Below the pieces are notes generated by a model that was not told the origin of the DNA, did not search any database, and worked only from the letters and a program-made list of their open reading frames with translations. Position numbers and translations under genes: made by a program. Positions 1 to 64,000 of a stretch of DNA of 64,000 nt are shown in pieces; position 1 is the first letter of the stretch; each line of letters begins with the position of its first letter. This stretch comes from Diplonema papillatum (Eukaryota; Euglenozoa; Diplonemea; Diplonemida; Diplonemidae). The stretch is taken from positions 1-64,000 of the forward strand of contig JAPJBO010000473.1 of the NCBI GenBank assembly GCA_030068145.1. The letters run 5' to 3'.

Positions 1-104
1 GCCCCGCCCACCAACGCCCCGCCCACCAACGCCCCGCCCACCAACGCCCCGCCCACCAACGCCCCGCCCACCAACGCCCCGCCCACCAACGCCCCGCCCA
101 CAAT
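1..104 (+). repeat. In-frame 15-bp coding minisatellite
   Basis: Six full 15-bp units plus a partial seventh encode the pentapeptide APPTN in the frame of the membrane protein gene. The unit length is a multiple of three, so copy-number changes would keep the frame. It probably forms a Pro/Thr linker and may extend upstream of the window. Confidence 0.9.
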
Positions 105-3100
105 TTGCAGCGCAACCCTTTCCAACGTCACTTGCATCAGTGCGGCGCACTGCAGGTGGCGCGGACAAGGTTGCTCGAAGGCGTGTCCCTTGATTGACGA
201 CGAGTCGGAATGTCTCGAGGAAAACGCATGCTTTTGGCAACCCTCTGCAGATGTTTGCGTGGAGAGATTCGAACACAGCTGCGATGCCTGGATCGAGCGG
301 GTGGATTGCACAGAGTATGGCGGGTGTCAATGGGAAGAGGAGAGCGGCTTCTGCAAGGTGATGGACGTCGAGTGCGCGGATGCGTTTGGCGAAGTTGCGT
401 GCCTCGAGAATTCGGAGTGTTCGTGGACTGGCGCGGTGTGTGTGGAAGGGTGTAAAGGGAGGGGTGAGAAGGTGTGGTGCGAGACGCTCCCGGTCTGCTT
501 TTGGGACGCGGCGACCAACTGCTCCGCGAAGGCCGACGATGAGTGTCGGCGGTGGAACGACGAGGCGTCGTGCCCGGAGGCGAACTGCACGTGGTCGCCG
601 ATCACCGGGTGCGTGCCGAAGGAGGCGGTCGACAGCACGCTTTGCGCCGCGCAGCAGTTGAACGATTGCCTGTCGTTTTCGTACTGCGATTTGAGCGAGA
701 ACGGGACGCTCTGCGTGGACCGAGTCGAGTCCGGACCCCCTCCGGTCGCAGAAGATCCGTGTGGCTTCGACAGCGAGCAGGCGTGCCTGGAGGCTTCTTG
801 CATTTGGACGGACCTGCCTGCATCCTCAAGCGGCGTTTGCACGTCGTCGGCTCTCCCCGGGTGCCGCACTTTTTTCACAGCGCCGGCCTGCCAGGGCGCG
901 GTCGTCGGATGCGTTTTTTTCAACCAGATTTGCTACGACACGTGCTCCCTATCCAACACCGCCGCGCAGTGTTTGCAGGCCGGCTGTGTGTACTCGCCTT
1001 TGTCGCAACCCAAGTGCACGCGGGGTGACGTCGAAGTCACGTGCAGCACTTATTCGAACGAAGCGGAGTGCCGCGTCTCGGGGTTGGACCCGCCTTGCAC
1101 GTACGATGCCAGTACTCGTGCGTGCCGTACGTACGAGCCCGGGGAGTGCGGGTTTGCGACTGAGTCGCAGACTTGCCTTGACCATGCAGCGGATTGTGGC
1201 TGGTCTGACTTCACCACGGAGTGTCGAACGTGCGCTGACGCAGCTTCCCAACCGGACTGCGCATCCTTGTTGTCCTGCAGCTGGGATCCCGCCGGCACCG
1301 GTGCATGTGGGAAGACGGTCGTGCTTTCTCCGGTGGTGTTTTCAGTGGAATTGTCGCTGGCCATTCCCATGCCGGGCGTGCCATTCGCCGTCACTCTGCG
1401 CGGCGTGAGCCTCAGCGAAGAGGACAGGGTTGCGGTCATTCAACAGGGTACGGTCTGTCCTTTGTCCATACAAGGATACCCAACCACTCTGATAGGCGGA
1501 ACCGCCAGCGGACTCGTATCCCGGGCTATCACGGTCGCGAACTCCGGAATGTACCGCTTCTGTTACTTCAGCTCGGCGGGGAAAACGCCGTTGCAAGCCA
1601 CAGATGCCGAAGTCTTCCCATCGTTCGAGGTCAAGCACCGCTCCGCCTCGTCTTTGTCCCTTTCTTACCTGACCCAACCGTACAGCGGTGCCCCATTTGC
1701 GTTCGTGGTCTCTGGGCATTACTTGAAGTCCACTGACCGATTCATTTTCACGGCCCAAGATCAGGCGTGTCCGACAGACCTGTCGACGTACACCCGGTTC
1801 CTTGCGGTGACCTCGTCGTCTGCTGAGGGCGTCACAATCGTTTCCATCGGAGCTTGGATCCTTTGCTACGCATCGATCGCCCTCCAGTCAAACGGCTTGC
1901 CGGACCTCCTGAACTCCCGCGTGATCCCCCTGGCGAACGACCCGGTTGTGGTGGCGCAGTTTGTCGACTACCTGGCGGTCGACGTGCTGGAAGACGCGGC
2001 TTCCAACTTGTCGAATTCCGTCGGCTTCGACATCGCCGCGTTCAACGCGGAGCACTGCGACAAGGACCACGAGCGGGGCCCGAGACTCGTGACCCAAGAC
2101 ATCCTCGGGCATCACTGGGGGCCTGTTGTACGTCTCGACGGGTCTGCGGGCGCAGTGCGGTTCGGAACGATCGGGGGAAAGCGGTATTTAAGAGACCAGG
2201 CCTGCATCATCCCCGTAGTGCCCGAGACGTCGGTGCAGGACGTCACCCACGAGGCAACTGGAGACCGAGGGCATCTCCAGCTTTCGTTCGCGACCTTTGC
2301 CGTCGACGAGACGGATTTGGTCATGGTTTTCGCCGACTCGGACGTGTCGGCTGTGGGCAGCGTGCTCGGCAGCACGGTGCGAACCGACCTCGCCCCCGAC
2401 GCCGTCCACCCGAACTGCCCGGCGGAGCTCCTCGGTCACGAGCTGGTCGCGTCGTATTCCGGCCGCCAGCTCCAGCCCATGGAAAAAATCCGGGTCGGGT
2501 TCAGCGTGGACGAGGCGCGCGGCAAGGCAACCGCTCGGGTGTTCTTGGTCATCTGCACGGACGGAGCCGACCAAGGAGGGACCGGGCTGGCGCTCGACGT
2601 GGCGGTGGCGCCGCGGTGTCCGAAAGGTTGCACCGATCAGGAAGGGGTGGTGCGCGGGGTGTGCAATGTTGTCGAAGGGGAGATTCGCGGGGTTTGCGCG
2701 TGCTCGACGGGTTGGTCTGGCGAGGACTGCGGTGAGCGGGTCGTCTGCAGGGGCCGCGGGGCCGAGGTGTCGCCGAGGACGGCGCCGGGGAGTGCTGTGG
2801 ACACGCAGATGGCGGCGCTGTCGACCTGCGGGTTCTGGCTCAAGCCGAACCCTGCCCTCGACGCGTCGCTCACACGGTTCACCACGTTCCACGTCGTCAT
2901 CGAGGTCGTCTCCGCCGCGAGCTTCTCCTCCGACTGCAGCACGGACTACCTCCTCGTCTTCTCAGACTCCTACCAAGGGACCCTCCTCAACAAGATCTGC
3001 GCGACGGACCTCACTGCCGGCGGCTTCCTGCAGTACGTGCCCGCGCGGGAGGCGTACGTCGAAGCGTCAGCGAGCCTGGGCGGTCGCTTCGCGTTTCGGT

Positions 3101-6100
3101 ACAAAGTCGTGTCGACCGTGTGCCCCGGCGAGCTGGGGCCGTCGGGGGTGCCGACGCCCGAGACCGAGTGCAGCGGCCGCGGCAATTGCGTGACGCGGCC
3201 GCTGACGGAGAGATTCGCGGCGTTCCCGACGCACGCGAAAATGTGCGAGTGCAGCGACGAGTACGCGGCGCAGACCGTCGGAAGCAGCTGCGACGTCTGC
3301 GCCTTCGGGTACCGAGCGGTCAACGGCAGCGAGTGCTCGAACCAGACGACGTGCGCGACCCTTGACGAGTGCGGCGGGACAGCGCGGGCGACCACGTGCT
3401 CAGCCAAGGGGTGCATCTGCAAGGAGCCGTACTTCGGCGCGGATTGCTCGGTAACGGTCCCAGGAGCGGTGCGGGAAGCGATCGCCGAAAAAGAGCTCGG
3501 GTCCTCGATGATGCTGCGGTTCTCGTTCGAAGACGGGGTCATCGCGAACGTCGGGGGTGCGGTTCGGGGCATCCCCGACACCGCCCGTTTGGCCTGCACG
3601 GAAGACGAAGACTCCCCCTGCCTGCAGAGCAAGCGCTTCCGGGGGAACGTCTACGGCGAGGAGCGGCGGCTGGCGGACGGCACCTCCGCCGGGAACGGGC
3701 TGTACCTCAACAAAGAAGCTCCCGCGACGAACGTTTTTTCGGACCACGTCATCGTGTCGGACATCGCCGGCACCGGAATGGACGTCGAGTCCTCGTTCAC
3801 GGTGTCGGCTTGGGTGCGCGTGTCTCGCGCCACGTCTGGGGTGCTCGTGGCGAAGGTGGACAACGTCGTGTACAAAAACGGTCAGAGTGTTGCTCTGTCG
3901 TTCGCGGTGCCACGGATGGTGGTGGGCGAGTCGGAAGGACCCGCGCCGTTGGAGCCGAGGGTATACTTTGCCGTGTATCTCGATGGTAATGACGGGTCGG
4001 TCACGTACTTCACCTCGCAGCCTTCCGACATCCACGGTGCCGGGGAGGAGGGGACGTTCGCGCGGAAGTTCAGAGTCGGCGACTCGCTCTTCGACGCAAA
4101 CTGGCACTACATGGTCCTTTCCATCGGCAGCGACACCGGCCGCTTCGAGGGCCAAGTCTTCATCGACGGCAGGACGTCGACGACAGACGCGAGCTACGTG
4201 CAATGCCTCCCGTCACTTCCCGCGTCCGTGGTCCCCGGCGTGCCGAGCGCGGCCGTTTACGACAGCAACTTCGGGGTGCCCGTGGCGGCCCCCGGGGGGC
4301 TGCTTGTATTCGGGTACAATTTCAGCGGGACGGTCGACGAGGTGCGGTTGTACGACGCGCGCCTGACGCACTACACGGTGGTGGAGATTGGGTCCATGGA
4401 GCTCTTCGAGGGCGAGCTGAGCCTCGCGTCGCGGATGCTGATCGCCATGGCGGTCCTCGCGCTGGTGTTCCTCGGGGGGATCGTTGCGTTTTCGGTCGCC
4501 ATGCGGCTGCTGCGGGGGCAGAAAGAGAACCTGCTGCGAAACCTCCGGCGCGGCGCGTCTCAGGTGGTCCCGATTCTCCCGGCAGAGTCCCCGAGGGCCC
4601 TCGGCGTGTCGGGCATCAACGTCACCGTCAACCATTCCGAAACCGCGTCGAACCTGACCAGAGACCCGTCTGCTGAGAAGCCAAACCTCGCCGCCTCCGG
4701 CTTCGTCAAAGACCCCGAGTTTTGCGACTCTCAGTCTTCGCAAGACGACAAATTCGAAGACAACACCGCGCTCCCGTTGTCTCGGCAGGAAACGTACCAC
4801 GACACGACCTCGTACCGGGCGCGTCTCATCACGATGAAGGTGAAAGCAACCATCATCCGGGACACCTGGCAGATGCTCGCCCTGCTGCTGACGTCGTGGG
4901 ATTGGCCGCCCTTGTTCAACCAGGTCTTTGGGTACATCTCGCACCCCATCTCTCTCGACGTGCTGCATCTGTCGAGCGGGCAGGGGAAGACGGGGGGTCG
5001 GTCCACGTTCGAGTGGGCGTTCTACGCGGGGAGCGCGGCGTGCATGATAGGCGTCGTCGCCCTGGGGATGATCGTCACCGGCGAAAAAGGGCAGTCCGCC
5101 GACGTCATGCAGCGGGAGAGGAAGGCGTGGCGAGACATCATGCGGCGCTGGAGGAACGCGGAGCTGCAAGCCGAAGAGGGAGGCCCGGACGCGAAGGACA
5201 TCCTCGAGCGCGCGCGGGTGCGGAAAACCGAAGAGCTGAAAGCAGCTGGGTTTGACAAGCGGAAAAGCGACCGGATCGCCTCCGTCGCTGTTCTGCTGAT
5301 CTCCACGATGTACCTCCCCGTCACCCGAGGCGCGATCATGGTCATGCGATGCCATCGGGACGTGCAGTGCATTTGGGATTGCGCGTCGCTTTCGGACACG
5401 GACGCGTCGTACCGCACCGCGTTCACAACGGCGCTCGCGATGTGCATCGTCGTGAGCATCGGCATTCCGTTGTTTTTTTGTTACGTGACCTTCCGGAAAA
5501 TGGTGCTGTTCGACGCTTTGCACCCCAACCGCGACACGCGGGCAGACGATTGGATCGTTTTCACGAGGGAAGACCGGACGTCGTACAAGGACGTGTATTC
5601 CGGGTTCGAGTACCGCTGGGCGTACTTCCAAGTGTACCTGATGCTGTTCAAGGCGACGATGTGCATGCCGGCCCTCGGGCTCGAGAAGAACGGCGCGGAT
5701 CAGTTGATTGTCGCGGTGGTGATCCTGGGGGTTTTCACGTTTTCGATCTTCGCGGCGACGCCGTTTATTGTAGCGGCGTGTGACCACATCATGCAGGTCG
5801 GGCAGGTGAACATCATGGTGTGCATCGCGGTGTGCTGCTTCTACAGGGTCAACCCCAGCAGCGACTGGTACGGGCTCGTGCTGATATGGACGAGCGGCTT
5901 CACCCTCGTCGCGCAGCTGTGGATCATGTTTTCCGTCCACTCGACGAAGTTGTCGCGTGCGCACGCTGGCGACCGCCGGCAATCTGTGCCCCGTGTTCAC
6001 GTGGAGAGTGCCGACGGGTCCAGCTGCGAGGGAAGCGACAGCGCGGGCTCCGCTGCGGCGGTCGACCCTGTCTTTACTATAGTCCCGCAGCCGTCGGGAT

Positions 6101-6456
6101 GCCAAGCAAACGAGTCGCCGGGCGCCGCGGAGTTCCACAAGCAGCTCGGGCAGCTGGGTGAGCTGGCGGCGCTGGCCCTGTCGAGCCCCCGCTCGGGCCC
6201 GACTTCTCCGTTCGCGGCGGGGGCTAACCCCCTCGAGCGGAAGAGCCCGCAGCTGCACGACGCGCAGCCGGCGTGGCGGCTCAACGGCGGCGCCTCGCAC
6301 GGGTTCTCCTACTCCGGGCCGAAACCTTTCGCGGAGAGGAGGCCTTCGCAGCAGGGCGCACCCGCCTACTGCAGCGATTCGGTCGACCAATCCCCGCTGG
6401 AGTCCTTCAGGAGCCCGACTGTGCCGAAAAGCGCCCTCAGCGCGTTCCCGCCGTGA
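1..6456 (+). CDS. Giant Cys-rich/EGF/LamG-like multi-pass membrane protein, 5' partial
   Basis: The frame is open from base 1, so the gene starts upstream; 2151 residues are visible (residue 1 = base 1). In order: Pro/Thr repeat (1-30); about 13 short modules of form C-x-[WFY]-x(4-12)-C (33-430); two ~105-aa repeats with G-x-PFA and CP motifs (440-660); an EGF-like Cys cluster (~870-915); a CUB-like stretch (~915-1040); further EGF-like cysteines (1040-1160); a concanavalin/LamG-like region (~1165-1470); a hydrophobic helix (1478-1504); then about seven more hydrophobic segments between ~1620 and 1980 and a Ser/Pro-rich tail. This suggests a surface receptor or adhesin with an extracellular N-terminal region and a polytopic C-terminal domain. 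I cannot name the C-terminal fold; a TRP- or GPCR-like fold is only a guess. High GC3 supports the frame. Stop TGA at 6454-6456. Confidence 0.85.
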   Translation, partial: APPTNAPPTNAPPTNAPPTNAPPTNAPPTNAPPTICSATLSNVTCISAAHCRWRGQGCSKACPLIDDESECLEENACFWQPSADVCVERFEHSCDAWIERVDCTEYGGCQWEEESGFCKVMDVECADAFGEVACLENSECSWTGAVCVEGCKGRGEKVWCETLPVCFWDAATNCSAKADDECRRWNDEASCPEANCTWSPITGCVPKEAVDSTLCAAQQLNDCLSFSYCDLSENGTLCVDRVESGPPPVAEDPCGFDSEQACLEASCIWTDLPASSSGVCTSSALPGCRTFFTAPACQGAVVGCVFFNQICYDTCSLSNTAAQCLQAGCVYSPLSQPKCTRGDVEVTCSTYSNEAECRVSGLDPPCTYDASTRACRTYEPGECGFATESQTCLDHAADCGWSDFTTECRTCADAASQPDCASLLSCSWDPAGTGACGKTVVLSPVVFSVELSLAIPMPGVPFAVTLRGVSLSEEDRVAVIQQGTVCPLSIQGYPTTLIGGTASGLVSRAITVANSGMYRFCYFSSAGKTPLQATDAEVFPSFEVKHRSASSLSLSYLTQPYSGAPFAFVVSGHYLKSTDRFIFTAQDQACPTDLSTYTRFLAVTSSSAEGVTIVSIGAWILCYASIALQSNGLPDLLNSRVIPLANDPVVVAQFVDYLAVDVLEDAASNLSNSVGFDIAAFNAEHCDKDHERGPRLVTQDILGHHWGPVVRLDGSAGAVRFGTIGGKRYLRDQACIIPVVPETSVQDVTHEATGDRGHLQLSFATFAVDETDLVMVFADSDVSAVGSVLGSTVRTDLAPDAVHPNCPAELLGHELVASYSGRQLQPMEKIRVGFSVDEARGKATARVFLVICTDGADQGGTGLALDVAVAPRCPKGCTDQEGVVRGVCNVVEGEIRGVCACSTGWSGEDCGERVVCRGRGAEVSPRTAPGSAVDTQMAALSTCGFWLKPNPALDASLTRFTTFHVVIEVVSAASFSSDCSTDYLLVFSDSYQGTLLNKICATDLTAGGFLQYVPAREAYVEASASLGGRFAFRYKVVSTVCPGELGPSGVPTPETECSGRGNCVTRPLTERFAAFPTHAKMCECSDEYAAQTVGSSCDVCAFGYRAVNGSECSNQTTCATLDECGGTARATTCSAKGCICKEPYFGADCSVTVPGAVREAIAEKELGSSMMLRFSFEDGVIANVGGAVRGIPDTARLACTEDEDSPCLQSKRFRGNVYGEERRLADGTSAGNGLYLNKEAPATNVFSDHVIVSDIAGTGMDVESSFTVSAWVRVSRATSGVLVAKVDNVVYKNGQSVALSFAVPRMVVGESEGPAPLEPRVYFAVYLDGNDGSVTYFTSQPSDIHGAGEEGTFARKFRVGDSLFDANWHYMVLSIGSDTGRFEGQVFIDGRTSTTDASYVQCLPSLPASVVPGVPSAAVYDSNFGVPVAAPGGLLVFGYNFSGTVDEVRLYDARLTHYTVVEIGSMELFEGELSLASRMLIAMAVLALVFLGGIVAFSVAMRLLRGQKENLLRNLRRGASQVVPILPAESPRALGVSGINVTVNHSETASNLTRDPSAEKPNLAASGFVKDPEFCDSQSSQDDKFEDNTALPLSRQETYHDTTSYRARLITMKVKATIIRDTWQMLALLLTSWDWPPLFNQVFGYISHPISLDVLHLSSGQGKTGGRSTFEWAFYAGSAACMIGVVALGMIVTGEKGQSADVMQRERKAWRDIMRRWRNAELQAEEGGPDAKDILERARVRKTEELKAAGFDKRKSDRIASVAVLLISTMYLPVTRGAIMVMRCHRDVQCIWDCASLSDTDASYRTAFTTALAMCIVVSIGIPLFFCYVTFRKMVLFDALHPNRDTRADDWIVFTREDRTSYKDVYSGFEYRWAYFQVYLMLFKATMCMPALGLEKNGADQLIVAVVILGVFTFSIFAATPFIVAACDHIMQVGQVNIMVCIAVCCFYRVNPSSDWYGLVLIWTSGFTLVAQLWIMFSVHSTKLSRAHAGDRRQSVPRVHVESADGSSCEGSDSAGSAAAVDPVFTIVPQPSGCQANESPGAAEFHKQLGQLGELAALALSSPRSGPTSPFAAGANPLERKSPQLHDAQPAWRLNGGASHGFSYSGPKPFAERRPSQQGAPAYCSDSVDQSPLESFRSPTVPKSALSAFPP

Positions 6457-6836
6457 GCCGACTCGACGGCACTTCCGGCGGAAAAAAAACTCGCGCGCCT
6501 GAAACTACGGTGGAGTCCAGCCTCAGAAGCTGGAGTTAAGGAAGAGTTTACGGCTGCCAAGGTAACCGGCCCCCCAGGGGTTGAAACCTTTGGAGTTAGA
6601 AAAAGCTGGTGTCGCAACCGCCTTCTTCTGGTGGGTATGATCTGCAATACATCTAGTCAGTGCTACGCCAGCGCGTTCCGCCGTGAGCCGACTCGACGGC
6701 ACTTCCGGCGGAAATAAAACTCGCGCGCCTGAAACTACGGTGGAGTCCAGCCTCAGAAGCTGGGGTTAAGGAAGAGTTTACGGCTGCCAAGGTAACCGGC
6801 CCCCCGGGGGTTGAAACCTTTGGAGTTAGAAAAAAA
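6440..6836 (+). repeat. Two tandem copies of the membrane gene's 3' end
   Basis: A ~231-bp unit starting in the last five codons and running through the stop and 3' flank is present at 6440 and again at 6671, with one base missing from the coding part of the second copy. Each unit contains the motif GGTGGAGTCCAGCCTCAGAA, which matches the ends of inverted-repeat elements elsewhere in the window. Confidence 0.85.
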
Positions 6837-6864
6837 CGGGAGCCACACCCGCCTTCTTGGTGTG

Positions 6865-7762
6865 GATTTACGTGCGCCTTGGTGTGCAGACTGATGCATT
6901 TACCAGTAGCAGGTCGGTGTAGGCATCCCACCCACTACAACATCTACAGGACCCTGGTGTGCAGACTTATGCACCCGCCAGCAGCAGGTCGGTGTAGGCA
7001 TCCTACACACTACAACATCTACAGGACCCTGGTGTGCAGACTTATGCACCCGCCAGCAGCAGGTCGGTGTAGGCATCCCACCCACTACAACATCTACAGG
7101 ACCCTGGTGTGCAGACTTATGCACCCGCCAGCAGCAGGTCGGTGTAGGCATCCTACACACTACAACATCTACAGGACCCTGGTGTGCAGACTTATGCACC
7201 CGCCAGCAGCAGGTCGGTGTAGGCATCCCACCCACTACAACATCTACAGGACCCTGGTGTGCAGACTTATGCACCCGCCAGCAGCAGGTCGGTGTAGGCA
7301 TCCTACACACTACAACATCTACAGGACCCTGGTGTGCAGACTTATGCACCCGCCAGCAGCAGGTCGGTGTAGGCATCCCACCCACTACAACATCTACAGG
7401 ACCCTGGTGTGCAGACTTATGCACCCGCCAGCAGCAGGTCGGTGTAGGCATCCTACACACTACAACATCTACAGGACCCTGGTGTGCAGACTTATGCACC
7501 CGCCAGCAGCAGGTCGGTGTAGGCATCCCACCCACTACAACATCTACAGGACCCTGGTGTGCAGACTTATGCACCCGCCAGCAGCAGGTCGGTGTAGGCA
7601 TCCTACACACTACAACATCTACAGGACCCTGGTGTGCAGACTTATGCACCCGCCAGCAGCAGGTCGGTGTAGGCATCCTACACACTACAACATCTACAGG
7701 ACCCTGGTGTGCAGACTTATGCACCCGCCAGCAGCAGGTCGGTGTAGGCATCCTACACACTA
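6865..7762 (+). repeat. 75-bp minisatellite with alternating variants, 12 units
   Basis: Twelve units of 75 bp. Two variants, ending ATCCCACCCAC or ATCCTACACAC, alternate A-B five times and then run B-B, giving a 150-bp higher-order unit. The first unit is divergent (ATGCATTTACCAGTAGC). The period is a multiple of three, so long open frames exist on both strands; they are repeat artefacts. Confidence 0.93.
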
Positions 7763-7765
7763 CGT

Positions 7766-8016
7766 TCGGTTTGAAACATTTCGAACCTTCCCGCGCGCCG
7801 AAGGCTGTTGAGCCGACTCGACGGCCTTCCGGCGTAGTGGGCTCGCGCGATGTCCGCCGCTGCACCACCCCCTGCACACTTTCGATGATGACTCGAACCC
7901 TTTCACCCCAACGGCAACGCAGCAAACGTCCCGAGTCCTGAACTCGGCACAACGCGCGCGATTGCCGTCGACTCACTCCCGCTGCACGGTGGAGTCCAGC
8001 CTCAGAAGCTGGAGCT
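7766..8016 (+). repeat. Third remnant of the 3'-end unit and an isolated element end
   Basis: At 7805-7850 the motif GAGCCGACTCGACGG and following bases match the 3' end of the membrane gene, a third degenerate copy beyond the minisatellite. At 7987-8016 the element-end motif GGTGGAGTCCAGCCTCAGAA recurs. Nothing else is recognisable. Confidence 0.6.
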
Positions 8017-8093
8017 GAAGCTGCGGCAGCCGTCCCAGAGAAGGAAAATCATTCCAACATTTGCAAGCACGTTCTTGCAATCTCCCCACCTTC

Positions 8094-8368
8094 TTTTTAC
8101 ATAAGCGCCAGCTTGGAAGGAAATGCTCGACTAAAGCTGCCCGACGAAGAACCGAAGGGATCCCAAGTGCTGTAACTACCGAACCACGTGTTGAACGGAC
8201 GTGAGGTCTTGCAGGTCCACCCCTACACGACAAATCACACAAACTCAACAGGTCAAAGTCCTGAGTGAGAAAACAACACACGGTGGTGTAAGCGAAGAAC
8301 AAATCAGATTGTGTTTGTATTGTATTTTGCCCCTTACCTCTATACTTCCTCCCTTTCATTCGGAGTCG
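8094..8368 (+). repeat. Dispersed repeat family A, near full-length
   Basis: About 270 bp starting TACATAAGCGCCAGCTTG and ending in a pyrimidine-rich tail (CCCCTTACCTCTATA). Shared with 8717, 16582, 35472 and 58792, all in the same orientation. No ORF and no clear pol III boxes; SINE-like by size only. Confidence 0.85.
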
Positions 8369-8457
8369 AAGCAGCTACCTCGAGTATTTCGGAGTTAACA
8401 ATGCGTCGTTGCTACCGAGGATTAGTAGTTGGCACGCGCGGAACTCACCTGCTTTTG

Positions 8458-8622
8458 AGCCGGTCCGTCCCTATCTCTTGAAACTGCATCGAAGTGCCTG
8501 CCGCTGTTTATCACAGTGAATCACGGTCCACCACGGTCTGTCAGGTCCATCTCTATCCCCTAGAGCTGCGAATTGCCCGGTGCTGTATTCTTCGGTCTAT
8601 CACAAGAGGGGATGGACCGGCT
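8458..8622. mobile_element. MITE family E, ~165 bp
   Basis: Terminal inverted repeats CCGGTCCGTCCCTATCTC and GAGGGGATGGACCGG bound a ~165-bp non-coding element. Related copies lie at 19410-19575 and 41703-41883. Confidence 0.8.
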
Positions 8623-8716
8623 GCGCACCAAAGGTCATACTACTTCCCCCCCAAAATGGGGCTGGGTGTCCCAGGTTTTACCCGGTTGGGCATTTCACGG
8701 ACATGTCAAGCTGGCG

Positions 8717-8926
8717 CTTTACATAAGCGCCAGCTTGAAAGGAAATGCTCGACGATGCTGCCCGACAAAGAACAGAAGGGATACAAAATGCTGTAACTAC
8801 CGAACCACGTGTTGAACGGACGTGAGGTCATGCGGGTCTACCCCTACACGACAAATCACACAAACACAACAGGTCAAAAGTCCTGAGTGAGAAAACAACT
8901 CACGGTGGTGTAAGCGAAGAACAAAG
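8717..8926 (+). repeat. Dispersed repeat family A, truncated
   Basis: Same start as the family A copy at 8094 (TACATAAGCGCCAGCTTG) but lacks the pyrimidine-rich end. Confidence 0.8.
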
Positions 8927-9240
8927 GTTTGCGACTTTGCGTACTTCGCGGAATATCACGACCCTGGTGCTTGCCCGCGCCTTGGGGTGCTCAATACTCA
9001 GCTCGACCCTTAGATGCCGCTGTCGTAGGAGGTAGCAGGACCACCACTGGTGCAGTCACACAGGTGACTACCTGGGGCACCCCTCGGGTGTCCCAGGTTT
9101 TACCCAGTCTGTCATTTACCCGTTCCAGCTTTAGTCCAGTTCAACATTATTCCAAGTACGGTAATTTGTTGGCATGTGTCCGCCAACGTGGTCTAAGTTG
9201 CCTGAAAAAAAAAAAAAAAAAAAAAAAAAGAAAAAAAGTT
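8927..9240. other. No gene seen; A-rich tract
   Basis: No coding signal. A run of about 30 bases, nearly all A, lies at 9205-9237. The phrase GTGTCCCAGGTTTTACCC occurs here (9088) and at 8668, hinting at another short dispersed repeat. Confidence 0.6.
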
Positions 9241-9247
9241 GCCTGAA

Positions 9248-9400
9248 AGCCCCGGATCCGGGGAATCGAACCGTAGTTCCCCCGTCCCCCGTTCCAGCCA
9301 CAGTAGTCCACTACACTACTCAAAGCTGATAGGGCAGAAGCCCTTGGTGGCTTGCACTGACTTGAATTCGTGGGCTACCTCCTTACGAAACATGTGCCCT
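9248..9400 (-). pseudogene. Degenerate 18S rRNA fragment
   Basis: On the minus strand this reads like the conserved 18S segment around GCCCTATCAGCTTT and GTGTAGTGGACTACTGTGGC and then GGTTCGATTCCCCGG. It aligns by eye with the better copy at 62780-63060 but carries many substitutions (for example in the segment corresponding to AACGGGGAATTAGGG). It is too short and diverged to be functional. Confidence 0.8.
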
Positions 9401-9716
9401 ATTCACAAGCTAAACCCCAATCCAACACAGGAAATACGGGCCAACCCCCATATCTGTAGGTGTACTGTCTCAAAAGCTTGCCAGAGAGCCCCAGTCCCTT
9501 TGTGTTAACGAAGTCTTGAACTCCCCTTTTCTAGAGTTAAAGTTCGCTTTCTCTCCTCTCTTTGTTTTCTTCGAAGTAACAAATAACGCTAACAACAAAC
9601 CTACGATTTTTTTGTTCGAAGTGACAAGGCTTTGTGCTTGCATAGGAGGGAGTGCTCTGCCTTCTAAAAAAAACCGTTAACCAAAATCTTTCCCCCCTCC
9701 CCCTTCGTACCCAGAA
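9401..9716. other. No gene or element recognised
   Basis: Low-complexity A/T-rich stretch with purine and pyrimidine runs; no coding signal. Confidence 0.5.
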
Positions 9717-10008
9717 GAAGAAGAAAGAAAAAGAAAAGGCCGCTCCTGGTCCAGGAACGTGACGGTCAACCACAGCTTGCAAAGCTTGAGTCGGAGGCAG
9801 CACAGTGCCACAACCCCGTCCACTCTGCTCTGTGGCTGACCGTCTCGACGAGCTTGTGTTCAGCGCAAGCGCCAAGCCAAGGTGCGCCAAGCCTTGATGC
9901 TTTAGTTTGGGAAATCGGGAGCCACTTGACCTGTAGGCCCGTGGCTCTGCAGTTCCGCCGAACACGTGAAGCTTGGCTCCCGTGTAGCAGGCTTTCCCTG
10001 GTACCCCT
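9717..10008 (-). repeat. Dispersed repeat family B (SINE-like), full copy
   Basis: About 290 bp. Read on the minus strand it starts GGTACCAGGGAAAGCCTG and ends in a pyrimidine tail (complement of the AAGAAAAAGAAAAGG stretch at the left end). Other copies: 11796, 18545, 50885 and, inverted, 60909. The tail and dispersed spread resemble a SINE; no A/B boxes were found. Confidence 0.85.
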
Positions 10009-10316
10009 TCGCACCCAAAGAAAGATTTTCCCCCCGCAAGCGTTTTTCTGGCACCGTCCGTGTGAATTGCGAAGGCTAAAAAAAGACGCAGGAGGTGTCT
10101 GGCTGACCTTAATCCCGAACGAACGAACGAAGGATCGAGAACTTTGTGAACGAAGTGAGAGAAGTTGTAAACGTGTGCCGAAAGGCGGTTTTAGTGTGCG
10201 CGGGGGCCCTGTACGAAACTCACAAAACCACTCCCGCTGATGCCCGAACTAAGCATGGAGCAATGTCGGTATTTGTATGTTCTTGTACCGTAGTAGCACA
10301 GGACAGTAGTGGGGCC
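10009..10316. other. No gene or element recognised
   Basis: Mixed-composition DNA. No frame with coding-like composition on either strand. Confidence 0.5.
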
Positions 10317-10470
10317 TTGACCGCTAGTGGGCCTAGACTCCCCTGCATGTGGACCAATAAATCAAAATCCACATGTGGTACCTGTGGATCCACACGTGGG
10401 GGAACAAAATCCAAAAAGAATTATCGTGTGGAAATCCACACGTTCCACACGTGGAGCGTAAGCCCTGCAC
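10317..10470 (+). repeat. Repeat family H, inverted partner at 26902
   Basis: About 150 bp containing AATCCACATGTGGTACC and a short palindrome (CGTGTGGAAATCCACACG). The reverse complement occurs at 26902-27051. Confidence 0.85.
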
Positions 10471-10851
10471 TACACCACCACCCAGGCCCCCGGCAGAGGT
10501 GGCCAGTGTGCAATCCGAGGGCCTCTCAGGGCCCAGCATTGTCGTGAAGAGAAGCCGCGTCGCGCTGTGTTGAGCCCTTTCCTGAGTGAGGACGCAAAAG
10601 GCCGTCAGCGGTCCGAATTTGGAAAATGGGCCGGAGACCAAGCTAATGCCCTGAGAAGAGAGAGAGAGAAAAAAAAAAAAAAAAGACACCCATCTGTACG
10701 CCATCCGCCATCGTCGAAACCACAAACAAAATGCTCACCCAAAACAACTTCCGCCCTCCTAGTCCAGGAATGTGACGGCCAACCACAGTCACAGTTTCAC
10801 TGAGGGAGTTGATGCACCACGAAAAGTCGATTAGAGAACTTCACACAGTCT
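10471..10851. other. No gene; short shared module at 10791-10860
   Basis: A poly-A tract lies at 10667-10684. The ~70-bp module beginning CACAGTTTCACTGAGGGAG recurs at 61855-61922, just after an exon end. The phrase GACACCCATCTGTACG at 10685 recurs with changes at 13470, 57825, 58147 and 62549. Confidence 0.55.
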
Positions 10852-11616
10852 TCAGGGCAGGGGCTTATATGTGAATAGCAAACTTGGGCCGTCTCCCAAG
10901 TTTACTGTTTACCCGAAAAAAAACTTGGGCGGGCGGGGAAAAAAAAAAAAAAAAATGATAATCTTCTGAACGGCAGTTCTTTTTTTGGGTGTTGGCCAGG
11001 GCCAGTCAGGGCACCACGCCACCGAAGAAGCGGGCGAGATTCGATGCCACACTCGCTGGCTTTTTAGCTCCAAATGCAGAACCTGCTGGGCATGCTCGAG
11101 CGCGCCCAGGAAGGAGGAGAAGTGTCAGCAGCTCAAGTCGAAAGCGCAACATCAGCCAATATTCGGGTTATCGCACCTACGACTGCCACTCTAGCCGACT
11201 TCATGAAACAACAACTCGCTCCCAGAGGATTCGCATACCAATCGACGCATGCAGGAACTATGTGCGGGAATAATGCAACATCGCAGAGAAGTCTAGATTA
11301 CGTAGACCTCTGTCTCCGTGGTGTCTTGTATTGACTGGAGCACGTGCTGGCGCCAGGAAAATAGTTCGGGGCTAACGTTCTCAGTTGGAACACAAACAGA
11401 CCCTGTTGCCCCAACGCCCTTACCCGATCTTCTTGCCGCAGCGCGTTCTGACTGCCAAGTTGGCACCTGGCCGGGCGAGCATGACGCAGCAGTGTCCAAC
11501 GTGAGACGAGAAGCGTCGGAAACTTCTGCCAAAAGGCAACATTCCAACTGCCCAAGTTTCACCCACTGCACTCCCAACTTTCCCGCCAAATCTCTCCGAC
11601 CCATATAAGTCCCTGC
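10852..11616 (+). repeat. Dispersed repeat family D, ~760 bp
   Basis: Aligns almost end to end with 22316-23092. Both start GGGGCTT-TATATG-AATAGCAAAC, contain a G/A-rich tract (GGGCGGG then an A run), and end in CCCGCCAAATCTCT. One frame of this copy gives a short ORF beginning MQNLLGMLERAQ; the other copy is frameshifted, so no protein is claimed. Confidence 0.85.
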
Positions 11617-11795
11617 TGCAGGGTGTGGTTGGTTCAAAGAAAAATTCAAGTTTTGCCCAAGCTCGTTTCCCCGGGTTAAGGCAGTCACTCAACATTCCCT
11701 TGCGCTAGTGCTATCAGTTACAAGTAGACGTGCTCTTACTTCTCCCTTTCTTCTAGGAAGTTCTCGTCAGACAATACGAAGAGCAGAAACTCGCC

Positions 11796-11930
11796 AAGCC
11801 CCCACGGTGCGCCAAGCCTTGATGCTTTAGTTTGGGAAATCGGTAGCCACTTGACCCGTAGGCCTGTGGCTCTGCAGTACCGCCGAACACGTGAAGCTCG
11901 GCTCCCGTGTAGCAGGCTTTCCCTACAAAA
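11796..11930 (-). repeat. Repeat family B, partial
   Basis: The ~135 bp from CGGTGCGCCAAGCCTTGATG to GCAGGCTTTCCCT match the right half of the family B copy at 9717. The purine-rich tail half is missing. Confidence 0.8.
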
Positions 11931-12490
11931 GGAGGTTGCTAAATTGGCGAATCCGCATTCTCCCCCTCAAAGGGAAGAAGAACTACTCTTCGGCCCACCA
12001 AAAAGTCCAAAAATTCCCTTAGTAAAGAAAGAAGAAGAAAAACAAAGACGCTGCATCCGAATTGCAACTTCACGCGAAGAAGAGTTGACGCCAGTATCTC
12101 AAGCTGCCTGAACACCAAACTAAGATTTCCCCCGAGAGAGACTTGCTGCTAGCATCAAGCACGCACGTGAGGCAGTGTTCTGCTTCGCAAGAGTTCTTCA
12201 GCAAGAGCAACCAAAAAAAAGGTTTATTACAATCGAGAACGACGACGTCCTCAAAACCCGGATTCTCAAGCAAACTATAACTCTAAAACCCACAACCAGC
12301 ACGAGAAGTGTGGAAGATTTGCTGTGACCAGCTGTGGGAAAGTTGTGGGGTGCCAGTACTGTTTTTGAACAGAAACCAAGCGGAGGGGGGAGAAGCAAAT
12401 TCTCCAGAGAACCTGCTGGAGTATATTCCCCGACCACCCGACCTCTCAGGCAATCCAAGTAGTAGCGACCTTCAGTCGTTGAATAATAAG
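11931..12490. other. No gene or element recognised
   Basis: Purine-rich patches around 12030 and otherwise unremarkable sequence. No supported frame. Confidence 0.5.
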
Positions 12491-12687
12491 CATTTATTCG
12501 GCAAGATAATTCCCGTTTATTTTGTCGAGGTGTCGGTTTTAGTCCCGAGGGAGGCCCGAGGGGGGGTTTGCAACCCCGAGCCACGAGCGGAGCGAGTGGC
12601 GAGGGGTTGCAAACCCCCCCGAGGGCCTCCCGAGGGACTAAAACCGACACCGAGGCAAAATTGGCGGAAATTATTGCCGAATAAATG
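12491..12687. mobile_element. Foldback (hairpin) element F, copy 1
   Basis: A ~197-bp near-palindrome. Left arm starts CATTTATTCGGCAA and right arm ends TTGCCGAATAAATG. The core (12533-12652) pairs CGGTTTTAGTCCCGAGGG with CCCTCGGGACTAAAACCG around a ~20-base loop. Nearly identical to 24979-25174. No coding capacity. Confidence 0.92.
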
Positions 12688-13136
12688 ATTTCATTGGGAA
12701 AACTAAATTCCCGAGGATGGAAACAACCACATCGTCATGTTGCTGCATGACGGCGTGAAATTTTGATTAATCGCGGGGAGTTGGTATTGTGTAGCTTGCA
12801 ACGCGAGTGCTCGGTCGTTTGCAGGTGATCAGCAGGTGCACACTTGGTCAGTTTGCTGCAAGTCGAGTTGCTCAGAACCGCAAGCACAATGCAGACGAAC
12901 TCAGGCAGCTGGAACCCAGTATGTTCAGGGTGACTCACAGTTGGTGTTGCAACGAGACTCAAACACACTGAAAGTGACACAAGTTTTCTAGCACTGGAAC
13001 CTGAACATGGAATTGCAGCATGTGTGACATCACTGTCGCTGAACTCGACCTGACACGCAGTACTTGGCCGGAGCGTTCACGAGAGGGGGTTTCTTCACAG
13101 ATCTCTGAGCGCTGAGGGTCAAACACTAGCGGATTT
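12688..13136. other. Unique ~450-bp spacer between two repeat modules
   Basis: Lies between foldback F and module G. At the second locus (25175-25635) the same two modules flank a spacer of similar length but different sequence. No gene seen. Confidence 0.55.
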
Positions 13137-13460
13137 GGCTCAAAACGAGCTCGAAACACGCGATTTCACTCACCACAGGGAGAAGAAATTTTTTGCGAGG
13201 GGTCTCCCCTACAGATTTCTGCCTACGACCCCCACGAAAAAATATACGAATTTATTTCCCTAGGGACAATAAATTTCATTTATTTGTTTCGACTGAAAAT
13301 AGCTGGCGGCGCAACATACATTCCGAGATCGGAAAAAATAAATTCGTTTTTTTGTCCGGCCTGTGTAAACACAACGGAATCCTGTCAAAAAATAAACGAA
13401 ATTTATCGTCACGCTCCGTAAGCCATTTCCACCAGAGGGAATTTATTTTTCCTAATAAAT
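13137..13460 (+). repeat. Repeat module G, copy 1 (lacks one hairpin arm)
   Basis: Matches 25636-25965, including CGCGATTTCACTCACCACAG at the start. The later copy has a complete hairpin with arm GCCGCCAGCTATTTTCAGTC; here the left arm is replaced by a short sequence at about 13230-13240. Confidence 0.85.
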
Positions 13461-13522
13461 AGGCCGAAAAGACACCAATCTGCACGCCCCACACGGGACT
13501 GACGGAAACAGGGATTATCCTG

Positions 13523-13603
13523 TATGGTTAAAAAAAATTTTTTTCACCAAAAAAAAAAAGAATCTGAAAACAGGCCGGTGAAAAAATATTTTTTAACCAT
13601 GGG
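13523..13603. repeat. AT-rich hairpin
   Basis: ATGGTTAAAAAAAATTTTTT at the left pairs with AAAAAATATTTTTTAACCAT at the right around a ~30-base loop. Probably a small foldback element. Confidence 0.7.
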
Positions 13604-14327
13604 GATTTCTGGTGAGAACTTTTCGGCAAGGGACCCAGGCTACAGGCTCAGATCCTGGAGTCGTAGTTGCTGTTTTGTGTGACACAGCCTGCCAGCAATT
13701 TGGTCCAGAAATATCTATGGGGCATGAGGGGCGTTGGGATTAGCGTGTTGGGGGGCGCCTGTCGTGAGCAGCTTCGCCCTGATGCGTTGAAAGGCGTTGA
13801 GGCCATCGCTGTAGTGCCCACTGGGACTGACAAGTGAAGGCTACAACAAAGTGGAGAAGCAGCAGCCAGATTGTGTTTTCCATCACACCCAGTAATCAGT
13901 CACTGGAGGATCGTTTGCTATCCTGAAGCTCGCAAGCCCGAAAGGATCTTGAAACTAAAGAGATGTCGCTCGCCGCATTTGGTTTTAGTGGTGCTGCCGC
14001 TGTCGACACTGTGCTAACGTAATGACGCTACTGTGTGGGACACTGCTTGCTTCAGCAATCCATGCTTTCCCACGCGCAGCGTGGGAAAAAAAATTTCTGG
14101 CCATATCAAAGATTTTTTAACCGGGATTTTCCAGAATTTCGGGGATTAGAATAACCCCTGGACGGAAATCACAAAAAAAAAAAAAAGAAACACCCTAAAA
14201 GTATACGAGCCTGTCCTTGTAGGGCACTTTTGGAAGATATCACCAGCCAGTCCCCACCCACCTGCTGAGGAGGCCCCAAACCTCTCGCAACTGCGTTCAG
14301 ACCAAGCATTTGTGAGTAAGCGAGTGT
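13604..14327. other. No gene or element recognised
   Basis: Contains A-tracts at 14083 and 14172 and no coding-like frame. Confidence 0.5.
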
Positions 14328-14609
14328 ATGAGTATGAGAGTGCTGGCTACCTACGAGCTCCCGGAGCAACAGCCGTTTCGGCTTGCGAAACGCACGAGAC
14401 ATGACGTGAAGCGGAGGATGGAGGAACTGCGGGAAGTTCTCGATGTGTTGAGTGGGAGTTTCACGTCCGAGACAGGTGTTTACCTGCAAGGAGCTGCGGG
14501 AGACTGCTGCAAAAAGGTGTGGTATCATTTCTCGCTGTCAGAAGGGAGGTGCGGCCCCCTTGCGGAGTGTGGCCCCTGGGCGTTGCCGCACAGCTGCTTT
14601 GTACTCTGA
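14328..14609 (+). CDS. Possible small ORF or exon, 93 aa
   Basis: ATG-initiated frame with a coding-like stretch (residues ~14-45): charged and helix-forming, containing RTRHDVKRRMEELREVLD. The last third looks random. It may be an exon remnant or a chance frame; no family recognised. Confidence 0.25.
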   Translation: MSMRVLATYELPEQQPFRLAKRTRHDVKRRMEELREVLDVLSGSFTSETGVYLQGAAGDCCKKVWYHFSLSEGRCGPLAECGPWALPHSCFVL

Positions 14610-14676
14610 ACCGCAGTCGTGTGAGAGGTTTGAGGCCGCCTGCAGCAGGTGGGCAGGGACTGGCTGGTGATATTTT

Positions 14677-14790
14677 AAAATACTCGAGGGACTGCCTTGT
14701 GCTCATTTCGAAGGAGGCTAGCGGGGGCGGGGGGGGGCCCGAGTGGCAATCCGGAAAACTCGAGTGCAAGAAAACAACTTCTCGAGGCAA
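14677..14790 (+). repeat. Repeat family C, 5' part
   Basis: Starts TACTCGAGGGACTGCCTTGT and continues CGAAGGAGGCTAG, matching the left end of the full family C copies at 24043 and 53325. Confidence 0.7.
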
Positions 14791-14915
14791 GAAGATGGCT
14801 TTTCCACCTGCCAGCCGACTTTGACACACTGCGAGAGGCTACTTTTAGGGACAAGAACGATGCGACAGATGCCGTATTTGCGTACGCCTGATCTGTGATG
14901 AAAGAAGAAATAAGG

Positions 14916-15445
14916 GTTTGGAGTGCACACTAATCTACTCGAAGAAGAGCACGAGTCAGTGTCAAATGAACGCTGCACCTGGGGTGTGATTCAGATGCGT
15001 CTTGAGTGCTGAAGTTCAGTACGGCACCGCTGCCTACTGTATTGTTGTACACGACCGTGGGCACGGCTTGTGGCACAGGACCTTTGGATAAGGGTCTGGA
15101 GTGCACACTGATCTACTCGAAGAAGAGCACGAGTCAGTGTCAAATGAACGCTGCACCTGGGGTGTGATTCAGATGCGTCTTGAGTGCTGAAGTTCAGTGT
15201 GGCACCGCTGCCTACTGTATTGTTGTACACGACCGTGGGCACGGCTTGTGGCACAGGACCTTTGGATAAGGGTCTGGAGTGCACACTGATCTACTCGAAG
15301 AAGAGCACGAGTCAGTGTCAAATGAACGCTGCACCTGGGGTGTGATTCAGATGCGTCTTGAGTGCTGAAGTTCAGTGTGGCACCGCTGCCTACTGTATTG
15401 TTGTACACGACCGTGGGCACGGCTTGTGGCACAGGACCTTTGGGT
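14916..15445 (+). repeat. ~180-bp tandem repeat, three units
   Basis: Three units sharing GATCTACTCGAAGAAGAGCA and ending in GGCACAGGACCTTTGG. The period is ~180 bp. Long minus-strand frames across the array are repeat artefacts. Confidence 0.92.
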
Positions 15446-15662
15446 CCTTTGTGCACGAGATCAGGCCAGTGTAGCGCTGTTCGTACTTTGCTGGCTCGCC
15501 ATGCCCAGCAACTCGAGCTTCGGCGGCGAGTTTCGCAACATCTTCTTTTGTCTTTGGCATCCTCCCACCTGAGATCGTGTTGGAAGTGCCCGAATTGGGA
15601 CGGAAAACCAAAAGTGTCTACAGTGAAGAAAAGTAGCCTACAAGCAGTGTAGAAAAGTCGGC
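15446..15662. other. No gene or element recognised
   Basis: Follows the third 180-bp unit directly. The short frames here have no coding-like composition. Confidence 0.45.
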
Positions 15663-15845
15663 GGGCAGGTGGAAAACAATACAACTACAAAGTGGGTCTT
15701 TTTGTTGAACGCTTACGCCCGCCATTAAGCCCAGATTTACCTGTGTTTCGTGTGGGCTACAGCTCATTTACCTCCTTTGATCTAAAATCGCAACTGGCAG
15801 TCTCCTCAAGCATTTCCTACAAAGCAGGTGCTTGTACAAAAAAAG
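15663..15845 (+). repeat. Repeat family C, 3' part
   Basis: Shares ACAATACAACTACAAAGTGG, TTCGTGTGGGCTACAGC and the AAAGCAGGTGCTTG end with the full copies. Confidence 0.8.
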
Positions 15846-16581
15846 GCCAGTTTCGAACGTACTAAAAGACGTCCACATCTTCACCGTGTGGAGTCAATGC
15901 GCGATGTGAGAACAGGCAGTCTCCATTGCGCGCACAAACAAAAATTGGAGTTCTTGAGTACAGACAGCTCCCCCCCACTAGCGCATTCCCCTCCCTGCAT
16001 GACCCTCGTGCACGAGGCGTGTTGATACCATGAGGCACAGTATGTGATCACGTGGTTTGGCTGCCACACGCCATGTTTTTGTCACATGTTACACAGCATG
16101 TGAAACCTCACGGCGAGTGGCACGCAAAGACACGTGAAACCTCATAGCAGTGGTACGCAATGAATACATGCGAAACCTCATAGCAAGTGGTCCACAAGCA
16201 AGAGTTGTAGTGACCGCCAGAGGCCATTATCTCTCCCTCTCTTTTTAGAGTTAAAGTTTTTGTTCGTGCGATTTAGCGTGCATGCGTTCTGGTTACGACC
16301 CACCTGAACTCAGCAATTGTGACATGCCATGGGAAACATCACAACTATGGGGTATTAAAGGTACCAGCCGAACACCCCTTGCTGATGGCCTGTGGATATA
16401 TTGTGGTCAGTACTGTAGCGATTATCCAGGATGCTGTCTTGTACGTTGTTCAAGACGATGCACTTGAAGTACTCATGTATGTGGTGTTATAGTGCGTTGC
16501 TCAGGGTAGTCGAAGGATCCACCAAATTTGTGGGTGGTGACCCCTCCGAACAGCCTCCCTGGCCAAACAGCATGTGTTATC
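15846..16581. other. No gene; ~40-bp triplet repeat at 16080-16200
   Basis: Three loose copies of a ~40-bp unit with GTGAAACCTCA-[CT]-GGC and AAGTGG lie at 16095-16195. The remainder shows no coding signal. Confidence 0.5.
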
Positions 16582-16863
16582 ACTTTTTTTACATAAGCGC
16601 CACCTTGAAAGGAAATGCTCGACGATGCTGCCCGACAAAGAACCGAAGGGATCCCAAGTGCTGTAACTACCGAACCACGTGTTGAACGGACGTGAGGTCA
16701 TGCGGGTCTACCCCTACACGACAAATCACAAAAAAACAACAGGTCAGAGTCCTGAGTGAGAAAACAACGGTGGTGTAAGCGAAGAACAAATCAGATTGTG
16801 TTTGTATTGTATTTGCCCCTTACCTCTATATTTTCTCCCCTCCATTCAGAGTCGAAGCAGCTA
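16582..16863 (+). repeat. Dispersed repeat family A
   Basis: Full-length copy from TACATAAGCGCCACCTTG to the pyrimidine-rich end (CTCTATATTTTCTCCCC). Confidence 0.85.
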
Positions 16864-18000
16864 CGTCGAGTATTTTCTTCCTACCTATCTCGCCACAGAA
16901 ACCCGCGGTTCTCACTTGCGTTCTGGATCCCGCTTCACGTAACAACGCTCAGGCACTGCGTTCGACGAAAACAACCCTCTTCCCATCATCAGTCTTGTTT
17001 CAGCCGCGGTTGTGCGGCGGTCAAAATCCACTCTCATGCCCTGGCACTTTACCCAGGTCTGACCTGTGTTTCGTGAGGGGCCACGACACGTTTCCTCTTA
17101 TTTCGATTTTGCAACTGGGCGGCGCCTCCTCGTGCATTTTCCTTTTTTTTTTCGCTATAAAAGGTTCGAATCCGAAGAAGTTCTTTTTCAATAAACGCTA
17201 GAAAAATGAGCCCAATCAACTCCCGCTGCTAATAATCAACCGCTTCCGGGCAGCGAGTCTGACTGTTTAGTACATCTGCCTACGGTAAAAGGTATAATGA
17301 AAAAACCACAGTAAAACGGACTGCGCACTAGTGCGACAAATCCATTTTGCGGCGGGGCGGACACGGCGAAGGTTTGAGAACGAGAGGCATTCAAGCGAAA
17401 ATGTAAATCGTGGTGGTACGCATTATTTTCAGCCGCATGCGATGTGTGAGGAAACTGAACCGCCCGAGTAGGACCTTCTGGTCGTCGTCATTTGCCAGTT
17501 GTCCAGTGCGGTCAACGAAAACTCTAGTTTCTCTTTTCTACTTTCTCGTACTCTCGCCGTACGGGTTTCTCCTTACGAGCGGCTTACACAGGACAGCAGG
17601 CGACTCCACCACTTTGCTTCCGGCACCCTGGCTAAACTGGGAGACGGCCCTCCGACGTTGAAGTTGTGTAGGCGACTGAAGTCGACATCAAGTGGTGAAG
17701 GGGTGTAAAGAATAGCTAATATTCGCTAAATTCGTGAAGTGGTGGAGCGGTGGTTAGGCTGATGTATGACTCTGACACTTGCTGTCGTCGGGGGAAAAAA
17801 AAAAAATGAAATAAACCACTATCCTGGTTGAGACACTTGGTAATGTTGCGTGCTTCTGTTCAGGTCCTTTTCGTACATTCTCAGGTCACGTTGCAAACAA
17901 ACGCAAACACACAAAACGAACGAAACCAAAAGGAAAAAAAACAGTCTAAACAAAGAGACATCCAAGCTTACCCACATGCGTTCTTGCTCCGTCGAACCGA
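16864..18000. other. No gene or element recognised
   Basis: About 1.1 kb without a supported frame. Short T- and A-runs at 17145 and 17797. The right end leads into the GA-rich start of the 208-bp repeat. Confidence 0.5.
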
Positions 18001-18390
18001 GTCAATTCTTCGCGAGAGAGAGAGAGAACACATAAAACAAGTCAAAGGGTGCGGGCCTTCACCGTCAGGTGGGCCCCCACCGTCAGGTGGGCAGGCTAGT
18101 TTCGGGGTGGCTCCCTGGGAGGGACAGGGGCGGGGTTGTCACGCCTTAGCAGCCCCAGGGCCTCTCCCCTCCCACCTGTATGTGTTCTCGCTGTCATCGC
18201 TACCGCGCTGACATTTCCGAGAGAGAGAGAATGCATCAAAACACAAAACAAGTCAAAGGGTGTGGACCTCCACCATCAGGTGGGCCAGGCTAGATCCGGG
18301 GCGGCTCCTGGGAGGGAGGGACAGGACGGGGTTAGTCACGCCTTCGCAGTCCCAGGGCCTCTCCCCACCCACCTGTATGTGTTCTCCCCA
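18001..18390 (+). repeat. ~208-bp tandem repeat, two units
   Basis: Two units each begin with (GA)n then ACAAGTCAAAGGGTG and end CCACCTGTATGTGTTCTC. The first unit contains an extra internal duplication of ACCGTCAGGTGGGC. Confidence 0.88.
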
Positions 18391-18544
18391 ACTCGCGCTT
18401 TCGTCGTGCAACCCGTGTCGGTTGCAACCGTTGCAGCCTCAGTAGTGGTCCTTCGGGAGTCACCTAGCGAAAGCGTGGCAGAAGTGGGAGCGGCTTAGTG
18501 AGAGGGCGAGGCTTGAGAGAAGGTGGCAAGATGCAGTGATTGAA

Positions 18545-18838
18545 GAAGAAGAAGAAGAAAAAGGCCGCTCCTGGTCCAGGAACGTGACGGTCACCACAGC
18601 TTGCAAAGCTGTGGTTGACCGTCACGTTAGGCAAGCATAGCGCCACAACCCCGCCCTGTGGCTGACCGTCTCGACGAGCTTGTGTTCAGCGCGAGCGCCA
18701 AGCCAAGTTGCGTCAAGCCTTGATGCTTTAGTTTGGGAAATCGGTAGCCACTTGCCCGTAGGCCCGTGGCTCTGCAGCACCGCCGAACACGTGAAGCTTG
18801 GCTCCCGTGTAGCAGGCTTTCCCTGTTGTAGAAGACGA
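18545..18838 (-). repeat. Repeat family B, full copy
   Basis: Starts with (GAA)n and GGCCGCTCCTGGTCCAGG and ends GTAGCAGGCTTTCCCTG. A small local inversion-like segment around 18600-18630 (GCAAAGCTGTGGTTGACCGT) distinguishes it. Confidence 0.85.
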
Positions 18839-19409
18839 AGAAAGGAAGGAGCAGCGACACGTGGAAGAAAGTGCAGGTTTTGGGCTGCTGAATTCTGCGC
18901 CAGTCGCTCGCTCCCCCTTTTCTGTTCTGCACTCTACTAGCGTGTGGCGGTGCCTGACAAACCAGTCTTAAGCTTCGCGCTGATGGTGGCCCGCCTTACG
19001 TGCCGAGGGCTCTGTGAGAGGCGCAGCTTCCCTTCCCGGTGGGAACCGGTGGCAGTTTCGCGACGTGGTCGTGAAGGACGGCACTCGCTCGGTACACGAT
19101 TTTCAGCACTGATTCTCGGTGTGAGAGCAGGAGTTAAACTGTGCGGCCCATTTTGCGGACCGCGAGCCTGTCGTCCGACGCGACCACGCGGCAGGCAGAA
19201 CTCGCGGCGAGGAGCTTTTTCTGGTAGTGTCTGCCTGCTGCCTCCCGTTCTACGCCTACTTCTGCCTCATGCAGTAGAAAATGCGTTTGGCTGATTGGGG
19301 CCTGGCCTACCCACCAAAAGTTGTGTGTTCCGGGGGGTCGGAGTGTAACCACACCGAGCCTCATTGGGTGGGCGTGTTCGCCGAAGCTAGTCGTGGCCCG
19401 ATAAATCGC
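18839..19409. other. No gene; dispersed module L at ~18945-19010
   Basis: The phrase CCTGACAAACCAG followed by CGCTGATGGTGGCCCGCC belongs to a module also present at 22205-22320, 63425-63560 and, partly, at the window end. No coding signal elsewhere. Confidence 0.5.
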
Positions 19410-19575
19410 TAAGCCGGTCCATCCCTATCTCCTGGCACTGCATCGAATTGCCTGCCGCTGTTCATTGTAGCGACGGTCTATCGGGTACATCTCTATCCCC
19501 TGGAGCTGCATAGAATTGCCTGGAGCTGCATTCTTCTGTCTATCACAGTCTATCAGGAGGGGATGGACCGGCTTA
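19410..19575. mobile_element. MITE family E, complete copy
   Basis: Ends TAAGCCGGTCCATCCC and GGGATGGACCGGCTTA are perfect inverted repeats at their outer 16 bases. The 166-bp element has internal matches to 8458-8622. Confidence 0.88.
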
Positions 19576-20362
19576 TTTCAGGCCGAGGTAAATACCCCAA
19601 CGGGGGTACCCAAACGCTCCTGCAAGTCTTCCCCTACCATTATCCCGTATTAGCTACCTTTAGCGATTTAGCGCAGCTAATACTCGAGCCTTTTGGCATT
19701 CCCTGCGGGACAGTTGCAGGCGATAGGGCTGTTCGACAAGCGCTTGGCAGACACCCTGTCCTCGATGATGTCGGTTGAAGACGGAGGCTAATCTCACCTT
19801 TAGGCACTGCAATGTCATGCATGCCATTGCCAGACGCTACCGTCTGGCATTTCGCAATTCGTGCCATAGTCGATCGTGCCGGTGCCCCACGCGGCGCACC
19901 CGCGGGACCCGTGACACCTCTTGCACGCACCCATTCCAAGCACGTTCTCCCCAATCCCCTCCTGCGCCCTTACCCACCCGCCCTTTTTTATCTCCGTACA
20001 TCCGTACAGGTTTCAGGTTCCTACATGAGATAAAATACAGAAGGGCAAGCACGCTTTAACAGTCCCAGCTTCCCTGTGTTGTCCGTCTGTCTGTCTGTCT
20101 GTCCGAACCCGCGACTTTCTCAGGTCACTTTTTTGACAAAAATCTCTTCTTCTAATCCACAAATAACGCTAAAAAAAAATTTGGCCCAAAAGGGCCAAAA
20201 ACTGGTTCACGGGTCGCTTTTTGTCACTTTTTCGGGTCATTTTGGGTCACTTTTTCGCACTTTTTCGGACTTTGGTGGTTACTATCAGTTTCTCGAACAC
20301 GGAAGATGGATGACTCGAAGTAGCAGGGTGTCCTAGGAGGCGGCCGACTCTCCAAAAGCCTA
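19576..20362. other. No gene; (TCTG)n and L-module remnant
   Basis: A (GTCT)n tract lies at 20082-20104 and a remnant ACCCATTCCAAGCACGTTCT at 19929. Nothing else identified. Confidence 0.5.
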
Positions 20363-20500
20363 CAGCAAAAATACTCGAGGGGCTGCTGTTTGTGCTTCAA
20401 AAAAGGAGGCTGGAGGAGAAGAAACAATGCAACTACAAATTCTCGCATTTACCTTTGTTTCGTGTGGGCCGCAGCACATTCACCTCCTCTGAGATTGGAC
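20363..20500 (+). repeat. Repeat family C, diverged
   Basis: AAATACTCGAGGGGCTGCTG at the start and TTCGTGTGGGCCGCAGCACA later match family C, with an internal deletion of the CTTACGCCCGCC segment. Confidence 0.75.
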
Positions 20501-20574
20501 TCTTGTTGCGATAGATTGCTGATGAGCACATGCAGTCTTTTATCCCCGAGGTTTTATCATCCCGCAATCGAACC

Positions 20575-21287
<713 letters not shown>

Positions 21288-21465
21288 AGCCGAGTGCCGG
21301 ATGGAGAAGCTGACAGCCTCCCACGCTTCGGAAAGGAGCCACAGGACCCAAAAGCAGCGTGTCGGAAACTCAAAGCCGACTGGCGAAAGTGACAAGTGGG
21401 CTATACTTCGCTTCAGACGTTACCCACTCAAAGCCCTCAACTTAAACACACACACACGCACACAA
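21288..21465 (+). repeat. Second copy of the CA-associated repeat
   Basis: Matches 20575-20733 and ends in a short, interrupted CA tract of about eight units. Confidence 0.85.
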
Positions 21466-22315
21466 AGAAAGAACCCCGTTGGTGAAAAAATGACAGATTA
21501 TCAATCTCCGAACCCATGCAACTTCTGAAAAGGTAGAGACCCTACCTGAAAAGGAGTCAACCCCCCTAGCGGCGAGTCCGGCACATTTTCCTAGGCCTAG
21601 GAGGCACCATCAAAGGGGGATGCAAACCTTCAAAGCCCTGTTTAGGAAACTCTGCATGCTGCCGTCGAAAAGAACAACACAACCCTCCAGAAAGGTTGTT
21701 TCAAGCGAACTTTTCAAAGAACCGACAAGTCTAAACAGTCAAGAATTCTCTACATCGTACTATAATAGAGGTCGTCAAACCTTTATTCGACGTGCCTTCA
21801 TGTCGCAAACACATCAAAACCATGACGGCAGGTCGCACAAGTTCGCACGGACTTAGCGCTTCTGTTTGGGTCCTTGCCGTACATGCGCGCTAGTCAAATA
21901 AATAGAGATACAAAGCAACCACGCTTACCGACATGCGTTTTCGTCGCAAGTTTTTTTTTTTTTTTTTTTTGCGAGAAGGACAGTCTTCGGGAACTCCCGA
22001 ACAGACGCTGTTTCCTGGGGTGGATTCGTATTCCCTCTTCTCTTATTATTCCCTCCATACACACTCTCTGTGTCTGTGTCTCTCTCTTTCTTCTTTCTCT
22101 CAGTTTTTCCGCGAACCGATGCGGAAAACTTTTGCCTGAGGTAGTGCCCTGGGCTCGCGACCCGCAGACCGGACTGCAGTTTAACTCCCACACGGTGCTG
22201 GAGCAGCCGCCTGACACACCAGACTCACCCCGCCGTCCTGCCTGCAGACACTCAGGTTCCGCGCTGTTGATGGTCCGCTTTATGTGACCATTGCTTAAAG
22301 GACCGAAACACGGTG
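21466..22315. other. No gene; poly-T and pyrimidine tracts, L module
   Basis: T-run at 21951-21971, CT-rich stretch at 22065-22110, and an L module copy (ACACACCAGACTCACCCCGC onward) at 22205-22315 that abuts repeat D. Confidence 0.5.
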
Positions 22316-23092
22316 CAGACGGGACCAGTGCGGTGTTGAGCAGGGGCTTTTATATGAATAGCAAACTTGGGCTGTCTCCCAAGTTTACTGTTTACCCGAA
22401 AAAAAGCTTGGGCGGGTAGGAAAAAAAAAAAAAAGTGATACTTTTCTGAACAGGTAGTTCTTTTTTTGGGCACTGGCCAGGGCACCGTGCCACCGAAGAA
22501 GCGGGCGAGATTCGATCGATCACAGGGCACACTCGCTGGCTTTTTAGCTCCAAATGCAGAACCTGCTGGTCATGCTCGAGTGCGCCAGGAAGGAGAAGTG
22601 TGAGCAGCTCAAGTCGAAAGCGCAACCTCAGCCAATATTCGGGTTATCGCACCCACGACTGCCGCTCTAGTCCTCTAGCCGACCTCATGATACAGCAACT
22701 CGCTCTCCGAGGATTCGCATACCAATCGACGCATGCAGGAGCTATGTGCGGGACTTTGACAAATTGCAGAGGAGTCTAGATCTAGATTGCGTAGACCACG
22801 AAACCTTTTTGCCTTGTATTGACCGGAGCAGGTGCCGGCGCCAGGAAACTAGGTCGGGGCTAACGTTCAGTTGGAACACAAACAAACTCTGTTGCTTCAA
22901 CGCCTTTACCCGATCTTCTTGCCGCAGCTCGTTCTGACTGCCAAGTTGGCACCTGGCTGGGCGAGCATGACACAGTGTCCTGCGTGGGACGAAAAGCGTC
23001 GGAAACTTCTGCCAAGAGGCAACATTCCAACTGCCCAAGTTTCACCCACCGCACTCCCAACTTTCCCGCCAAATCTCTCAGATCCATATAAG
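22316..23092 (+). repeat. Dispersed repeat family D, copy 2
   Basis: Aligns with 10852-11616 throughout with many substitutions and small indels that break the short frames of the first copy. Confidence 0.85.
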
Positions 23093-23299
23093 CCCCTGGT
23101 GTTGAGCACACATCCATTCCAAGCACGTTCTTGCAATCCCCGCTCGCACTAAACTCAGCGTTTCCGCGTTTCGTGTGGGTTACAGCTACAGTTCCCCTTT
23201 CGTGGTTTCGCAACTGGCGAGTTTCCTACAAACCGGCGGTTTCAAGAGGTGGAAAAAGAGGAAAAACTGAGCCAATTCACTCCCTCTGCCCGATCGAAC

Positions 23300-23640
23300 G
23301 TTGTCGAGCCTTGTAGTTTGGGTCAGAATGCACAGAATCTGTGGCGATAATCTGCATCGCCGTTATTGCTTCGCGCGTGATGTGTTAATAACGTTATGCT
23401 TGAGCCTCTTCAGCTCGTCTTGATCGTCGCGCTCAGGCGCACGCTTGGTGCCTCGCTTCTCCTTCGATTGCTCGTCCAAGTTCATCGGTTGCGCGTCGGC
23501 GCTTCTGCTTCTGCGCGGTGCTTGGGCGATGGTCGTGTTGCCTTCTGTGGGGGTCGTCTGCCACTCACTGTAGCAGAGCCGCAACCTGCAGCGCACCTCC
23601 GGAGCGACTTACGCCCGCCGTAGCAGCACAAAGAGAAGTG
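23300..23640 (-). repeat. Micro-ORF repeat family I, copy 1
   Basis: Contains TGTGGCGATAATCTGCATCG and ends with CTCCGGAGCGACTTACGCCC. The first part matches the tandem array at 41180-41717. The end matches 29300-29375, next to another basic ORF. Confidence 0.8.
23363..23485 (-). CDS. Small basic ORF (40 aa) of repeat family I
   Basis: The ATG-to-stop frame encodes a hydrophilic peptide containing KRGTKRAPERD and ELKRLKH. A very similar peptide is encoded in two of the three tandem units at 41.2-41.7 kb, and a frame-disturbed relative lies near 46.43 kb. The Lys/Arg clusters look like nuclear localisation signals. Function unknown; expression is not demonstrated by the sequence. Confidence 0.4.
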   Translation of the reverse strand: MNLDEQSKEKRGTKRAPERDDQDELKRLKHNVINTSRAKQ

Positions 23641-24042
23641 AGGAGGGTCCCTGCACTCTAACTCGTCTCTCTCTCTCTCGTTCGGGGAGTGCCGTGGGAG
23701 CCAAAATGACTTCCCTCGATACTGACACGGCATTGTTTACAGCAGTGACCACTACGAAGGTATCCGATCATCTTGGATCCCCACGCTCTCGTTCTTGACT
23801 AGTGCAGACATTCTTGTCGAATGAAGAAGAACTTCTTCCTACGATCTAAGAATTTCACCTCTGACGTAGGAATCAGAATCAGAATCAGAGCCCGAGTCAG
23901 AGCCGGTCATCGAAGTTGGGTGCGGTGTGTTCTGGCCGGCGAGCGACGCTCGAGTGTTGCCGCGTAATCGAATTCTGGTCGCTTTCAGGAGAGGGGCACG
24001 TGAATTAGCTCAAAAGAAACCAGAAAACAAGAAGAAAGCAGA
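23641..24042. other. No gene; short ATCAGA tandem
   Basis: A small tandem (GAATCAGAATCAGAATCAGA) lies at 23869-23890. No other feature. Confidence 0.5.
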
Positions 24043-24297
24043 AAATACCCGAGGGGCTGCCTTGTGCTTACTTCGAAGGAGGCTAGAGGGGGAGAAAACA
24101 ATACAACTACATTGTATTGTTTTCTCCCCCTCGCATTGTAACAAAGTGGGTCTTTTTTGGTTTGAACGCTTACGCCCGCCACTGAACCCAGATTCACCTG
24201 TGTTTCGTGTGGGCTACAGTACATTTACCTCCTTTGATCTTTTGCAGCTGGCAGTCTCCTCAGGTATTTCCTACAAAGCAGGTGCTTATACAAAAGG
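24043..24297 (+). repeat. Repeat family C, full copy with hairpin insertion
   Basis: Full-length relative of 53325-53540. It has an extra inverted piece at 24092-24130, where ACAATACAACTACATTGTAT forms a short palindrome followed by a second copy of the TCTCCCCCTC segment. Confidence 0.88.
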
Positions 24298-24578
24298 GTT
24301 TATTCCCTTATAGCCACCACGATTTTTTTTTATTCCCTTATAGCCACGAAAAAAGAATTTTATTCCCTTATAGCCACGTCAATGTTTTTTATTCCCTTAC
24401 AGCCACCACATGTTTTTAAATTCCCGTATAGCCACGGAAAAAGAATTTTATTCCCTTATAGCCACGAAAAAAGAATTTTATTCCCTTATAGCCACGAAAA
24501 AAGAATTTTATTCCCTTACAGCCACGAAAAAAGAATTTTATTCCCTTATAGCCACGGGAAAAGAATTTTATTCCCTGA
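24296..24578 (+). repeat. ~30-bp minisatellite, forward orientation
   Basis: About nine units of TATTCCCTTATAGCCACGAA plus AAAAGAATTT. The reverse-complement array lies at 25975-26142. Confidence 0.92.
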
Positions 24579-24978
24579 CCAGCCTGGACAGCCTGTACCA
24601 CCCAACCAGACAAGTCAACCAGTCCTGGTTGCACCAGACACTAAGTCCTGGCTTTAAGCTATCAACGGCAAGGGTCCTCTGAGTCGTGGTTTCAAGGGGA
24701 GTTTTCCCCTGTGAAGGGGCCCCTCAACAGTTTTCATAACACGGCATCGTAGGTCAAGAAACGGATAAGTGTGTGTTCCTTCTATCTCAGTCTGAACTGC
24801 ATTTTGCATCCCCTCCCTCTCCCTCGGATAGAATGCAAAGGACCAATTTTATGATCGGAAATCAGGCAGCAAGCCTCACGATGTATGGGGACGACAGGGG
24901 TATCCTCCTCAGAACTCTCGTGGAGGTAGGAACATGGGAATAAAATTTTTTTTTCGTGGCTATATGGGAATAATAAGC
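24579..24978. other. No gene; single minisatellite unit near 24945
   Basis: One degenerate, inverted copy of the 30-bp unit (TTTTTCGTGGCTATATGGGA) directly precedes the foldback element. Confidence 0.5.
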
Positions 24979-25174
24979 ATTTATTCGGCAAGATAATTTC
25001 CGTTTATTTTGCCGAGGTGTCGGTTTTAGTCCCGAGGGAGGCCCGAGGGGGGGTTTGCAACCCCGAGCCACGAGCGGATCGAGTGGCGAGGGGTTGCAAA
25101 CCCCCCCGAGGGCCTCCCGAGGGACTAAAACCGACACCGAGGCAAAATTGGCGGAAATTATTGCCGAATAAATG
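24979..25174. mobile_element. Foldback (hairpin) element F, copy 2
   Basis: Near-identical to 12491-12687, with the same stem and loop. Flanking DNA differs, which supports mobility. Confidence 0.92.
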
Positions 25175-25635
25175 ATTTTATTGGGAAAACTAAATTCCCG
25201 AGGATGGAAAGAAAACCACACTGCTTTGCAGTTATGTTGGTGTCTAGCAGAACGTTGCGTAGCAAATGTGCACGGCAGAACGTTGTGTAAGACGTTGAGC
25301 ATATTGCTTTGCAGTTACGTTGGTGTTTAGCAGAACGTTGCGTAGCAGAACGTTGTGTGTCTGAGACATTGCGTAGCAGAACGTTGTGTAGGAGTGGAGT
25401 TGTTGTAAGTGACGGGTCACAGATCAATGTGCCTGGTTGTTCTGCTGCAACTGGGGGAGTCCCGGCAGGTTGACGTTGTAGTTCACAACATACGATGCTG
25501 CTTGCATGGGCGCTTGCATGAAGGACTGCACAGGTGCTGTCGTGCTGGGTAGGACTGTTGGATGAGCGCTGCGGACAAGTGCTGCGGTTTTCTTTCTGCG
25601 AGGTCTTGATATGGATCAGAAAGGATGAATTAGAC
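25175..25635. repeat. Spacer with short CAGAACGTTG tandem
   Basis: Several copies of GCAGAACGTTGYGTA occur at 25244-25395. The sequence is unrelated to the spacer at 12688-13136, although it occupies the same position between modules F and G. Confidence 0.7.
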
Positions 25636-25965
25636 TCAAAACGAGCTCAAAACACGCGATTTCACTCACCACAGGGAGAAAAAAAATTTTGCGAGGGGTC
25701 TCCCCTACAGATTTCTGCCTACGACCTTATTCTGCGCCGCCAGCTATTTTCAGTCGGAAAAATAAACGAATTTATTTCCCTAGGGACAATAAATTTCATT
25801 TATTTGTTTCGACTGAAAATAGCTGGCGGCGCAAAATAAATTCCGAGATCGGAAAAAATAAATTCGTTTATTTGTCCGGCCTGTGTAAACACAACGGAAT
25901 CCTATCAAAAAATAAACGAAATTTATCGTCACGCTCCTCAAGCCATTTCCACCAGAGGGAATTTA
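25636..25965 (+). repeat. Repeat module G, copy 2 with complete hairpin
   Basis: Matches 13137-13460. The hairpin at ~25731-25834 pairs GCGCCGCCAGCTATTTTCAG with CTGAAAATAGCTGGCGGCGC around an AT-rich centre containing CCCTAGGG. Confidence 0.88.
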
Positions 25966-25974
25966 TTGTTCCCA

Positions 25975-26142
25975 ATAAAATTCTTTTTTCGTGGCGGGAA
26001 TAAAATTCTTTTTTCGTGGCTATAAGGGAATAAAATTCTTTCGTGGTGGCTATAAGGGAAAAAAAAAAACGGTTGTAGTCAGTTCGTGGCTATAAGGGAA
26101 TAAAATTCTTTTTTCGTGGCTATAAGGGAATATTGAAAATAC
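25975..26142 (-). repeat. ~30-bp minisatellite, inverted orientation
   Basis: About five units of AAATTCTTTTTTCGTGGCTA plus TAAGGGAAT, the reverse complement of the array at 24296-24578. Confidence 0.92.
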
Positions 26143-26901
26143 CGGGTGGCTATAAGATAATTTGCCCTATACAAAAAGAAAAAAAACGATTAGCATATCT
26201 GTGAAACAGAACAAAGTCCCACCTGATGACGAGAAATATTCCGTACTGAGCGCTTTTTCACTTTATCAAAGAATCGCAACGTTGCACATACTTGCCTGTA
26301 TTTGCTCTTGACGATGCCCATGTGATGTTTTCGCTAGGCAGCACCTGCGTGATTCCTATTCTGACTACGAGGTTGCCACCAGCCACCAAACGACAACTGC
26401 GACCGTCACGCGTGCCAGTACTGTGCACCCACAAGTTTCCAACGAGTGGTCAGAATAGCCAAAACATTTACCCACCATACATGGTGGCTGTTGTAGCTAG
26501 CCGGCGTGTCTTCTGGCTACGTGACTCCGGAAGGGTCACTCTTTGCGCCTTCGTCTTCAAGGCAACCAACCGACCTTTTTAGGTGCTTGAAAGGATGCCA
26601 ATACTGCAGGGAAAGCAAAAAGGGGGGCTGCCCTCAGGCTGCCGACTGAGCGAACATCGCCGGAAACCCACTCATCTGCGTTCTTCAGGTTCCCAAGTGG
26701 GAAGGAATCACTTTGCTGTGCTTGAAGGGTAAAAAAAGAAAAGTGAACAAAAAGATAAAAGGAAATTTCCCATAACGAACGAAGGTCACCCCGGTGACTT
26801 TAAAACCCTGGAGGTTCAAGCGACCTTTCACTGTGGAAAACGGTCTCTGGGTTCGGAAAAAAAGGCGAGTGAGAGCCTTCCGGCTACCTATCTTGAAGAC
26901 A
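26143..26901. other. No gene or element recognised
   Basis: The phrase ATACTGCAGGGAA at 26600 resembles the element-end motif found near 39700, 48270 and 49050. No coding signal. Confidence 0.45.
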
Positions 26902-27051
26902 GGGCTTACGCTCCACGTGGAACGTGTGGATTTCCACACGTTAATTCTTCTTGGATTTTGTTCCCCCGCGTGTGGATCCACAGGTACCACGTGTGGATTT
27001 TGATTTATTGGTCCACATGCAAGGGAGTCTAGGCCCACTAGCGGTCAAGGC
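26902..27051 (-). repeat. Repeat family H, inverted copy
   Basis: Reverse complement of 10317-10470, from GGGCTTACGCTCCACG to CTAGCGGTCAAGGCC. Confidence 0.85.
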
Positions 27052-28495
27052 CGCACAGCCAGGTGTCGCCAAGTCAGTAGCGACACTATTTCTTTTGCCG
27101 TCGCACATGAGGGGAAAGGTTTTTTTTCACCTCGAACCTTAAGCGCCCACATGTGGACCACACGTATTTTCTCTGAGACCGAAAACGGAGCGTAAGCCCT
27201 GCTTGAAGAGGATGGGAAATCTTTTGAACTTGCGTCGTGATGAGGATCGGCGATTGCAATTATTCTCCTTGAATGAGGAATGCCTATCATTTTTTCAAAC
27301 CCGACCACCCGCCGAACGGTGGAAGCCAGTGCCGAATGGTCCCCCCGTCGGTGGGCTAGTAACACGCCGGGGAAGATGTAGCTCGCTCCGGGGCTGATGA
27401 CCCCCGGCTGTAGCCGTCCGAAGGATCACGAGCAAGCCCCAGAAGGACAGGCACAACACCGCACCGATGCACTTTTCCACCGCCTGGTCATCCCCCACAG
27501 GGCGCCCGCCAACTCTACTTCCTTGCCCTTCACTTTTCAGCACACAGCAATAGTGCAAGAAATAACAGCAATAAACGTTTTCTCCTCGAACAATGCAAAA
27601 GGTGGGAATGTAGGCTGGCGGCGCTGGAACCCGGTAAACCCAAAACACACACGGGACCAGCAGAGCTGCATTTCCGAATTCCATCCATATCGATCCCCTT
27701 TGGGGACCGAAGGAAAGTGCCATTGCGGAGACGGAGAACCTAAAGCAGGACCGACATCCCTTCGTGAAGAGAAAGCGAAGAATATAATCACCATCTTTTT
27801 GTTTTCTATCCGGTTTTCTGAGCTGACGCAACCGATCTTCACAAGTTGTGCCACATGTTAAGGTGTGCAACCTCACAACAAGTGGGCCAAAGCTAGCGGT
27901 GTTCCTGGCTACACTACGTGCTGCGGACTGCCGCACAAACTAGGTTTAATCCAATGTCGTGTCAGCAGACACTGACGTTCAACGCTGATGACGGCTTGCT
28001 CATATGGCGAAGGACCGAATCACGGCGCAGGCTGGACACCAGTGAGCACACATACCCTTTCAGTGTCTCGCACTCTCCTCTCTTGCCATCCCGAAAAGGG
28101 TGCGTTTGTTCCCCGTTCCCCAGAAGCGTATTTTCACTCGTAGGCTAGTCTTTTCATTTTGTTTTGTTTTGTTTCTTTTGGCTTCTTTGGCGCGCCTTTC
28201 GCTTTTCCCAGTGAGACATTATTCTTAGGTGTCATGGGGGGGCCTTCACGTGGCGACACTGTTGACCGCACCTTAATAGAGTCGCAGTCGCCGATCCCCC
28301 AACCAGCATCATGTACTTGATGCGACGCGGAACAAGTGCTGACAGCACCGAATAGAGGGCCATAAAAGTGGCAAATCGACCGGTCGGGAGGTGCTTAGCA
28401 GCCAATGGCCTGTGTTGTGGCCGTGTTGTGTGTACGGCTTCGTGGGGGCCTGGTCAACCACCTCATCACAATAGGCACAACCTTTCTCGACGTGA
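27052..28495. other. No gene; scattered repeat remnants
   Basis: 27735-27795 (GAACCTAAAGCAGGACCGAC) resembles the long arms of the element at 48157-49165. 27965-28050 resembles module L. The rest is unassigned. Confidence 0.5.
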
Positions 28496-28951
28496 TTGGA
28501 CAGTCGGGATGGCGGGGGCGGTCTCCATGAAGAAGAGAAAAGTAAAGCAAGACCTGCCCCCTGCGCCTGCTGTCTCCGGCTGCTTCGGCAGACGACGCAT
28601 ACTACTACTACCTGGTGCGCCCGCAAGAAGCCGAAGTCGCAGCAGCCGCCTCTGAACCAGGAGCGCACCCCAAAAGTGGACAGCCCACTAACCCAACAGA
28701 AGCGGAGCCGCGAAGACGAGCAGGCTACGGAGTCGAGATCTCGGCCGCGGAAACAACCTGCGAGGGAGAAAAGGAAGTGCACCGAATCATCTGATTCCTC
28801 GTCATCAAACTGCACATCGGACGTGAGCGCGCACCGGAGACAAACAGTACGCGGGGAAAGAAGCGACCGAAGCATGACACGACGCGTGCAAAGAGGTAGT
28901 CTGTATCGGCTTGTGCGTGTGAGTCTATCGTCACAGATTGTTGCTGCATAA
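28496..28951 (+). CDS. Weak basic ORF, ~151 aa, linked to repeat family I
   Basis: The frame opens at a TTG-type codon, so the true start is unclear. It is hydrophilic, with a Cys-rich start (CACC then C), a stretch QQKRSREDEQ, then Ser/Arg-rich sequence. The downstream DNA (29300-29375) is shared with the end of the micro-ORF repeat at 23.3-23.6 kb, and the KR-rich motif resembles its peptide. It may be the element's protein or a relic. Confidence 0.3.
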   Translation: MDSRDGGGGLHEEEKSKARPAPCACCLRLLRQTTHTTTTWCARKKPKSQQPPLNQERTPKVDSPLTQQKRSREDEQATESRSRPRKQPAREKRKCTESSDSSSSNCTSDVSAHRRQTVRGERSDRSMTRRVQRGSLYRLVRVSLSSQIVAA

Positions 28952-29374
28952 CAAGTTCAAACTACTACTACTAGTAAGGGCTGCCTTGATGTTACTTTGA
29001 TCAAACTCACACCAAGCTGAAACTACTACTACTACTGGCTTGTTTTGGGCGCGCCTTTCGCTTTTCCCGTTGAGACACACGCGGAAAGCAAGAGACGATG
29101 ATCGTGCGAATGGCCCACGGCCGCTCGGTCGTGTGCACACTCATCCAATGTGCATCTTGTGTTAGAATAAGGTGTTAGCCGCCGCTGTAGGCCGCGCAGT
29201 CGTGAGGAAGAAGAGGGTCCGCAGCGTTACAAGGCGGCGATCCCCCGCGAGACGAGCTCACCTACCGGCCAGAGCGCCCACTGCAGCGCCAACTCCGGCG
29301 CCCGCCACTCACTGTAGCAGAGTCGCAGCCTGCAGCGCGCCTCCGGAGCGACTTACGCCCGCCGTTGCAGCACG
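28952..29374. other. No gene; tail of repeat family I
   Basis: 29300-29375 shares CTCCGGAGCGACTTACGCCC with 23.6 kb. Two short ACTACTACTAC tracts lie at 28960-29035. Confidence 0.55.
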
Positions 29375-30165
29375 AAGAGAATCGCAGATCATACGCGTGG
29401 CACTGACTACATGTATTGCAGATCATTACATGTGTTGCAGATCATGCTCACCGTGCTGGCAACGTGTATCGCAGATCATACGTGGCACTGACTAAATGTA
29501 TTGCAGATCATACGTGGCACTGACTAAATGTATTACAGATCATTACATGTATCGCAGATTATACGCGTGGCACTGACTACATGTGTTGCAGATCATACGC
29601 GTGGCACTGACTACATGTATTGCAGATCATTACATGTGTTGCAGATCATGCTCACGGTGCTGGCAACGTGTATCGCAGATCATACGTGGCACTGACTAAA
29701 TGTATTACAGATCATTACATGTATCGCAGATTATTCGCGTGGCACTGATTACATGTGTTGCAGATCATACGCGTGGCACTGACTACATGTATTGCAGATC
29801 ATTACATGTGTTGCAGATCATGCTCACGGTGCTGGCAACGTGTATCGCAGATCATACGTGGCACTGACTAAATGTATTGCAGATCATACGTGGCACTGAC
29901 TAAATGTATTACAGATCATTACATGTATCGCAGATTATTCGCGTGGCACTGATTACATGTGTTGCAGATCATACGCGTGGCACTGACTACATGTGTTGCA
30001 GATCATACGCGTGGCACTGACTACATGTATTGCAGATCATTACATGTGTTGCAGATCATGCTCACGGTGCTGACAACGTGTATCGCAGATCTACGTGGCA
30101 CTGACTAAATGTATTACAGATCATTACATGTATCGCAGATCATACGCGTGGCACTGACCTATAGC
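29375..30165 (+). repeat. Satellite upstream of the large Gln/Glu-rich gene
   Basis: A composite tandem repeat built from ~30-bp pieces (TGTATTGCAGATCAT, ACGCGTGGCACTGACTACAT, GCTCACGGTGCTGGCAACGT) in a higher-order unit of about 190 bp, roughly four rounds. It ends about 55 bp before the proposed start codon, so it occupies the promoter position. Confidence 0.9.
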
Positions 30166-30218
30166 ATTTTAGAAGAAACGGGCCGGGTGCGCGGGCGGGG
30201 GGGAGGCGGGTGGCAATA

Positions 30219-32663
30219 ATGGACCCGCCTTGCGTTCCTCCGGGGGTCGTCGCAGAGGGCGCTGGCGCGAACCCGCGGCCGGCGGTTTCGGACGCGGGCT
30301 CGTCGTGCGGCGGCTCGCCGAAGGCAGCGGAGGAGGGCGACTCTTCGGGGAGCACCGGACAGACTTCTCCGGAGACGGCGCTAGAACCCGCCGGCGGCGG
30401 CGGCAGCAGCGGTGGCAAGGGCCCCAGCAAGAGGAGGAAGCCCGGGCGCGCACACTCGCCGGCGGGCGGCGATCCCGACGCGTCGGGGTCGCCGGGCGGG
30501 AGGAAGAAGAAGGCGCCCCGCGGCCATCCCCACGGCGCGCACCCCAAGCTCGCCGCTTCGCCCCCTCCGCAGCAGCAGCAGCAGGAAGAGCCGCGGCAGA
30601 AGGGGCAACTGCAGGAAGGCCAGCAGCGGGAGCAACAAGAAGAAGAGCAGCAGCAGCAGCAGCCGCAAGAAGAAGAGCCACGCCGGCAAGCAGACTTCCA
30701 ACAGATCGAGGAAGGGCTGCAGCAAGAGGAACAGCAAGAAGAGCTGGAGCAGCAGCAGGAGCAGCTGCAGCCGCAAGGAGAGCAACGCCAGCAGGCAGGC
30801 TTCCAACAGATCGAGGAAGGGCTGCAGCAAGAAGAACAGCGAGAAGAGCAGCAGCAGCAGCAGCAGCAGCCGCAAGAAGAGCAACGCCGGCAAGCAGAAT
30901 TCCAACAGATGGAGGAAGGGCTGCGGCAAGAAGAACAACCACAGGCCGAAGGGCTGCAGCAAGAAGAACACCAAGAGGAGCAACGGCACGAAGAGCAGCA
31001 ACACGAAGGACAGCAACGAGACCAGCAGGAGCAAGAACCGCAACAGCAGGCAGGGCAACCCGAAGAAGAACAACAGGAAGAAGAGCGGGAAGAGGAACCG
31101 CAAGAAGACCCGCAGCAGGAGCAGCCGCTGCAAGAAGAGCAACCGGAGCAGGAAACGACAGGGCAACAAGACTTGCAGCAGCAGCACGATCTGCAGCAGC
31201 TGCAGCAGCAACGACACCGCCAACAACAGCAGCAGCAGCAGCAGCAGCAGCAAGACCATTCCTCGGGCCACCAAAGCCTCGCGGTCGGCGGCGTGTCGGT
31301 CGCCCTCGGCGCGAAGCAGTGGCCGCCGCGCCCGAAGGACCAGCACCCCCCGCGCCTCTGCTGCATGACGCCCACGTCCCCCGCCGCCTGCTCCCCGCCT
31401 GCCCCCCGGGCCACCCCTGCCTGCACCAACAACAAGGCGCCGCCGACCGTCTCGTCCGTAGAGGCGGATTCGTGGCTTGCCCGGTCCCCCAGCCATCCGG
31501 TGCAGTGGCGGCCGATGCCGAGCACGCGGGGCACCACCGCCGTGCTGGGGTCAAGCCACCCGCCGCCGGCCGCCAGCGGAGCGAGCGCTGGCGGCGAAGA
31601 GCGGTATCAGGAGGTCGTTCTCATCCAGGTCAAGCCGGGGCCCACTGAGCAGAACCACGGGTACACACTTGCCCAGCGGATCTCGGAGACCTACCCGAGG
31701 GAGGTGCAAGTCAGCCGGTGCCGGTTGGACCAGGTGCAGGCGACAAGGCCGTCGGTTTTATTCGACATGTACCAGCAGCCGGCCGCTGGATCCGGCGGCA
31801 GGCCGTTTCCCGCCGAACCCACGCCGACGCCCCCGCGCTCCGCGGCCAGCACGCAGGGCAGGAGGACGCCCAAAAGGCTGATCCCCGTGCCGCGCGTGCA
31901 GATCCGGCTCGTCGACCTGCAGCCGGCTACCCAGCGACTCCGCCTGCTGCTGGCGGGTTGCCTGCGCGCCCAGGACGCGAGCCGAACCGTCGTCATCCTC
32001 GCGCCGCCGCCGCCGCCGCCGCTGCAGCATCACGTGCGGGGGCGACGCCGCCGACCCTCAGGCATCCGGGATTCCACCCCCGGAATCGAGCCAGCAAACC
32101 TGGACGACACCCAAGCACCGGGTGACGGAGAAGACGAAGAAGAAGAAGAAGAAGAAGAAGACGCAAACAACGACGAAGAAAAACGAGAAAAAAACGCAGA
32201 AGAAGAAGAAGATGAGGAAGCACAAAAAGACGAAGCCGCCCCTGCCGCCGACGGCGGCGAAGAAGCAGGAGACGAGGGAGGAGGAGAAGGAGAAGAGGCG
32301 GAATCGGGCTCGCCGGGAGCTGACGCCTTGCTTCCGTGGGAGGACGCCCGTAAAGACTCCCTCGGCGGGGACTCGAAGCGGCAGTCGTGCGCCGGCGCAG
32401 ATGTACCGGGGCAGACGAGGGGACGGCCCAGCGGGCCCACGGCCGCTGCTGCTGCTGCCGGCCGGCGGGGCCCCCGGCGGAAGGCCGAAGCGCTGAGAGA
32501 TTTGCACGCCCTGCTGTGGAGCACCGGCGGAGCGGCGGTGGTCGAAGTGCCCCGCGGCGCGCGCGAGTTCCCCGGCGCCGCGGCCGCGTTCGTCGAGTCG
32601 CTCGTCGAGAAGAAGATCGGCGCCATCCGGGCTGCGGTGCTGGCGTTCCACGCGCACCCGCAG
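30219..32663 (+). CDS. Exon 1 of the Gln/Glu-rich gene
   Basis: 815 codons ending ...AFHAHPQ at a CAG|GTGTGA donor. Without splicing the frame stops two codons later (TGA at 32667), so the unspliced reading would be an 818-aa protein. High GC3 throughout. The last ~45 codons are duplicated in the following intron. Confidence 0.75.
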
Positions 32664-35600
32664 GTGTGAATTTAAGTGTTGGGTGATTTCGCACGTCTAA
32701 CAATGTGTCCTCATATATTTTTAGTAGTAGTATCGTAATGTGTCCTCATATATTTTTAGTAGTAGTATCGTAATATGACGGATGTGATAAAAGATGCTGG
32801 AAGACTAATGTAAGAATAAAAGTGTCTCTTATGACCGACAGAGCTTCAGACTTCGGCTATTTGTATGACCGACTAGTCAGATTCTGAGAGCGGCGGTGGT
32901 CGAAGTGCCCCGCGGCGCGCGCGAGTTCCCCGGCGCCGCGGCAGCGTTCGTCGAGTCGCTCGTCGAGAAGAAGATCGGCGCCATCCGGGCTGCGGTGCTG
33001 GCGTTCCACGCGCACCCGCAGGTGTGAATTTAAGTGTTGGGTGATCTCGCACGTCTAACAATGTGTCCTCATATATTTTTAGTATCGTAACATGACGGAT
33101 ATGATAAAAGATGCTGGAAGACTAATGTAAGAATAAAAGTGTAAGTGTCTCTTATGACCGACATAGCTTCCGACTTCGGCAAATTGTATGACCGACTAGT
33201 TTCAGATTCTGAGAGCGGCGGCAGCAGGTCAAAACTTTTGGTCAGAAGTTTTGGTCAGGACACTTTGGTCAAAAAGAATTAGTCGAATTTCTGGTCAGAA
33301 ATTGGGGCGGTATCTGCAGACGAACTTACACTCACGCACCGTCAATGGTAAGATTCTGTCTGAACACTGAAATAAGGCTTCCCCCCAGGAAGAAGTATGC
33401 AAGCACGTACAGGCCAGCGAGTTGAGCAAGCTGCGGACCCGAATGCAGAGGCTCAGCAGGCGGGGGCGCGGGACCACCCCGACACGCCACGGAAGCCGTG
33501 CGGAAGCGGCGGCACGAGCAGGTCAAAAAATTTTGGGCAGAAATTTTTGGTCAGGACATTTTGGTCAAAAACAATTGGTCGATTTTTTTGCAGGCGAACT
33601 TACACTCACATCCCGTGGTAAATTCCCCACGATTCTGTCTGAACACTGGACTAAGGTTTCCTTCCCAGGAAGATGTATGCAAACACGCACAGGCCACGCG
33701 ACCCCGGCGAGTAGAGCAAGCCGCCTACCCGAATGTGGAGGCTCAGTCGGCGGAGCGTGCGCGGAACCTCCCCGACACGCCGTGGGAGGCCGTGCGGGAC
33801 GGCACGAGCAGGTCAAAAGTTTTGGTCAGAAATTTTGGTCAGGATATTTTGGTCAAAAACAATTGGTCGAATTTTTTGCAGACGAACTTGCACACGCTCG
33901 CATACCGTCAATAATAAATCCCCCAAGATTCTGTCTGAGAATGTATGCAAACACGCACAGGCCACGCGAGATCGACTTATACGCACAGGCCACGCGACCC
34001 CGGCGAGTAGAGCAAGGTCAAATGTTTTGGTCAGAAATTTTGGTCAGGTGGTCAAAAGCTGTTGGTCGAATTTTTTGCGAACTTGCACACATTCACATAC
34101 CGTCAATAATAAATCCCCCAAGAATTCTCGTCAATAATAAATCCCCCAAGATTCTGTCTGAGAATGTATGCAAACACGCACAGGCCACGCGAGATCGACT
34201 TATACGCACAGGCCACGCGACCCCGGCGAGTAGAGCAAGGTCAAATGTTTTGGTCAGAAATTTTGGTCAGGTGGTCAAAAACTGTTGGTCGAAATTTTTG
34301 CGAACTTGCACACATTCACATACCGTCAATAATAAATCCCCCAAGAATTCTCGTCAATAATAAATCCCCCAAGATTCTGTCTGAGAATGTATGCAAACAC
34401 GCACAGGCCACGCGAGATCGACTTATACGCACAGGCCACGCGACCCCGGCGAGTAGAGCAAGGTCAAATGTTTTGGTCAGAAATTTTGGTCAGGTGGTCA
34501 AAAACTGTTGGTCGAAATTTTTGCGAACTTGCACACATTCACATACCGTCAATAATAAATCCCCCAAGAATTCTCGTCAATAATAAATCCCCCAAGATTC
34601 TGTCTGAGAATGTATGCAAACACGCACAGGCCACGCGACCCCGGCGAGTAGAGCAAGCCGCCGACCCGAATGCGGAGGCTCAGTCGGCGGAGCGTGCGCG
34701 GAACCCCCCCGAAGCGCCGTGGGAGGCCGTGCGGGAGCGGCGGCACGAGCACGTCGTCGAGGCCACGCGCGACATCCCGCTGTGCGACCTGCAGGAGCTG
34801 GTCAAGCGGCAGTCGCAGCCTGTCGCGTACCACCGGGGGCGCTACTTCAAGACGGCCCCGAAGGACCCGTCGGCGGCGCCCGGCAAGCAGGGCGACGGAA
34901 GCGTCACAGGTGCCTACAAACCGCCGAAGTTCGAGTGGCATCCGGTGCTCGAAAACAGGTTTGTGCAATCGCCCCTTTTAACTGTTTTGTGCCTGAGTAT
35001 CCGGGCATGGGAGATGAAAGTGGCCGGGACGAGAAGATCACCGCTGTGTTGGCCGGCAGTCGGACATCCGAAACCATTCCCCCGCACCTTGTGCGCGAAA
35101 TTCAGCATTTCTTCGAGAACCCCAAGGTCCTCAAGAAGAAGCACGAGAGACAATCGCCCCTTTTAACTGGTTTTTCCTGAGTATCCGCACGATCATGCAT
35201 GGAAGATGAAAGTGGCCGGGACGAGAAGATCATCGCTGTGCAGTCGGACGTCCGCACACATCGAATTGCTCGAAACCATTCCCCCGCACCTTGTGCGCGA
35301 AATTCAGCATTTTTCGAGAACTACAAGGTCCTCAAGAAGAAGCACGGGAAGGCCAAGTGGGCACGTGTCTTGGACTGGGGTTCGAGGGATCCTTTGTTCA
35401 GTGGGAGTTGAGATTCTCCGTCAAGACGCTAGCCGCCGCCATGACAGTAGTGGGGCGACCGGATACTCCCCGGAGCGCCAGCTTGGAAGGAAATGCTCGA
35501 CTAAAGCCGCCCGACGAAGAACCGAAGGGATCCAAAAACGCTGTAAGACCGGGACGTGAGGTCATGCGGGTCTACCCCTACACGACAAGGCACACAACAC

Positions 35601-38574
35601 CTCTCTAAACCACAATAAACGCTAAAACACAACAGGTCAAAGTCCTGAGTGAGAAAACAACACACGGTGGTGTACGCGAAGAACAAGTCAGACTGTGTTT
35701 GTATTTGCCCCTCTACCTCCCTATATTCCATCCTGTACGCTTAGGTATTGGACGTGTTCATCGTGCGTGGCCGTTACCTTAGCTTCTGAGGCTGGACTTC
35801 ACCGTGCCACCGTGTGTAGCGGCTTGTACGACACAACGAAACAGTGCCAGGGAATGAACGCTTACGCCCGCCACTGAACCCAGATTCACCTGTGTTTCGT
35901 GTGGGCTACAGCACATTTACCTCCTTTGATCTTTTGCAGCTGGCAGCCTCCTCAAGTATTTCCTACAAAGCAGGTGCTTATACAAAGATTTTGACGCAAT
36001 GTCGTGTTTTTCTGTGTCAAGCTTCTGGTTGGTTGGACCCAGCAAAATAGCAGTAGTATTATGCCATTAAATAAATAAGTGCCATCGCGCTCTCCAGGAC
36101 CCCAAGCTGCATCCCTGAAGCACTCGGCAAAAAAACAAGAAACGAAAAAAAAAAAAAAAGACACCCCCCCCCCCATGTTGAACTACGGGGGAACTACGGG
36201 GAACTGGCCCACCGACCACACCAGCCAAACACCTTTTTCTCTGTGAATTCTCGTATTTTCTTGGGTATTTTGGGCCTCGTACCACCCTAAAAGACCTCGA
36301 CTCAGACAGCGGAGGAAGGATTCTGCCCGAGCACTAACTAGCTACGTGTTCACCCCCCCATGAGAGGCAGTGCTCTGCCTGAACATCAAACTAAGACAAT
36401 GTGAACTTGAAATGCAGTAACACAGGGGTAGGCTTGCATTTTAGTGCGTGGTGCAAGCAGAATGGTGGCAGGTTTGGATACGCACTGCACTCTAACTAGC
36501 GGATTTCTAATTAGTGGATCCCCCCAAAATCGCGAACAAATAATCAAATTACTCCACTAATTAGAAATCCACTAATCGTATGCCCCCACTAATGACTGAC
36601 CTCAATTCGAAGAATTGCGACGGTGGTGAAGGAGAAGGCTAACTGGCTTGAATGTCTGAGCTTGATGGGTTGCCCCGGTCAACCCATCCCCCACCTAATA
36701 CGCAACAGCACGCAGCAGCTCCTGTTGGCTGCTGCCTCCTGTACGCTCAGGTGTTGGATGTGTTCATCGTATATCGAAAACACAGGTTCGCGTTCGAGAA
36801 CAAAGTGAAAGGCTCGCCGATGGTGACCGGCGGACACAGGGAGCCGGTGGAGGTGCTGGCCATAGACAGGGGCTACCACCCGGTGGTCCTGTCGAAGCGC
36901 GAGATGAGCAAGACGAACGAGGCGTTCGACACCCTGAGCAACCGCTGCAGCCGGTCGACGACGAAGCCGACGGGCTGGGCATTCGAGCAGGCCGGCATGT
37001 ACTGCCGCCTCGTCGACTTCAAGGAGAACCACCCCAGCGGCAGCCAGCGGGACTCCGTCGGCGCCGCACCCTCCAGATCTCCACCTGACGGGGGGGTGCC
37101 TCCATCAGAACCGCACGACGAGTTAGACAAGTACAGAGCAGACCGGTTGGCGCGCATGCAGCAGAAGCCGGGGAGCACAGCGCCCCCGCAGTACAAGTTC
37201 GAGCACGACCGCCCCCCCGGCAGCCGTAAGCCGCGGCCGGCGCTGCAGCAAGACGCCGGGGCGAGGTTCCGCGAATTCCTGTTCTTCCACCATTACGACA
37301 TCCCGTACGCCGTGCGCCTCACGCGCCACCGGCTCTTCGACCCGAAGCAGCCCGCGCCGGCGTCGCCGCCGGCGCCGCCGCCGCCGCCCGTCCAAACCGC
37401 GCTGAACCTCGACGGCAGCCGCAGCTCCGCCCGCAACCCGCCGCCTCCCCGGAACCCCGGGGACCCGAAAAAGCCGGCGAGCACGCGTGAAGACCCGTCG
37501 GTGCGGGCGCGTGGGCTCGCCTGGTGGCACGGCTGCGCGGCGGTCGCCGGCGGCGGCCCCCGCGCAGCCCTCACTGATGAATCCACGCCATTTTCCGGGT
37601 TCGGCATGCTCGAACGGGTGATCGTCGAAGCAGGCGACACACGGGAGCTCGCGGGGGTGAAGCAGCGGTGCCTAGACGCGGCGCGGGGCGAGTGGCGTGG
37701 CGGCGGCGGCGGCGTTTCGGGCGACGCCGCCGGGTTGACATCCGCGGTGGGGCACCTGGTTGACTACAGCTACAGGGGGTTGATCGACCACTCTACCCCG
37801 GGCCCCGCCCCAAGGCAGTTGTACTGCGTGAACAGGCTGCAGAGCAGCTCTGCGACGAGTAAGGTGGAGTCGGACCGGTGGAAGGCCCTGCTGTACCTCG
37901 CGCCGCAGGAGGCGGCAGCTCTGCATGCTGCGTCGCGGCTGCCGCCGGCCGTCGAACACGACATCCCGCGGCTCTCGCAGGCGGAGCTTCTGCGGATCGC
38001 CGCTTCAGGGCTCCTCCATTACACGCACGCTCCGCCGCTCGCCCGGCAGCCGACGGACGCGGCGGGCTGCCTCCGCGAAGAACAGGTGGCCGGCGCAGAC
38101 GCTGCTGCGGAGAGGCGCCGCGGGGGTCCTCCGGACTCTGCGGAAGGCGCAGAACGCAAGCGTCGGACAGACACGCCGCCTGCAAAGAGTCGGTGCGAAG
38201 CTGTGGACAACACGGGTCAGTCGGACACGCCGCCTACAGAGAGTTGCTACAAAGCTGTGGACAACAAGGGCCAGCCAGACACGCATACAGAGAGTCGGTG
38301 CGAAGCTGTGGACAACAAGGGTCAGTCAGACACACCACCTACAGAGAGTTGCTACAAAGCTGTGGACAACAGGGGTCAGTCAGACACACATACAGAGAGT
38401 CGGTGCGAAGCTGTGGACAACAAGGGTCAGTCCGACACACCACCTACAGAGAGTTGCTACAAAGCTGTGGACAACAAGGGCCAGCCAGACACGCATACAG
38501 AGAGTCGCTACAAAGCTGTGGACAACAAGGGTCAGTCAGACACACACGGACATCAACTGCAACGGCAGCAGCAG

Positions 38575-38645
<71 letters not shown>

Positions 38646-40522
38646 CCAGCAGCCGCAACATCAACTGCAACACCAGCTGCAGCCACAACATCAACAGCAG
38701 CAGCAACAGCAAGAACGACAGCAACAGTCACCGCATCAACTGCAACAACAACGGCCACAGCATCAACATCAACATCAACAGCCACCGCATCAACTGCAAC
38801 ATCAACTGCAACAACAACGGCCACAACATCAGCATCAAAATCAGCATCAACCTCACCACCAGCAGCAGGGATCGCCGACAAGAGGCGACCCAGCCTCCGG
38901 CGGCGCCAGGGAGCGGGCGAGCAACGCGGACTGGCTGGCCGCGCAACAAGCAGGCGGCGGCGGCGGCGGCGGGGCGCCGTCCCGGCGCCCGCCGTCGTCG
39001 CGCGGGGCGGCTGATGGGTTCCAGCAGGACCTGATGGCCTCGCTGATCGACCACCACATCCGGACGCAGCACGCGCAGCGTGTCGACATCCTCTCGCCGA
39101 CCCGCGTGCTGCCGCTGCTCCCGCCCGGCGGCGCCGACGCCGGCCACAGCGAAGCCGGGGCGCAGCCGGCGAAGAAGCCGCCGCTGAAGTCACCCAGAAT
39201 CGCGTCCAATCCGGAGGACCGCCCGCCCTGGCTCGACCCGCCCGCGTCGAGGCTCCCGGCCCCGGAGGAGCCCCCCCGGCGCGGGCCCATACACGGGGTG
39301 CTCCCGTCGGCGCCGGAGGGGCCGTCCTCCGTGGTTGGGGATGAGTTCGTCGGGTGTTCCCTCGACCTGTACCCGGCCGGCGCCACCGTGTCGCGGAAGG
39401 AGCTGCTCGTGCAGATCCTCGCCGGGCAAGCCGCCCGCCCGGCGGGAGTCGACGGCGTCCAAAAACCGGTATGGAGGGGGGCGCGCTTTCATTTCGTTGA
39501 GAGCTATGCTAGTAATGGTGTGATCCACAGTACAAAAAACTCAACTTTCCATGAACTTACTAAGAGCTTCCCAAGTACACCCCGTGTTTCACCCCAAAAG
39601 AAATACGGTAACATGGCGATTTCTGGCGATTTTTTGCATGCAGGGCTTCCCGTGAACTTCCCAAGTACTTCCCGAGTACGGCCTCCGGATCACACCATAA
39701 TACTGCAGGGAATAGTTGACAAGACGTACAGCAGTGAGTAGAGAAGAGAACGAGTGTGAAAGAATGGAGGTAGCACGGACTACCAGACCAGCGGAGGGCA
39801 AAGAGAATTTATTTCTTGAGTGGGATAAACACGCAGTCGTTTTCCCTCCGAGGTTTTATTGTCGCAAACGAATCCCCGTGTGCAGCGGGCGGTGCCCACG
39901 GCACACGGCACCAAGCATCCATGCGGAGGGCCTGCCTACCCCCGCGAGTAATAAGGTGCCTCTTCCAAGGCAGGTTTTATCTAGCAAGGTGGCCGGTGCT
40001 TCCTCACGGGCCCCGACGCACGCCGCGTCCTCCTCCAAACCCTCACTGTCGTTTCTCTCCACTCTCTCTCTCTCTCTCCGCATGTGATACGAAGAAGCTA
40101 GGTTCGTCACGGCAGCCATCCCAGTAGACGGAAATAAAACTTTTCCTATTATCCCTCAAAACCAGCACCCATAACAACGACCCCCTTTACCAACAATGCA
40201 TTGTTCAACACAAAAAAAAAAAAAAAAACAGTGGGACGCCCCGGCTCGCGGCGCTTGCCCCCCGCACAGGCCGCGGGGCAACCCGTACCCTGTCCTGGCC
40301 AGGTACGCCCAGCGGGCCACGCGGTGCGTCCATGGGCCGCAGACCGACTCCGCTTCGCTGTTCGAGCAGGCCCGGTCTGTAGAGCGCCAGCGGCTCGAGT
40401 TCTTGGCAGAGGGCGGAGGGTACAAGACCGCTGGGCTTTCGCCTCCCCTTGATGAACAGCCGCCCCCTCGCACCCATGGGTTGCATTTGAAGCTGTCGAA
40501 GTGCCCGCCTGTCTCGTATTAG
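30219..40522 (+). CDS. Four-exon gene for ~1922-aa Gln/Glu-rich low-complexity protein (model)
   Basis: Proposed join: 30219-32663, 34609-34958, 36786-39468, 40232-40522. Junction phases (0, 2, 0) all agree, and the coding total (5769 nt) is a multiple of three. Residues ~116-347 are Gln/Glu-rich with KQADFQQIEEGLQQEEQ-like repeats; ~635-697 very acidic; exon 2 and early exon 3 look globular (VEATRDIPLCDLQELVKRQ; HHYDIPYAVRLTRHRLF); ~1392-1518 seven 17-18-aa repeats; ~1522-1640 poly-Gln/His. No membrane segment or known domain recognised. The ATG at 30219 is chosen because an in-frame GTG nine bases upstream is unlikely in a eukaryote. Splice sites are by eye; the acceptor of exon 2 lacks a good pyrimidine tract. 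Confidence 0.6.
32886..33225 (+). repeat. Copy of exon 1 end plus donor
   Basis: A unit of ~325-358 bp matching 32529-32885. It covers the last ~45 codons of exon 1, the CAG|GTGTGA donor and ~200 bp of intron. A third partial start (CAGATTCTGAGAGCGGCGGC) follows at 33203. Confidence 0.92.
33226..33828 (+). repeat. Two copies of the exon 2 start with acceptors
   Basis: Units start GGTCAGAAGTTTTGGTCAGG and contain acceptor-like CTTCCCCCCAG|GAAGAAG (exon-like 33389-33518) and TTTCCTTCCCAG|GAAGATG (33669-33808), followed by ~130 bp similar to exon 2 (PRRVEQAAYPNVEAQ in the second). Neither reading continues into the rest of exon 2. Confidence 0.88.
33935..34608 (+). repeat. 223-bp tandem repeat of a truncated exon 2 start, three units
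   Basis: Units begin near 33940, 34163 and 34386 (AATGTATGCAAACACGCAC) and run into the true exon 2 at 34609. Each carries ~80 bp of exon 2 start. The period is not a multiple of three, so the frame rotates between units. Confidence 0.93.
34609..34958 (+). CDS. Exon 2 of the Gln/Glu-rich gene
   Basis: 350 nt, phase 0 start and phase 2 end. GC-rich coding through ...EWHPVLEN and AG|GTTTGT donor. The start at 34609 (CTGAG|AATGTATGC) is the only copy continuous with the rest of the exon. Confidence 0.65.
34966..35400 (+). pseudogene. Two tandem fragments of a family I inorganic pyrophosphatase
   Basis: Copy 1 (34990-35180) reads GRDEKITAV, ETIPPHLVREIQHFFEN and KVLKKKHE. Copy 2 (35175-35400) reads GRDEKIIAV, then after two frameshifts FFENYKVLKKKHGK and KWARVLDWG. 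These match the C-terminal part of bacterial-type soluble pyrophosphatases (D-x-K-[IL]-[IV]-AV ... HFFExYKxL ... KWxxVxxW). Copy 1 has Pro where the family has Tyr in the YK pair; copy 2 is frameshifted. No other part of the enzyme is present, so these are non-functional captured fragments. Unit ~185-210 bp. Confidence 0.8.
35472..35735 (+). repeat. Dispersed repeat family A
   Basis: Starts GAGCGCCAGCTTGGAAGG and ends CCTCTACCTCCCTATATTCC, directly before the decayed acceptor-like copy at 35730-35760. Confidence 0.85.
35856..35992 (+). repeat. Repeat family C, 3' part
   Basis: From GAACGCTTACGCCCGCCACT to AAAGCAGGTGCTTATACAAA, as in the 24.0-24.3 kb copy. Confidence 0.85.
36500..36575. repeat. 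AT-rich hairpin
   Basis: GGATTTCTAATTAGTGGA and TCCACTAATTAGAAATCC are perfect inverted repeats around a ~35-base loop. Confidence 0.8.
36786..39468 (+). CDS. Exon 3 of the Gln/Glu-rich gene
   Basis: Long GC-rich frame. Contains the 17-18-aa repeats (38165-38545) and a Gln/His-rich stretch (38556-38900). The frame stays open to 39741, but bases after ~39512 belong to an inverted-repeat element, so I place the end at CCG|GTATGG (39468), phase 0, which joins the phase-0 exon 4. Confidence 0.65.
38165..38545 (+). repeat. Coding 51/54-bp tandem repeat, alternating types
   Basis: Seven units. Type R (ESRCEAVDNKGQ) and type Y (ESCYKAVDNKGQ) alternate, and the last unit is a hybrid (ESRYKAVDNKGQ). 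Period lengths are multiples of three. Confidence 0.92.
39512..39702. mobile_element. MITE in intron 3
   Basis: Ends TAATGGTGTGATCC and GGATCACACCATAATA form ~14-bp inverted repeats with TA at both flanks. About 190 bp, non-coding. It artificially extends the exon 3 frame. The adjoining ACTGCAGGGAATAGTTGAC also occurs at 48260 and 49050. Confidence 0.75.
39703..40231 (+). other. Rest of intron 3
   Basis: No repeats beyond CT-rich tracts at 40060-40080 and an A-run ending in the proposed acceptor AAACAG|TGGGAC (40230-40232). Confidence 0.5.
40232..40522 (+). CDS. Exon 4 (terminal) of the Gln/Glu-rich gene
   Basis: 97 codons ending ...HLKLSKCPPVSY and TAG. GC-rich, phase-0 start. The C-terminal part is repeated downstream with its reading frame and stop intact (40980-41121), which supports it as real coding sequence. 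Confidence 0.6.
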   Translation, partial: WDAPARGACPPHRPRGNPYPVLARYAQRATRCVHGPQTDSASLFEQARSVERQRLEFLAEGGGYKTAGLSPPLDEQPPPRTHGLHLKLSKCPPVSY

Positions 40523-41175
40523 CATCAACAGACACGCAAAAGACGCGCAAAAGACACTCTGTAGAGCGGGAGCTGGAGTTCTTGACGCCAAGCCCCACGG
40601 GCTGCACTTCAAGGTGTCAAAGTCCCGTGTTCCCGCATTACCTCAAGGCACGCAAAAGACACTTTGTTGAGCGGCAGCGCTTGGAGTTCTTTGGCAGCAG
40701 GCCGCTGTCCGAATTAGCATCAAGACACGCAAGAGGCAGTCTGACGAGCGGCGCGCGCTTGGAGTTCTTGGCAGCAGGCCACTGTCCCGAATTTTAGCTT
40801 CAAGACACGCAAGAGGCAGTCTGGCGAGCGGCAGCGCTTGGAGTTCTTTGGCAGCAGGCCACTGTCCGAATTAGCTTCAAGACACGCAAGAGGCAGTCTG
40901 ACGAGCGGCGCGCGCTTGGAGTTCTTGGCAGCAGGCCACTGTCCCGAATTGGCTTGAAGACACGCATGAGACAGTCTGACGAGCGGCAGCGGCACAAGTT
41001 CTTGGCAGAGGGCGGCGGCTACAAGGCCGCCGGGCTTTCGCCTCCCCTCGATGAACAGCCGCCCCCTCGCACCCATGCGCTGCACTTGAAGCTGTCGAAG
41101 TGCCCGCCTGTCTCGTATTAGCATCAACAGACGCGCAAAAGGCGCGCAAAAAGCACTCTGTGAGAGCGGGAGCTG
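40523..41175 (+). repeat. Tandem copies of exon 4 end
   Basis: At least four ~75-80-bp units carry GAGCGGCAGCGCTTGGAGTT and GACACGCAAGAGGCAGTCTG. The last unit (40980-41121) extends through a complete second version of the C-terminus (SPPLDEQPPPRTHALHLKL, same stop). A further partial start follows at 41150. Confidence 0.9.
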
Positions 41176-41206
41176 GAGTTCTTGACAGTAATCGCCGACG
41201 GCGCGG

Positions 41207-41320
41207 CTATCTCTGCGCACGTGATGTGTCATGCTTTCGCCTCTTCAGCTCGCCTTGATTGTCGCGCTCAGGCGCGCGTTTGGTGCCGCGCTTCCCCTTC
41301 GGTTGTTCGTCCTCGGCCAT
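41207..41320 (-). CDS. Small basic ORF (37 aa), unit 1
   Basis: Begins MAEDEQPKGKRGTKRAPERD, then NQGELKRRKHDT. Close to the ORF at 23363-23485 despite unrelated surroundings. Confidence 0.35.
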   Translation of the reverse strand: MAEDEQPKGKRGTKRAPERDNQGELKRRKHDTSRAQR

Positions 41321-41415
41321 AAAGTGAGCCGGTCCATCCCCTCTTGATAGACCGTGATAGTTTGGGTTAGAATGCAAAGAATGTGTGGCGATAATCTGCA
41401 TCGCCGACGGCGCGG

Positions 41416-41529
41416 CTATCTCTTCGCACGTGATGTGTCATGCTTTCGCCTCTTCAGCTCGCCTTGATCGTCGCGCTCAGGCGCGCGTTTGGTGCCGCGC
41501 TTCCCCTTCGGTTGTTCGTCCTCGGCCAT
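41416..41529 (-). CDS. Small basic ORF (37 aa), unit 2
   Basis: Same as unit 1 except D for N after APERD and K for Q near the end. It may simply reflect recent duplication. Confidence 0.35.
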   Translation of the reverse strand: MAEDEQPKGKRGTKRAPERDDQGELKRRKHDTSRAKR

Positions 41530-41702
41530 AAAGTGAGCCGGTCCATCCCCTCTTGATAGACCGTGATAGTTTGGGTTAGAATGCAAAGAATGTGTGGCGA
41601 TAATCTGCATCGCCGACGGCGCGGCTATCTCTTCGCACGTGATGTGTCATGCTTTCGCCTCTTAAGCTCGTCTTGATCGTCGCGCTCAGGCGCGCCATAA
41701 AG

Positions 41703-41883
41703 TGAGCCGGTCCATCCCCTCTTGATAGACCGTGATAGACCGAAGAATACAGCACCGGGCAATTCGCTGCAGCTCTAGGGACTAGGGATGGACCTGATAG
41801 ACCGTGGTAGACCGTGATTCACTGTGATAAACAGCGGCAGGCACTTCGATGCAGTTTCAAGAGATAGGGACGGACCGGCTTAA
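41703..41883. mobile_element. MITE family E, third copy
   Basis: AGCCGGTCCATCCCCTC at the left and GGGACGGACCGGCTTAAG at the right bound sequence related to 8458-8622. It is fused to the tandem array on the left. Confidence 0.8.
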
Positions 41884-42627
41884 GTATGTCAAAAAGCTTG
41901 CAAGCCGATCGCTGCCTGCGCAGGATCTCTGCACGGCGGGTCACAAGCCCGGAAGCACCCTCCTCTCGCCCTTCCTTTCTCCGCGGTTCGTCTGTGCGCG
42001 CCCGCCCTGCATACCTGTTGAGGCGGCGCCACAGGCGCAGGGCTTGCAGTATTCTGCTTTTTTTCTAGCTTGGCAAGAGGGTATTTCCTTGTTCTTCCGC
42101 GCTTTCGACCTTTTGCCCCCATGGTGCGGATCGAGCATGAGGAGTTGGTCTGCTCTTCGTAATGTCTGTCAACAACTGCCAAGAAGAAAAGGAGAAGCAA
42201 GAGCACGTCCAGGGCTTACGCAGCTCTTTAGTCTTGGAGCTAAATACCTGCTGAAAATCAGTACGTAAGGTCAGGCAAAAAAGAAACAGAGCATAGGGGG
42301 CTCACCTGCCAGTGTTGCATGTCTTGCCTCTGCCTCCTCTCCGGCCTCAACCCTCCAGTGTCGCGGTGGTAAGACACAGCAAGATCTGCCGATCGGATTC
42401 CCCCGTACTGCGGTTGATTCCCCAGATGAATCTGCAGAAAAGATAGTACGTGCTGATAACGTACTGATTTCAGCATGTGTACGAAAAGGAACTAAGAAAA
42501 TTTACGTGCTGAAATCAGTACGTTCAACATGCTGAACGTAAGGCCTGAGCACGGCGCTGTAACTGATATTCACAAGCGCAAAAGAATGTTGAGTGGCTGG
42601 CCTTGGGGGTGAGGCAGAGGCATTTCT
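41884..42627. other. No gene; palindromic pieces
   Basis: ACGTACTGATTTCAGCA (42460) and TGCTGAAATCAGTACGT (42507) form an inverted repeat; a related piece, CTGCTGAAAATCAGTACGT, lies at 42249. No coding signal. Confidence 0.55.
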
Positions 42628-42785
42628 CGCCACACCCCCGGTATGGCGAGAAGCGCTTCGGAGTCGTCGAAGGGATCCACCGTGGTGTACAGCCATCGTG
42701 CACCAACCGGACGAGGCGTCTCTCCGGTATTACGCGGAGCCGTATCCTTCGAGTTCCATGCGGTCTTCTCACAAACAGGTCTTCA
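42628..42785 (+). pseudogene. Upstream decayed copy of codons ~77-125 of the 43-kb gene
   Basis: Matches 43246-43400: GGCGAGAAGCGCTTC, GTCGAAGGGATC, CGTGCACCAACCGGA, TCTCTCCGGTATTACGCGGA. A small deletion shifts the frame (ARSASESSKGST then SLRYYAEPYPSSSMRSS in another frame). Non-functional. Confidence 0.9.
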
Positions 42786-43021
42786 TTCAATCCCCCTCCC
42801 CTACCCAAGCCCCTACGGTCAACCGGAGAAACCTGAGACTCTAAAACACCGACCTTCTAAATCCACAAATACCGCAGTCAAGCTTGTCGGCCTTTTGGCT
42901 AATACCAAGTGTAGTATTCAGCAAGCAGGAGGTGTGGGTGGGGGGTGCCCCACGGGGAGGTACACACACACTCACACCCAGGTAGAGATACCTACCACGA
43001 CATATATAAGTGCCGATAGAG
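42786..43021 (+). other. 5' flank of the 43-kb gene
   Basis: Short CA-rich stretch at 42962-42980 and CATATATAAG at 43001, about 20 bases upstream of the ATG, possibly a TATA-like element. The start site is unknown. Confidence 0.35.
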
Positions 43022-45184
43022 ATGGATCTCGTCGTGGTGCTCGGATTCGGCGGGGGCATCCTCCTCTTGCTGATCGCGTTCGCCGTCTGGGTCTGCGCGC
43101 ACAAGCGGAGCAAGAAGCGGGCGTGGGAGGCGCGCGAGCTGCGCCAGCCGCTGGTGGACGAGGAGCAGACGCACCCCCGGTTCTACGGGGAAGGAGGAAG
43201 GGACGCGAGGCTCTTGCCCGGGGAGAGGCAAGGGCAGGGCTCCCACGGCATGGCGAGAAGCGCTTCTGGGGTGTCGAAGGGATCGACAGCGGTGTACAGA
43301 ACAACAGACAGCATCGTGCACCAACCGGATGAGTCGTCTCTCCGGTATTACGCGGAGCCGTATCCTTCGAGCTCCATGCGGTCTTCCCACGGACAGATTC
43401 AGTCCCGGCCGTCGGAGGAAGACCTCAACGTGAAACTTCTCACGGTGTTCGGCTTGCCGACCGGCACCTTCACCTATAGCGTCGACATGACGCCTGTCGA
43501 AGCTTCCGACGAAGGTTCGGAGCACATTGAGGTTGGCGACACCGTACAGTGGCACCTGGCGACCACTACGACGGGGACCCTCCTCTGGAACACCACGAGA
43601 TACCTCGGCTGCACCAGGGGCAGCAGCAGCTTCGTGCGTGTGCGCGTGCTCGACGAGGACGGGTTCGCGAAATGCACGTCTCTGGTTTCGACGGGCCTGC
43701 TGCACTACGACAAGGTGCTGACCGCGCCGATCCAGCTGGCGGGCGCCGCGTGCTCGTTCAGCGTCGCCGCCGTGCGGACCCCCGCCGCCCGCCGCCGGGT
43801 GTTCGTGCTCAAGCTGCCGGGCGAGCTGGATGCGGAGGAAGGCATCACCGCAGAGCTGCGTCCGGTCGTCGAAGCCATGCAGCCGCGCATGCGGATGCTG
43901 GCTAGGACGCACCTAAAGACGGTTCAACGGGTGGTCTGCGGGCCGTCGGTGCTGAGCGTGCAGATCGCCCTGGCGTGCACGGGCGAAATCGCGGCGAAGA
44001 CGAAGAACAGCATCTCGGTCTCCCGCTTCGCGAAGTTGAACATGGACGCCGTCCCCGGCGATGCCGCGGTCTTCTCGCAAACGCTGACGACCAAGACCCA
44101 CGACCTGTACGACGATTCCCCTGCCACCGCGACCCGCCTGCTGCAAACCGCTGCCGTCGACACCTCCGAAGTGTGCTCCATCAACTCCCACGACCAGACG
44201 GACGCCATCGCCATGACGGAGCTCCTCAGCCAACTCACCAACACCACCGACCACCCCATCCTCCTCCTCCTCTCGCCTCCCGTGTGCCATTTCTTCATGG
44301 AAGAGCACTTATCCCCTACCTTCCCGGCCGAGCTGTACACCCGCATCGACGCGTCGCCCAGCTTTTCGGTGTTCCAGCTCGACTTCGACCTCGACAAAGC
44401 GAAGCCGCTGCAGAGCATCCGGGTGCTGCCGGTAGCGAACGAGCTCGGCCAGCCGCTGTCCTCGTCGTACGGCGGCGCGGCGCCGCCGGAGGCGGCGGGG
44501 GGTAAGGCGAGGACGCCCGGGTTTACGGAGCCGCTGCGGGTGGTAGCTTCGGGGAACATACCGGACCGGCTCGCGTCTGTTCTACCTGCGGGGAAGCCGG
44601 CGACGGAGCCTGCGTGGCTGGGGCGCACGGTGAGCTCATCGTCGGCGGGCTCCGCGTACGCGATTCCCCTGCACTTCCGCGCGAGCGACGTGTCCAACAC
44701 GCGGCAGTCGACGCCCGGAGTGCACCCCCTGGCGGCCAGCCACGCTTCGACCACCCGGCACCACACCACGGCGACATACCCGGAGCAGTTCGAGGCGCTG
44801 ACCGCGCACTTGGCGCTGCCTGCCGGCGGCCACCCTTCGTCGTCGCTGCCAAGCCTCTCCGAGAAAACCCCCGCCGCCGTCGACCCGCCCGTCACGCACC
44901 CGTACTTCCCCCGGGCGGTGGCCCTGGGCGGGAGCCTGAGCCTGGGTCCTTTCGCGCAACAAACTGCGGGGTACGACGCGGGGCTTGACAACACGGCGGC
45001 AGGCCCCGTGTTCTCGGAGCTGCCGGCGAGCCGCAGAGCGCCGCCGCAGGCGGCGCAGCAGCGGGAGCGCGAAGTGGCCGAGCTGCGGCAGCGGGAGCTG
45101 GTGGCAGGCGGCAAGGCAGTCGCCTCCCTGCTGCGGGAGAAGAACCTGCAAAGGCAGCCGCTGGGCGGTACCCCGTCGCGGTGA
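43022..45184 (+). CDS. 720-aa protein with N-terminal membrane helix, function unknown
   Basis: ATG at 43022; a hydrophobic segment (residues ~3-26, VVVLGFGGGILLLLIAFAVW) followed by a Lys/Arg-rich stretch marks a signal anchor with the rest probably cytosolic. Residues ~130-500 are mixed alpha/beta-looking (VKLLTVFGLPTGTFTYSVD; CSFSVAAVRTPAARRR), 500-690 Ser/Pro/Ala-rich, and 680-720 Arg/Glu/Gln-rich (QREREVAELRQRELVAGGK), perhaps a short coiled coil. High GC3 and a single open frame. No domain recognised. Copies of its early codons lie upstream and copies of its last ~17 codons lie downstream. Confidence 0.8.
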   Translation: MDLVVVLGFGGGILLLLIAFAVWVCAHKRSKKRAWEARELRQPLVDEEQTHPRFYGEGGRDARLLPGERQGQGSHGMARSASGVSKGSTAVYRTTDSIVHQPDESSLRYYAEPYPSSSMRSSHGQIQSRPSEEDLNVKLLTVFGLPTGTFTYSVDMTPVEASDEGSEHIEVGDTVQWHLATTTTGTLLWNTTRYLGCTRGSSSFVRVRVLDEDGFAKCTSLVSTGLLHYDKVLTAPIQLAGAACSFSVAAVRTPAARRRVFVLKLPGELDAEEGITAELRPVVEAMQPRMRMLARTHLKTVQRVVCGPSVLSVQIALACTGEIAAKTKNSISVSRFAKLNMDAVPGDAAVFSQTLTTKTHDLYDDSPATATRLLQTAAVDTSEVCSINSHDQTDAIAMTELLSQLTNTTDHPILLLLSPPVCHFFMEEHLSPTFPAELYTRIDASPSFSVFQLDFDLDKAKPLQSIRVLPVANELGQPLSSSYGGAAPPEAAGGKARTPGFTEPLRVVASGNIPDRLASVLPAGKPATEPAWLGRTVSSSSAGSAYAIPLHFRASDVSNTRQSTPGVHPLAASHASTTRHHTTATYPEQFEALTAHLALPAGGHPSSSLPSLSEKTPAAVDPPVTHPYFPRAVALGGSLSLGPFAQQTAGYDAGLDNTAAGPVFSELPASRRAPPQAAQQREREVAELRQRELVAGGKAVASLLREKNLQRQPLGGTPSR

Positions 45185-45500
45185 GGCTGCAGGTGCGCTC
45201 CATCCGTTGAATGAGCAGCAGCAGCAGCAGCAGCAGCAGCCCCCACAGGCATGCAATCCTGTGTGTTCGAGCGCCACTTTCTCGGAACTGCAGGGACAGG
45301 GAGGTAGTTCTTCCTGCGGGAGAAGAACCTGCAAAGGCAGCCGCTGGGCGGTACCCCGTCGCGGTGAGGCTGCAGGTGCGCTCCATCCGTTGAATGAGCA
45401 GCAGCAGCAGCAGCAGCACCCACAGGCATGCAATCCTGTGTGTCGAGTGCAACTTTCTCGGAACTGGAGGGACAGGGAGGGAGTTCCCCTGCTGCGGGAG
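45133..45500 (+). repeat. Tandem copies of the 43-kb gene's 3' end with CAG tracts
   Basis: A ~184-bp unit (GCGGGAGAAGAACCTGCAAA, stop TGA, (CAG)n, ACAGGCATGCAATCCTGTGT) at 45133 and 45317. A third start, CTGCTGCGGGAG, is at 45489. CAG tract lengths differ between units. Confidence 0.92.
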
Positions 45501-46687
45501 TAAATACTCGGAACGAAGTCACTAAACCTTGACATCGTAAACCTATGCTGAACGAGCTTTCTCGGAGCCTGTTCGGTCGATGGGTCTCGTGAGGTTCACC
45601 CTTCAAAGGCATGGATGGATTGATTTGTGGCAAAACAAGGCGTTCGAATGAAGCTCTCACCGACCTCAGCTGTAGTCGCGCTAAACTAAGCATATCACTC
45701 AGCGTAGGAAAAGAAAGCAACAGCGATGCTCCTAGCAACGGCGAGTGAACGAAGGCAGAGCCAACGGCTTCGGTCAATGAAGAAGACAGGTGGTCTGATG
45801 GCTGTTATCTGAAGCCGTCATGTTGACACGGAAACCATGTTCACTCCGGCCTTCCATGTTCACCATTGAATGTTTGCTACGAGCGAGAGCTGCTCTTACC
45901 CACGCTTCATCGACCACGCCAACGACTTGCCGACGACGCCAAGGAACACGCACTTTGTGATACCGCTCTGTGACTGGCGTTAGTCGACTCTCATTGGCCC
46001 AAAGGGCTGCCTGGTATACCAGATCTCCAACGGGCGATCTATCTTCCGCTCGTCTTAAAACACAAATCGAACGCATGCGTCCCACAGAGAAGGGAGCCAC
46101 TGGGTTTGATCCACAGCTGGCAGGAACTATCTGACTTCTAGTGGCTTGCCGGTCTGATTTTTTATTCAGCCTAGCAATTCTGTCTGACCTTTTGTTCGGT
46201 CTGGCCTCTCAATTAAGTTTTTAGCTTGAATTAAGCCCGCGCGCCCCTATTCCTTGGGGCTGAATGACATTGCCTGCCCCTGCTGTCCTCACGCTGTCTA
46301 TCACGGGGCACTCCGCTGCACCATGGTCGATCAGGTTCATCCCTCTCCCCTGAAACTAGCATTGCCTGATGCTGTATAACACGGTGCCACGCGTGAAAGC
46401 GAAGGCAGGGATCGCAGGAGCATGCAGGGAAAGGACGCAAAGCGACCGCGAAGACGAGGATTTGAATGAGTCCAAGCGCCTGAAGCACGACACGGCCACC
46501 CAGTGACCAACGCAGGCCATCGCTGCACACATTGTGCATTCTACCGTCAGCTGCATTCTACCCTCAGAATATCACGGTACACCTTGTTGCGGTAGTGATG
46601 ATATCGTGACGAGCAGATCTATGGTCGAAGGACCGGTTTAGCCTGAAGTCCTCGAGAGTTGCGTCCTGCCCAGCCTGACCTTAAGCA
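45501..46687. other. No gene; remnants of MITE E and the micro-ORF repeat
   Basis: 46245-46385 resembles the inside of MITE E (TTGCCTG, CTGTCTATCACGG). 46430-46506 can be read as a broken relative of the micro-ORF (REDEDLNESKRLKHDT then stop). Confidence 0.5.
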
Positions 46688-46862
46688 CACGGCGGAGTCC
46701 AGCCCCAGAAGCTGGAGTGAAAGCTGGAGTTTAAAGAGCGGGTGTCAGACTCGTTTTTTTGGGGTGTAGATTTACACGCGTTTTGGTTGCAGCACACCCG
46801 CTTTTCGGGTGTAGCTCGGGCACCCTCTTTAACTCCAGCTTCTGGGGCTGGACCTCACCGTG
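46688..46862. mobile_element. MITE with 38-bp inverted ends
   Basis: CACGGCGGAGTCCAGCCCCA at the left and TGGGGCTGGACCTCACCGTG at the right, extended by AGAAGCTGGAGT and its complement. TA flanks the right end only. The same terminal motif occurs near 6507, 6738, 7987 and 35780. Confidence 0.85.
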
Positions 46863-47107
46863 TAGGCACCTTGTATTCTGACCTCGCAGTGCGGCTTTAT
46901 TCAGCCTAGCCTTCATACAGGTTGAGTTTCCGTCAACCCGAACACCCAATGCATTCATAAAGTTGAGCAAAGCACCTGCGTTGTATGAAATACCCAAGAG
47001 GTCGCCAGTTGCAAAGGGAAAGAATTGTGCTGTAGATCCCACGCCGAACGCCCGTGGTTGTCCACTCCAGCCTCCGTTAGAAGCACCGAGCAGCCCCTCC
47101 GATTTTC
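46863..47107. other. No gene or element recognised
   Basis: A short spacer between two inverted-repeat elements. The longest frame (on the minus strand) has no coding-like composition. Confidence 0.45.
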
Positions 47108-47514
47108 AGCAGTATATCACTCATTCCACGAAAAAGTGTCACAGATTTCGGCTTTTTTCGGATTTCTGCCGAAAATTTCCATCTGCAAGTCCGAAAATGG
47201 TCGGTTTCGAGATTTTGAGGACACGTTTGAATCCGTTGAGGACAGGGCTTTCCGAATATCTGGTCGGATAAAAATTTTGACCGACCCCCCCCCATAAATT
47301 GAGGCCGGGTCTCCAAAAAATGGGGTCTGAAAATCGACTTTTTTTTTTCTCGGCATGGAGGAACAAGTCAGATTTGACTCGCACAAAATTCTACGGGGGT
47401 GCCGATACGGTCCCGTGACAGAACTACGCGATTCCTCAAAAAATTGGCGGATAATCCCAAAATTGTGCCTCCTCCTGCCGGATACGACGAAAAAAATTTC
47501 GAGAAAAAAAAAAC

Positions 47515-47590
47515 ACCCAAAGCGGGACTCGAACCGGCGACCAAAAGAGTCATTGGTGAGTGCGCTGACGGCTATGCTACTTGTGCCAAA
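47515..47590 (-). ncRNA. tRNA-like module 1
   Basis: Minus strand: A-box-like TAGCATAGCCGTCAGC, then GCCGGTTCGAGTCCCGC (T-arm with one mismatch), and a downstream T-run. The acceptor stem does not pair well, so this is a tRNA-derived relic or SINE head rather than a working tRNA. Confidence 0.45.
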
Positions 47591-47799
47591 AATCCGAAAA
47601 TGTTTTTATCTTCTTCCCTCGCAAACCACCAAAATGGTCGCTGGTTCGATTCCTCGGGGCGTCGAGCGTTTTGCAGCTCGTAGTGCGTGTTCTGCTTACA
47701 GTGGTGGTGTAGCGGGGGTCAAACCGCAGACTTCCTGACGGAGCACGCGAACCACCGGAAGGATGGTTCAAATACCGAAAATGAATTCGCCCGCGTTTT

Positions 47800-47882
47800 T
47801 TTCGCCCGTGGTCTAACGGGTAGCACGCCCACTTGTGGTTCTGGGGGTGCTTGGTTCGATTCCTGTGAGGAGTGTTTTTTTT
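47800..47882 (+). ncRNA. tRNA-like module 2
   Basis: Plus strand: TGGTCTAACGGGTAGCACGC resembles an A box/D-arm, GGTTCGATTCC a B box, and a T-run follows at 47873. The acceptor and anticodon stems are poor. A further isolated B-box (TGGTTCGATTCC) lies at 47642. Confidence 0.45.
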
Positions 47883-48156
47883 GAGGACCGAAAATCGGCC
47901 CAAAAACGTCTAAAGTGCCATCTGGGGTCAGATTTTTGGCTATATCGAGTTCCAAAAAGGTGCCGATACTTGCCGTGGATAGCTCTTTCCATCCCAAAAA
48001 AAATTTCCGAATTTTGCTCAAAATTTGACCTGAACATGTCGGATATGAGGAAGCAAAATCTGTGACACGTTTTCGTGGAATGAGTGATATATAGTACTGA
48101 AGGGAATGGTTGAGTCGCAGCTCGTGGCAAAGACAGATGGAAAAAAGAAGGTGTTT

Positions 48157-49165
48157 TTATTCTTCGCTTTTTCTCACGTACGGGGGGGTCGGTCCTGCCT
48201 TTGGCTTAGGTTCTCCCGACTCCCCAAATCGTGGTTAGCACAAACTTAAGAGGTCTAGTCAACTATTCCCTGCAGTATTAGCATACTTTCAAGAACATTT
48301 CCGGATCCACGATGCACATGGGGGGGAGTTGCACGAAGCCAAAGTACAGGAGCTCTCACGCCTCCCCCAAGGGGAGGTTTTCCTGCACACACGCGAAGAT
48401 CGAAAGTATTTGGCTGTATTGTAACTAATGATTGTTTTTCGCCATCATTGACCAGCTAATGCTGATCGTCCGGTGCTCCGTTTGTCAGTACAAGCCGTCA
48501 CCCCGGAAACGATCTACCTACCCCCCCCCGTGTTAGTGTCGCCTCCGTTTAGCCCTCGTCAGTGTCGCCTTTTTGCCAGAAAACGCGAGGCGACACTAAC
48601 ACGGGAAGACGGTTCTCAATAGGGTTCCCTGTATTTGCATGGAGAATGTCTAACGGCTTCCCGTGTTAGTGTCGCCTTTTAGGAAAAGGTGCCATCAGGT
48701 AGGCGACAATAACACGGGGGTAGGTAGTCATTTGCAAGCAAATGAGTACCACACCATGATTTTTATGCTAAAAAATAGGTGGATCGCCGCAACAGACCGG
48801 CTTTCAAGTGATTTCAAGTGCTGTGCAACACGTGCCAGAACGTGATCACACGCTACCGTAAGTGGGTTTACTAGTGAAGGGTCAAATGTCCACTAACCCC
48901 AAAATCAGCCAAAAACCTCCACTAATTCGACCGTTCGGCAATAAAAACGGAGTCCTCAGCGCCTTCGTGCTAGTCGGGGTAGCGTCCCCGGTCACTCCGT
49001 TGCCAGTTTCTTGTCGTCTTCTTCTATTCTTGAAAGTACGCTAATACTGCAGGGGGAATAGTTGACTAGACCTCTTGAGTTTGTGCTAACCACGAATTGG
49101 GGAGAACCTACAAAGCTAAAAGCAGGACCGACCTAATCTTCATGAGAAAAAGCGAAGAATAAAAC
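48157..49165. mobile_element. ~1-kb element with ~140-bp inverted repeats
   Basis: Left arm 48157-48300 (TTATTCTTCGCTTTTTCTCA ... AGGTCTAGTCAACTATTCCC) and right arm 49025-49165 are reverse complements with ~85-90% identity by eye. The middle carries another element (48514-48727) and no ORF. Confidence 0.9.
48514..48727. mobile_element. Nested 214-bp MITE with internal palindromes
   Basis: Ends CTACCTACCCCCCC/CGTGTTAGTGTCGCC and GGCGACAATAACACGGGGG/TAGGTAG are inverted repeats. The CGTGTTAGTGTCGCC motif occurs again inside in both orientations, so the element is two stacked hairpins. Confidence 0.88.
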
Positions 49166-49829
49166 ATTTCTTTCCATCTATCTTTGTCAAGAGCTGCAAC
49201 TCAAATATTCCTACACACCCAAGTGGTGTGAAAGGATTTCAGGGCTTGCCCCCCAGTCCGCCCAGTGCACGCAGAAGGCCCGTTTTAATGAGTGAAGTTA
49301 GGTCAAATGTTCCCTTATTCTGAGCTGAAAACTTCACTAATAAAGCCCTTCACTAATATGCCCATTTTGCGGTACACCCTTTCATTTTAAATGGAACCTC
49401 TGAACGGTAGCTGCCCGTCGATGACCGTTCGCGACTGACCAGTTGAAATTTCATCTGTCAATGAACCGAAACGGCCAGGACACTGTGCACTCATGAATGA
49501 GTCAAGCGCCCCGGAACTCCGGAAGAGACGTCCTCGGCATGAAACGTAGATTGTACTGTATCGTTTGGAGTCGGTAGTATTATATTTCATTACTCGTCTT
49601 TTTCTTTACCCGTTCTCTTTCTCTCTCCAACTCCCCCATTGTCCCTAGATTCACCACCAACAAGCGAGGAAACCCGAACCGAATCACGCAAACCTGCCTT
49701 TCGTCCAATGCGAGGGCTGGAGTTTCCCCATAAATCTCGCCAGAGGCACCGCCGTGGTAGTCAACAGAGCCTGCAAGACGGGCGATCTCCCTACAGCGCA
49801 ACAAGTCCGCCCGCCAACCTTCGTGTTTA
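49166..49829. other. No gene or element recognised
   Basis: Fragment TTCACTAATAAAGCCCTTCA near 49340 is part of a loose AT-rich palindrome. No coding signal. Confidence 0.45.
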
Positions 49830-50240
49830 GCAGGTCGTTTTGTTTTGTTTAACCGCTGTACAGTTTGGCAATACGCCACGCCGTGACCTGATTCTGCATC
49901 AGAACCTGTAGCAGGTTGTTTCGTTTTGTTTAACCTGTGTTCATGTTTGGCAATACGCCACGAGCCGTGACCTGCATCAGAACCTGTAGCAGGTTGTTTC
50001 GTTTTGTTCAACCTGTGTTCATGTTTGGCAAAACGCCACGCCGTGACCTCTTTCTGCATCGGAACCTGTAGCAGGTTGTTTCGTTTTGTTTAACCTGTGT
50101 TCATGTTTGGCAATCCGCCACGAGCCGTTACCTGATTCTGCATCAGAACCTGTAGCAGGTTGTTTCGTTTTTGTTCAACCGGTGTTCATGTTTGGCAAAA
50201 CGCCACGAGCCGTGACCTGATTCTGCATCGGAACCTGGGT
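49830..50240 (+). repeat. ~80-bp tandem repeat, five units
   Basis: Units contain AGCAGGTTGTTTCGTTTTGT, GTGTTCATGTTTGGCAA and GCCGTGACCTGATTCTGCAT. Lengths vary by small indels. Confidence 0.93.
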
Positions 50241-50884
50241 CTGATTTGCCGCACCATTCTTTTGAGGAAGCCTTCGAGGAATGAGCTGAATGTGCAATGT
50301 CCGCATCGGCGCTGTTCTGGGTCTGCCTCGATGAAGTTCTGCAGTGCAGCGTGTGGGGCCGGCGGCAAAAGCTAGCTCCCCCCCCGAACACAGCGGAGTC
50401 GAAGCAAAACGTGCAACCGAGTGGCAGCAAAAATTAAGCTGGAATCCCAGAATCGCTCTTGCCTGCCACGCCGAGATTCTCGCCGTGGGCCGGAAAAGGT
50501 GAGAGATGCTCCAGGAGAGAATCACGAAGAAAAGTGAAAAGAGATATTGAGGGCTGTGTCTCTTGAACCATTCTTCAACCTCCTTTGCTCATGCTCGTCT
50601 GGCATACGTCAGCTAAGGGCCTCACGGGTTCCCGTATTAGTGTCTAAAACCTTACGATATTTGTTGAGAAAATTGAAATGTGGGTGTCATCATCCGAAAG
50701 CTTGCACAGGACTTCTAGGTGCTAAGCAATGACATAGTCACGACAGGCACCCACATTTGTGTTGTTGGCCGGGCTCGCCGAGGCTGTCTTTTTGTGTTAA
50801 CATTTTGTTACAATGCGTTGTTGGTACTAAAAATTAGTAGTTGGCAGCGTTCTACATGAAATTTACCAACCGCTAGTGCGCACA
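50241..50884. other. No gene or element recognised
   Basis: Short frames only. The phrase GGGTTCCCGTATTAGTGTC near 50627 resembles the MITE end at 48525. Confidence 0.45.
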
Positions 50885-51185
50885 GAAGAAGAAGAAGAAG
50901 AAGAAGAAGAAAAAGAAAAAGGCCGCTCCTGGTCCAGGAACGTGACAACCACAGCTTGCAAAGCTTGAGTCGGAGGCAGCACAGTGCCACAACCCCGTCC
51001 GCTCTGCCCTGCGGCTGACCGTCTCGACGAGCTTGTGTTCAGCGCGAGCGCCAAGCCCCAAGGTGCGCCACGCCTTGATGCTTTAGTTTGGGAATTAGGT
51101 AGCCACTTGACCCGTAGGCCCGTGTCTCTGCAGTACCGCCGAACACGTGAAGCTTGGCTCCCGTGTAGCAGGCTTTCCCTGGTAC
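50885..51185 (-). repeat. Repeat family B, full copy
   Basis: (GAA)n at 50885-50912, then GGCCGCTCCTGGTCCAGG; ends GCAGGCTTTCCCTGGTACCC. Confidence 0.87.
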
Positions 51186-52356
51186 CCTAGTGCGCACAAA
51201 CAAAAGAAAGCGCCATACCATTTTTTCCGCGATCCCCAGTTCTTCTTTTTGTTGTTAATGCATCCTGTTCCACCCCATCCTCCCAAGGCTCCCGTTCGTT
51301 AAAAAGAAGACAAGTCACTGCGTTGTAGCGAGTCGCAATTTACAATCAGGAGGGGGGGCCGCCAATGTTGTCCCTGGGTCTTGAGCCTGAACGTATATAG
51401 GTGAGACGCACAGGCGGCACACTGTAATCTATCCAGAAGAGAAAAGTCCCAATGTGAGTAGTTGTAGAACTTCTTAGTGATGGGGCAGCTTCTTTCACCA
51501 AAAGAAAGTCTCAGGTGAAGCAGCCAGGCGAAGCCTGCGTCACTTGAACTTCCACAGCAAAAACAGTCAAGTCACGGGTTTGCGGCTTTTGGGCGGGCAG
51601 CGGCTTCACCAGCTTCAAGTCGCAAGACTACATTGCCCGGAGCGTCCGAGAGTTCTCGTGTCTAATAAATGCAATTTGTCAAGAACAAGAACCGATCGAT
51701 GGCGGCGTACTATCCTCACTCCCGTCAGATGAACAAAACAGGTTTGAAGGAAGTGCGCACAAACGAAAGGAAGCACCAGATCCGTTTAGCTGATTGCTCG
51801 GACACGGTTTGTAGGTGCAAGAAGGCCCCGAGACAATCAGGAGCCGCGGGCAGCACCGCCGACGCTAGCGTCCGACACTTCGCACGCGCGTGGTATTGAC
51901 AAGGGGTTTCATCGGACACTCGGATGAGCTCTTGTAGCGTGGGTGGTCGTGGCTGTGAGCGAGCTACGAACAGCACCGCAAAACAACCGAGACTCGCAGG
52001 GCCGTCCTGTCCCTAACAGACACCCTCAGACACGATGTAGAAAGGACCAGTGTAGTGCCGTGCACGTACCCATTCCAAGCACACGTTCTTGCAACTCCCT
52101 CCATTGGTTCTGCGTTCTGAGATTTTGTCGGGGGAGGGGGACCCGGCAGTGTTTGCAGTACACAATTGGACGTTTACCGTTTATATAAACGTTTTGCGGT
52201 TCCTCATTGTATAGTAAACGTTGTAGTGAACGCTGGTAAACAGTTGGGTGGAGTGCACGACAAGGCCCTCGGCTGCAGCCTCGCTTGGCTTCCAGCCTGG
52301 CACTTTCACCTTCTTTCGGCCAGTTGAGTATTGGAACACGTGCCCGAGGCCCTCAG
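51186..52356. other. No gene; repeat K copy 1 at 51662-51780 and L remnant
   Basis: 51662-51780 (AACCGATCGATGGCGGCGTA ... CAGGTTTGAAGGAAGTGCGC) matches 58565-58690. 52020-52110 resembles module L. No coding signal. Confidence 0.55.
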
Positions 52357-52547
52357 TACACGGTGAACTCCAGCAACGTTTGCTCGAGTGAAACCAGACT
52401 CTCCAAAAGCGGATATACTACACCCGCAAATAGGGTGTGCCACACCCTATTTCACACCCTATTTCACACCCTATTTCCGGGTGTGGTCACACCCGCACTT
52501 GAGGCCGGACTTTAGCTCGAGCAAAAGTTGCTGGAGTTCACCGTGTA
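52357..52547. mobile_element. MITE with 30-bp inverted ends and TA flanks
   Basis: CACGGTGAACTCCAGCAAC at the left and GTTGCTGGAGTTCACCGTG at the right, extended to CTCGAGCAAA with one mismatch in 30. TA on both sides suggests a Tc1/mariner-type target duplication. The centre has GGGTGTG/CACACCC hairpins and three CACACCCTATTT units. Confidence 0.93.
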
Positions 52548-53324
52548 GCTGTATAGCTGTTACCCCAGGGTTAGGAAACTGAGCCTCTCTCACTTTGCAT
52601 GATTGATGCTAGCATCAAATCCTCTTCGACAAATTTGGAAAATAGAGGGGGGCGCAAGGCATTGGGCGTGACCCTTCCGGCGTCACGGAGTGAAAAGCTG
52701 CAGTGCGGGTGGTCATTGGGCCGATCAACTTCGATCACGTGCTGGTTGCCGTGACCGCACAAATAGAACATGGCCTGGCATCCGGTCCAAAATGTAAAGG
52801 GTGGGGGGGTACAACAAGGCGGGGGGAGGGGGGTAATTATCCACATCTTTCGTGCGCACGGTGCCTCCAGTGAAGAGACGCGCCAAAAAAGGATCAATGC
52901 TTGCTGCCATGAATTGCGGCGTCCGATACGGTCCCCAGGTCTCCCATGGTTCGGCCGCACAACACGTAGAGCCACCCACCCCCCCCCATGGTAGCGAATG
53001 CGCGGAACAATCAAGAATGAATTGTTACAAAAAACGATGCAAAAAGAAATAACGCTAGAAAAAAAAGATAGGTATCCGTCCTTTCTCGCGTTTTCTTCCA
53101 GTGCGGTTTTGGTTGGCAAAGACAACGAGGAGTGCAGTACCTGCGCGGAGTTAGGACGCAAAGATGGTGTTCGAGAGTGTTTCGGCGCCTAGAAAAATGC
53201 TGCTCCGTAGACCGGTGACGAAGTCAGGTCGTCATTTACCCGTTTATGATAGTTGTTGTTGTTGCGAGAAAAGGGCGACTTTTTTCTAGGCGCCGAAATA
53301 TAAAACAAAACTACGCATTTCTTT
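52548..53324. other. No gene; small hairpin element at ~53180-53299
   Basis: TTTCGGCGCCTAGAAAAA and TTTTTCTAGGCGCCGAAA flank ~80 bp. No coding signal elsewhere. Confidence 0.6.
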
Positions 53325-53540
53325 TGTACATGCACCTGCTCTGTAGGAAATACTTGAGGAGGCTGCCAGCTGCAAAAGATCAAAGGAGGTAAATGTGCTG
53401 TAGCCCACACGAAACACAGGTGAATCTGGGTTTAGTGGCGGGCGTAAGCGTTCAACAAAAAGGACCCACTTTGTAGTTGTATTGTTTCTCCCCCTCTAGC
53501 CTCCTTCGAAGTAAGCACAAGGCAGCCCCTCGAGTATTTT
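53325..53540 (-). repeat. Repeat family C, full copy
   Basis: The most complete copy, ~215 bp. Read on the minus strand it runs from AAAATACTCGAGGGGCTGCC to GAGCAGGTGC. Confidence 0.9.
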
Positions 53541-53718
53541 TGGTGTAAACTAGCGGAGTGTTATTCCTGAGTGTTTAATATAATGTGAGTTTTCGTGTGG
53601 TACTCATTTGCATGCAAATGACCCCCCACTAACGCAAGAAGACGAGGTTTGTTGGTGAACATGAGGTAAAGTGCGTTCTCCGCTTCTCGCTGCTTCCTGC
53701 AGTTAACACTTTTTTTTG

Positions 53719-54023
<305 letters not shown>

Positions 54024-54208
54024 TTGTTTTGCCATCGAACGTTGCACTCCCACGAGCTCTTGCGGAAGCACCTTCCAACCACCCGCCAGGGGGGGAAAGA
54101 GAGGACGGGGGGCATGGAAAGCACGTTCGTTATGCGCGTCCTCCTCTGCGGTTCCTGAAATTCCGTGGCCGCCACACTTTTACTGAGCGCTCGACACGAC
54201 CGAAAAAA

Positions 54209-55390
54209 ATGCGCGGAACCCGCCGGCGAGGGCCCGCGGGGGATACCGGAGGAGGCCGGGGCGCGCAGCAGCGCCTGGTCGGCGGGTTCAAGCGGAAGCG
54301 AGAATCCGGGTACGACGCGGAGCTGCGGGCGAGAACCGCCCAACGGGGCGTCGAACAGTACCTGGACGAGGTGCTGTGCGGGTTGGCCGCCGGCGACCCG
54401 CCCTGCGTCTTGGACGCCCTGCAGAAGCTCGAAAGGGTGCGGCCAGACGCTCTGGCGACGTGCAGCAGCGGCGGAGAGCTTTTCAGCAGGCTCGTCGCCC
54501 TGTTGCAGGACTCCCCCGGGCCGCGGACAGACTGCGACCCTGTGTGCAACCCGCACCCCGCCGCACCCGACGCAGACCCGGAGGAGATCGCTGACCACGC
54601 AGTCTTCTGCCTCCGCCACCTCCTCTGCTGCACCCCCGCCCGGCAATCGCCGTGGCCCGCACCGCAGAGCCTCCTCCGGAAGCTGATGCTTTGGGGCTGG
54701 TTGGAGGCCCACGGCCCAAGCCCGGGGGGGGGGCTGGACACCGCGATTTTCGAGATCCTCTCCCGGTTTGCGGGTGCGGTCGACTTGAACCTTTTGGAGT
54801 GTCCCGGCGCTGCCGGCCCGCCCGGGTGCCCCGAGGTGCTTGCGTACCTCCTGTCCTTGGCAGGGGAGGCCGTTTTGGCTCCCGCCTGCAAATTCGTGGC
54901 GGGGGTGGCGCTGGCGCACCCCAGGAGGTTCTGCGGCGTCGGCTTCGCGGCCCCGCCGCCGGGGCCGCTGCGGGACTTGCGGTTTCCGCACCGGCTCTCG
55001 GTCTCCCTGAAGCTGGCGGCGGGCGCGGGGGACCAGGAGCACGGCCTCGCCCTGGTCAACCTGCTGCTCTCCCTGCAGAACGAGTCGCTGGCGGTGTGCC
55101 TGTGCCGGTTTGGGCTGGTCACGGACCTGCAGGCCCTCCTGCACGCCGCGTCGACCGACCCCTCCGTCTCCCTGCAGCAGCCGAAGCGCGCCCACTCCCG
55201 GCAGCTTCTTGCCTCCGTCGTGCACACGATGGCGTGGGTGTCCGGTCTTCGCGAAGCCCGTTTCTTCTTCGAGCCGTACCTGGCGAACCTGACGTTCGTT
55301 CTGGCGTCTCTGCCGGTGCTCGACAACCTCGCGGCCATCACAGAATCGTCGGACATTTTCCTGAGCAACATGTACGGTTTGCGAGAGTGA
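54209..55390 (+). CDS. ARM/HEAT-like helical protein or first exon of the carboxypeptidase gene
   Basis: From the ATG at 54209 the GC-rich frame gives 393 residues of Leu-rich amphipathic helices (for example YLDEVLCGLAAGDPPCVLDA, AIFEILSRFAGAVDLNLLE, RQLLASVVHTMAWVSGLRE) after a basic N-terminus, consistent with an ARM/HEAT solenoid. The family member is not recognised. Nna1/CCP1-type carboxypeptidases carry an N-terminal ARM-like region, and the M14 exons 3.7 kb downstream lack their 5' part, so this may be exon 1 with a donor at or before 55390 (AGA|GTGACGG is possible). As a separate gene it would end at TGA 55388-55390. Confidence 0.7.
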   Translation: MRGTRRRGPAGDTGGGRGAQQRLVGGFKRKRESGYDAELRARTAQRGVEQYLDEVLCGLAAGDPPCVLDALQKLERVRPDALATCSSGGELFSRLVALLQDSPGPRTDCDPVCNPHPAAPDADPEEIADHAVFCLRHLLCCTPARQSPWPAPQSLLRKLMLWGWLEAHGPSPGGGLDTAIFEILSRFAGAVDLNLLECPGAAGPPGCPEVLAYLLSLAGEAVLAPACKFVAGVALAHPRRFCGVGFAAPPPGPLRDLRFPHRLSVSLKLAAGAGDQEHGLALVNLLLSLQNESLAVCLCRFGLVTDLQALLHAASTDPSVSLQQPKRAHSRQLLASVVHTMAWVSGLREARFFFEPYLANLTFVLASLPVLDNLAAITESSDIFLSNMYGLRE

Positions 55391-56825
55391 CGGTCGTCTT
55401 CGCCGGTGGCACGTGCTTGCCATTCAGGCACTTCATAGTTTGCCCTCGCCCTGACGGGTTGCCTTTGCTGTTTTGGTCTTGTCACCGATGTGTCTCTGCT
55501 ACAAAATACACGCGGTAGTGAGCTTCGAGGCCCCGCCGCCGGCCGGGGGCGCAGCTGGCTTTGCGGTTTCCGCACTGGTTCTCGGTCTCCCTGAAGCTGG
55601 CGGCGGGCGCGGGGACCAGGAGCACGGCCTCGCCCTGATCAACCTGCTGCTCTCCTTGCAGAACGAGTCGCTGGCTGTGTGCCTGTGCCGGTTCGGGCTC
55701 GCGTCGACCGATCCCTCCGTCTCCCTGCAGCAGCCGAAGCGCGCCCACTCTCGGCAGCTTCTCGCCTCCGTCGTGCACATGATGGCGTGGGTGTCCGGTC
55801 TTCGCGAAGCCCGTTTCTTCTTCGAGCCGTACCTGGCGAACCTGACGTTCGTTCTGGCGTCTCTGCCGGTGCTCGACAACCTCGCGGCCATCACAGAATC
55901 GTCGGACATTTTCCTGAGCAGCATGTACGATTTGCGAGAGTGACGGTCGTCTTCGCCGGTGGCACGTGCTTGCCATTCAGACACTTCATAGATTGCCCTC
56001 GCCCTGACGGGTTGCCTTTGCTGTTTTGGTCTTGTCACCGATGTGTCTCTGCTACAAAATACACGCGGTAGTGAGCTTCGAGGCCCCGCAGCCGGCCGGG
56101 GGCGCTGCTGGCTTTGCGGTTTCCGCACTGGTTCTCGGTCTCCCTGAAGCTGGCGGCGGGCGCGGGGGACCAGGAGCACCGCCTCGCCTGATCAACCTGC
56201 TGCTCTCCCTGCAGAACGAGTCACGTGGCTGTGTGCCTGTGCGCGGTCACGGACCTGCGGGCCCTCCTGCACGCCGCGTCGACCGACCCCTCCGTCTCCC
56301 TGCAGCAGCTGAAGCGCGCCCACTCTCGCCAGCTTCTTGCCTCCGTCGTGCACACGATGGCGTGGGTGTCCGGTCTTCGCGAAGCCCGTTTCTTCTTCGA
56401 GCCGTACCTGGCGAACCTGACGTTTCGTTCTGGCGTCTCTGCCGGTGCTCGACAACCTCGCGGCCATCACAGAATCGTCGGACATCTTCCTGAGCAACAT
56501 GTACGGTTTGCGAGAGTGACGGCCGTCTGCGCCACAACAGCTGCGGGTGGTGGTGGCACTTGCCATTCAGACACTCCAGGGAGACCTCGCCCTGACGGTT
56601 TGCCAATGCTGTTTCGGTCTCGTCACCGATGTGTGATGGCTCTTCTCAACAAGATACACGCGGTAGCGGGCTTCGTGTCCCCGCCGCCGGGGACGCTGCT
56701 GGCTTTGCGGTTCCCGCACTGGTTCTCGGTCTCCCTGAAGCTAGCGGCGGGCGCGGGGGACCAGGAGCACGGCCTCGCCATGGTCAACCTGCTGCTCTCC
56801 TTGCAGAACGAGTCGTTGACTTTTT
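55391..56825 (+). repeat. Three tandem, decaying copies of the ARM gene's 3' end
   Basis: Units of ~553-595 bp start at 55524, 56077 and 56673 (GCTTCGAGGCCCCGC) and match 54944-55523: the last ~150 codons, stop and ~130 bp of flank. Unit 2 keeps most of the frame (ANLTFVLASLPVLDNLAA) but has lost ~30 bp and shifts frame early. Unit 3 has several indels. Unit 4 ends after QNESLTF. Confidence 0.93.
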
Positions 56826-57737
56826 CGGTGTCGGTCTCGTTACCAAGTGTCTCGTGTGTAGTACAAGCGTTAGCGTGGCTGGTGGACAAGGCTCGATGGC
56901 AAAGCGTGGTTTGCCATCGAGCCTTGTGTGGCGCCCGGCCTTCCCGCAGCAGTGACAGAGCGTCAGGCATCTTCCTGAGCAGTAAACTGGCCAGGAGACG
57001 GCGCCGGCGCACCTCGGGGGGTAGGTTTTGTGCCGTGGAGCGTTGAGTCGTTGCCGCACCCCTACATACCGGATCGGTGACAGTTTGCCTTGACTGTTCT
57101 TTAGATCTGCATTCACTCCTGCGCCGCATTGATCCCTTCCGTTGCTCTGCAGCCGGAGCGTGCCTGTGCACGTTTGTTGAGAGAACTAAAGAAGATGCGG
57201 TTGTTATCCTGCACTCGGACTCCCTACTTGATGCTCGTTCTCAAGCAGCAGCTGCCCTCCTTGCTCGAGCAATTTCACCGCATCGTGACTTCTTCGCTGT
57301 TTAGAGGCACACGGTCTTCTTTCCAAATCAAACCAATCGGCCCGAGGCATCTTGGCCTTGTTCCGCGAATAGCTTCCACCATCTTCTTCGTCTCCCTTCT
57401 AGCATATACGGCCGACTTCTCATACGGTGGCGACCACACAGAAGAAAATGTCGCTTTTCGGGTGTCGGCCACGTGGAATGGAAAGAAGGCAGACGGCTGT
57501 CAAAAATTGCAGGTTGTCAAGACGACCCTGTATCTAAAGCACCTTTTCATTTAAGGTACTGGGGAAACACTGCCCTTGAACACGGAACTTCGGGCCGTAA
57601 ACGTTCCAAGAAGTGTCGGCGCACCGCAGGAGCACACACGAATACACTCATGCATACATAAGCACACATGGAAATTTTCAAGGCAGGATCAGCTCCAGCA
57701 CTGACGCAGAACTGTGTGCGTTGATGGTGCTCGCCAC
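56826..57737. other. Possible exon at ~57108-57305; otherwise no gene
   Basis: After the acceptor-like GACTGTTCTTTAG|ATCTGC a frame reads HSLLRRIDPFRCSAAGAC and AAAALLARAISPHRDF before a stop at 57304. This could be an ARM-type exon, but its composition is weak and the phase does not fit a junction at 55390. Confidence 0.3.
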
Positions 57738-58370
57738 GGCCCTAGACGCAGTGCAGCCCAGGCCACCGTTACACCACGCAGTGACAGCCAGAGAGCTGAA
57801 CCTCACAAAACAAACAAAGGTCGAAATACACCAATCTGTACGTCCCACGGGATCGTCGGAAACACAAAAGCAAACGCAGGAGTAATCAAAAATAAGTAAA
57901 AGGCGGAGTCCTTAGCGGTTCACTTTCGAGTTCCGACTATTAAAGGCTCGCCACGCGGCGCGTCGCGTCGGTGGGAGGGAAGGGTGAGGGGTCGGACCGG
58001 TGGCGCGGTTCGGCACCAGTCGGCGGAAGAAGCTGTTGAAGCCATCGAAGAGCCACGGCCCTAAACGCAGTGCAGCCCAGGCCACCGTTACACCACGCAG
58101 TGACAGCAGAGTGCTGAACCTCAAAAAATAAACAAAAGGTCGAAAGACACCAATCTGTACGTTCCACGGGATCGTCGGAAACACAACAGCAACACAGGAG
58201 TAATCAACAATAAGTAAAAGGCGGAGTCCTTAGCGGTTCACTTTCGAGTCCGACTAAGGCCTCGCCACGCGGCGGGTCGCGTCAGTGGGAGGAAAGGGTG
58301 AGGGGTCGGACCGGTGGCGCGGATCGGCACCAGTCGGCGGAAGAAGCTGTTGAAGCCATCGAAGAGCCAC
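57738..58370 (-). repeat. ~316-bp tandem repeat, two units, coding-like on the minus strand
   Basis: Units share CACGGCCCTARACGCAGTGC, ACCAATCTGTACGTYCCACG and GGTGGCGCGG-TCGGCACC. On the minus strand each contains a GC-rich frame WLFDGFNSFFRRLVPNRAT ending in a stop near 57912 in unit 1, preceded by an acceptor-like TTTAG. It may be repeated copies of a terminal exon edge; no gene can be assembled. Confidence 0.7.
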
Positions 58371-58791
58371 GGCCCGTCTTTTCATCATTACCCGCGCAGC
58401 TGCACAAACGCGTGTTCGTTCCCTCCCGGCCGCGGGCGGGGCTGCTCTGTCCCTGAGGGCCCGCAATGCGCTTCGACTGTTCCTTCGAAAGCGGTAACAT
58501 AGGAAAGGTCCAGGCTCTCAATGAAGTGTGCCCTTGCTTCTTTTTCCGTGTCTAACACAAAAGGTTACAAATGCAATGTGTCAAGAAACAAAATCCGATC
58601 GATGGCAACGTACTATCCTCACTTCCGATAAATGAAGAAATCAGGTTTGAAGAAGCTGCACACAAACAAAGATTTTCAGAAGATTGCAGTGAACCTTCAG
58701 CCAAGAATGGTCACCCGGAGACCCTGAACCCGTGGATCCTCAAGCGAACTTTGTTCACTCTCTCTAGAACGAGTCTGCTTTTCTCTCTCAT
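58371..58791. other. No gene; repeat K copy 2 at 58565-58690
   Basis: 58565-58690 matches 51662-51780. Other sequence is unassigned. Confidence 0.55.
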
Positions 58792-59040
58792 GTTACATAA
58801 GCGCCAGCTTGGAAGGAAATGCTCGACGATGCTGCCAGACAAAGAACCGAACGGACCCGAAGTGCTGTAACTACCGAACCACGTGTTGAACGGACGTGAG
58901 GTCATGCCCTACACGACAAATCACACAAACACAACAGGTCAAAGTCCTGAGTGAGAAAACAACACACGGTGGTGTAAGCGACGAATGATTCAGATTGTGT
59001 TTGAATTGTATTTGCCCCTCTACCTCTATATTTCCTCCCA
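58792..59040 (+). repeat. Dispersed repeat family A just before an exon
   Basis: Full copy whose pyrimidine-rich end (CCCCTCTACCTCTATATTTC) stops ~45 bp upstream of the 3' splice site at 59084. It may supply part of the branch/pyrimidine region. Confidence 0.85.
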
Positions 59041-59084
59041 TAAACTTTCCAGGAGCACATCCCCTACTTACCTTCCACCCGCAG

Positions 59085-61843
59085 TTCGAGTACGATGTCT
59101 CGGTCCGACCAGACACAAACAACCCGCACTACCGCGTGTGGTACTACTTCTCCGTGAGCCAAGTGCAGAAGGGCCAGCGTGCGATCTTCCACATCATCAA
59201 CGGCTCGAAGACGAAATCGCTGTACCGCCTCGGGATGACGCCCCTCGTCCGCTCAACCTCGCGCCCTAAGTGGGAGCGCCTGCCGCAGGGTCGGACGTTC
59301 TATTACAAATCCCCGCGGTTCAAGAAGAACTACGTCCTCAGCTTCGCCTTCTGCTTCGACAAAGAAGACGACACGTACTACTTCGCCTACTGTTTCCCGT
59401 ACACCTTCACCTACCTCCAGAGGTTCCTCAGCCTTGTAGACGCGCAAGGCTTTGACTTCTACCAGCGCGAGCTGTTGTGTCGCACGGTGCAGCAACGGAG
59501 GGTGGATCTCTTGACCATCACCAACCCGAAGCCCGTGTCCTCAGCATGGGGCCGCAAGAAGACCATCTTCATCACGGCGCGCGTGCACTCCGGGGAGACC
59601 CCGGCGTCTTTCATCTGCCACGGGCTGCTGTGCTTTCTGCTGTCGGACCACCCGATCGCACGCATGCTCCGCTCGCATTGTGCTTTCAAGATCGTCCCAA
59701 TGCTGAATCCTGACGGTGTTTTCCTTGGTATGTCTAATCCCGAGTGCCGTTTGGCCTTTTTCGTCTTCTCAGATCAAGTACTATTCCGATGTAACTGGCA
59801 CGTTGTAAGGTTACTGCCCCGTCGCTAACCGGAGGAAAACACCGAAAATTCACCGTTTGAGAAGAAGTACGTGGCCCAGCACCATTGCTCAGCCTTCCTA
59901 GGTTGTTATGCACCACGCGGCAGACCAATAGTAGTCCGAACGACAGGTTCACCCGCCGGGTGGGTCCCGCCCCAACCATTTAGAAGAAAGGAAAGTAGCT
60001 TGCTTTGCTGCACCAGTTCCTGTGCCGTGGTCAGCAAGAATTGTGGTTACGGTAACAAGAAGTAACCCAGCAGGCACCTACCGGTGCGGCTTGATGGGGG
60101 TACGAACCGAAAACAGGCTCAGCCCGTCAGCGTGGGCCCAGCGCCGCCGACGAGGAGGTACCGGGACGAGATCATCGGCAGCTGCCCGGACGCGGAGCTC
60201 GCGTTCTTGACCCTATTCCGACGAGCCGGACATACCTGTCTGGTTTATTCGGGGGTTCTTCCTCTAGTGCTTAGGACGTGCGCCGAGGGCACCCACATAT
60301 TCCAAGAAATGGAACGAGTTGTGACATATCTTTCCAAGAAATGGAACGATTTGTGACATGCAGTGGTGTTACCCACTAGGAGCCTACACAACTTCCATCG
60401 AACTTCTATATTCAGGGGGGGGTGTGTCACTTTTTATTTTGATATGTCAAAAATGACCACCCTATGGCAGCGCACACAGTCACCAAGGTTTCACTAAATC
60501 GACCTATTTTTGATGCCATGAGCGCTGGTGTCCCCGGTCTCTCTGTTCCCGTCGGAGGGTTTGACCCCCTTTGGACGCGTTCAACCCGATATAGAGTGCG
60601 TGTGAGACGTGTGATATGTGCATGTTGCTCCCGAGAAGACACAGAATGGAAAGAAGAGGTCCTATGACGGTAAGAAACCCAGCCGAAGGTATCCCATCAT
60701 CATCGGGATGAAAGCGCTTACGCGTCCACCATACGCATAACCGATGCTGCTGTGAACAAACCAGCGTGCCCAAGGCAGGCGTTCGCAGTGAATGATAAAG
60801 CATGGAACAACAAGGGATCGATTCCCTCGACTCTTTTTTGTTTAGGTGCCCAGGGTTAACCCCTTACCGACCAGCCACCCTCGACTTTTTTCCGGGGTTT
60901 TGGTGGTACCAGGGAGAGCCTGCTACACGGGAGCCAAGCTTCACGTGTTCGGCGGTACTGCAGAGCCACGGGCCTACGGGTCAAGTGGCTACCGATTTCC
61001 CAAACTAAAGCATCAAGGCTTGGCGCACCTTGGGGCTTGGCGCTCGGGGGGGAGCGGATTTCCGAGGTTCAAGGACGGGAATAAAGAGAAGCGCCACATA
61101 TCTTTCATTCCCGCCCACCCATCCCGACGTTCTGGCATATCTGAGAAAAGGGCTATGTAACGACGGCAAAGGGGTTAATGGAAGCTGCAGTCAGTGAAAT
61201 TCTCCCTGGCTTTTCATGCCGAAAGCGAACGAATATCAGGCCACACCATGTACAAATACCATCCACAACAGGCAACTATAGGTGCAGCTCGATGGGTTAC
61301 GATCTGAACCGAAACTGGCTCAACCCGTCCGCATGGGCCCACGCGCCGATAAAGTACACCCGGGACGAGATCATCCGCCTGAACAGCTGCCCGGACACGG
61401 AGCTGGCCTTCTTCATGGACATCCACGCCCACTCGACGTGCACGAACGCGTTCATGTTCGTCAACACCGGCGGCGGCTCGTCCGGCAGCTTCGACGCGAA
61501 GGGCGTCACCGAAGAGGTGGTCAAGAATGCGATGATATTCCCGAAGCTCCTCGGGCAGCTGGACAAGACGTTCTCCTTCCAAGCGTCTCGGTTCTGCCGC
61601 GAGCCGTCGAAGCTCGGCACAGGGAGGAGGGCGCTGGGAGAGGTCCTGCACGTGGCCCCCAACTGCTCCGCGCTCGAAGTGTCGATGTACTGCGCCATGG
61701 ACAGCAAGCAGAAGCTGGTCCCCTACACCGAGGAGATGTACCTCGAGATCGGCCGCAACGTCGCCCTGACCTTCGTCGACTTCTACAAGCTCAACTCGTT
61801 CGTGATCGCGTCCGCGCGCACGGCCTCGCCGTCCAACCACGAG
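59085..61843 (+). CDS. Cytosolic M14 carboxypeptidase (Nna1/CCP type), two internal exons
   Basis: Exons 59085-59727 and 61272-61843 (phase 1 junction) give 405 residues. Exon A starts at CCCGCAG|TTCGAG with the family's N-terminal beta domain (FEYDVSVRPDTNNP ... FAYCFPYTFTYLQ) and then the catalytic domain: zinc ligands H168 and E171 in RVHSGET, KIVPMLNPDGV, then across the intron GNYRCSSMGYDLNRNW, third zinc ligand H266 in FFMDIHAHS, and catalytic Glu350 in ALEVSMYC. All active-site residues are present. CCP enzymes remove C-terminal or branch glutamates from tubulin and other proteins. The first part (typically F-E-x-GNL) must lie upstream. Exon B ends at GAG|GTATCC, phase 0, so a further exon is expected. 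Confidence 0.85.
60060..60220 (+). pseudogene. Decayed copy of exon B start inside the intron
   Basis: GGCACCTACCGGTGCGGCTT follows an acceptor-like AACCCAG and matches the start of exon B. Matches continue through PSAWAQ and, after frameshifts, YRDEIIGSCPDAELAFL. It lacks the zinc-ligand DIHAHS segment and is disrupted. Confidence 0.88.
60909..61055 (+). repeat. Repeat family B, inverted partial copy
   Basis: GGTACCAGGGAGAGCCTGCT to CTTGGGGCTTGGCGCT, opposite in orientation to the other copies and lacking the tail half. Confidence 0.85.
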
Positions 61844-62779
61844 GTATCCGCCCTTTCACAGTTTCACCGAGGGAGTCAACACCCACGGAAGTCGATGAGA
61901 GCTTCACACAGCCTTCAGGGTGCCCTTCATTAACCCCGACGGGAGGACATAATATTGACCGCAAGAAGCACACCTCGACGAGGTGTCCGGCCTGTGTGCA
62001 ATGCTGCACGTCGCGAACATGCATTCGCTCTCCGCTTCATCGTAATCCTCCCCGCGGGGAGTTTCACGACGGGGACAACACCCCATTCGACTTCTCCCTC
62101 GAGAATGTCAGTCCATGTTTTGCTTGTACGTGCCGGCGGAGGATTAGCCTGTTTGTGAGTGCCAGTGAGTGAATATGATCGGGCAGGCTAGTCTTCTCCC
62201 GAACACGCTGCCAGCGTTCTCTTTCGTGTTTACAATTAATTGTTATTGCAAAAAAACTCCGAATCCAAGCTGGAGTTCGGACACTGCTGCTCCAGAGTAA
62301 AGGACATGTCAAAAAGGATCCGCATTTGCTGCTGTGAAGATATTGCCGGACGCTACCGTCTGACAGGGGCACAGGCGTAACACTGAAGGGAGTCAGAGGC
62401 ACCGTATTCGCATGGGAAACACGAGGTGCCGACTGTAGAATTCTCAGCACAGCTACACAACAAAGAGCGAACCGTGTGACGTGCTCCTTGTGGGCCCCGA
62501 CTGGACCACACACAAAGCTGGACCTCAAGAGCACAAAACTTTAAACGACACCAATCTGTACGGCCCGTACGGGATTGTCGGAGGCACAAAACAGCACAAA
62601 ACCCACTCACAGCAGCGCAAACGGCCAGCCGCAAACCCACGACGGGTGTAACTCGACTAGTTGGAGCTTCTCTTCCGTGCGCGGCTCGTCCGCCTCGCGG
62701 CTTGCCGGTGGAGGGCCATGCTGCGAAAGGGTCAAGCTCCCAACCGGAACCCGCCGCTCTCTTGCATGTTGTGCCTGCG
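61844..62779. other. No gene; shared module at 61855-61922
   Basis: CACAGTTTCACCGAGGGAGT onward matches 10791-10860. At 62549 ACCAATCTGTACGGCCCGTA resembles the 57.8-58.2 kb units. If the carboxypeptidase gene continues, this is intron. Confidence 0.5.
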
Positions 62780-63060
62780 ATGGAGTGTGCAGCTTGTAGA
62801 GCTGTTAGGAGTACAGCCTGCTTGGCGCCCTACCGGAAGTGTTGCTATTGGGCAATTTGCGTACCTGCTGCCATCCTTAGATGTGGTAGCCGTTTCTCAG
62901 GCTCCCTCTCCGGAATCGAACCCTAATTCCCCGTTACCCGTTACAGCCACGGTAGTCCACTACACTACCGTCAAAAGCTGATAGGGCAGAAGCTCTTGCG
63001 GGCTTGCACTGACTTGAAGTCGTGTGCTATCACTCGATTGACCTGTTTCATCCACACACC
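62780..63060 (-). pseudogene. 18S rRNA fragment
   Basis: The minus strand contains the universally conserved block GGTAACGGGGAATTAGGGTT followed by CGATTCCGGAGAGGGAGCCT, GAGAAACGGCTACCACATCT and AGGATGGCAGCAGGTACGCA, preceded by GCCCTATCAGCTTTTGACGG. This is the 5' domain of eukaryotic SSU rRNA. The outer limits are uncertain because the neighbouring sequence diverges from what I know. No other rRNA part is adjacent, so it is an isolated fragment. Confidence 0.88.
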
Positions 63061-63681
63061 GCTGCTATCGCTAGCGTTGGTTCTTATCTCGGTCAATTGT
63101 ATCCACCTCGATTCCATGCCGATGGGGTAGGCCTGTAACGCATACGTGCTCGGCGGCCCGCACCTGTCTGCTGTCAAGATGCAAGCGTCGAGGCGTGCCT
63201 ATATATAGACTCGGGGCATGCAACGCCTCGTAGGGTGGCCACACAGCAGAGCGGACATGAGTTGGCTCTTTACGACTTTCCCCCTACCGACGTACAGCCT
63301 AGCGAGTCGCAGTCACCATCAGGGCGGGACCTGCTCGTGGGGGCGTTCTCCCGTGACGGATTTGCATGTGCTCTTTAAGCAAAAGTGGTCCCGGCTGTGA
63401 CGAGCTACGAACATCGCTGTCATGTCTGCATCCGCGCTGATGATGGTCCGCCTTACGTGTCCGTGGCTTAAACCGAAACAGCGGCGCAGACGGGACCAGT
63501 GCGGTGTTGAGCACATATCCATTCCGAGCCCGTTCTTGCAATCCCCCCACCGTGCGGGAGGCGTTCTTTCGTTAAATAACCTGGCCTCAGTGGTGCAAGC
63601 ACCACGCGCCCTTCAAACCCAAGAAACATTTTCCCACCGGGCGGGAGGCGTTCTCCCTGCGGGGGTTTTTTCCCTGTGTGC
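63061..63681. other. No gene; module L at ~63425-63560
   Basis: GCGCTGATGATGGTCCGCCT ... CCATTCCGAGCCCGTTCTTG is the fullest copy of module L. The remainder is unassigned; 63061-63180 could be diverged 18S sequence. Confidence 0.5.
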
Positions 63682-63905
63682 TTGTAGCATGCATGGGTAT
63701 GGCAGCGGAGTCTTGCCCCGCGTGCGACGACACCGGGATTTGGTGATTGTCGTCTGCGCCGGCTACGAGGAAGACGCGCGGGACGAGTCCCTGCTGGGCG
63801 TCCGGTCAACAACCCCCGGCACCTGGTGCCGCGACGCCGGGCCGCGCAAGACGATCGAGACGGTTCCACTGGTGCCTGGACGCTGCGTAGGGCGTCGCCG
63901 ATTCT
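63682..63905 (+). CDS. Possible exon, function unknown
   Basis: After the pyrimidine-rich TTTTCCCTGTGTGCTTGTAG a GC3-rich frame reads RHRDLVIVVCAGYEEDARDE and TTPGTWCRDAGPRKTIETV. Codon composition resembles the real genes, but the product is not recognised, and the phase does not fit direct joining to the carboxypeptidase exon at 61843. The 3' limit is unclear. Confidence 0.35.
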
Positions 63906-63944
63906 CGCCGCTTGCTGTCCAGTCCTGGTCCTGGCTGTGAACAG

Positions 63945-64000
63945 CCGCCTGACAAACCAGGCTCACACCGCTGTCCTGTGTGCGGACACTGAGGTTCAGC
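63945..64000 (+). repeat. Start of another module L copy, cut by the window end
   Basis: CCTGACAAACCAGGCTCACA and GGACACTGAGGTTCAGC match the sequence that precedes module L at 22205. Confidence 0.7.

Follow-up and report, generated by a model that had tools for sequence, protein, structure and literature searches.

Repeated exon ends in a 64-kb Diplonema papillatum locus look like chance overlap of genes with common short tandem duplications

Several exon and gene ends in the window (the whole 64,000-nucleotide stretch of DNA analysed here) lie beside partial copies of themselves, which raises the question of whether duplication in this genome is tied to exon borders. The original prediction read these copies as systematic shadows of coding edges, left by a recurrent process that builds introns and flanks. 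Here we find that the repeated exon ends are real, but look like chance overlap of genes with common short head-to-tail duplications.

Results

Local direct repeats in the window

The window contains 25 local direct repeat clusters, 9 of which had been cited in the original prediction. Each partial copy listed there near a coding edge was confirmed as a local direct repeat. Clusters and one exon discussed below are as follows.

6438–6627/6669–6858, + strand: tandem duplication spanning position 6453, where exon 2751–6453 is predicted to end, and the adjoining 3′ flank; 231-bp period, 94% identity, just 15 coding bases included
6454–6480/7809–7834: local direct repeat of a 27-bp piece, 96% identity
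8096–8925 and 9870–11924: intergenic clusters; dispersed-repeat pairs, not tandem duplications
30569–30937: repeat cluster within coding sequence; uncited
32530–32896/32888–33221, + strand: last 134 bp of exon 1 and the intron start duplicated in tandem; 358-bp period, 9-bp junction microhomology GAGCGGCGG
33214–34755, + strand: array whose units carry the intron end and the start of exon 2 (34630), with several copies of that start; periods 288 and 223 bp
34966–35349, + strand: two-copy tandem duplication within a predicted intron, off any edge; uncited
38157–38546 and 38551–38868, + strand: two clusters of in-frame repeats (210- and 183-bp periods) within a 1029-aa open frame (36652–39741); uncited
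40375–40586/40974–41186, + strand: end of exon 4 (predicted edge 40510) copied 599 bp downstream
40631–40991, + strand: 77-bp array nested within 40375–41186
41191..41738, + strand: 209-bp tandem array, predicted intergenic, off exon edges
42635–42778/43242–43396, + strand: interior coding segment of exon 43022–45180, with its copy lying upstream of the exon start; an 11-bp gap shifts the frame
45131–45322/45314–45500, + strand: tandem duplication spanning 45180, where exon 43022–45180 is predicted to end at a donor or stop; 183-bp period, 9-bp junction microhomology
54941..56821 (54942–56222/55522–56814), + strand: 580-bp tandem array of ~3 copies, separated by frameshifting gaps, at the 3′ end of a gene called ARM in the original prediction
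57733–58375, + strand: 319-bp two-copy tandem duplication within a predicted intron; 10-bp junction microhomology; uncited
59085..59629, + strand: exon of a cytosolic carboxypeptidase (M14, CCP5-like), searched as 58989–59825
60068–60208/61266–61413, + strand: decayed copy, 75% identical and with several frameshifting gaps, of the start of carboxypeptidase exon 61288–61843

Systematic edge shadowing was not confirmed: the 16 uncited clusters comprise 11 in intergenic DNA, 2 within introns and 3 within coding sequence. The copy at 42635, taken for a repeat of early codons, matches a segment beginning 220 bp past the predicted start (43022) and so falls in the exon interior rather than on an edge. 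A proposed rule of direction, by which 3′ edges are copied downstream and 5′ edges upstream, is obeyed in 21 of 26 cases; it is largely forced by geometry, because the copy still attached to the exon body is the one that is called exon. Part of the clusters are dispersed repeats that happen to be close neighbours. Introners, or introns carried by transposons, would be expected as numerous copies dispersed over the genome; for the one unit searched, 33000–33400 (3 candidates scored, very common words skipped), there were four places in the locus, itself included, and two further short matches (65 and 74 bp; 80%).

Duplicates are also dense in other loci

For comparison, we sampled 19 other loci from the same 271-Mb eukaryotic genome, at a fixed offset in contigs picked by rank beforehand. 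A search for the light-harvesting family PF00504 gave no match, and beta-tubulin matched known tubulins but pointed to no particular lineage. Local direct repeats occupy ~13.5% of bases in these loci, compared with ~1.5% for inverted repeats. The repeat density of the window is nothing special: its 64 kb hold 25 clusters, and the other loci have 51 per 190 kb. The share of sequence in copies was 0.118 in exons and 0.200 in introns (interval of the difference, −0.015 to 0.179), compared with 0.089 in intergenic DNA (interval of the difference from introns, −0.004 to 0.213); since introns are richer in copies than intergenic DNA, uniform duplication does not account for the pattern. Pair identities span ~74% to 97% (5th–95th percentile), which indicates events of differing age and makes an assembly artefact unlikely.

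Exon edges are not significantly enriched in the other loci sampled

Exon predictions came from a gene finder that had been trained on this same genome; any copy it had called an exon was taken out before edge crossings were counted. The edge tests exclude one locus that overlaps the window (L001), predicted exons <60 bp and exons judged to be secondary copies. The underlying gene models contain some false introns, with lengths of 10 and 35 bp in two examples. Of the 51 clusters in the 19 other loci, 11 cross an exon edge where shuffled intervals give 8.8–8.9 (P = 0.21–0.24); on this test, of limited power, tandem duplicates are not significantly more frequent at exon edges than elsewhere, the outcome that the original prediction had named as grounds for refuting it, and a link to exon borders is not supported. 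In the window itself, 9 of 25 clusters cross an edge versus 4.8–5.6 expected (P = 0.036–0.038). Setting aside a doubtful intron at 38298–38568, with which the gene finder splits the 1029-aa open frame at the repeats 38157–38868, leaves 7 of 25 against 5.3 expected (P = 0.22).

When the analysis was varied over 18 settings, the 19 other loci never showed a significant edge excess (P = 0.20–0.51), with the observed count above the null mean in all 18 (ratio 1.03–1.29). P values ranged from 0.027 to 0.47 for the window (<0.05 in 4 of 18) and from 0.033 to 0.33 for loci and window pooled (<0.05 in 2 of 18). A first test without de-duplication found 36 of 159 edges crossed against 21.3 expected (P = 0.002), splitting into 21 of 114 edges in the 19 loci (P = 0.029) and 15 of 45 in the window (P = 0.07); it was set aside, given that some of its exons were themselves copies and that single events entered the count repeatedly.

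We also examined 11 kinesin introns placed by homology. Copies are present in 4 of the 11, and within the short stretches examined none of the 22 intron edges is crossed by a duplicate. L038 and L041 were dropped from this set, as were two gaps located in open sequence (in L031 at 1212 and in L032 at 1976), and it leaves out other multi-exon kinesins. The positions of several of its splice sites are good only to within tens of bases, and L033 is represented by the third-ranked pair (328.5–328.6 versus 329.5 bits).

Reading frame, divergence and junctions

All 8 clusters interior to coding sequence have periods that are multiples of three, compared with 22 of 68 other clusters (Fisher P = 0.0003), a result that is partly circular in that the gene finder extends exons solely through open frame. 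In 11 of 18 edge-crossing pairs the coding part contains a gap whose length is not divisible by three; a few of these gaps lie at alignment ends. Divergence in the same pairs is 0.052 in coding and 0.104 in noncoding columns and is lower in the coding part in 13 of 18 (sign test P = 0.10). The resulting ratio, 0.50 (bootstrap interval 0.28–1.07), weakens to 0.66–0.82 without the 4 most diverged pairs. The comparison covers 18 of the 20 edge-crossing clusters (all but L020:147–1609 and 38551–38868), with one pair chosen per cluster. The exon 1 copy at 32888–33021 retains the reading frame and an identical donor, with one synonymous change in 134 coding columns.

Of 41 two-copy clusters, 12 are adjacent events whose junctions could be measured, and 6 of these overlap by at least 8 bp, compared with 23 of 283 recovered simulations (300 run). 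Junction overlap exceeds chance (Mann–Whitney P = 0.006) in this small sample of 12 events, two of which have long overlaps (24 and 33 bp).

Introns are lengthened by duplication

Local repeats are contained in 31 of 71 complete predicted introns, and 26% of intron bases lie in copies; median length is 671 bp for introns with copies versus 356 bp for those without. That recurrent local duplication lengthens introns and gene flanks is therefore supported, whereas the part of the original claim that ties duplication to exon borders is not. A duplicate pair matching the intron ends, at a period equal to intron length, was found in none of the 71 predicted introns, and no convincingly repeated ends were found in 82 introns (71 predicted plus 11 kinesin) by a test that would overlook old, decayed cases. 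The highest end-to-end identity among the 82, a false 10-bp intron aside, is 0.50, at the doubtful intron 38298–38568; the null mean is 0.36. Candidate intron creation in kinesin genes L038 and L041, which showed overlapping profile ranges, was rejected after self-alignment revealed in-frame insertions and no DNA duplication.

Discussion

The copies at exon ends are most likely the product of ordinary microhomology-type tandem duplication, retained where reading frame or splicing survives. We base this on the duplicates themselves, their density in the 19 other loci, the lack of a significant edge excess there and the multiple-of-three periods within exons; junction microhomology and the halved coding divergence are suggestive support. 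Microhomology-mediated tandem duplication and replication slippage leave head-to-tail copies with short junction matches, and such matches exceed chance among the 12 junctions measured here. Under such a process the genome would acquire short (mostly ~60–700 bp) head-to-tail duplications in every sequence type, joined at short matches; template switching during replication, slippage or microhomology-mediated repair could each produce them. Within coding sequence, copies would persist solely if the frame is kept, presumably through selection. Those in introns, in flanks or over an exon edge would be tolerated as long as one intact splice site or stop remains attached to the exon body, with the other copy drifting as a shadow. 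Edge-crossing pairs should remain recognizable for longer, because the working copy is constrained. Several observations weigh against ordinary duplication: the mild edge excess in the window together with counts above expectation in the other loci at every setting, the significance of the test before de-duplication (in the 19 loci and overall), the lack of a clear deficit of copies in exons relative to introns, and introns richer in copies than intergenic DNA. The wide interval on the divergence ratio, the partly circular frame result, the small set of junctions and the presence of dispersed repeats among the clusters also count on that side.

Splice sites and gene ends might instead be favoured starting points for duplication, for instance where R-loops form or replication pauses, so that edges would be duplicated more often than the rest of the sequence. 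The window's mild excess, the raw test, the slight excess elsewhere at all settings and the greater density of copies in introns than in intergenic DNA would all fit such a process. We nonetheless regard it as improbable, given that the other loci reach significance under no setting, the window excess vanishes without the doubtful intron, kinesin intron edges are uncrossed and many clusters are intergenic or in intron interiors. Selection could also retain edge copies as alternative exons or splice sites, as the well-preserved exon 1 copy might suggest; from the sequence this seems very improbable, as most edge-crossing pairs have frame-breaking coding gaps and the low exon divergence is explicable by one constrained copy alone. 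An assembly artefact is scarcely credible, as the copies are mostly 3–26% different, with indels, and divergence differs between units of the array 33214–34755.

A further possibility is intron gain by tandem genomic duplication (Rogers 1989; Gao & Lynch 2009; both as cited in PMC4974935), a model in which duplicated coding segments supply both donor and acceptor of a new intron. Instances in other eukaryotes, among them a potato RdRp gene, are documented (PMC4974935), and both those and the duplications here involve adjacent direct copies of within-gene segments that span exon–intron borders. The model predicts mutually repeated intron ends at a period equal to intron length; no predicted intron fits, the best end-to-end identity (0.50 against a null mean of 0.36, the false 10-bp intron aside) lies at the doubtful intron, and the two kinesin candidates are in-frame insertions. 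Creation of these introns by duplication is thus highly unlikely; in contrast to such intron gain, existing introns here are lengthened, not made. According to the same source, a whole intron and exon sequence on both sides are duplicated in Arabidopsis TOUCH3 (PMC4974935). As there, units here bear an existing splice site with both flanks; unlike there, they mostly hold one edge, and one copy mostly decays. Among the literature matches listed, none describes, in its title or the opening of its abstract, duplication specific to exon edges in a genome of this kind.

Ordinary duplication carries a caution for anyone inspecting introns by eye: where short tandem duplications are this dense, some duplicated exon ends are to be expected. 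It is a long shot that, in this lineage, short tandem duplications arise especially often in transcribed genes and above all in their introns, which would make duplication a main engine of intron lengthening and provide a standing stock of spare splice sites beside many introns. With about a quarter of the sampled complete predicted intron sequence in tandem copies, this lineage could serve to gauge the role of duplication in intron lengthening and in the supply of spare splice sites.

Local duplication in the window and elsewhere in the genome

The window, which spans positions 1-64000 of a contig 172,504 bases long from a genome of 271 Mb, contains 25 local direct-repeat clusters, 9 of which were cited in the original prediction. 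Each duplicate named there is a local direct repeat by self-alignment, including a 27-bp piece near 7805. Two had been described imprecisely: the source of the copy at 42635 is exon interior, 220 bp past the predicted exon start, and the copy at 6438 is nearly all 3' flank. The 16 uncited clusters are intergenic (11), intronic (2) or within coding sequence (3), and 2 of the intergenic clusters consist of paired dispersed repeats. The window has a dispersed repeat with a core of ~135 bp that occurs in both orientations, with core pairs 92-96% identical; one copy lies between the two copies of the carboxypeptidase exon start.

Repeats and rRNA gene fragments in the window
9868-10005, dispersed ~135-bp-core repeat
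11792-11924, dispersed ~135-bp-core repeat
18692-18825, dispersed ~135-bp-core repeat
51045-51186, dispersed ~135-bp-core repeat
60905-61046 (-), dispersed ~135-bp-core repeat
20735-20994, microsatellite, perfect (AC)130
53719-54028, microsatellite (GTT)103, 98% pure
62830-63088 (-), small-/large-subunit rRNA gene fragment
23625-24157 (-), small-/large-subunit rRNA gene fragment
45677-45755 (+), small-/large-subunit rRNA gene fragment

With 40 of 1018 candidates scored, the rRNA piece at 62830 recurs at 99% identity in at least 39 further places spread over many contigs, some spaced ~7.6 kb on one contig. The region around 45677 shows 87% identity to its relatives; rDNA pieces seem to have been inserted into the window at differing times. 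The genome also holds 70 tubulin matches (for example, in C197:259612-292065 and on contigs C258, C114 and C485), 57 covering profile positions 1-189 stop-free. Many lie in tandem clusters, some alternating between two score classes.

Across 19 comparison loci of 10 kb each, sampled at one fixed offset in contigs picked by rank before inspection, direct local repeats covered ~13.5% of bases versus ~1.5% for inverted ones (our average). The filters used for the window yielded 51 clusters, with at least one in 16 of 19 loci. Tandem duplication on a local scale is thus common throughout the genome and no special property of exon edges.

Duplicates and exon edges

The original prediction linked duplication to exon borders. 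Edges were placed with a gene finder written for this analysis, which models splice sites and frame, was trained on kinesin open frames from a family search and was then tuned with sequence from the window and from the 19 loci; it recovered both outer limits of the predicted region, 30219 and 61843, as exon ends. A first test, which treated copies as exons and counted single events several times, found 36 of 159 edges crossed by copies versus 21.3 expected (p = 0.002): 21 of 114 versus 13.2 in the 19 loci alone (p = 0.029) and 15 of 45 versus 8.1 in the window (p = 0.07). A second test dropped secondary copies (duplicates called as exons) and counted clusters. In the 19 loci, 11 of 51 clusters crossed an edge versus 8.8-8.9 expected (p = 0.21-0.24), all 11 among the 31 gene-centred clusters. 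In the window, 9 of 25 crossed versus 4.8-5.6 expected (p = 0.036-0.038), all among the 14 gene-centred clusters; 2 of these 9 depend on a questionable intron prediction (38298-38568) within an open frame of 1029 aa, and when that intron is left out 7 of 25 cross versus 5.3 expected (p = 0.22).

When the gene-model, repeat and overlap settings were varied in 18 combinations, p ranged from 0.20 to 0.51 in the 19 loci, from 0.027 to 0.47 in the window (4 of the 18 under 0.05) and from 0.033 to 0.33 for both pooled (2 of the 18 under 0.05). At every one of the 18 settings the 19 loci showed slightly more crossings than expected (ratio 1.03-1.29), and a Poisson interval on 11 events, by our arithmetic, permits a true ratio of ~0.6 to 2.2. 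A strong edge preference is therefore unlikely; a mild one, compatible with that interval, may exist.

Copying to the right at right edges and to the left at left edges, as had been predicted, was followed in 21 of 26 cases; the exceptions were 3 left edges crossed by the first copy and 2 right edges crossed by the second. Such a trend is largely expected from the naming of the copies, since the copy still attached to the exon body gets called the exon.

Divergence, frame and junctions of the copies

In 18 edge-crossing pairs, one per cluster from 18 of the 20 crossing clusters, 5.2% of coding columns differed versus 10.4% of noncoding columns (ratio 0.50, bootstrap interval 0.28-1.07). Coding divergence was the lower in 13 of 18 pairs (sign test p = 0.10, Wilcoxon p = 0.04), and the ratio weakened to 0.66-0.82 once the 4 pairs with the highest divergence were set aside. 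Halved divergence in the coding part is the expectation if one copy is constrained and the other free; with one copy so constrained, edge pairs should remain recognisable longer than intron pairs, a detection bias that would favour them. Of the 18 pairs, 11 contain a coding gap of a length not divisible by three (our recount). Reading-frame selection would produce multiple-of-three periods inside coding sequence; such periods occur in 8 of 8 coding-interior clusters versus 22 of 68 others (Fisher p = 0.0003), a partly circular test because the gene finder lengthens exons only through open frame.

Copies were adjacent in 12 of 41 two-copy clusters. Junction matches of at least 8 bp marked 6 of these 12 events versus 23 of 283 recovered simulated duplications, and two adjacent events had long junction overlaps (24 and 33 bp).

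Junction matches
Exon 1 duplication, GAGCGGCGG
45314, 9-11 bp
58052, 9-11 bp
L014:5948 (another locus of the genome), 9-11 bp

Matches of this kind suggest that the copies arose by slippage, template switching or microhomology repair, any choice among the three being conjectural.

Intron lengthening and intron creation

Eleven kinesin motor-domain introns, positioned by profile score, supplied 22 edges anchored by homology. Four contain local duplicates (loci L032, L033, L034 and L039), the array in L034 starting 12 bp into the intron. None of the 22 edges was crossed by a copy within the surrounding stretches of 1.3-2.7 kb, too short to reveal copies lying at a greater distance. Two kinesin motor domains carry large in-frame insertions:

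L038:1009-1278, in-frame insertion
L041:611-1048, in-frame insertion

Neither shows any sign of duplication; each could be a long loop at the protein surface or an intron lacking stop codons. Genome-wide, there are 132 kinesin motor matches, probably a large kinesin set, many with the entire motor domain in a single open frame; light-harvesting PF00504 gave no match in the same genome.

Duplicates occur in 31 of 71 complete predicted introns, where they account for 26% of the bases of the full set; introns with duplicates have a median length of 671 bp, those without 356 bp. In the 19 loci, the copy fraction was higher in introns (0.200) than in intergenic DNA (0.089), with zero barely inside the bootstrap interval of the difference (-0.004 to 0.213). 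No duplicate pair matched the intron ends in any of the 71, and the best end-to-end identity among 82 introns was 0.50, a false 10-bp intron aside. Therefore, of the proposal that duplication builds introns, lengthening is seen but creation is not. Intron gain by tandem duplication, including copying of existing intron-exon structure, is documented (PMC4974935, with reference to Rogers 1989 and to Gao & Lynch 2009), and what is observed here is a duplication-rich case of an already known process.
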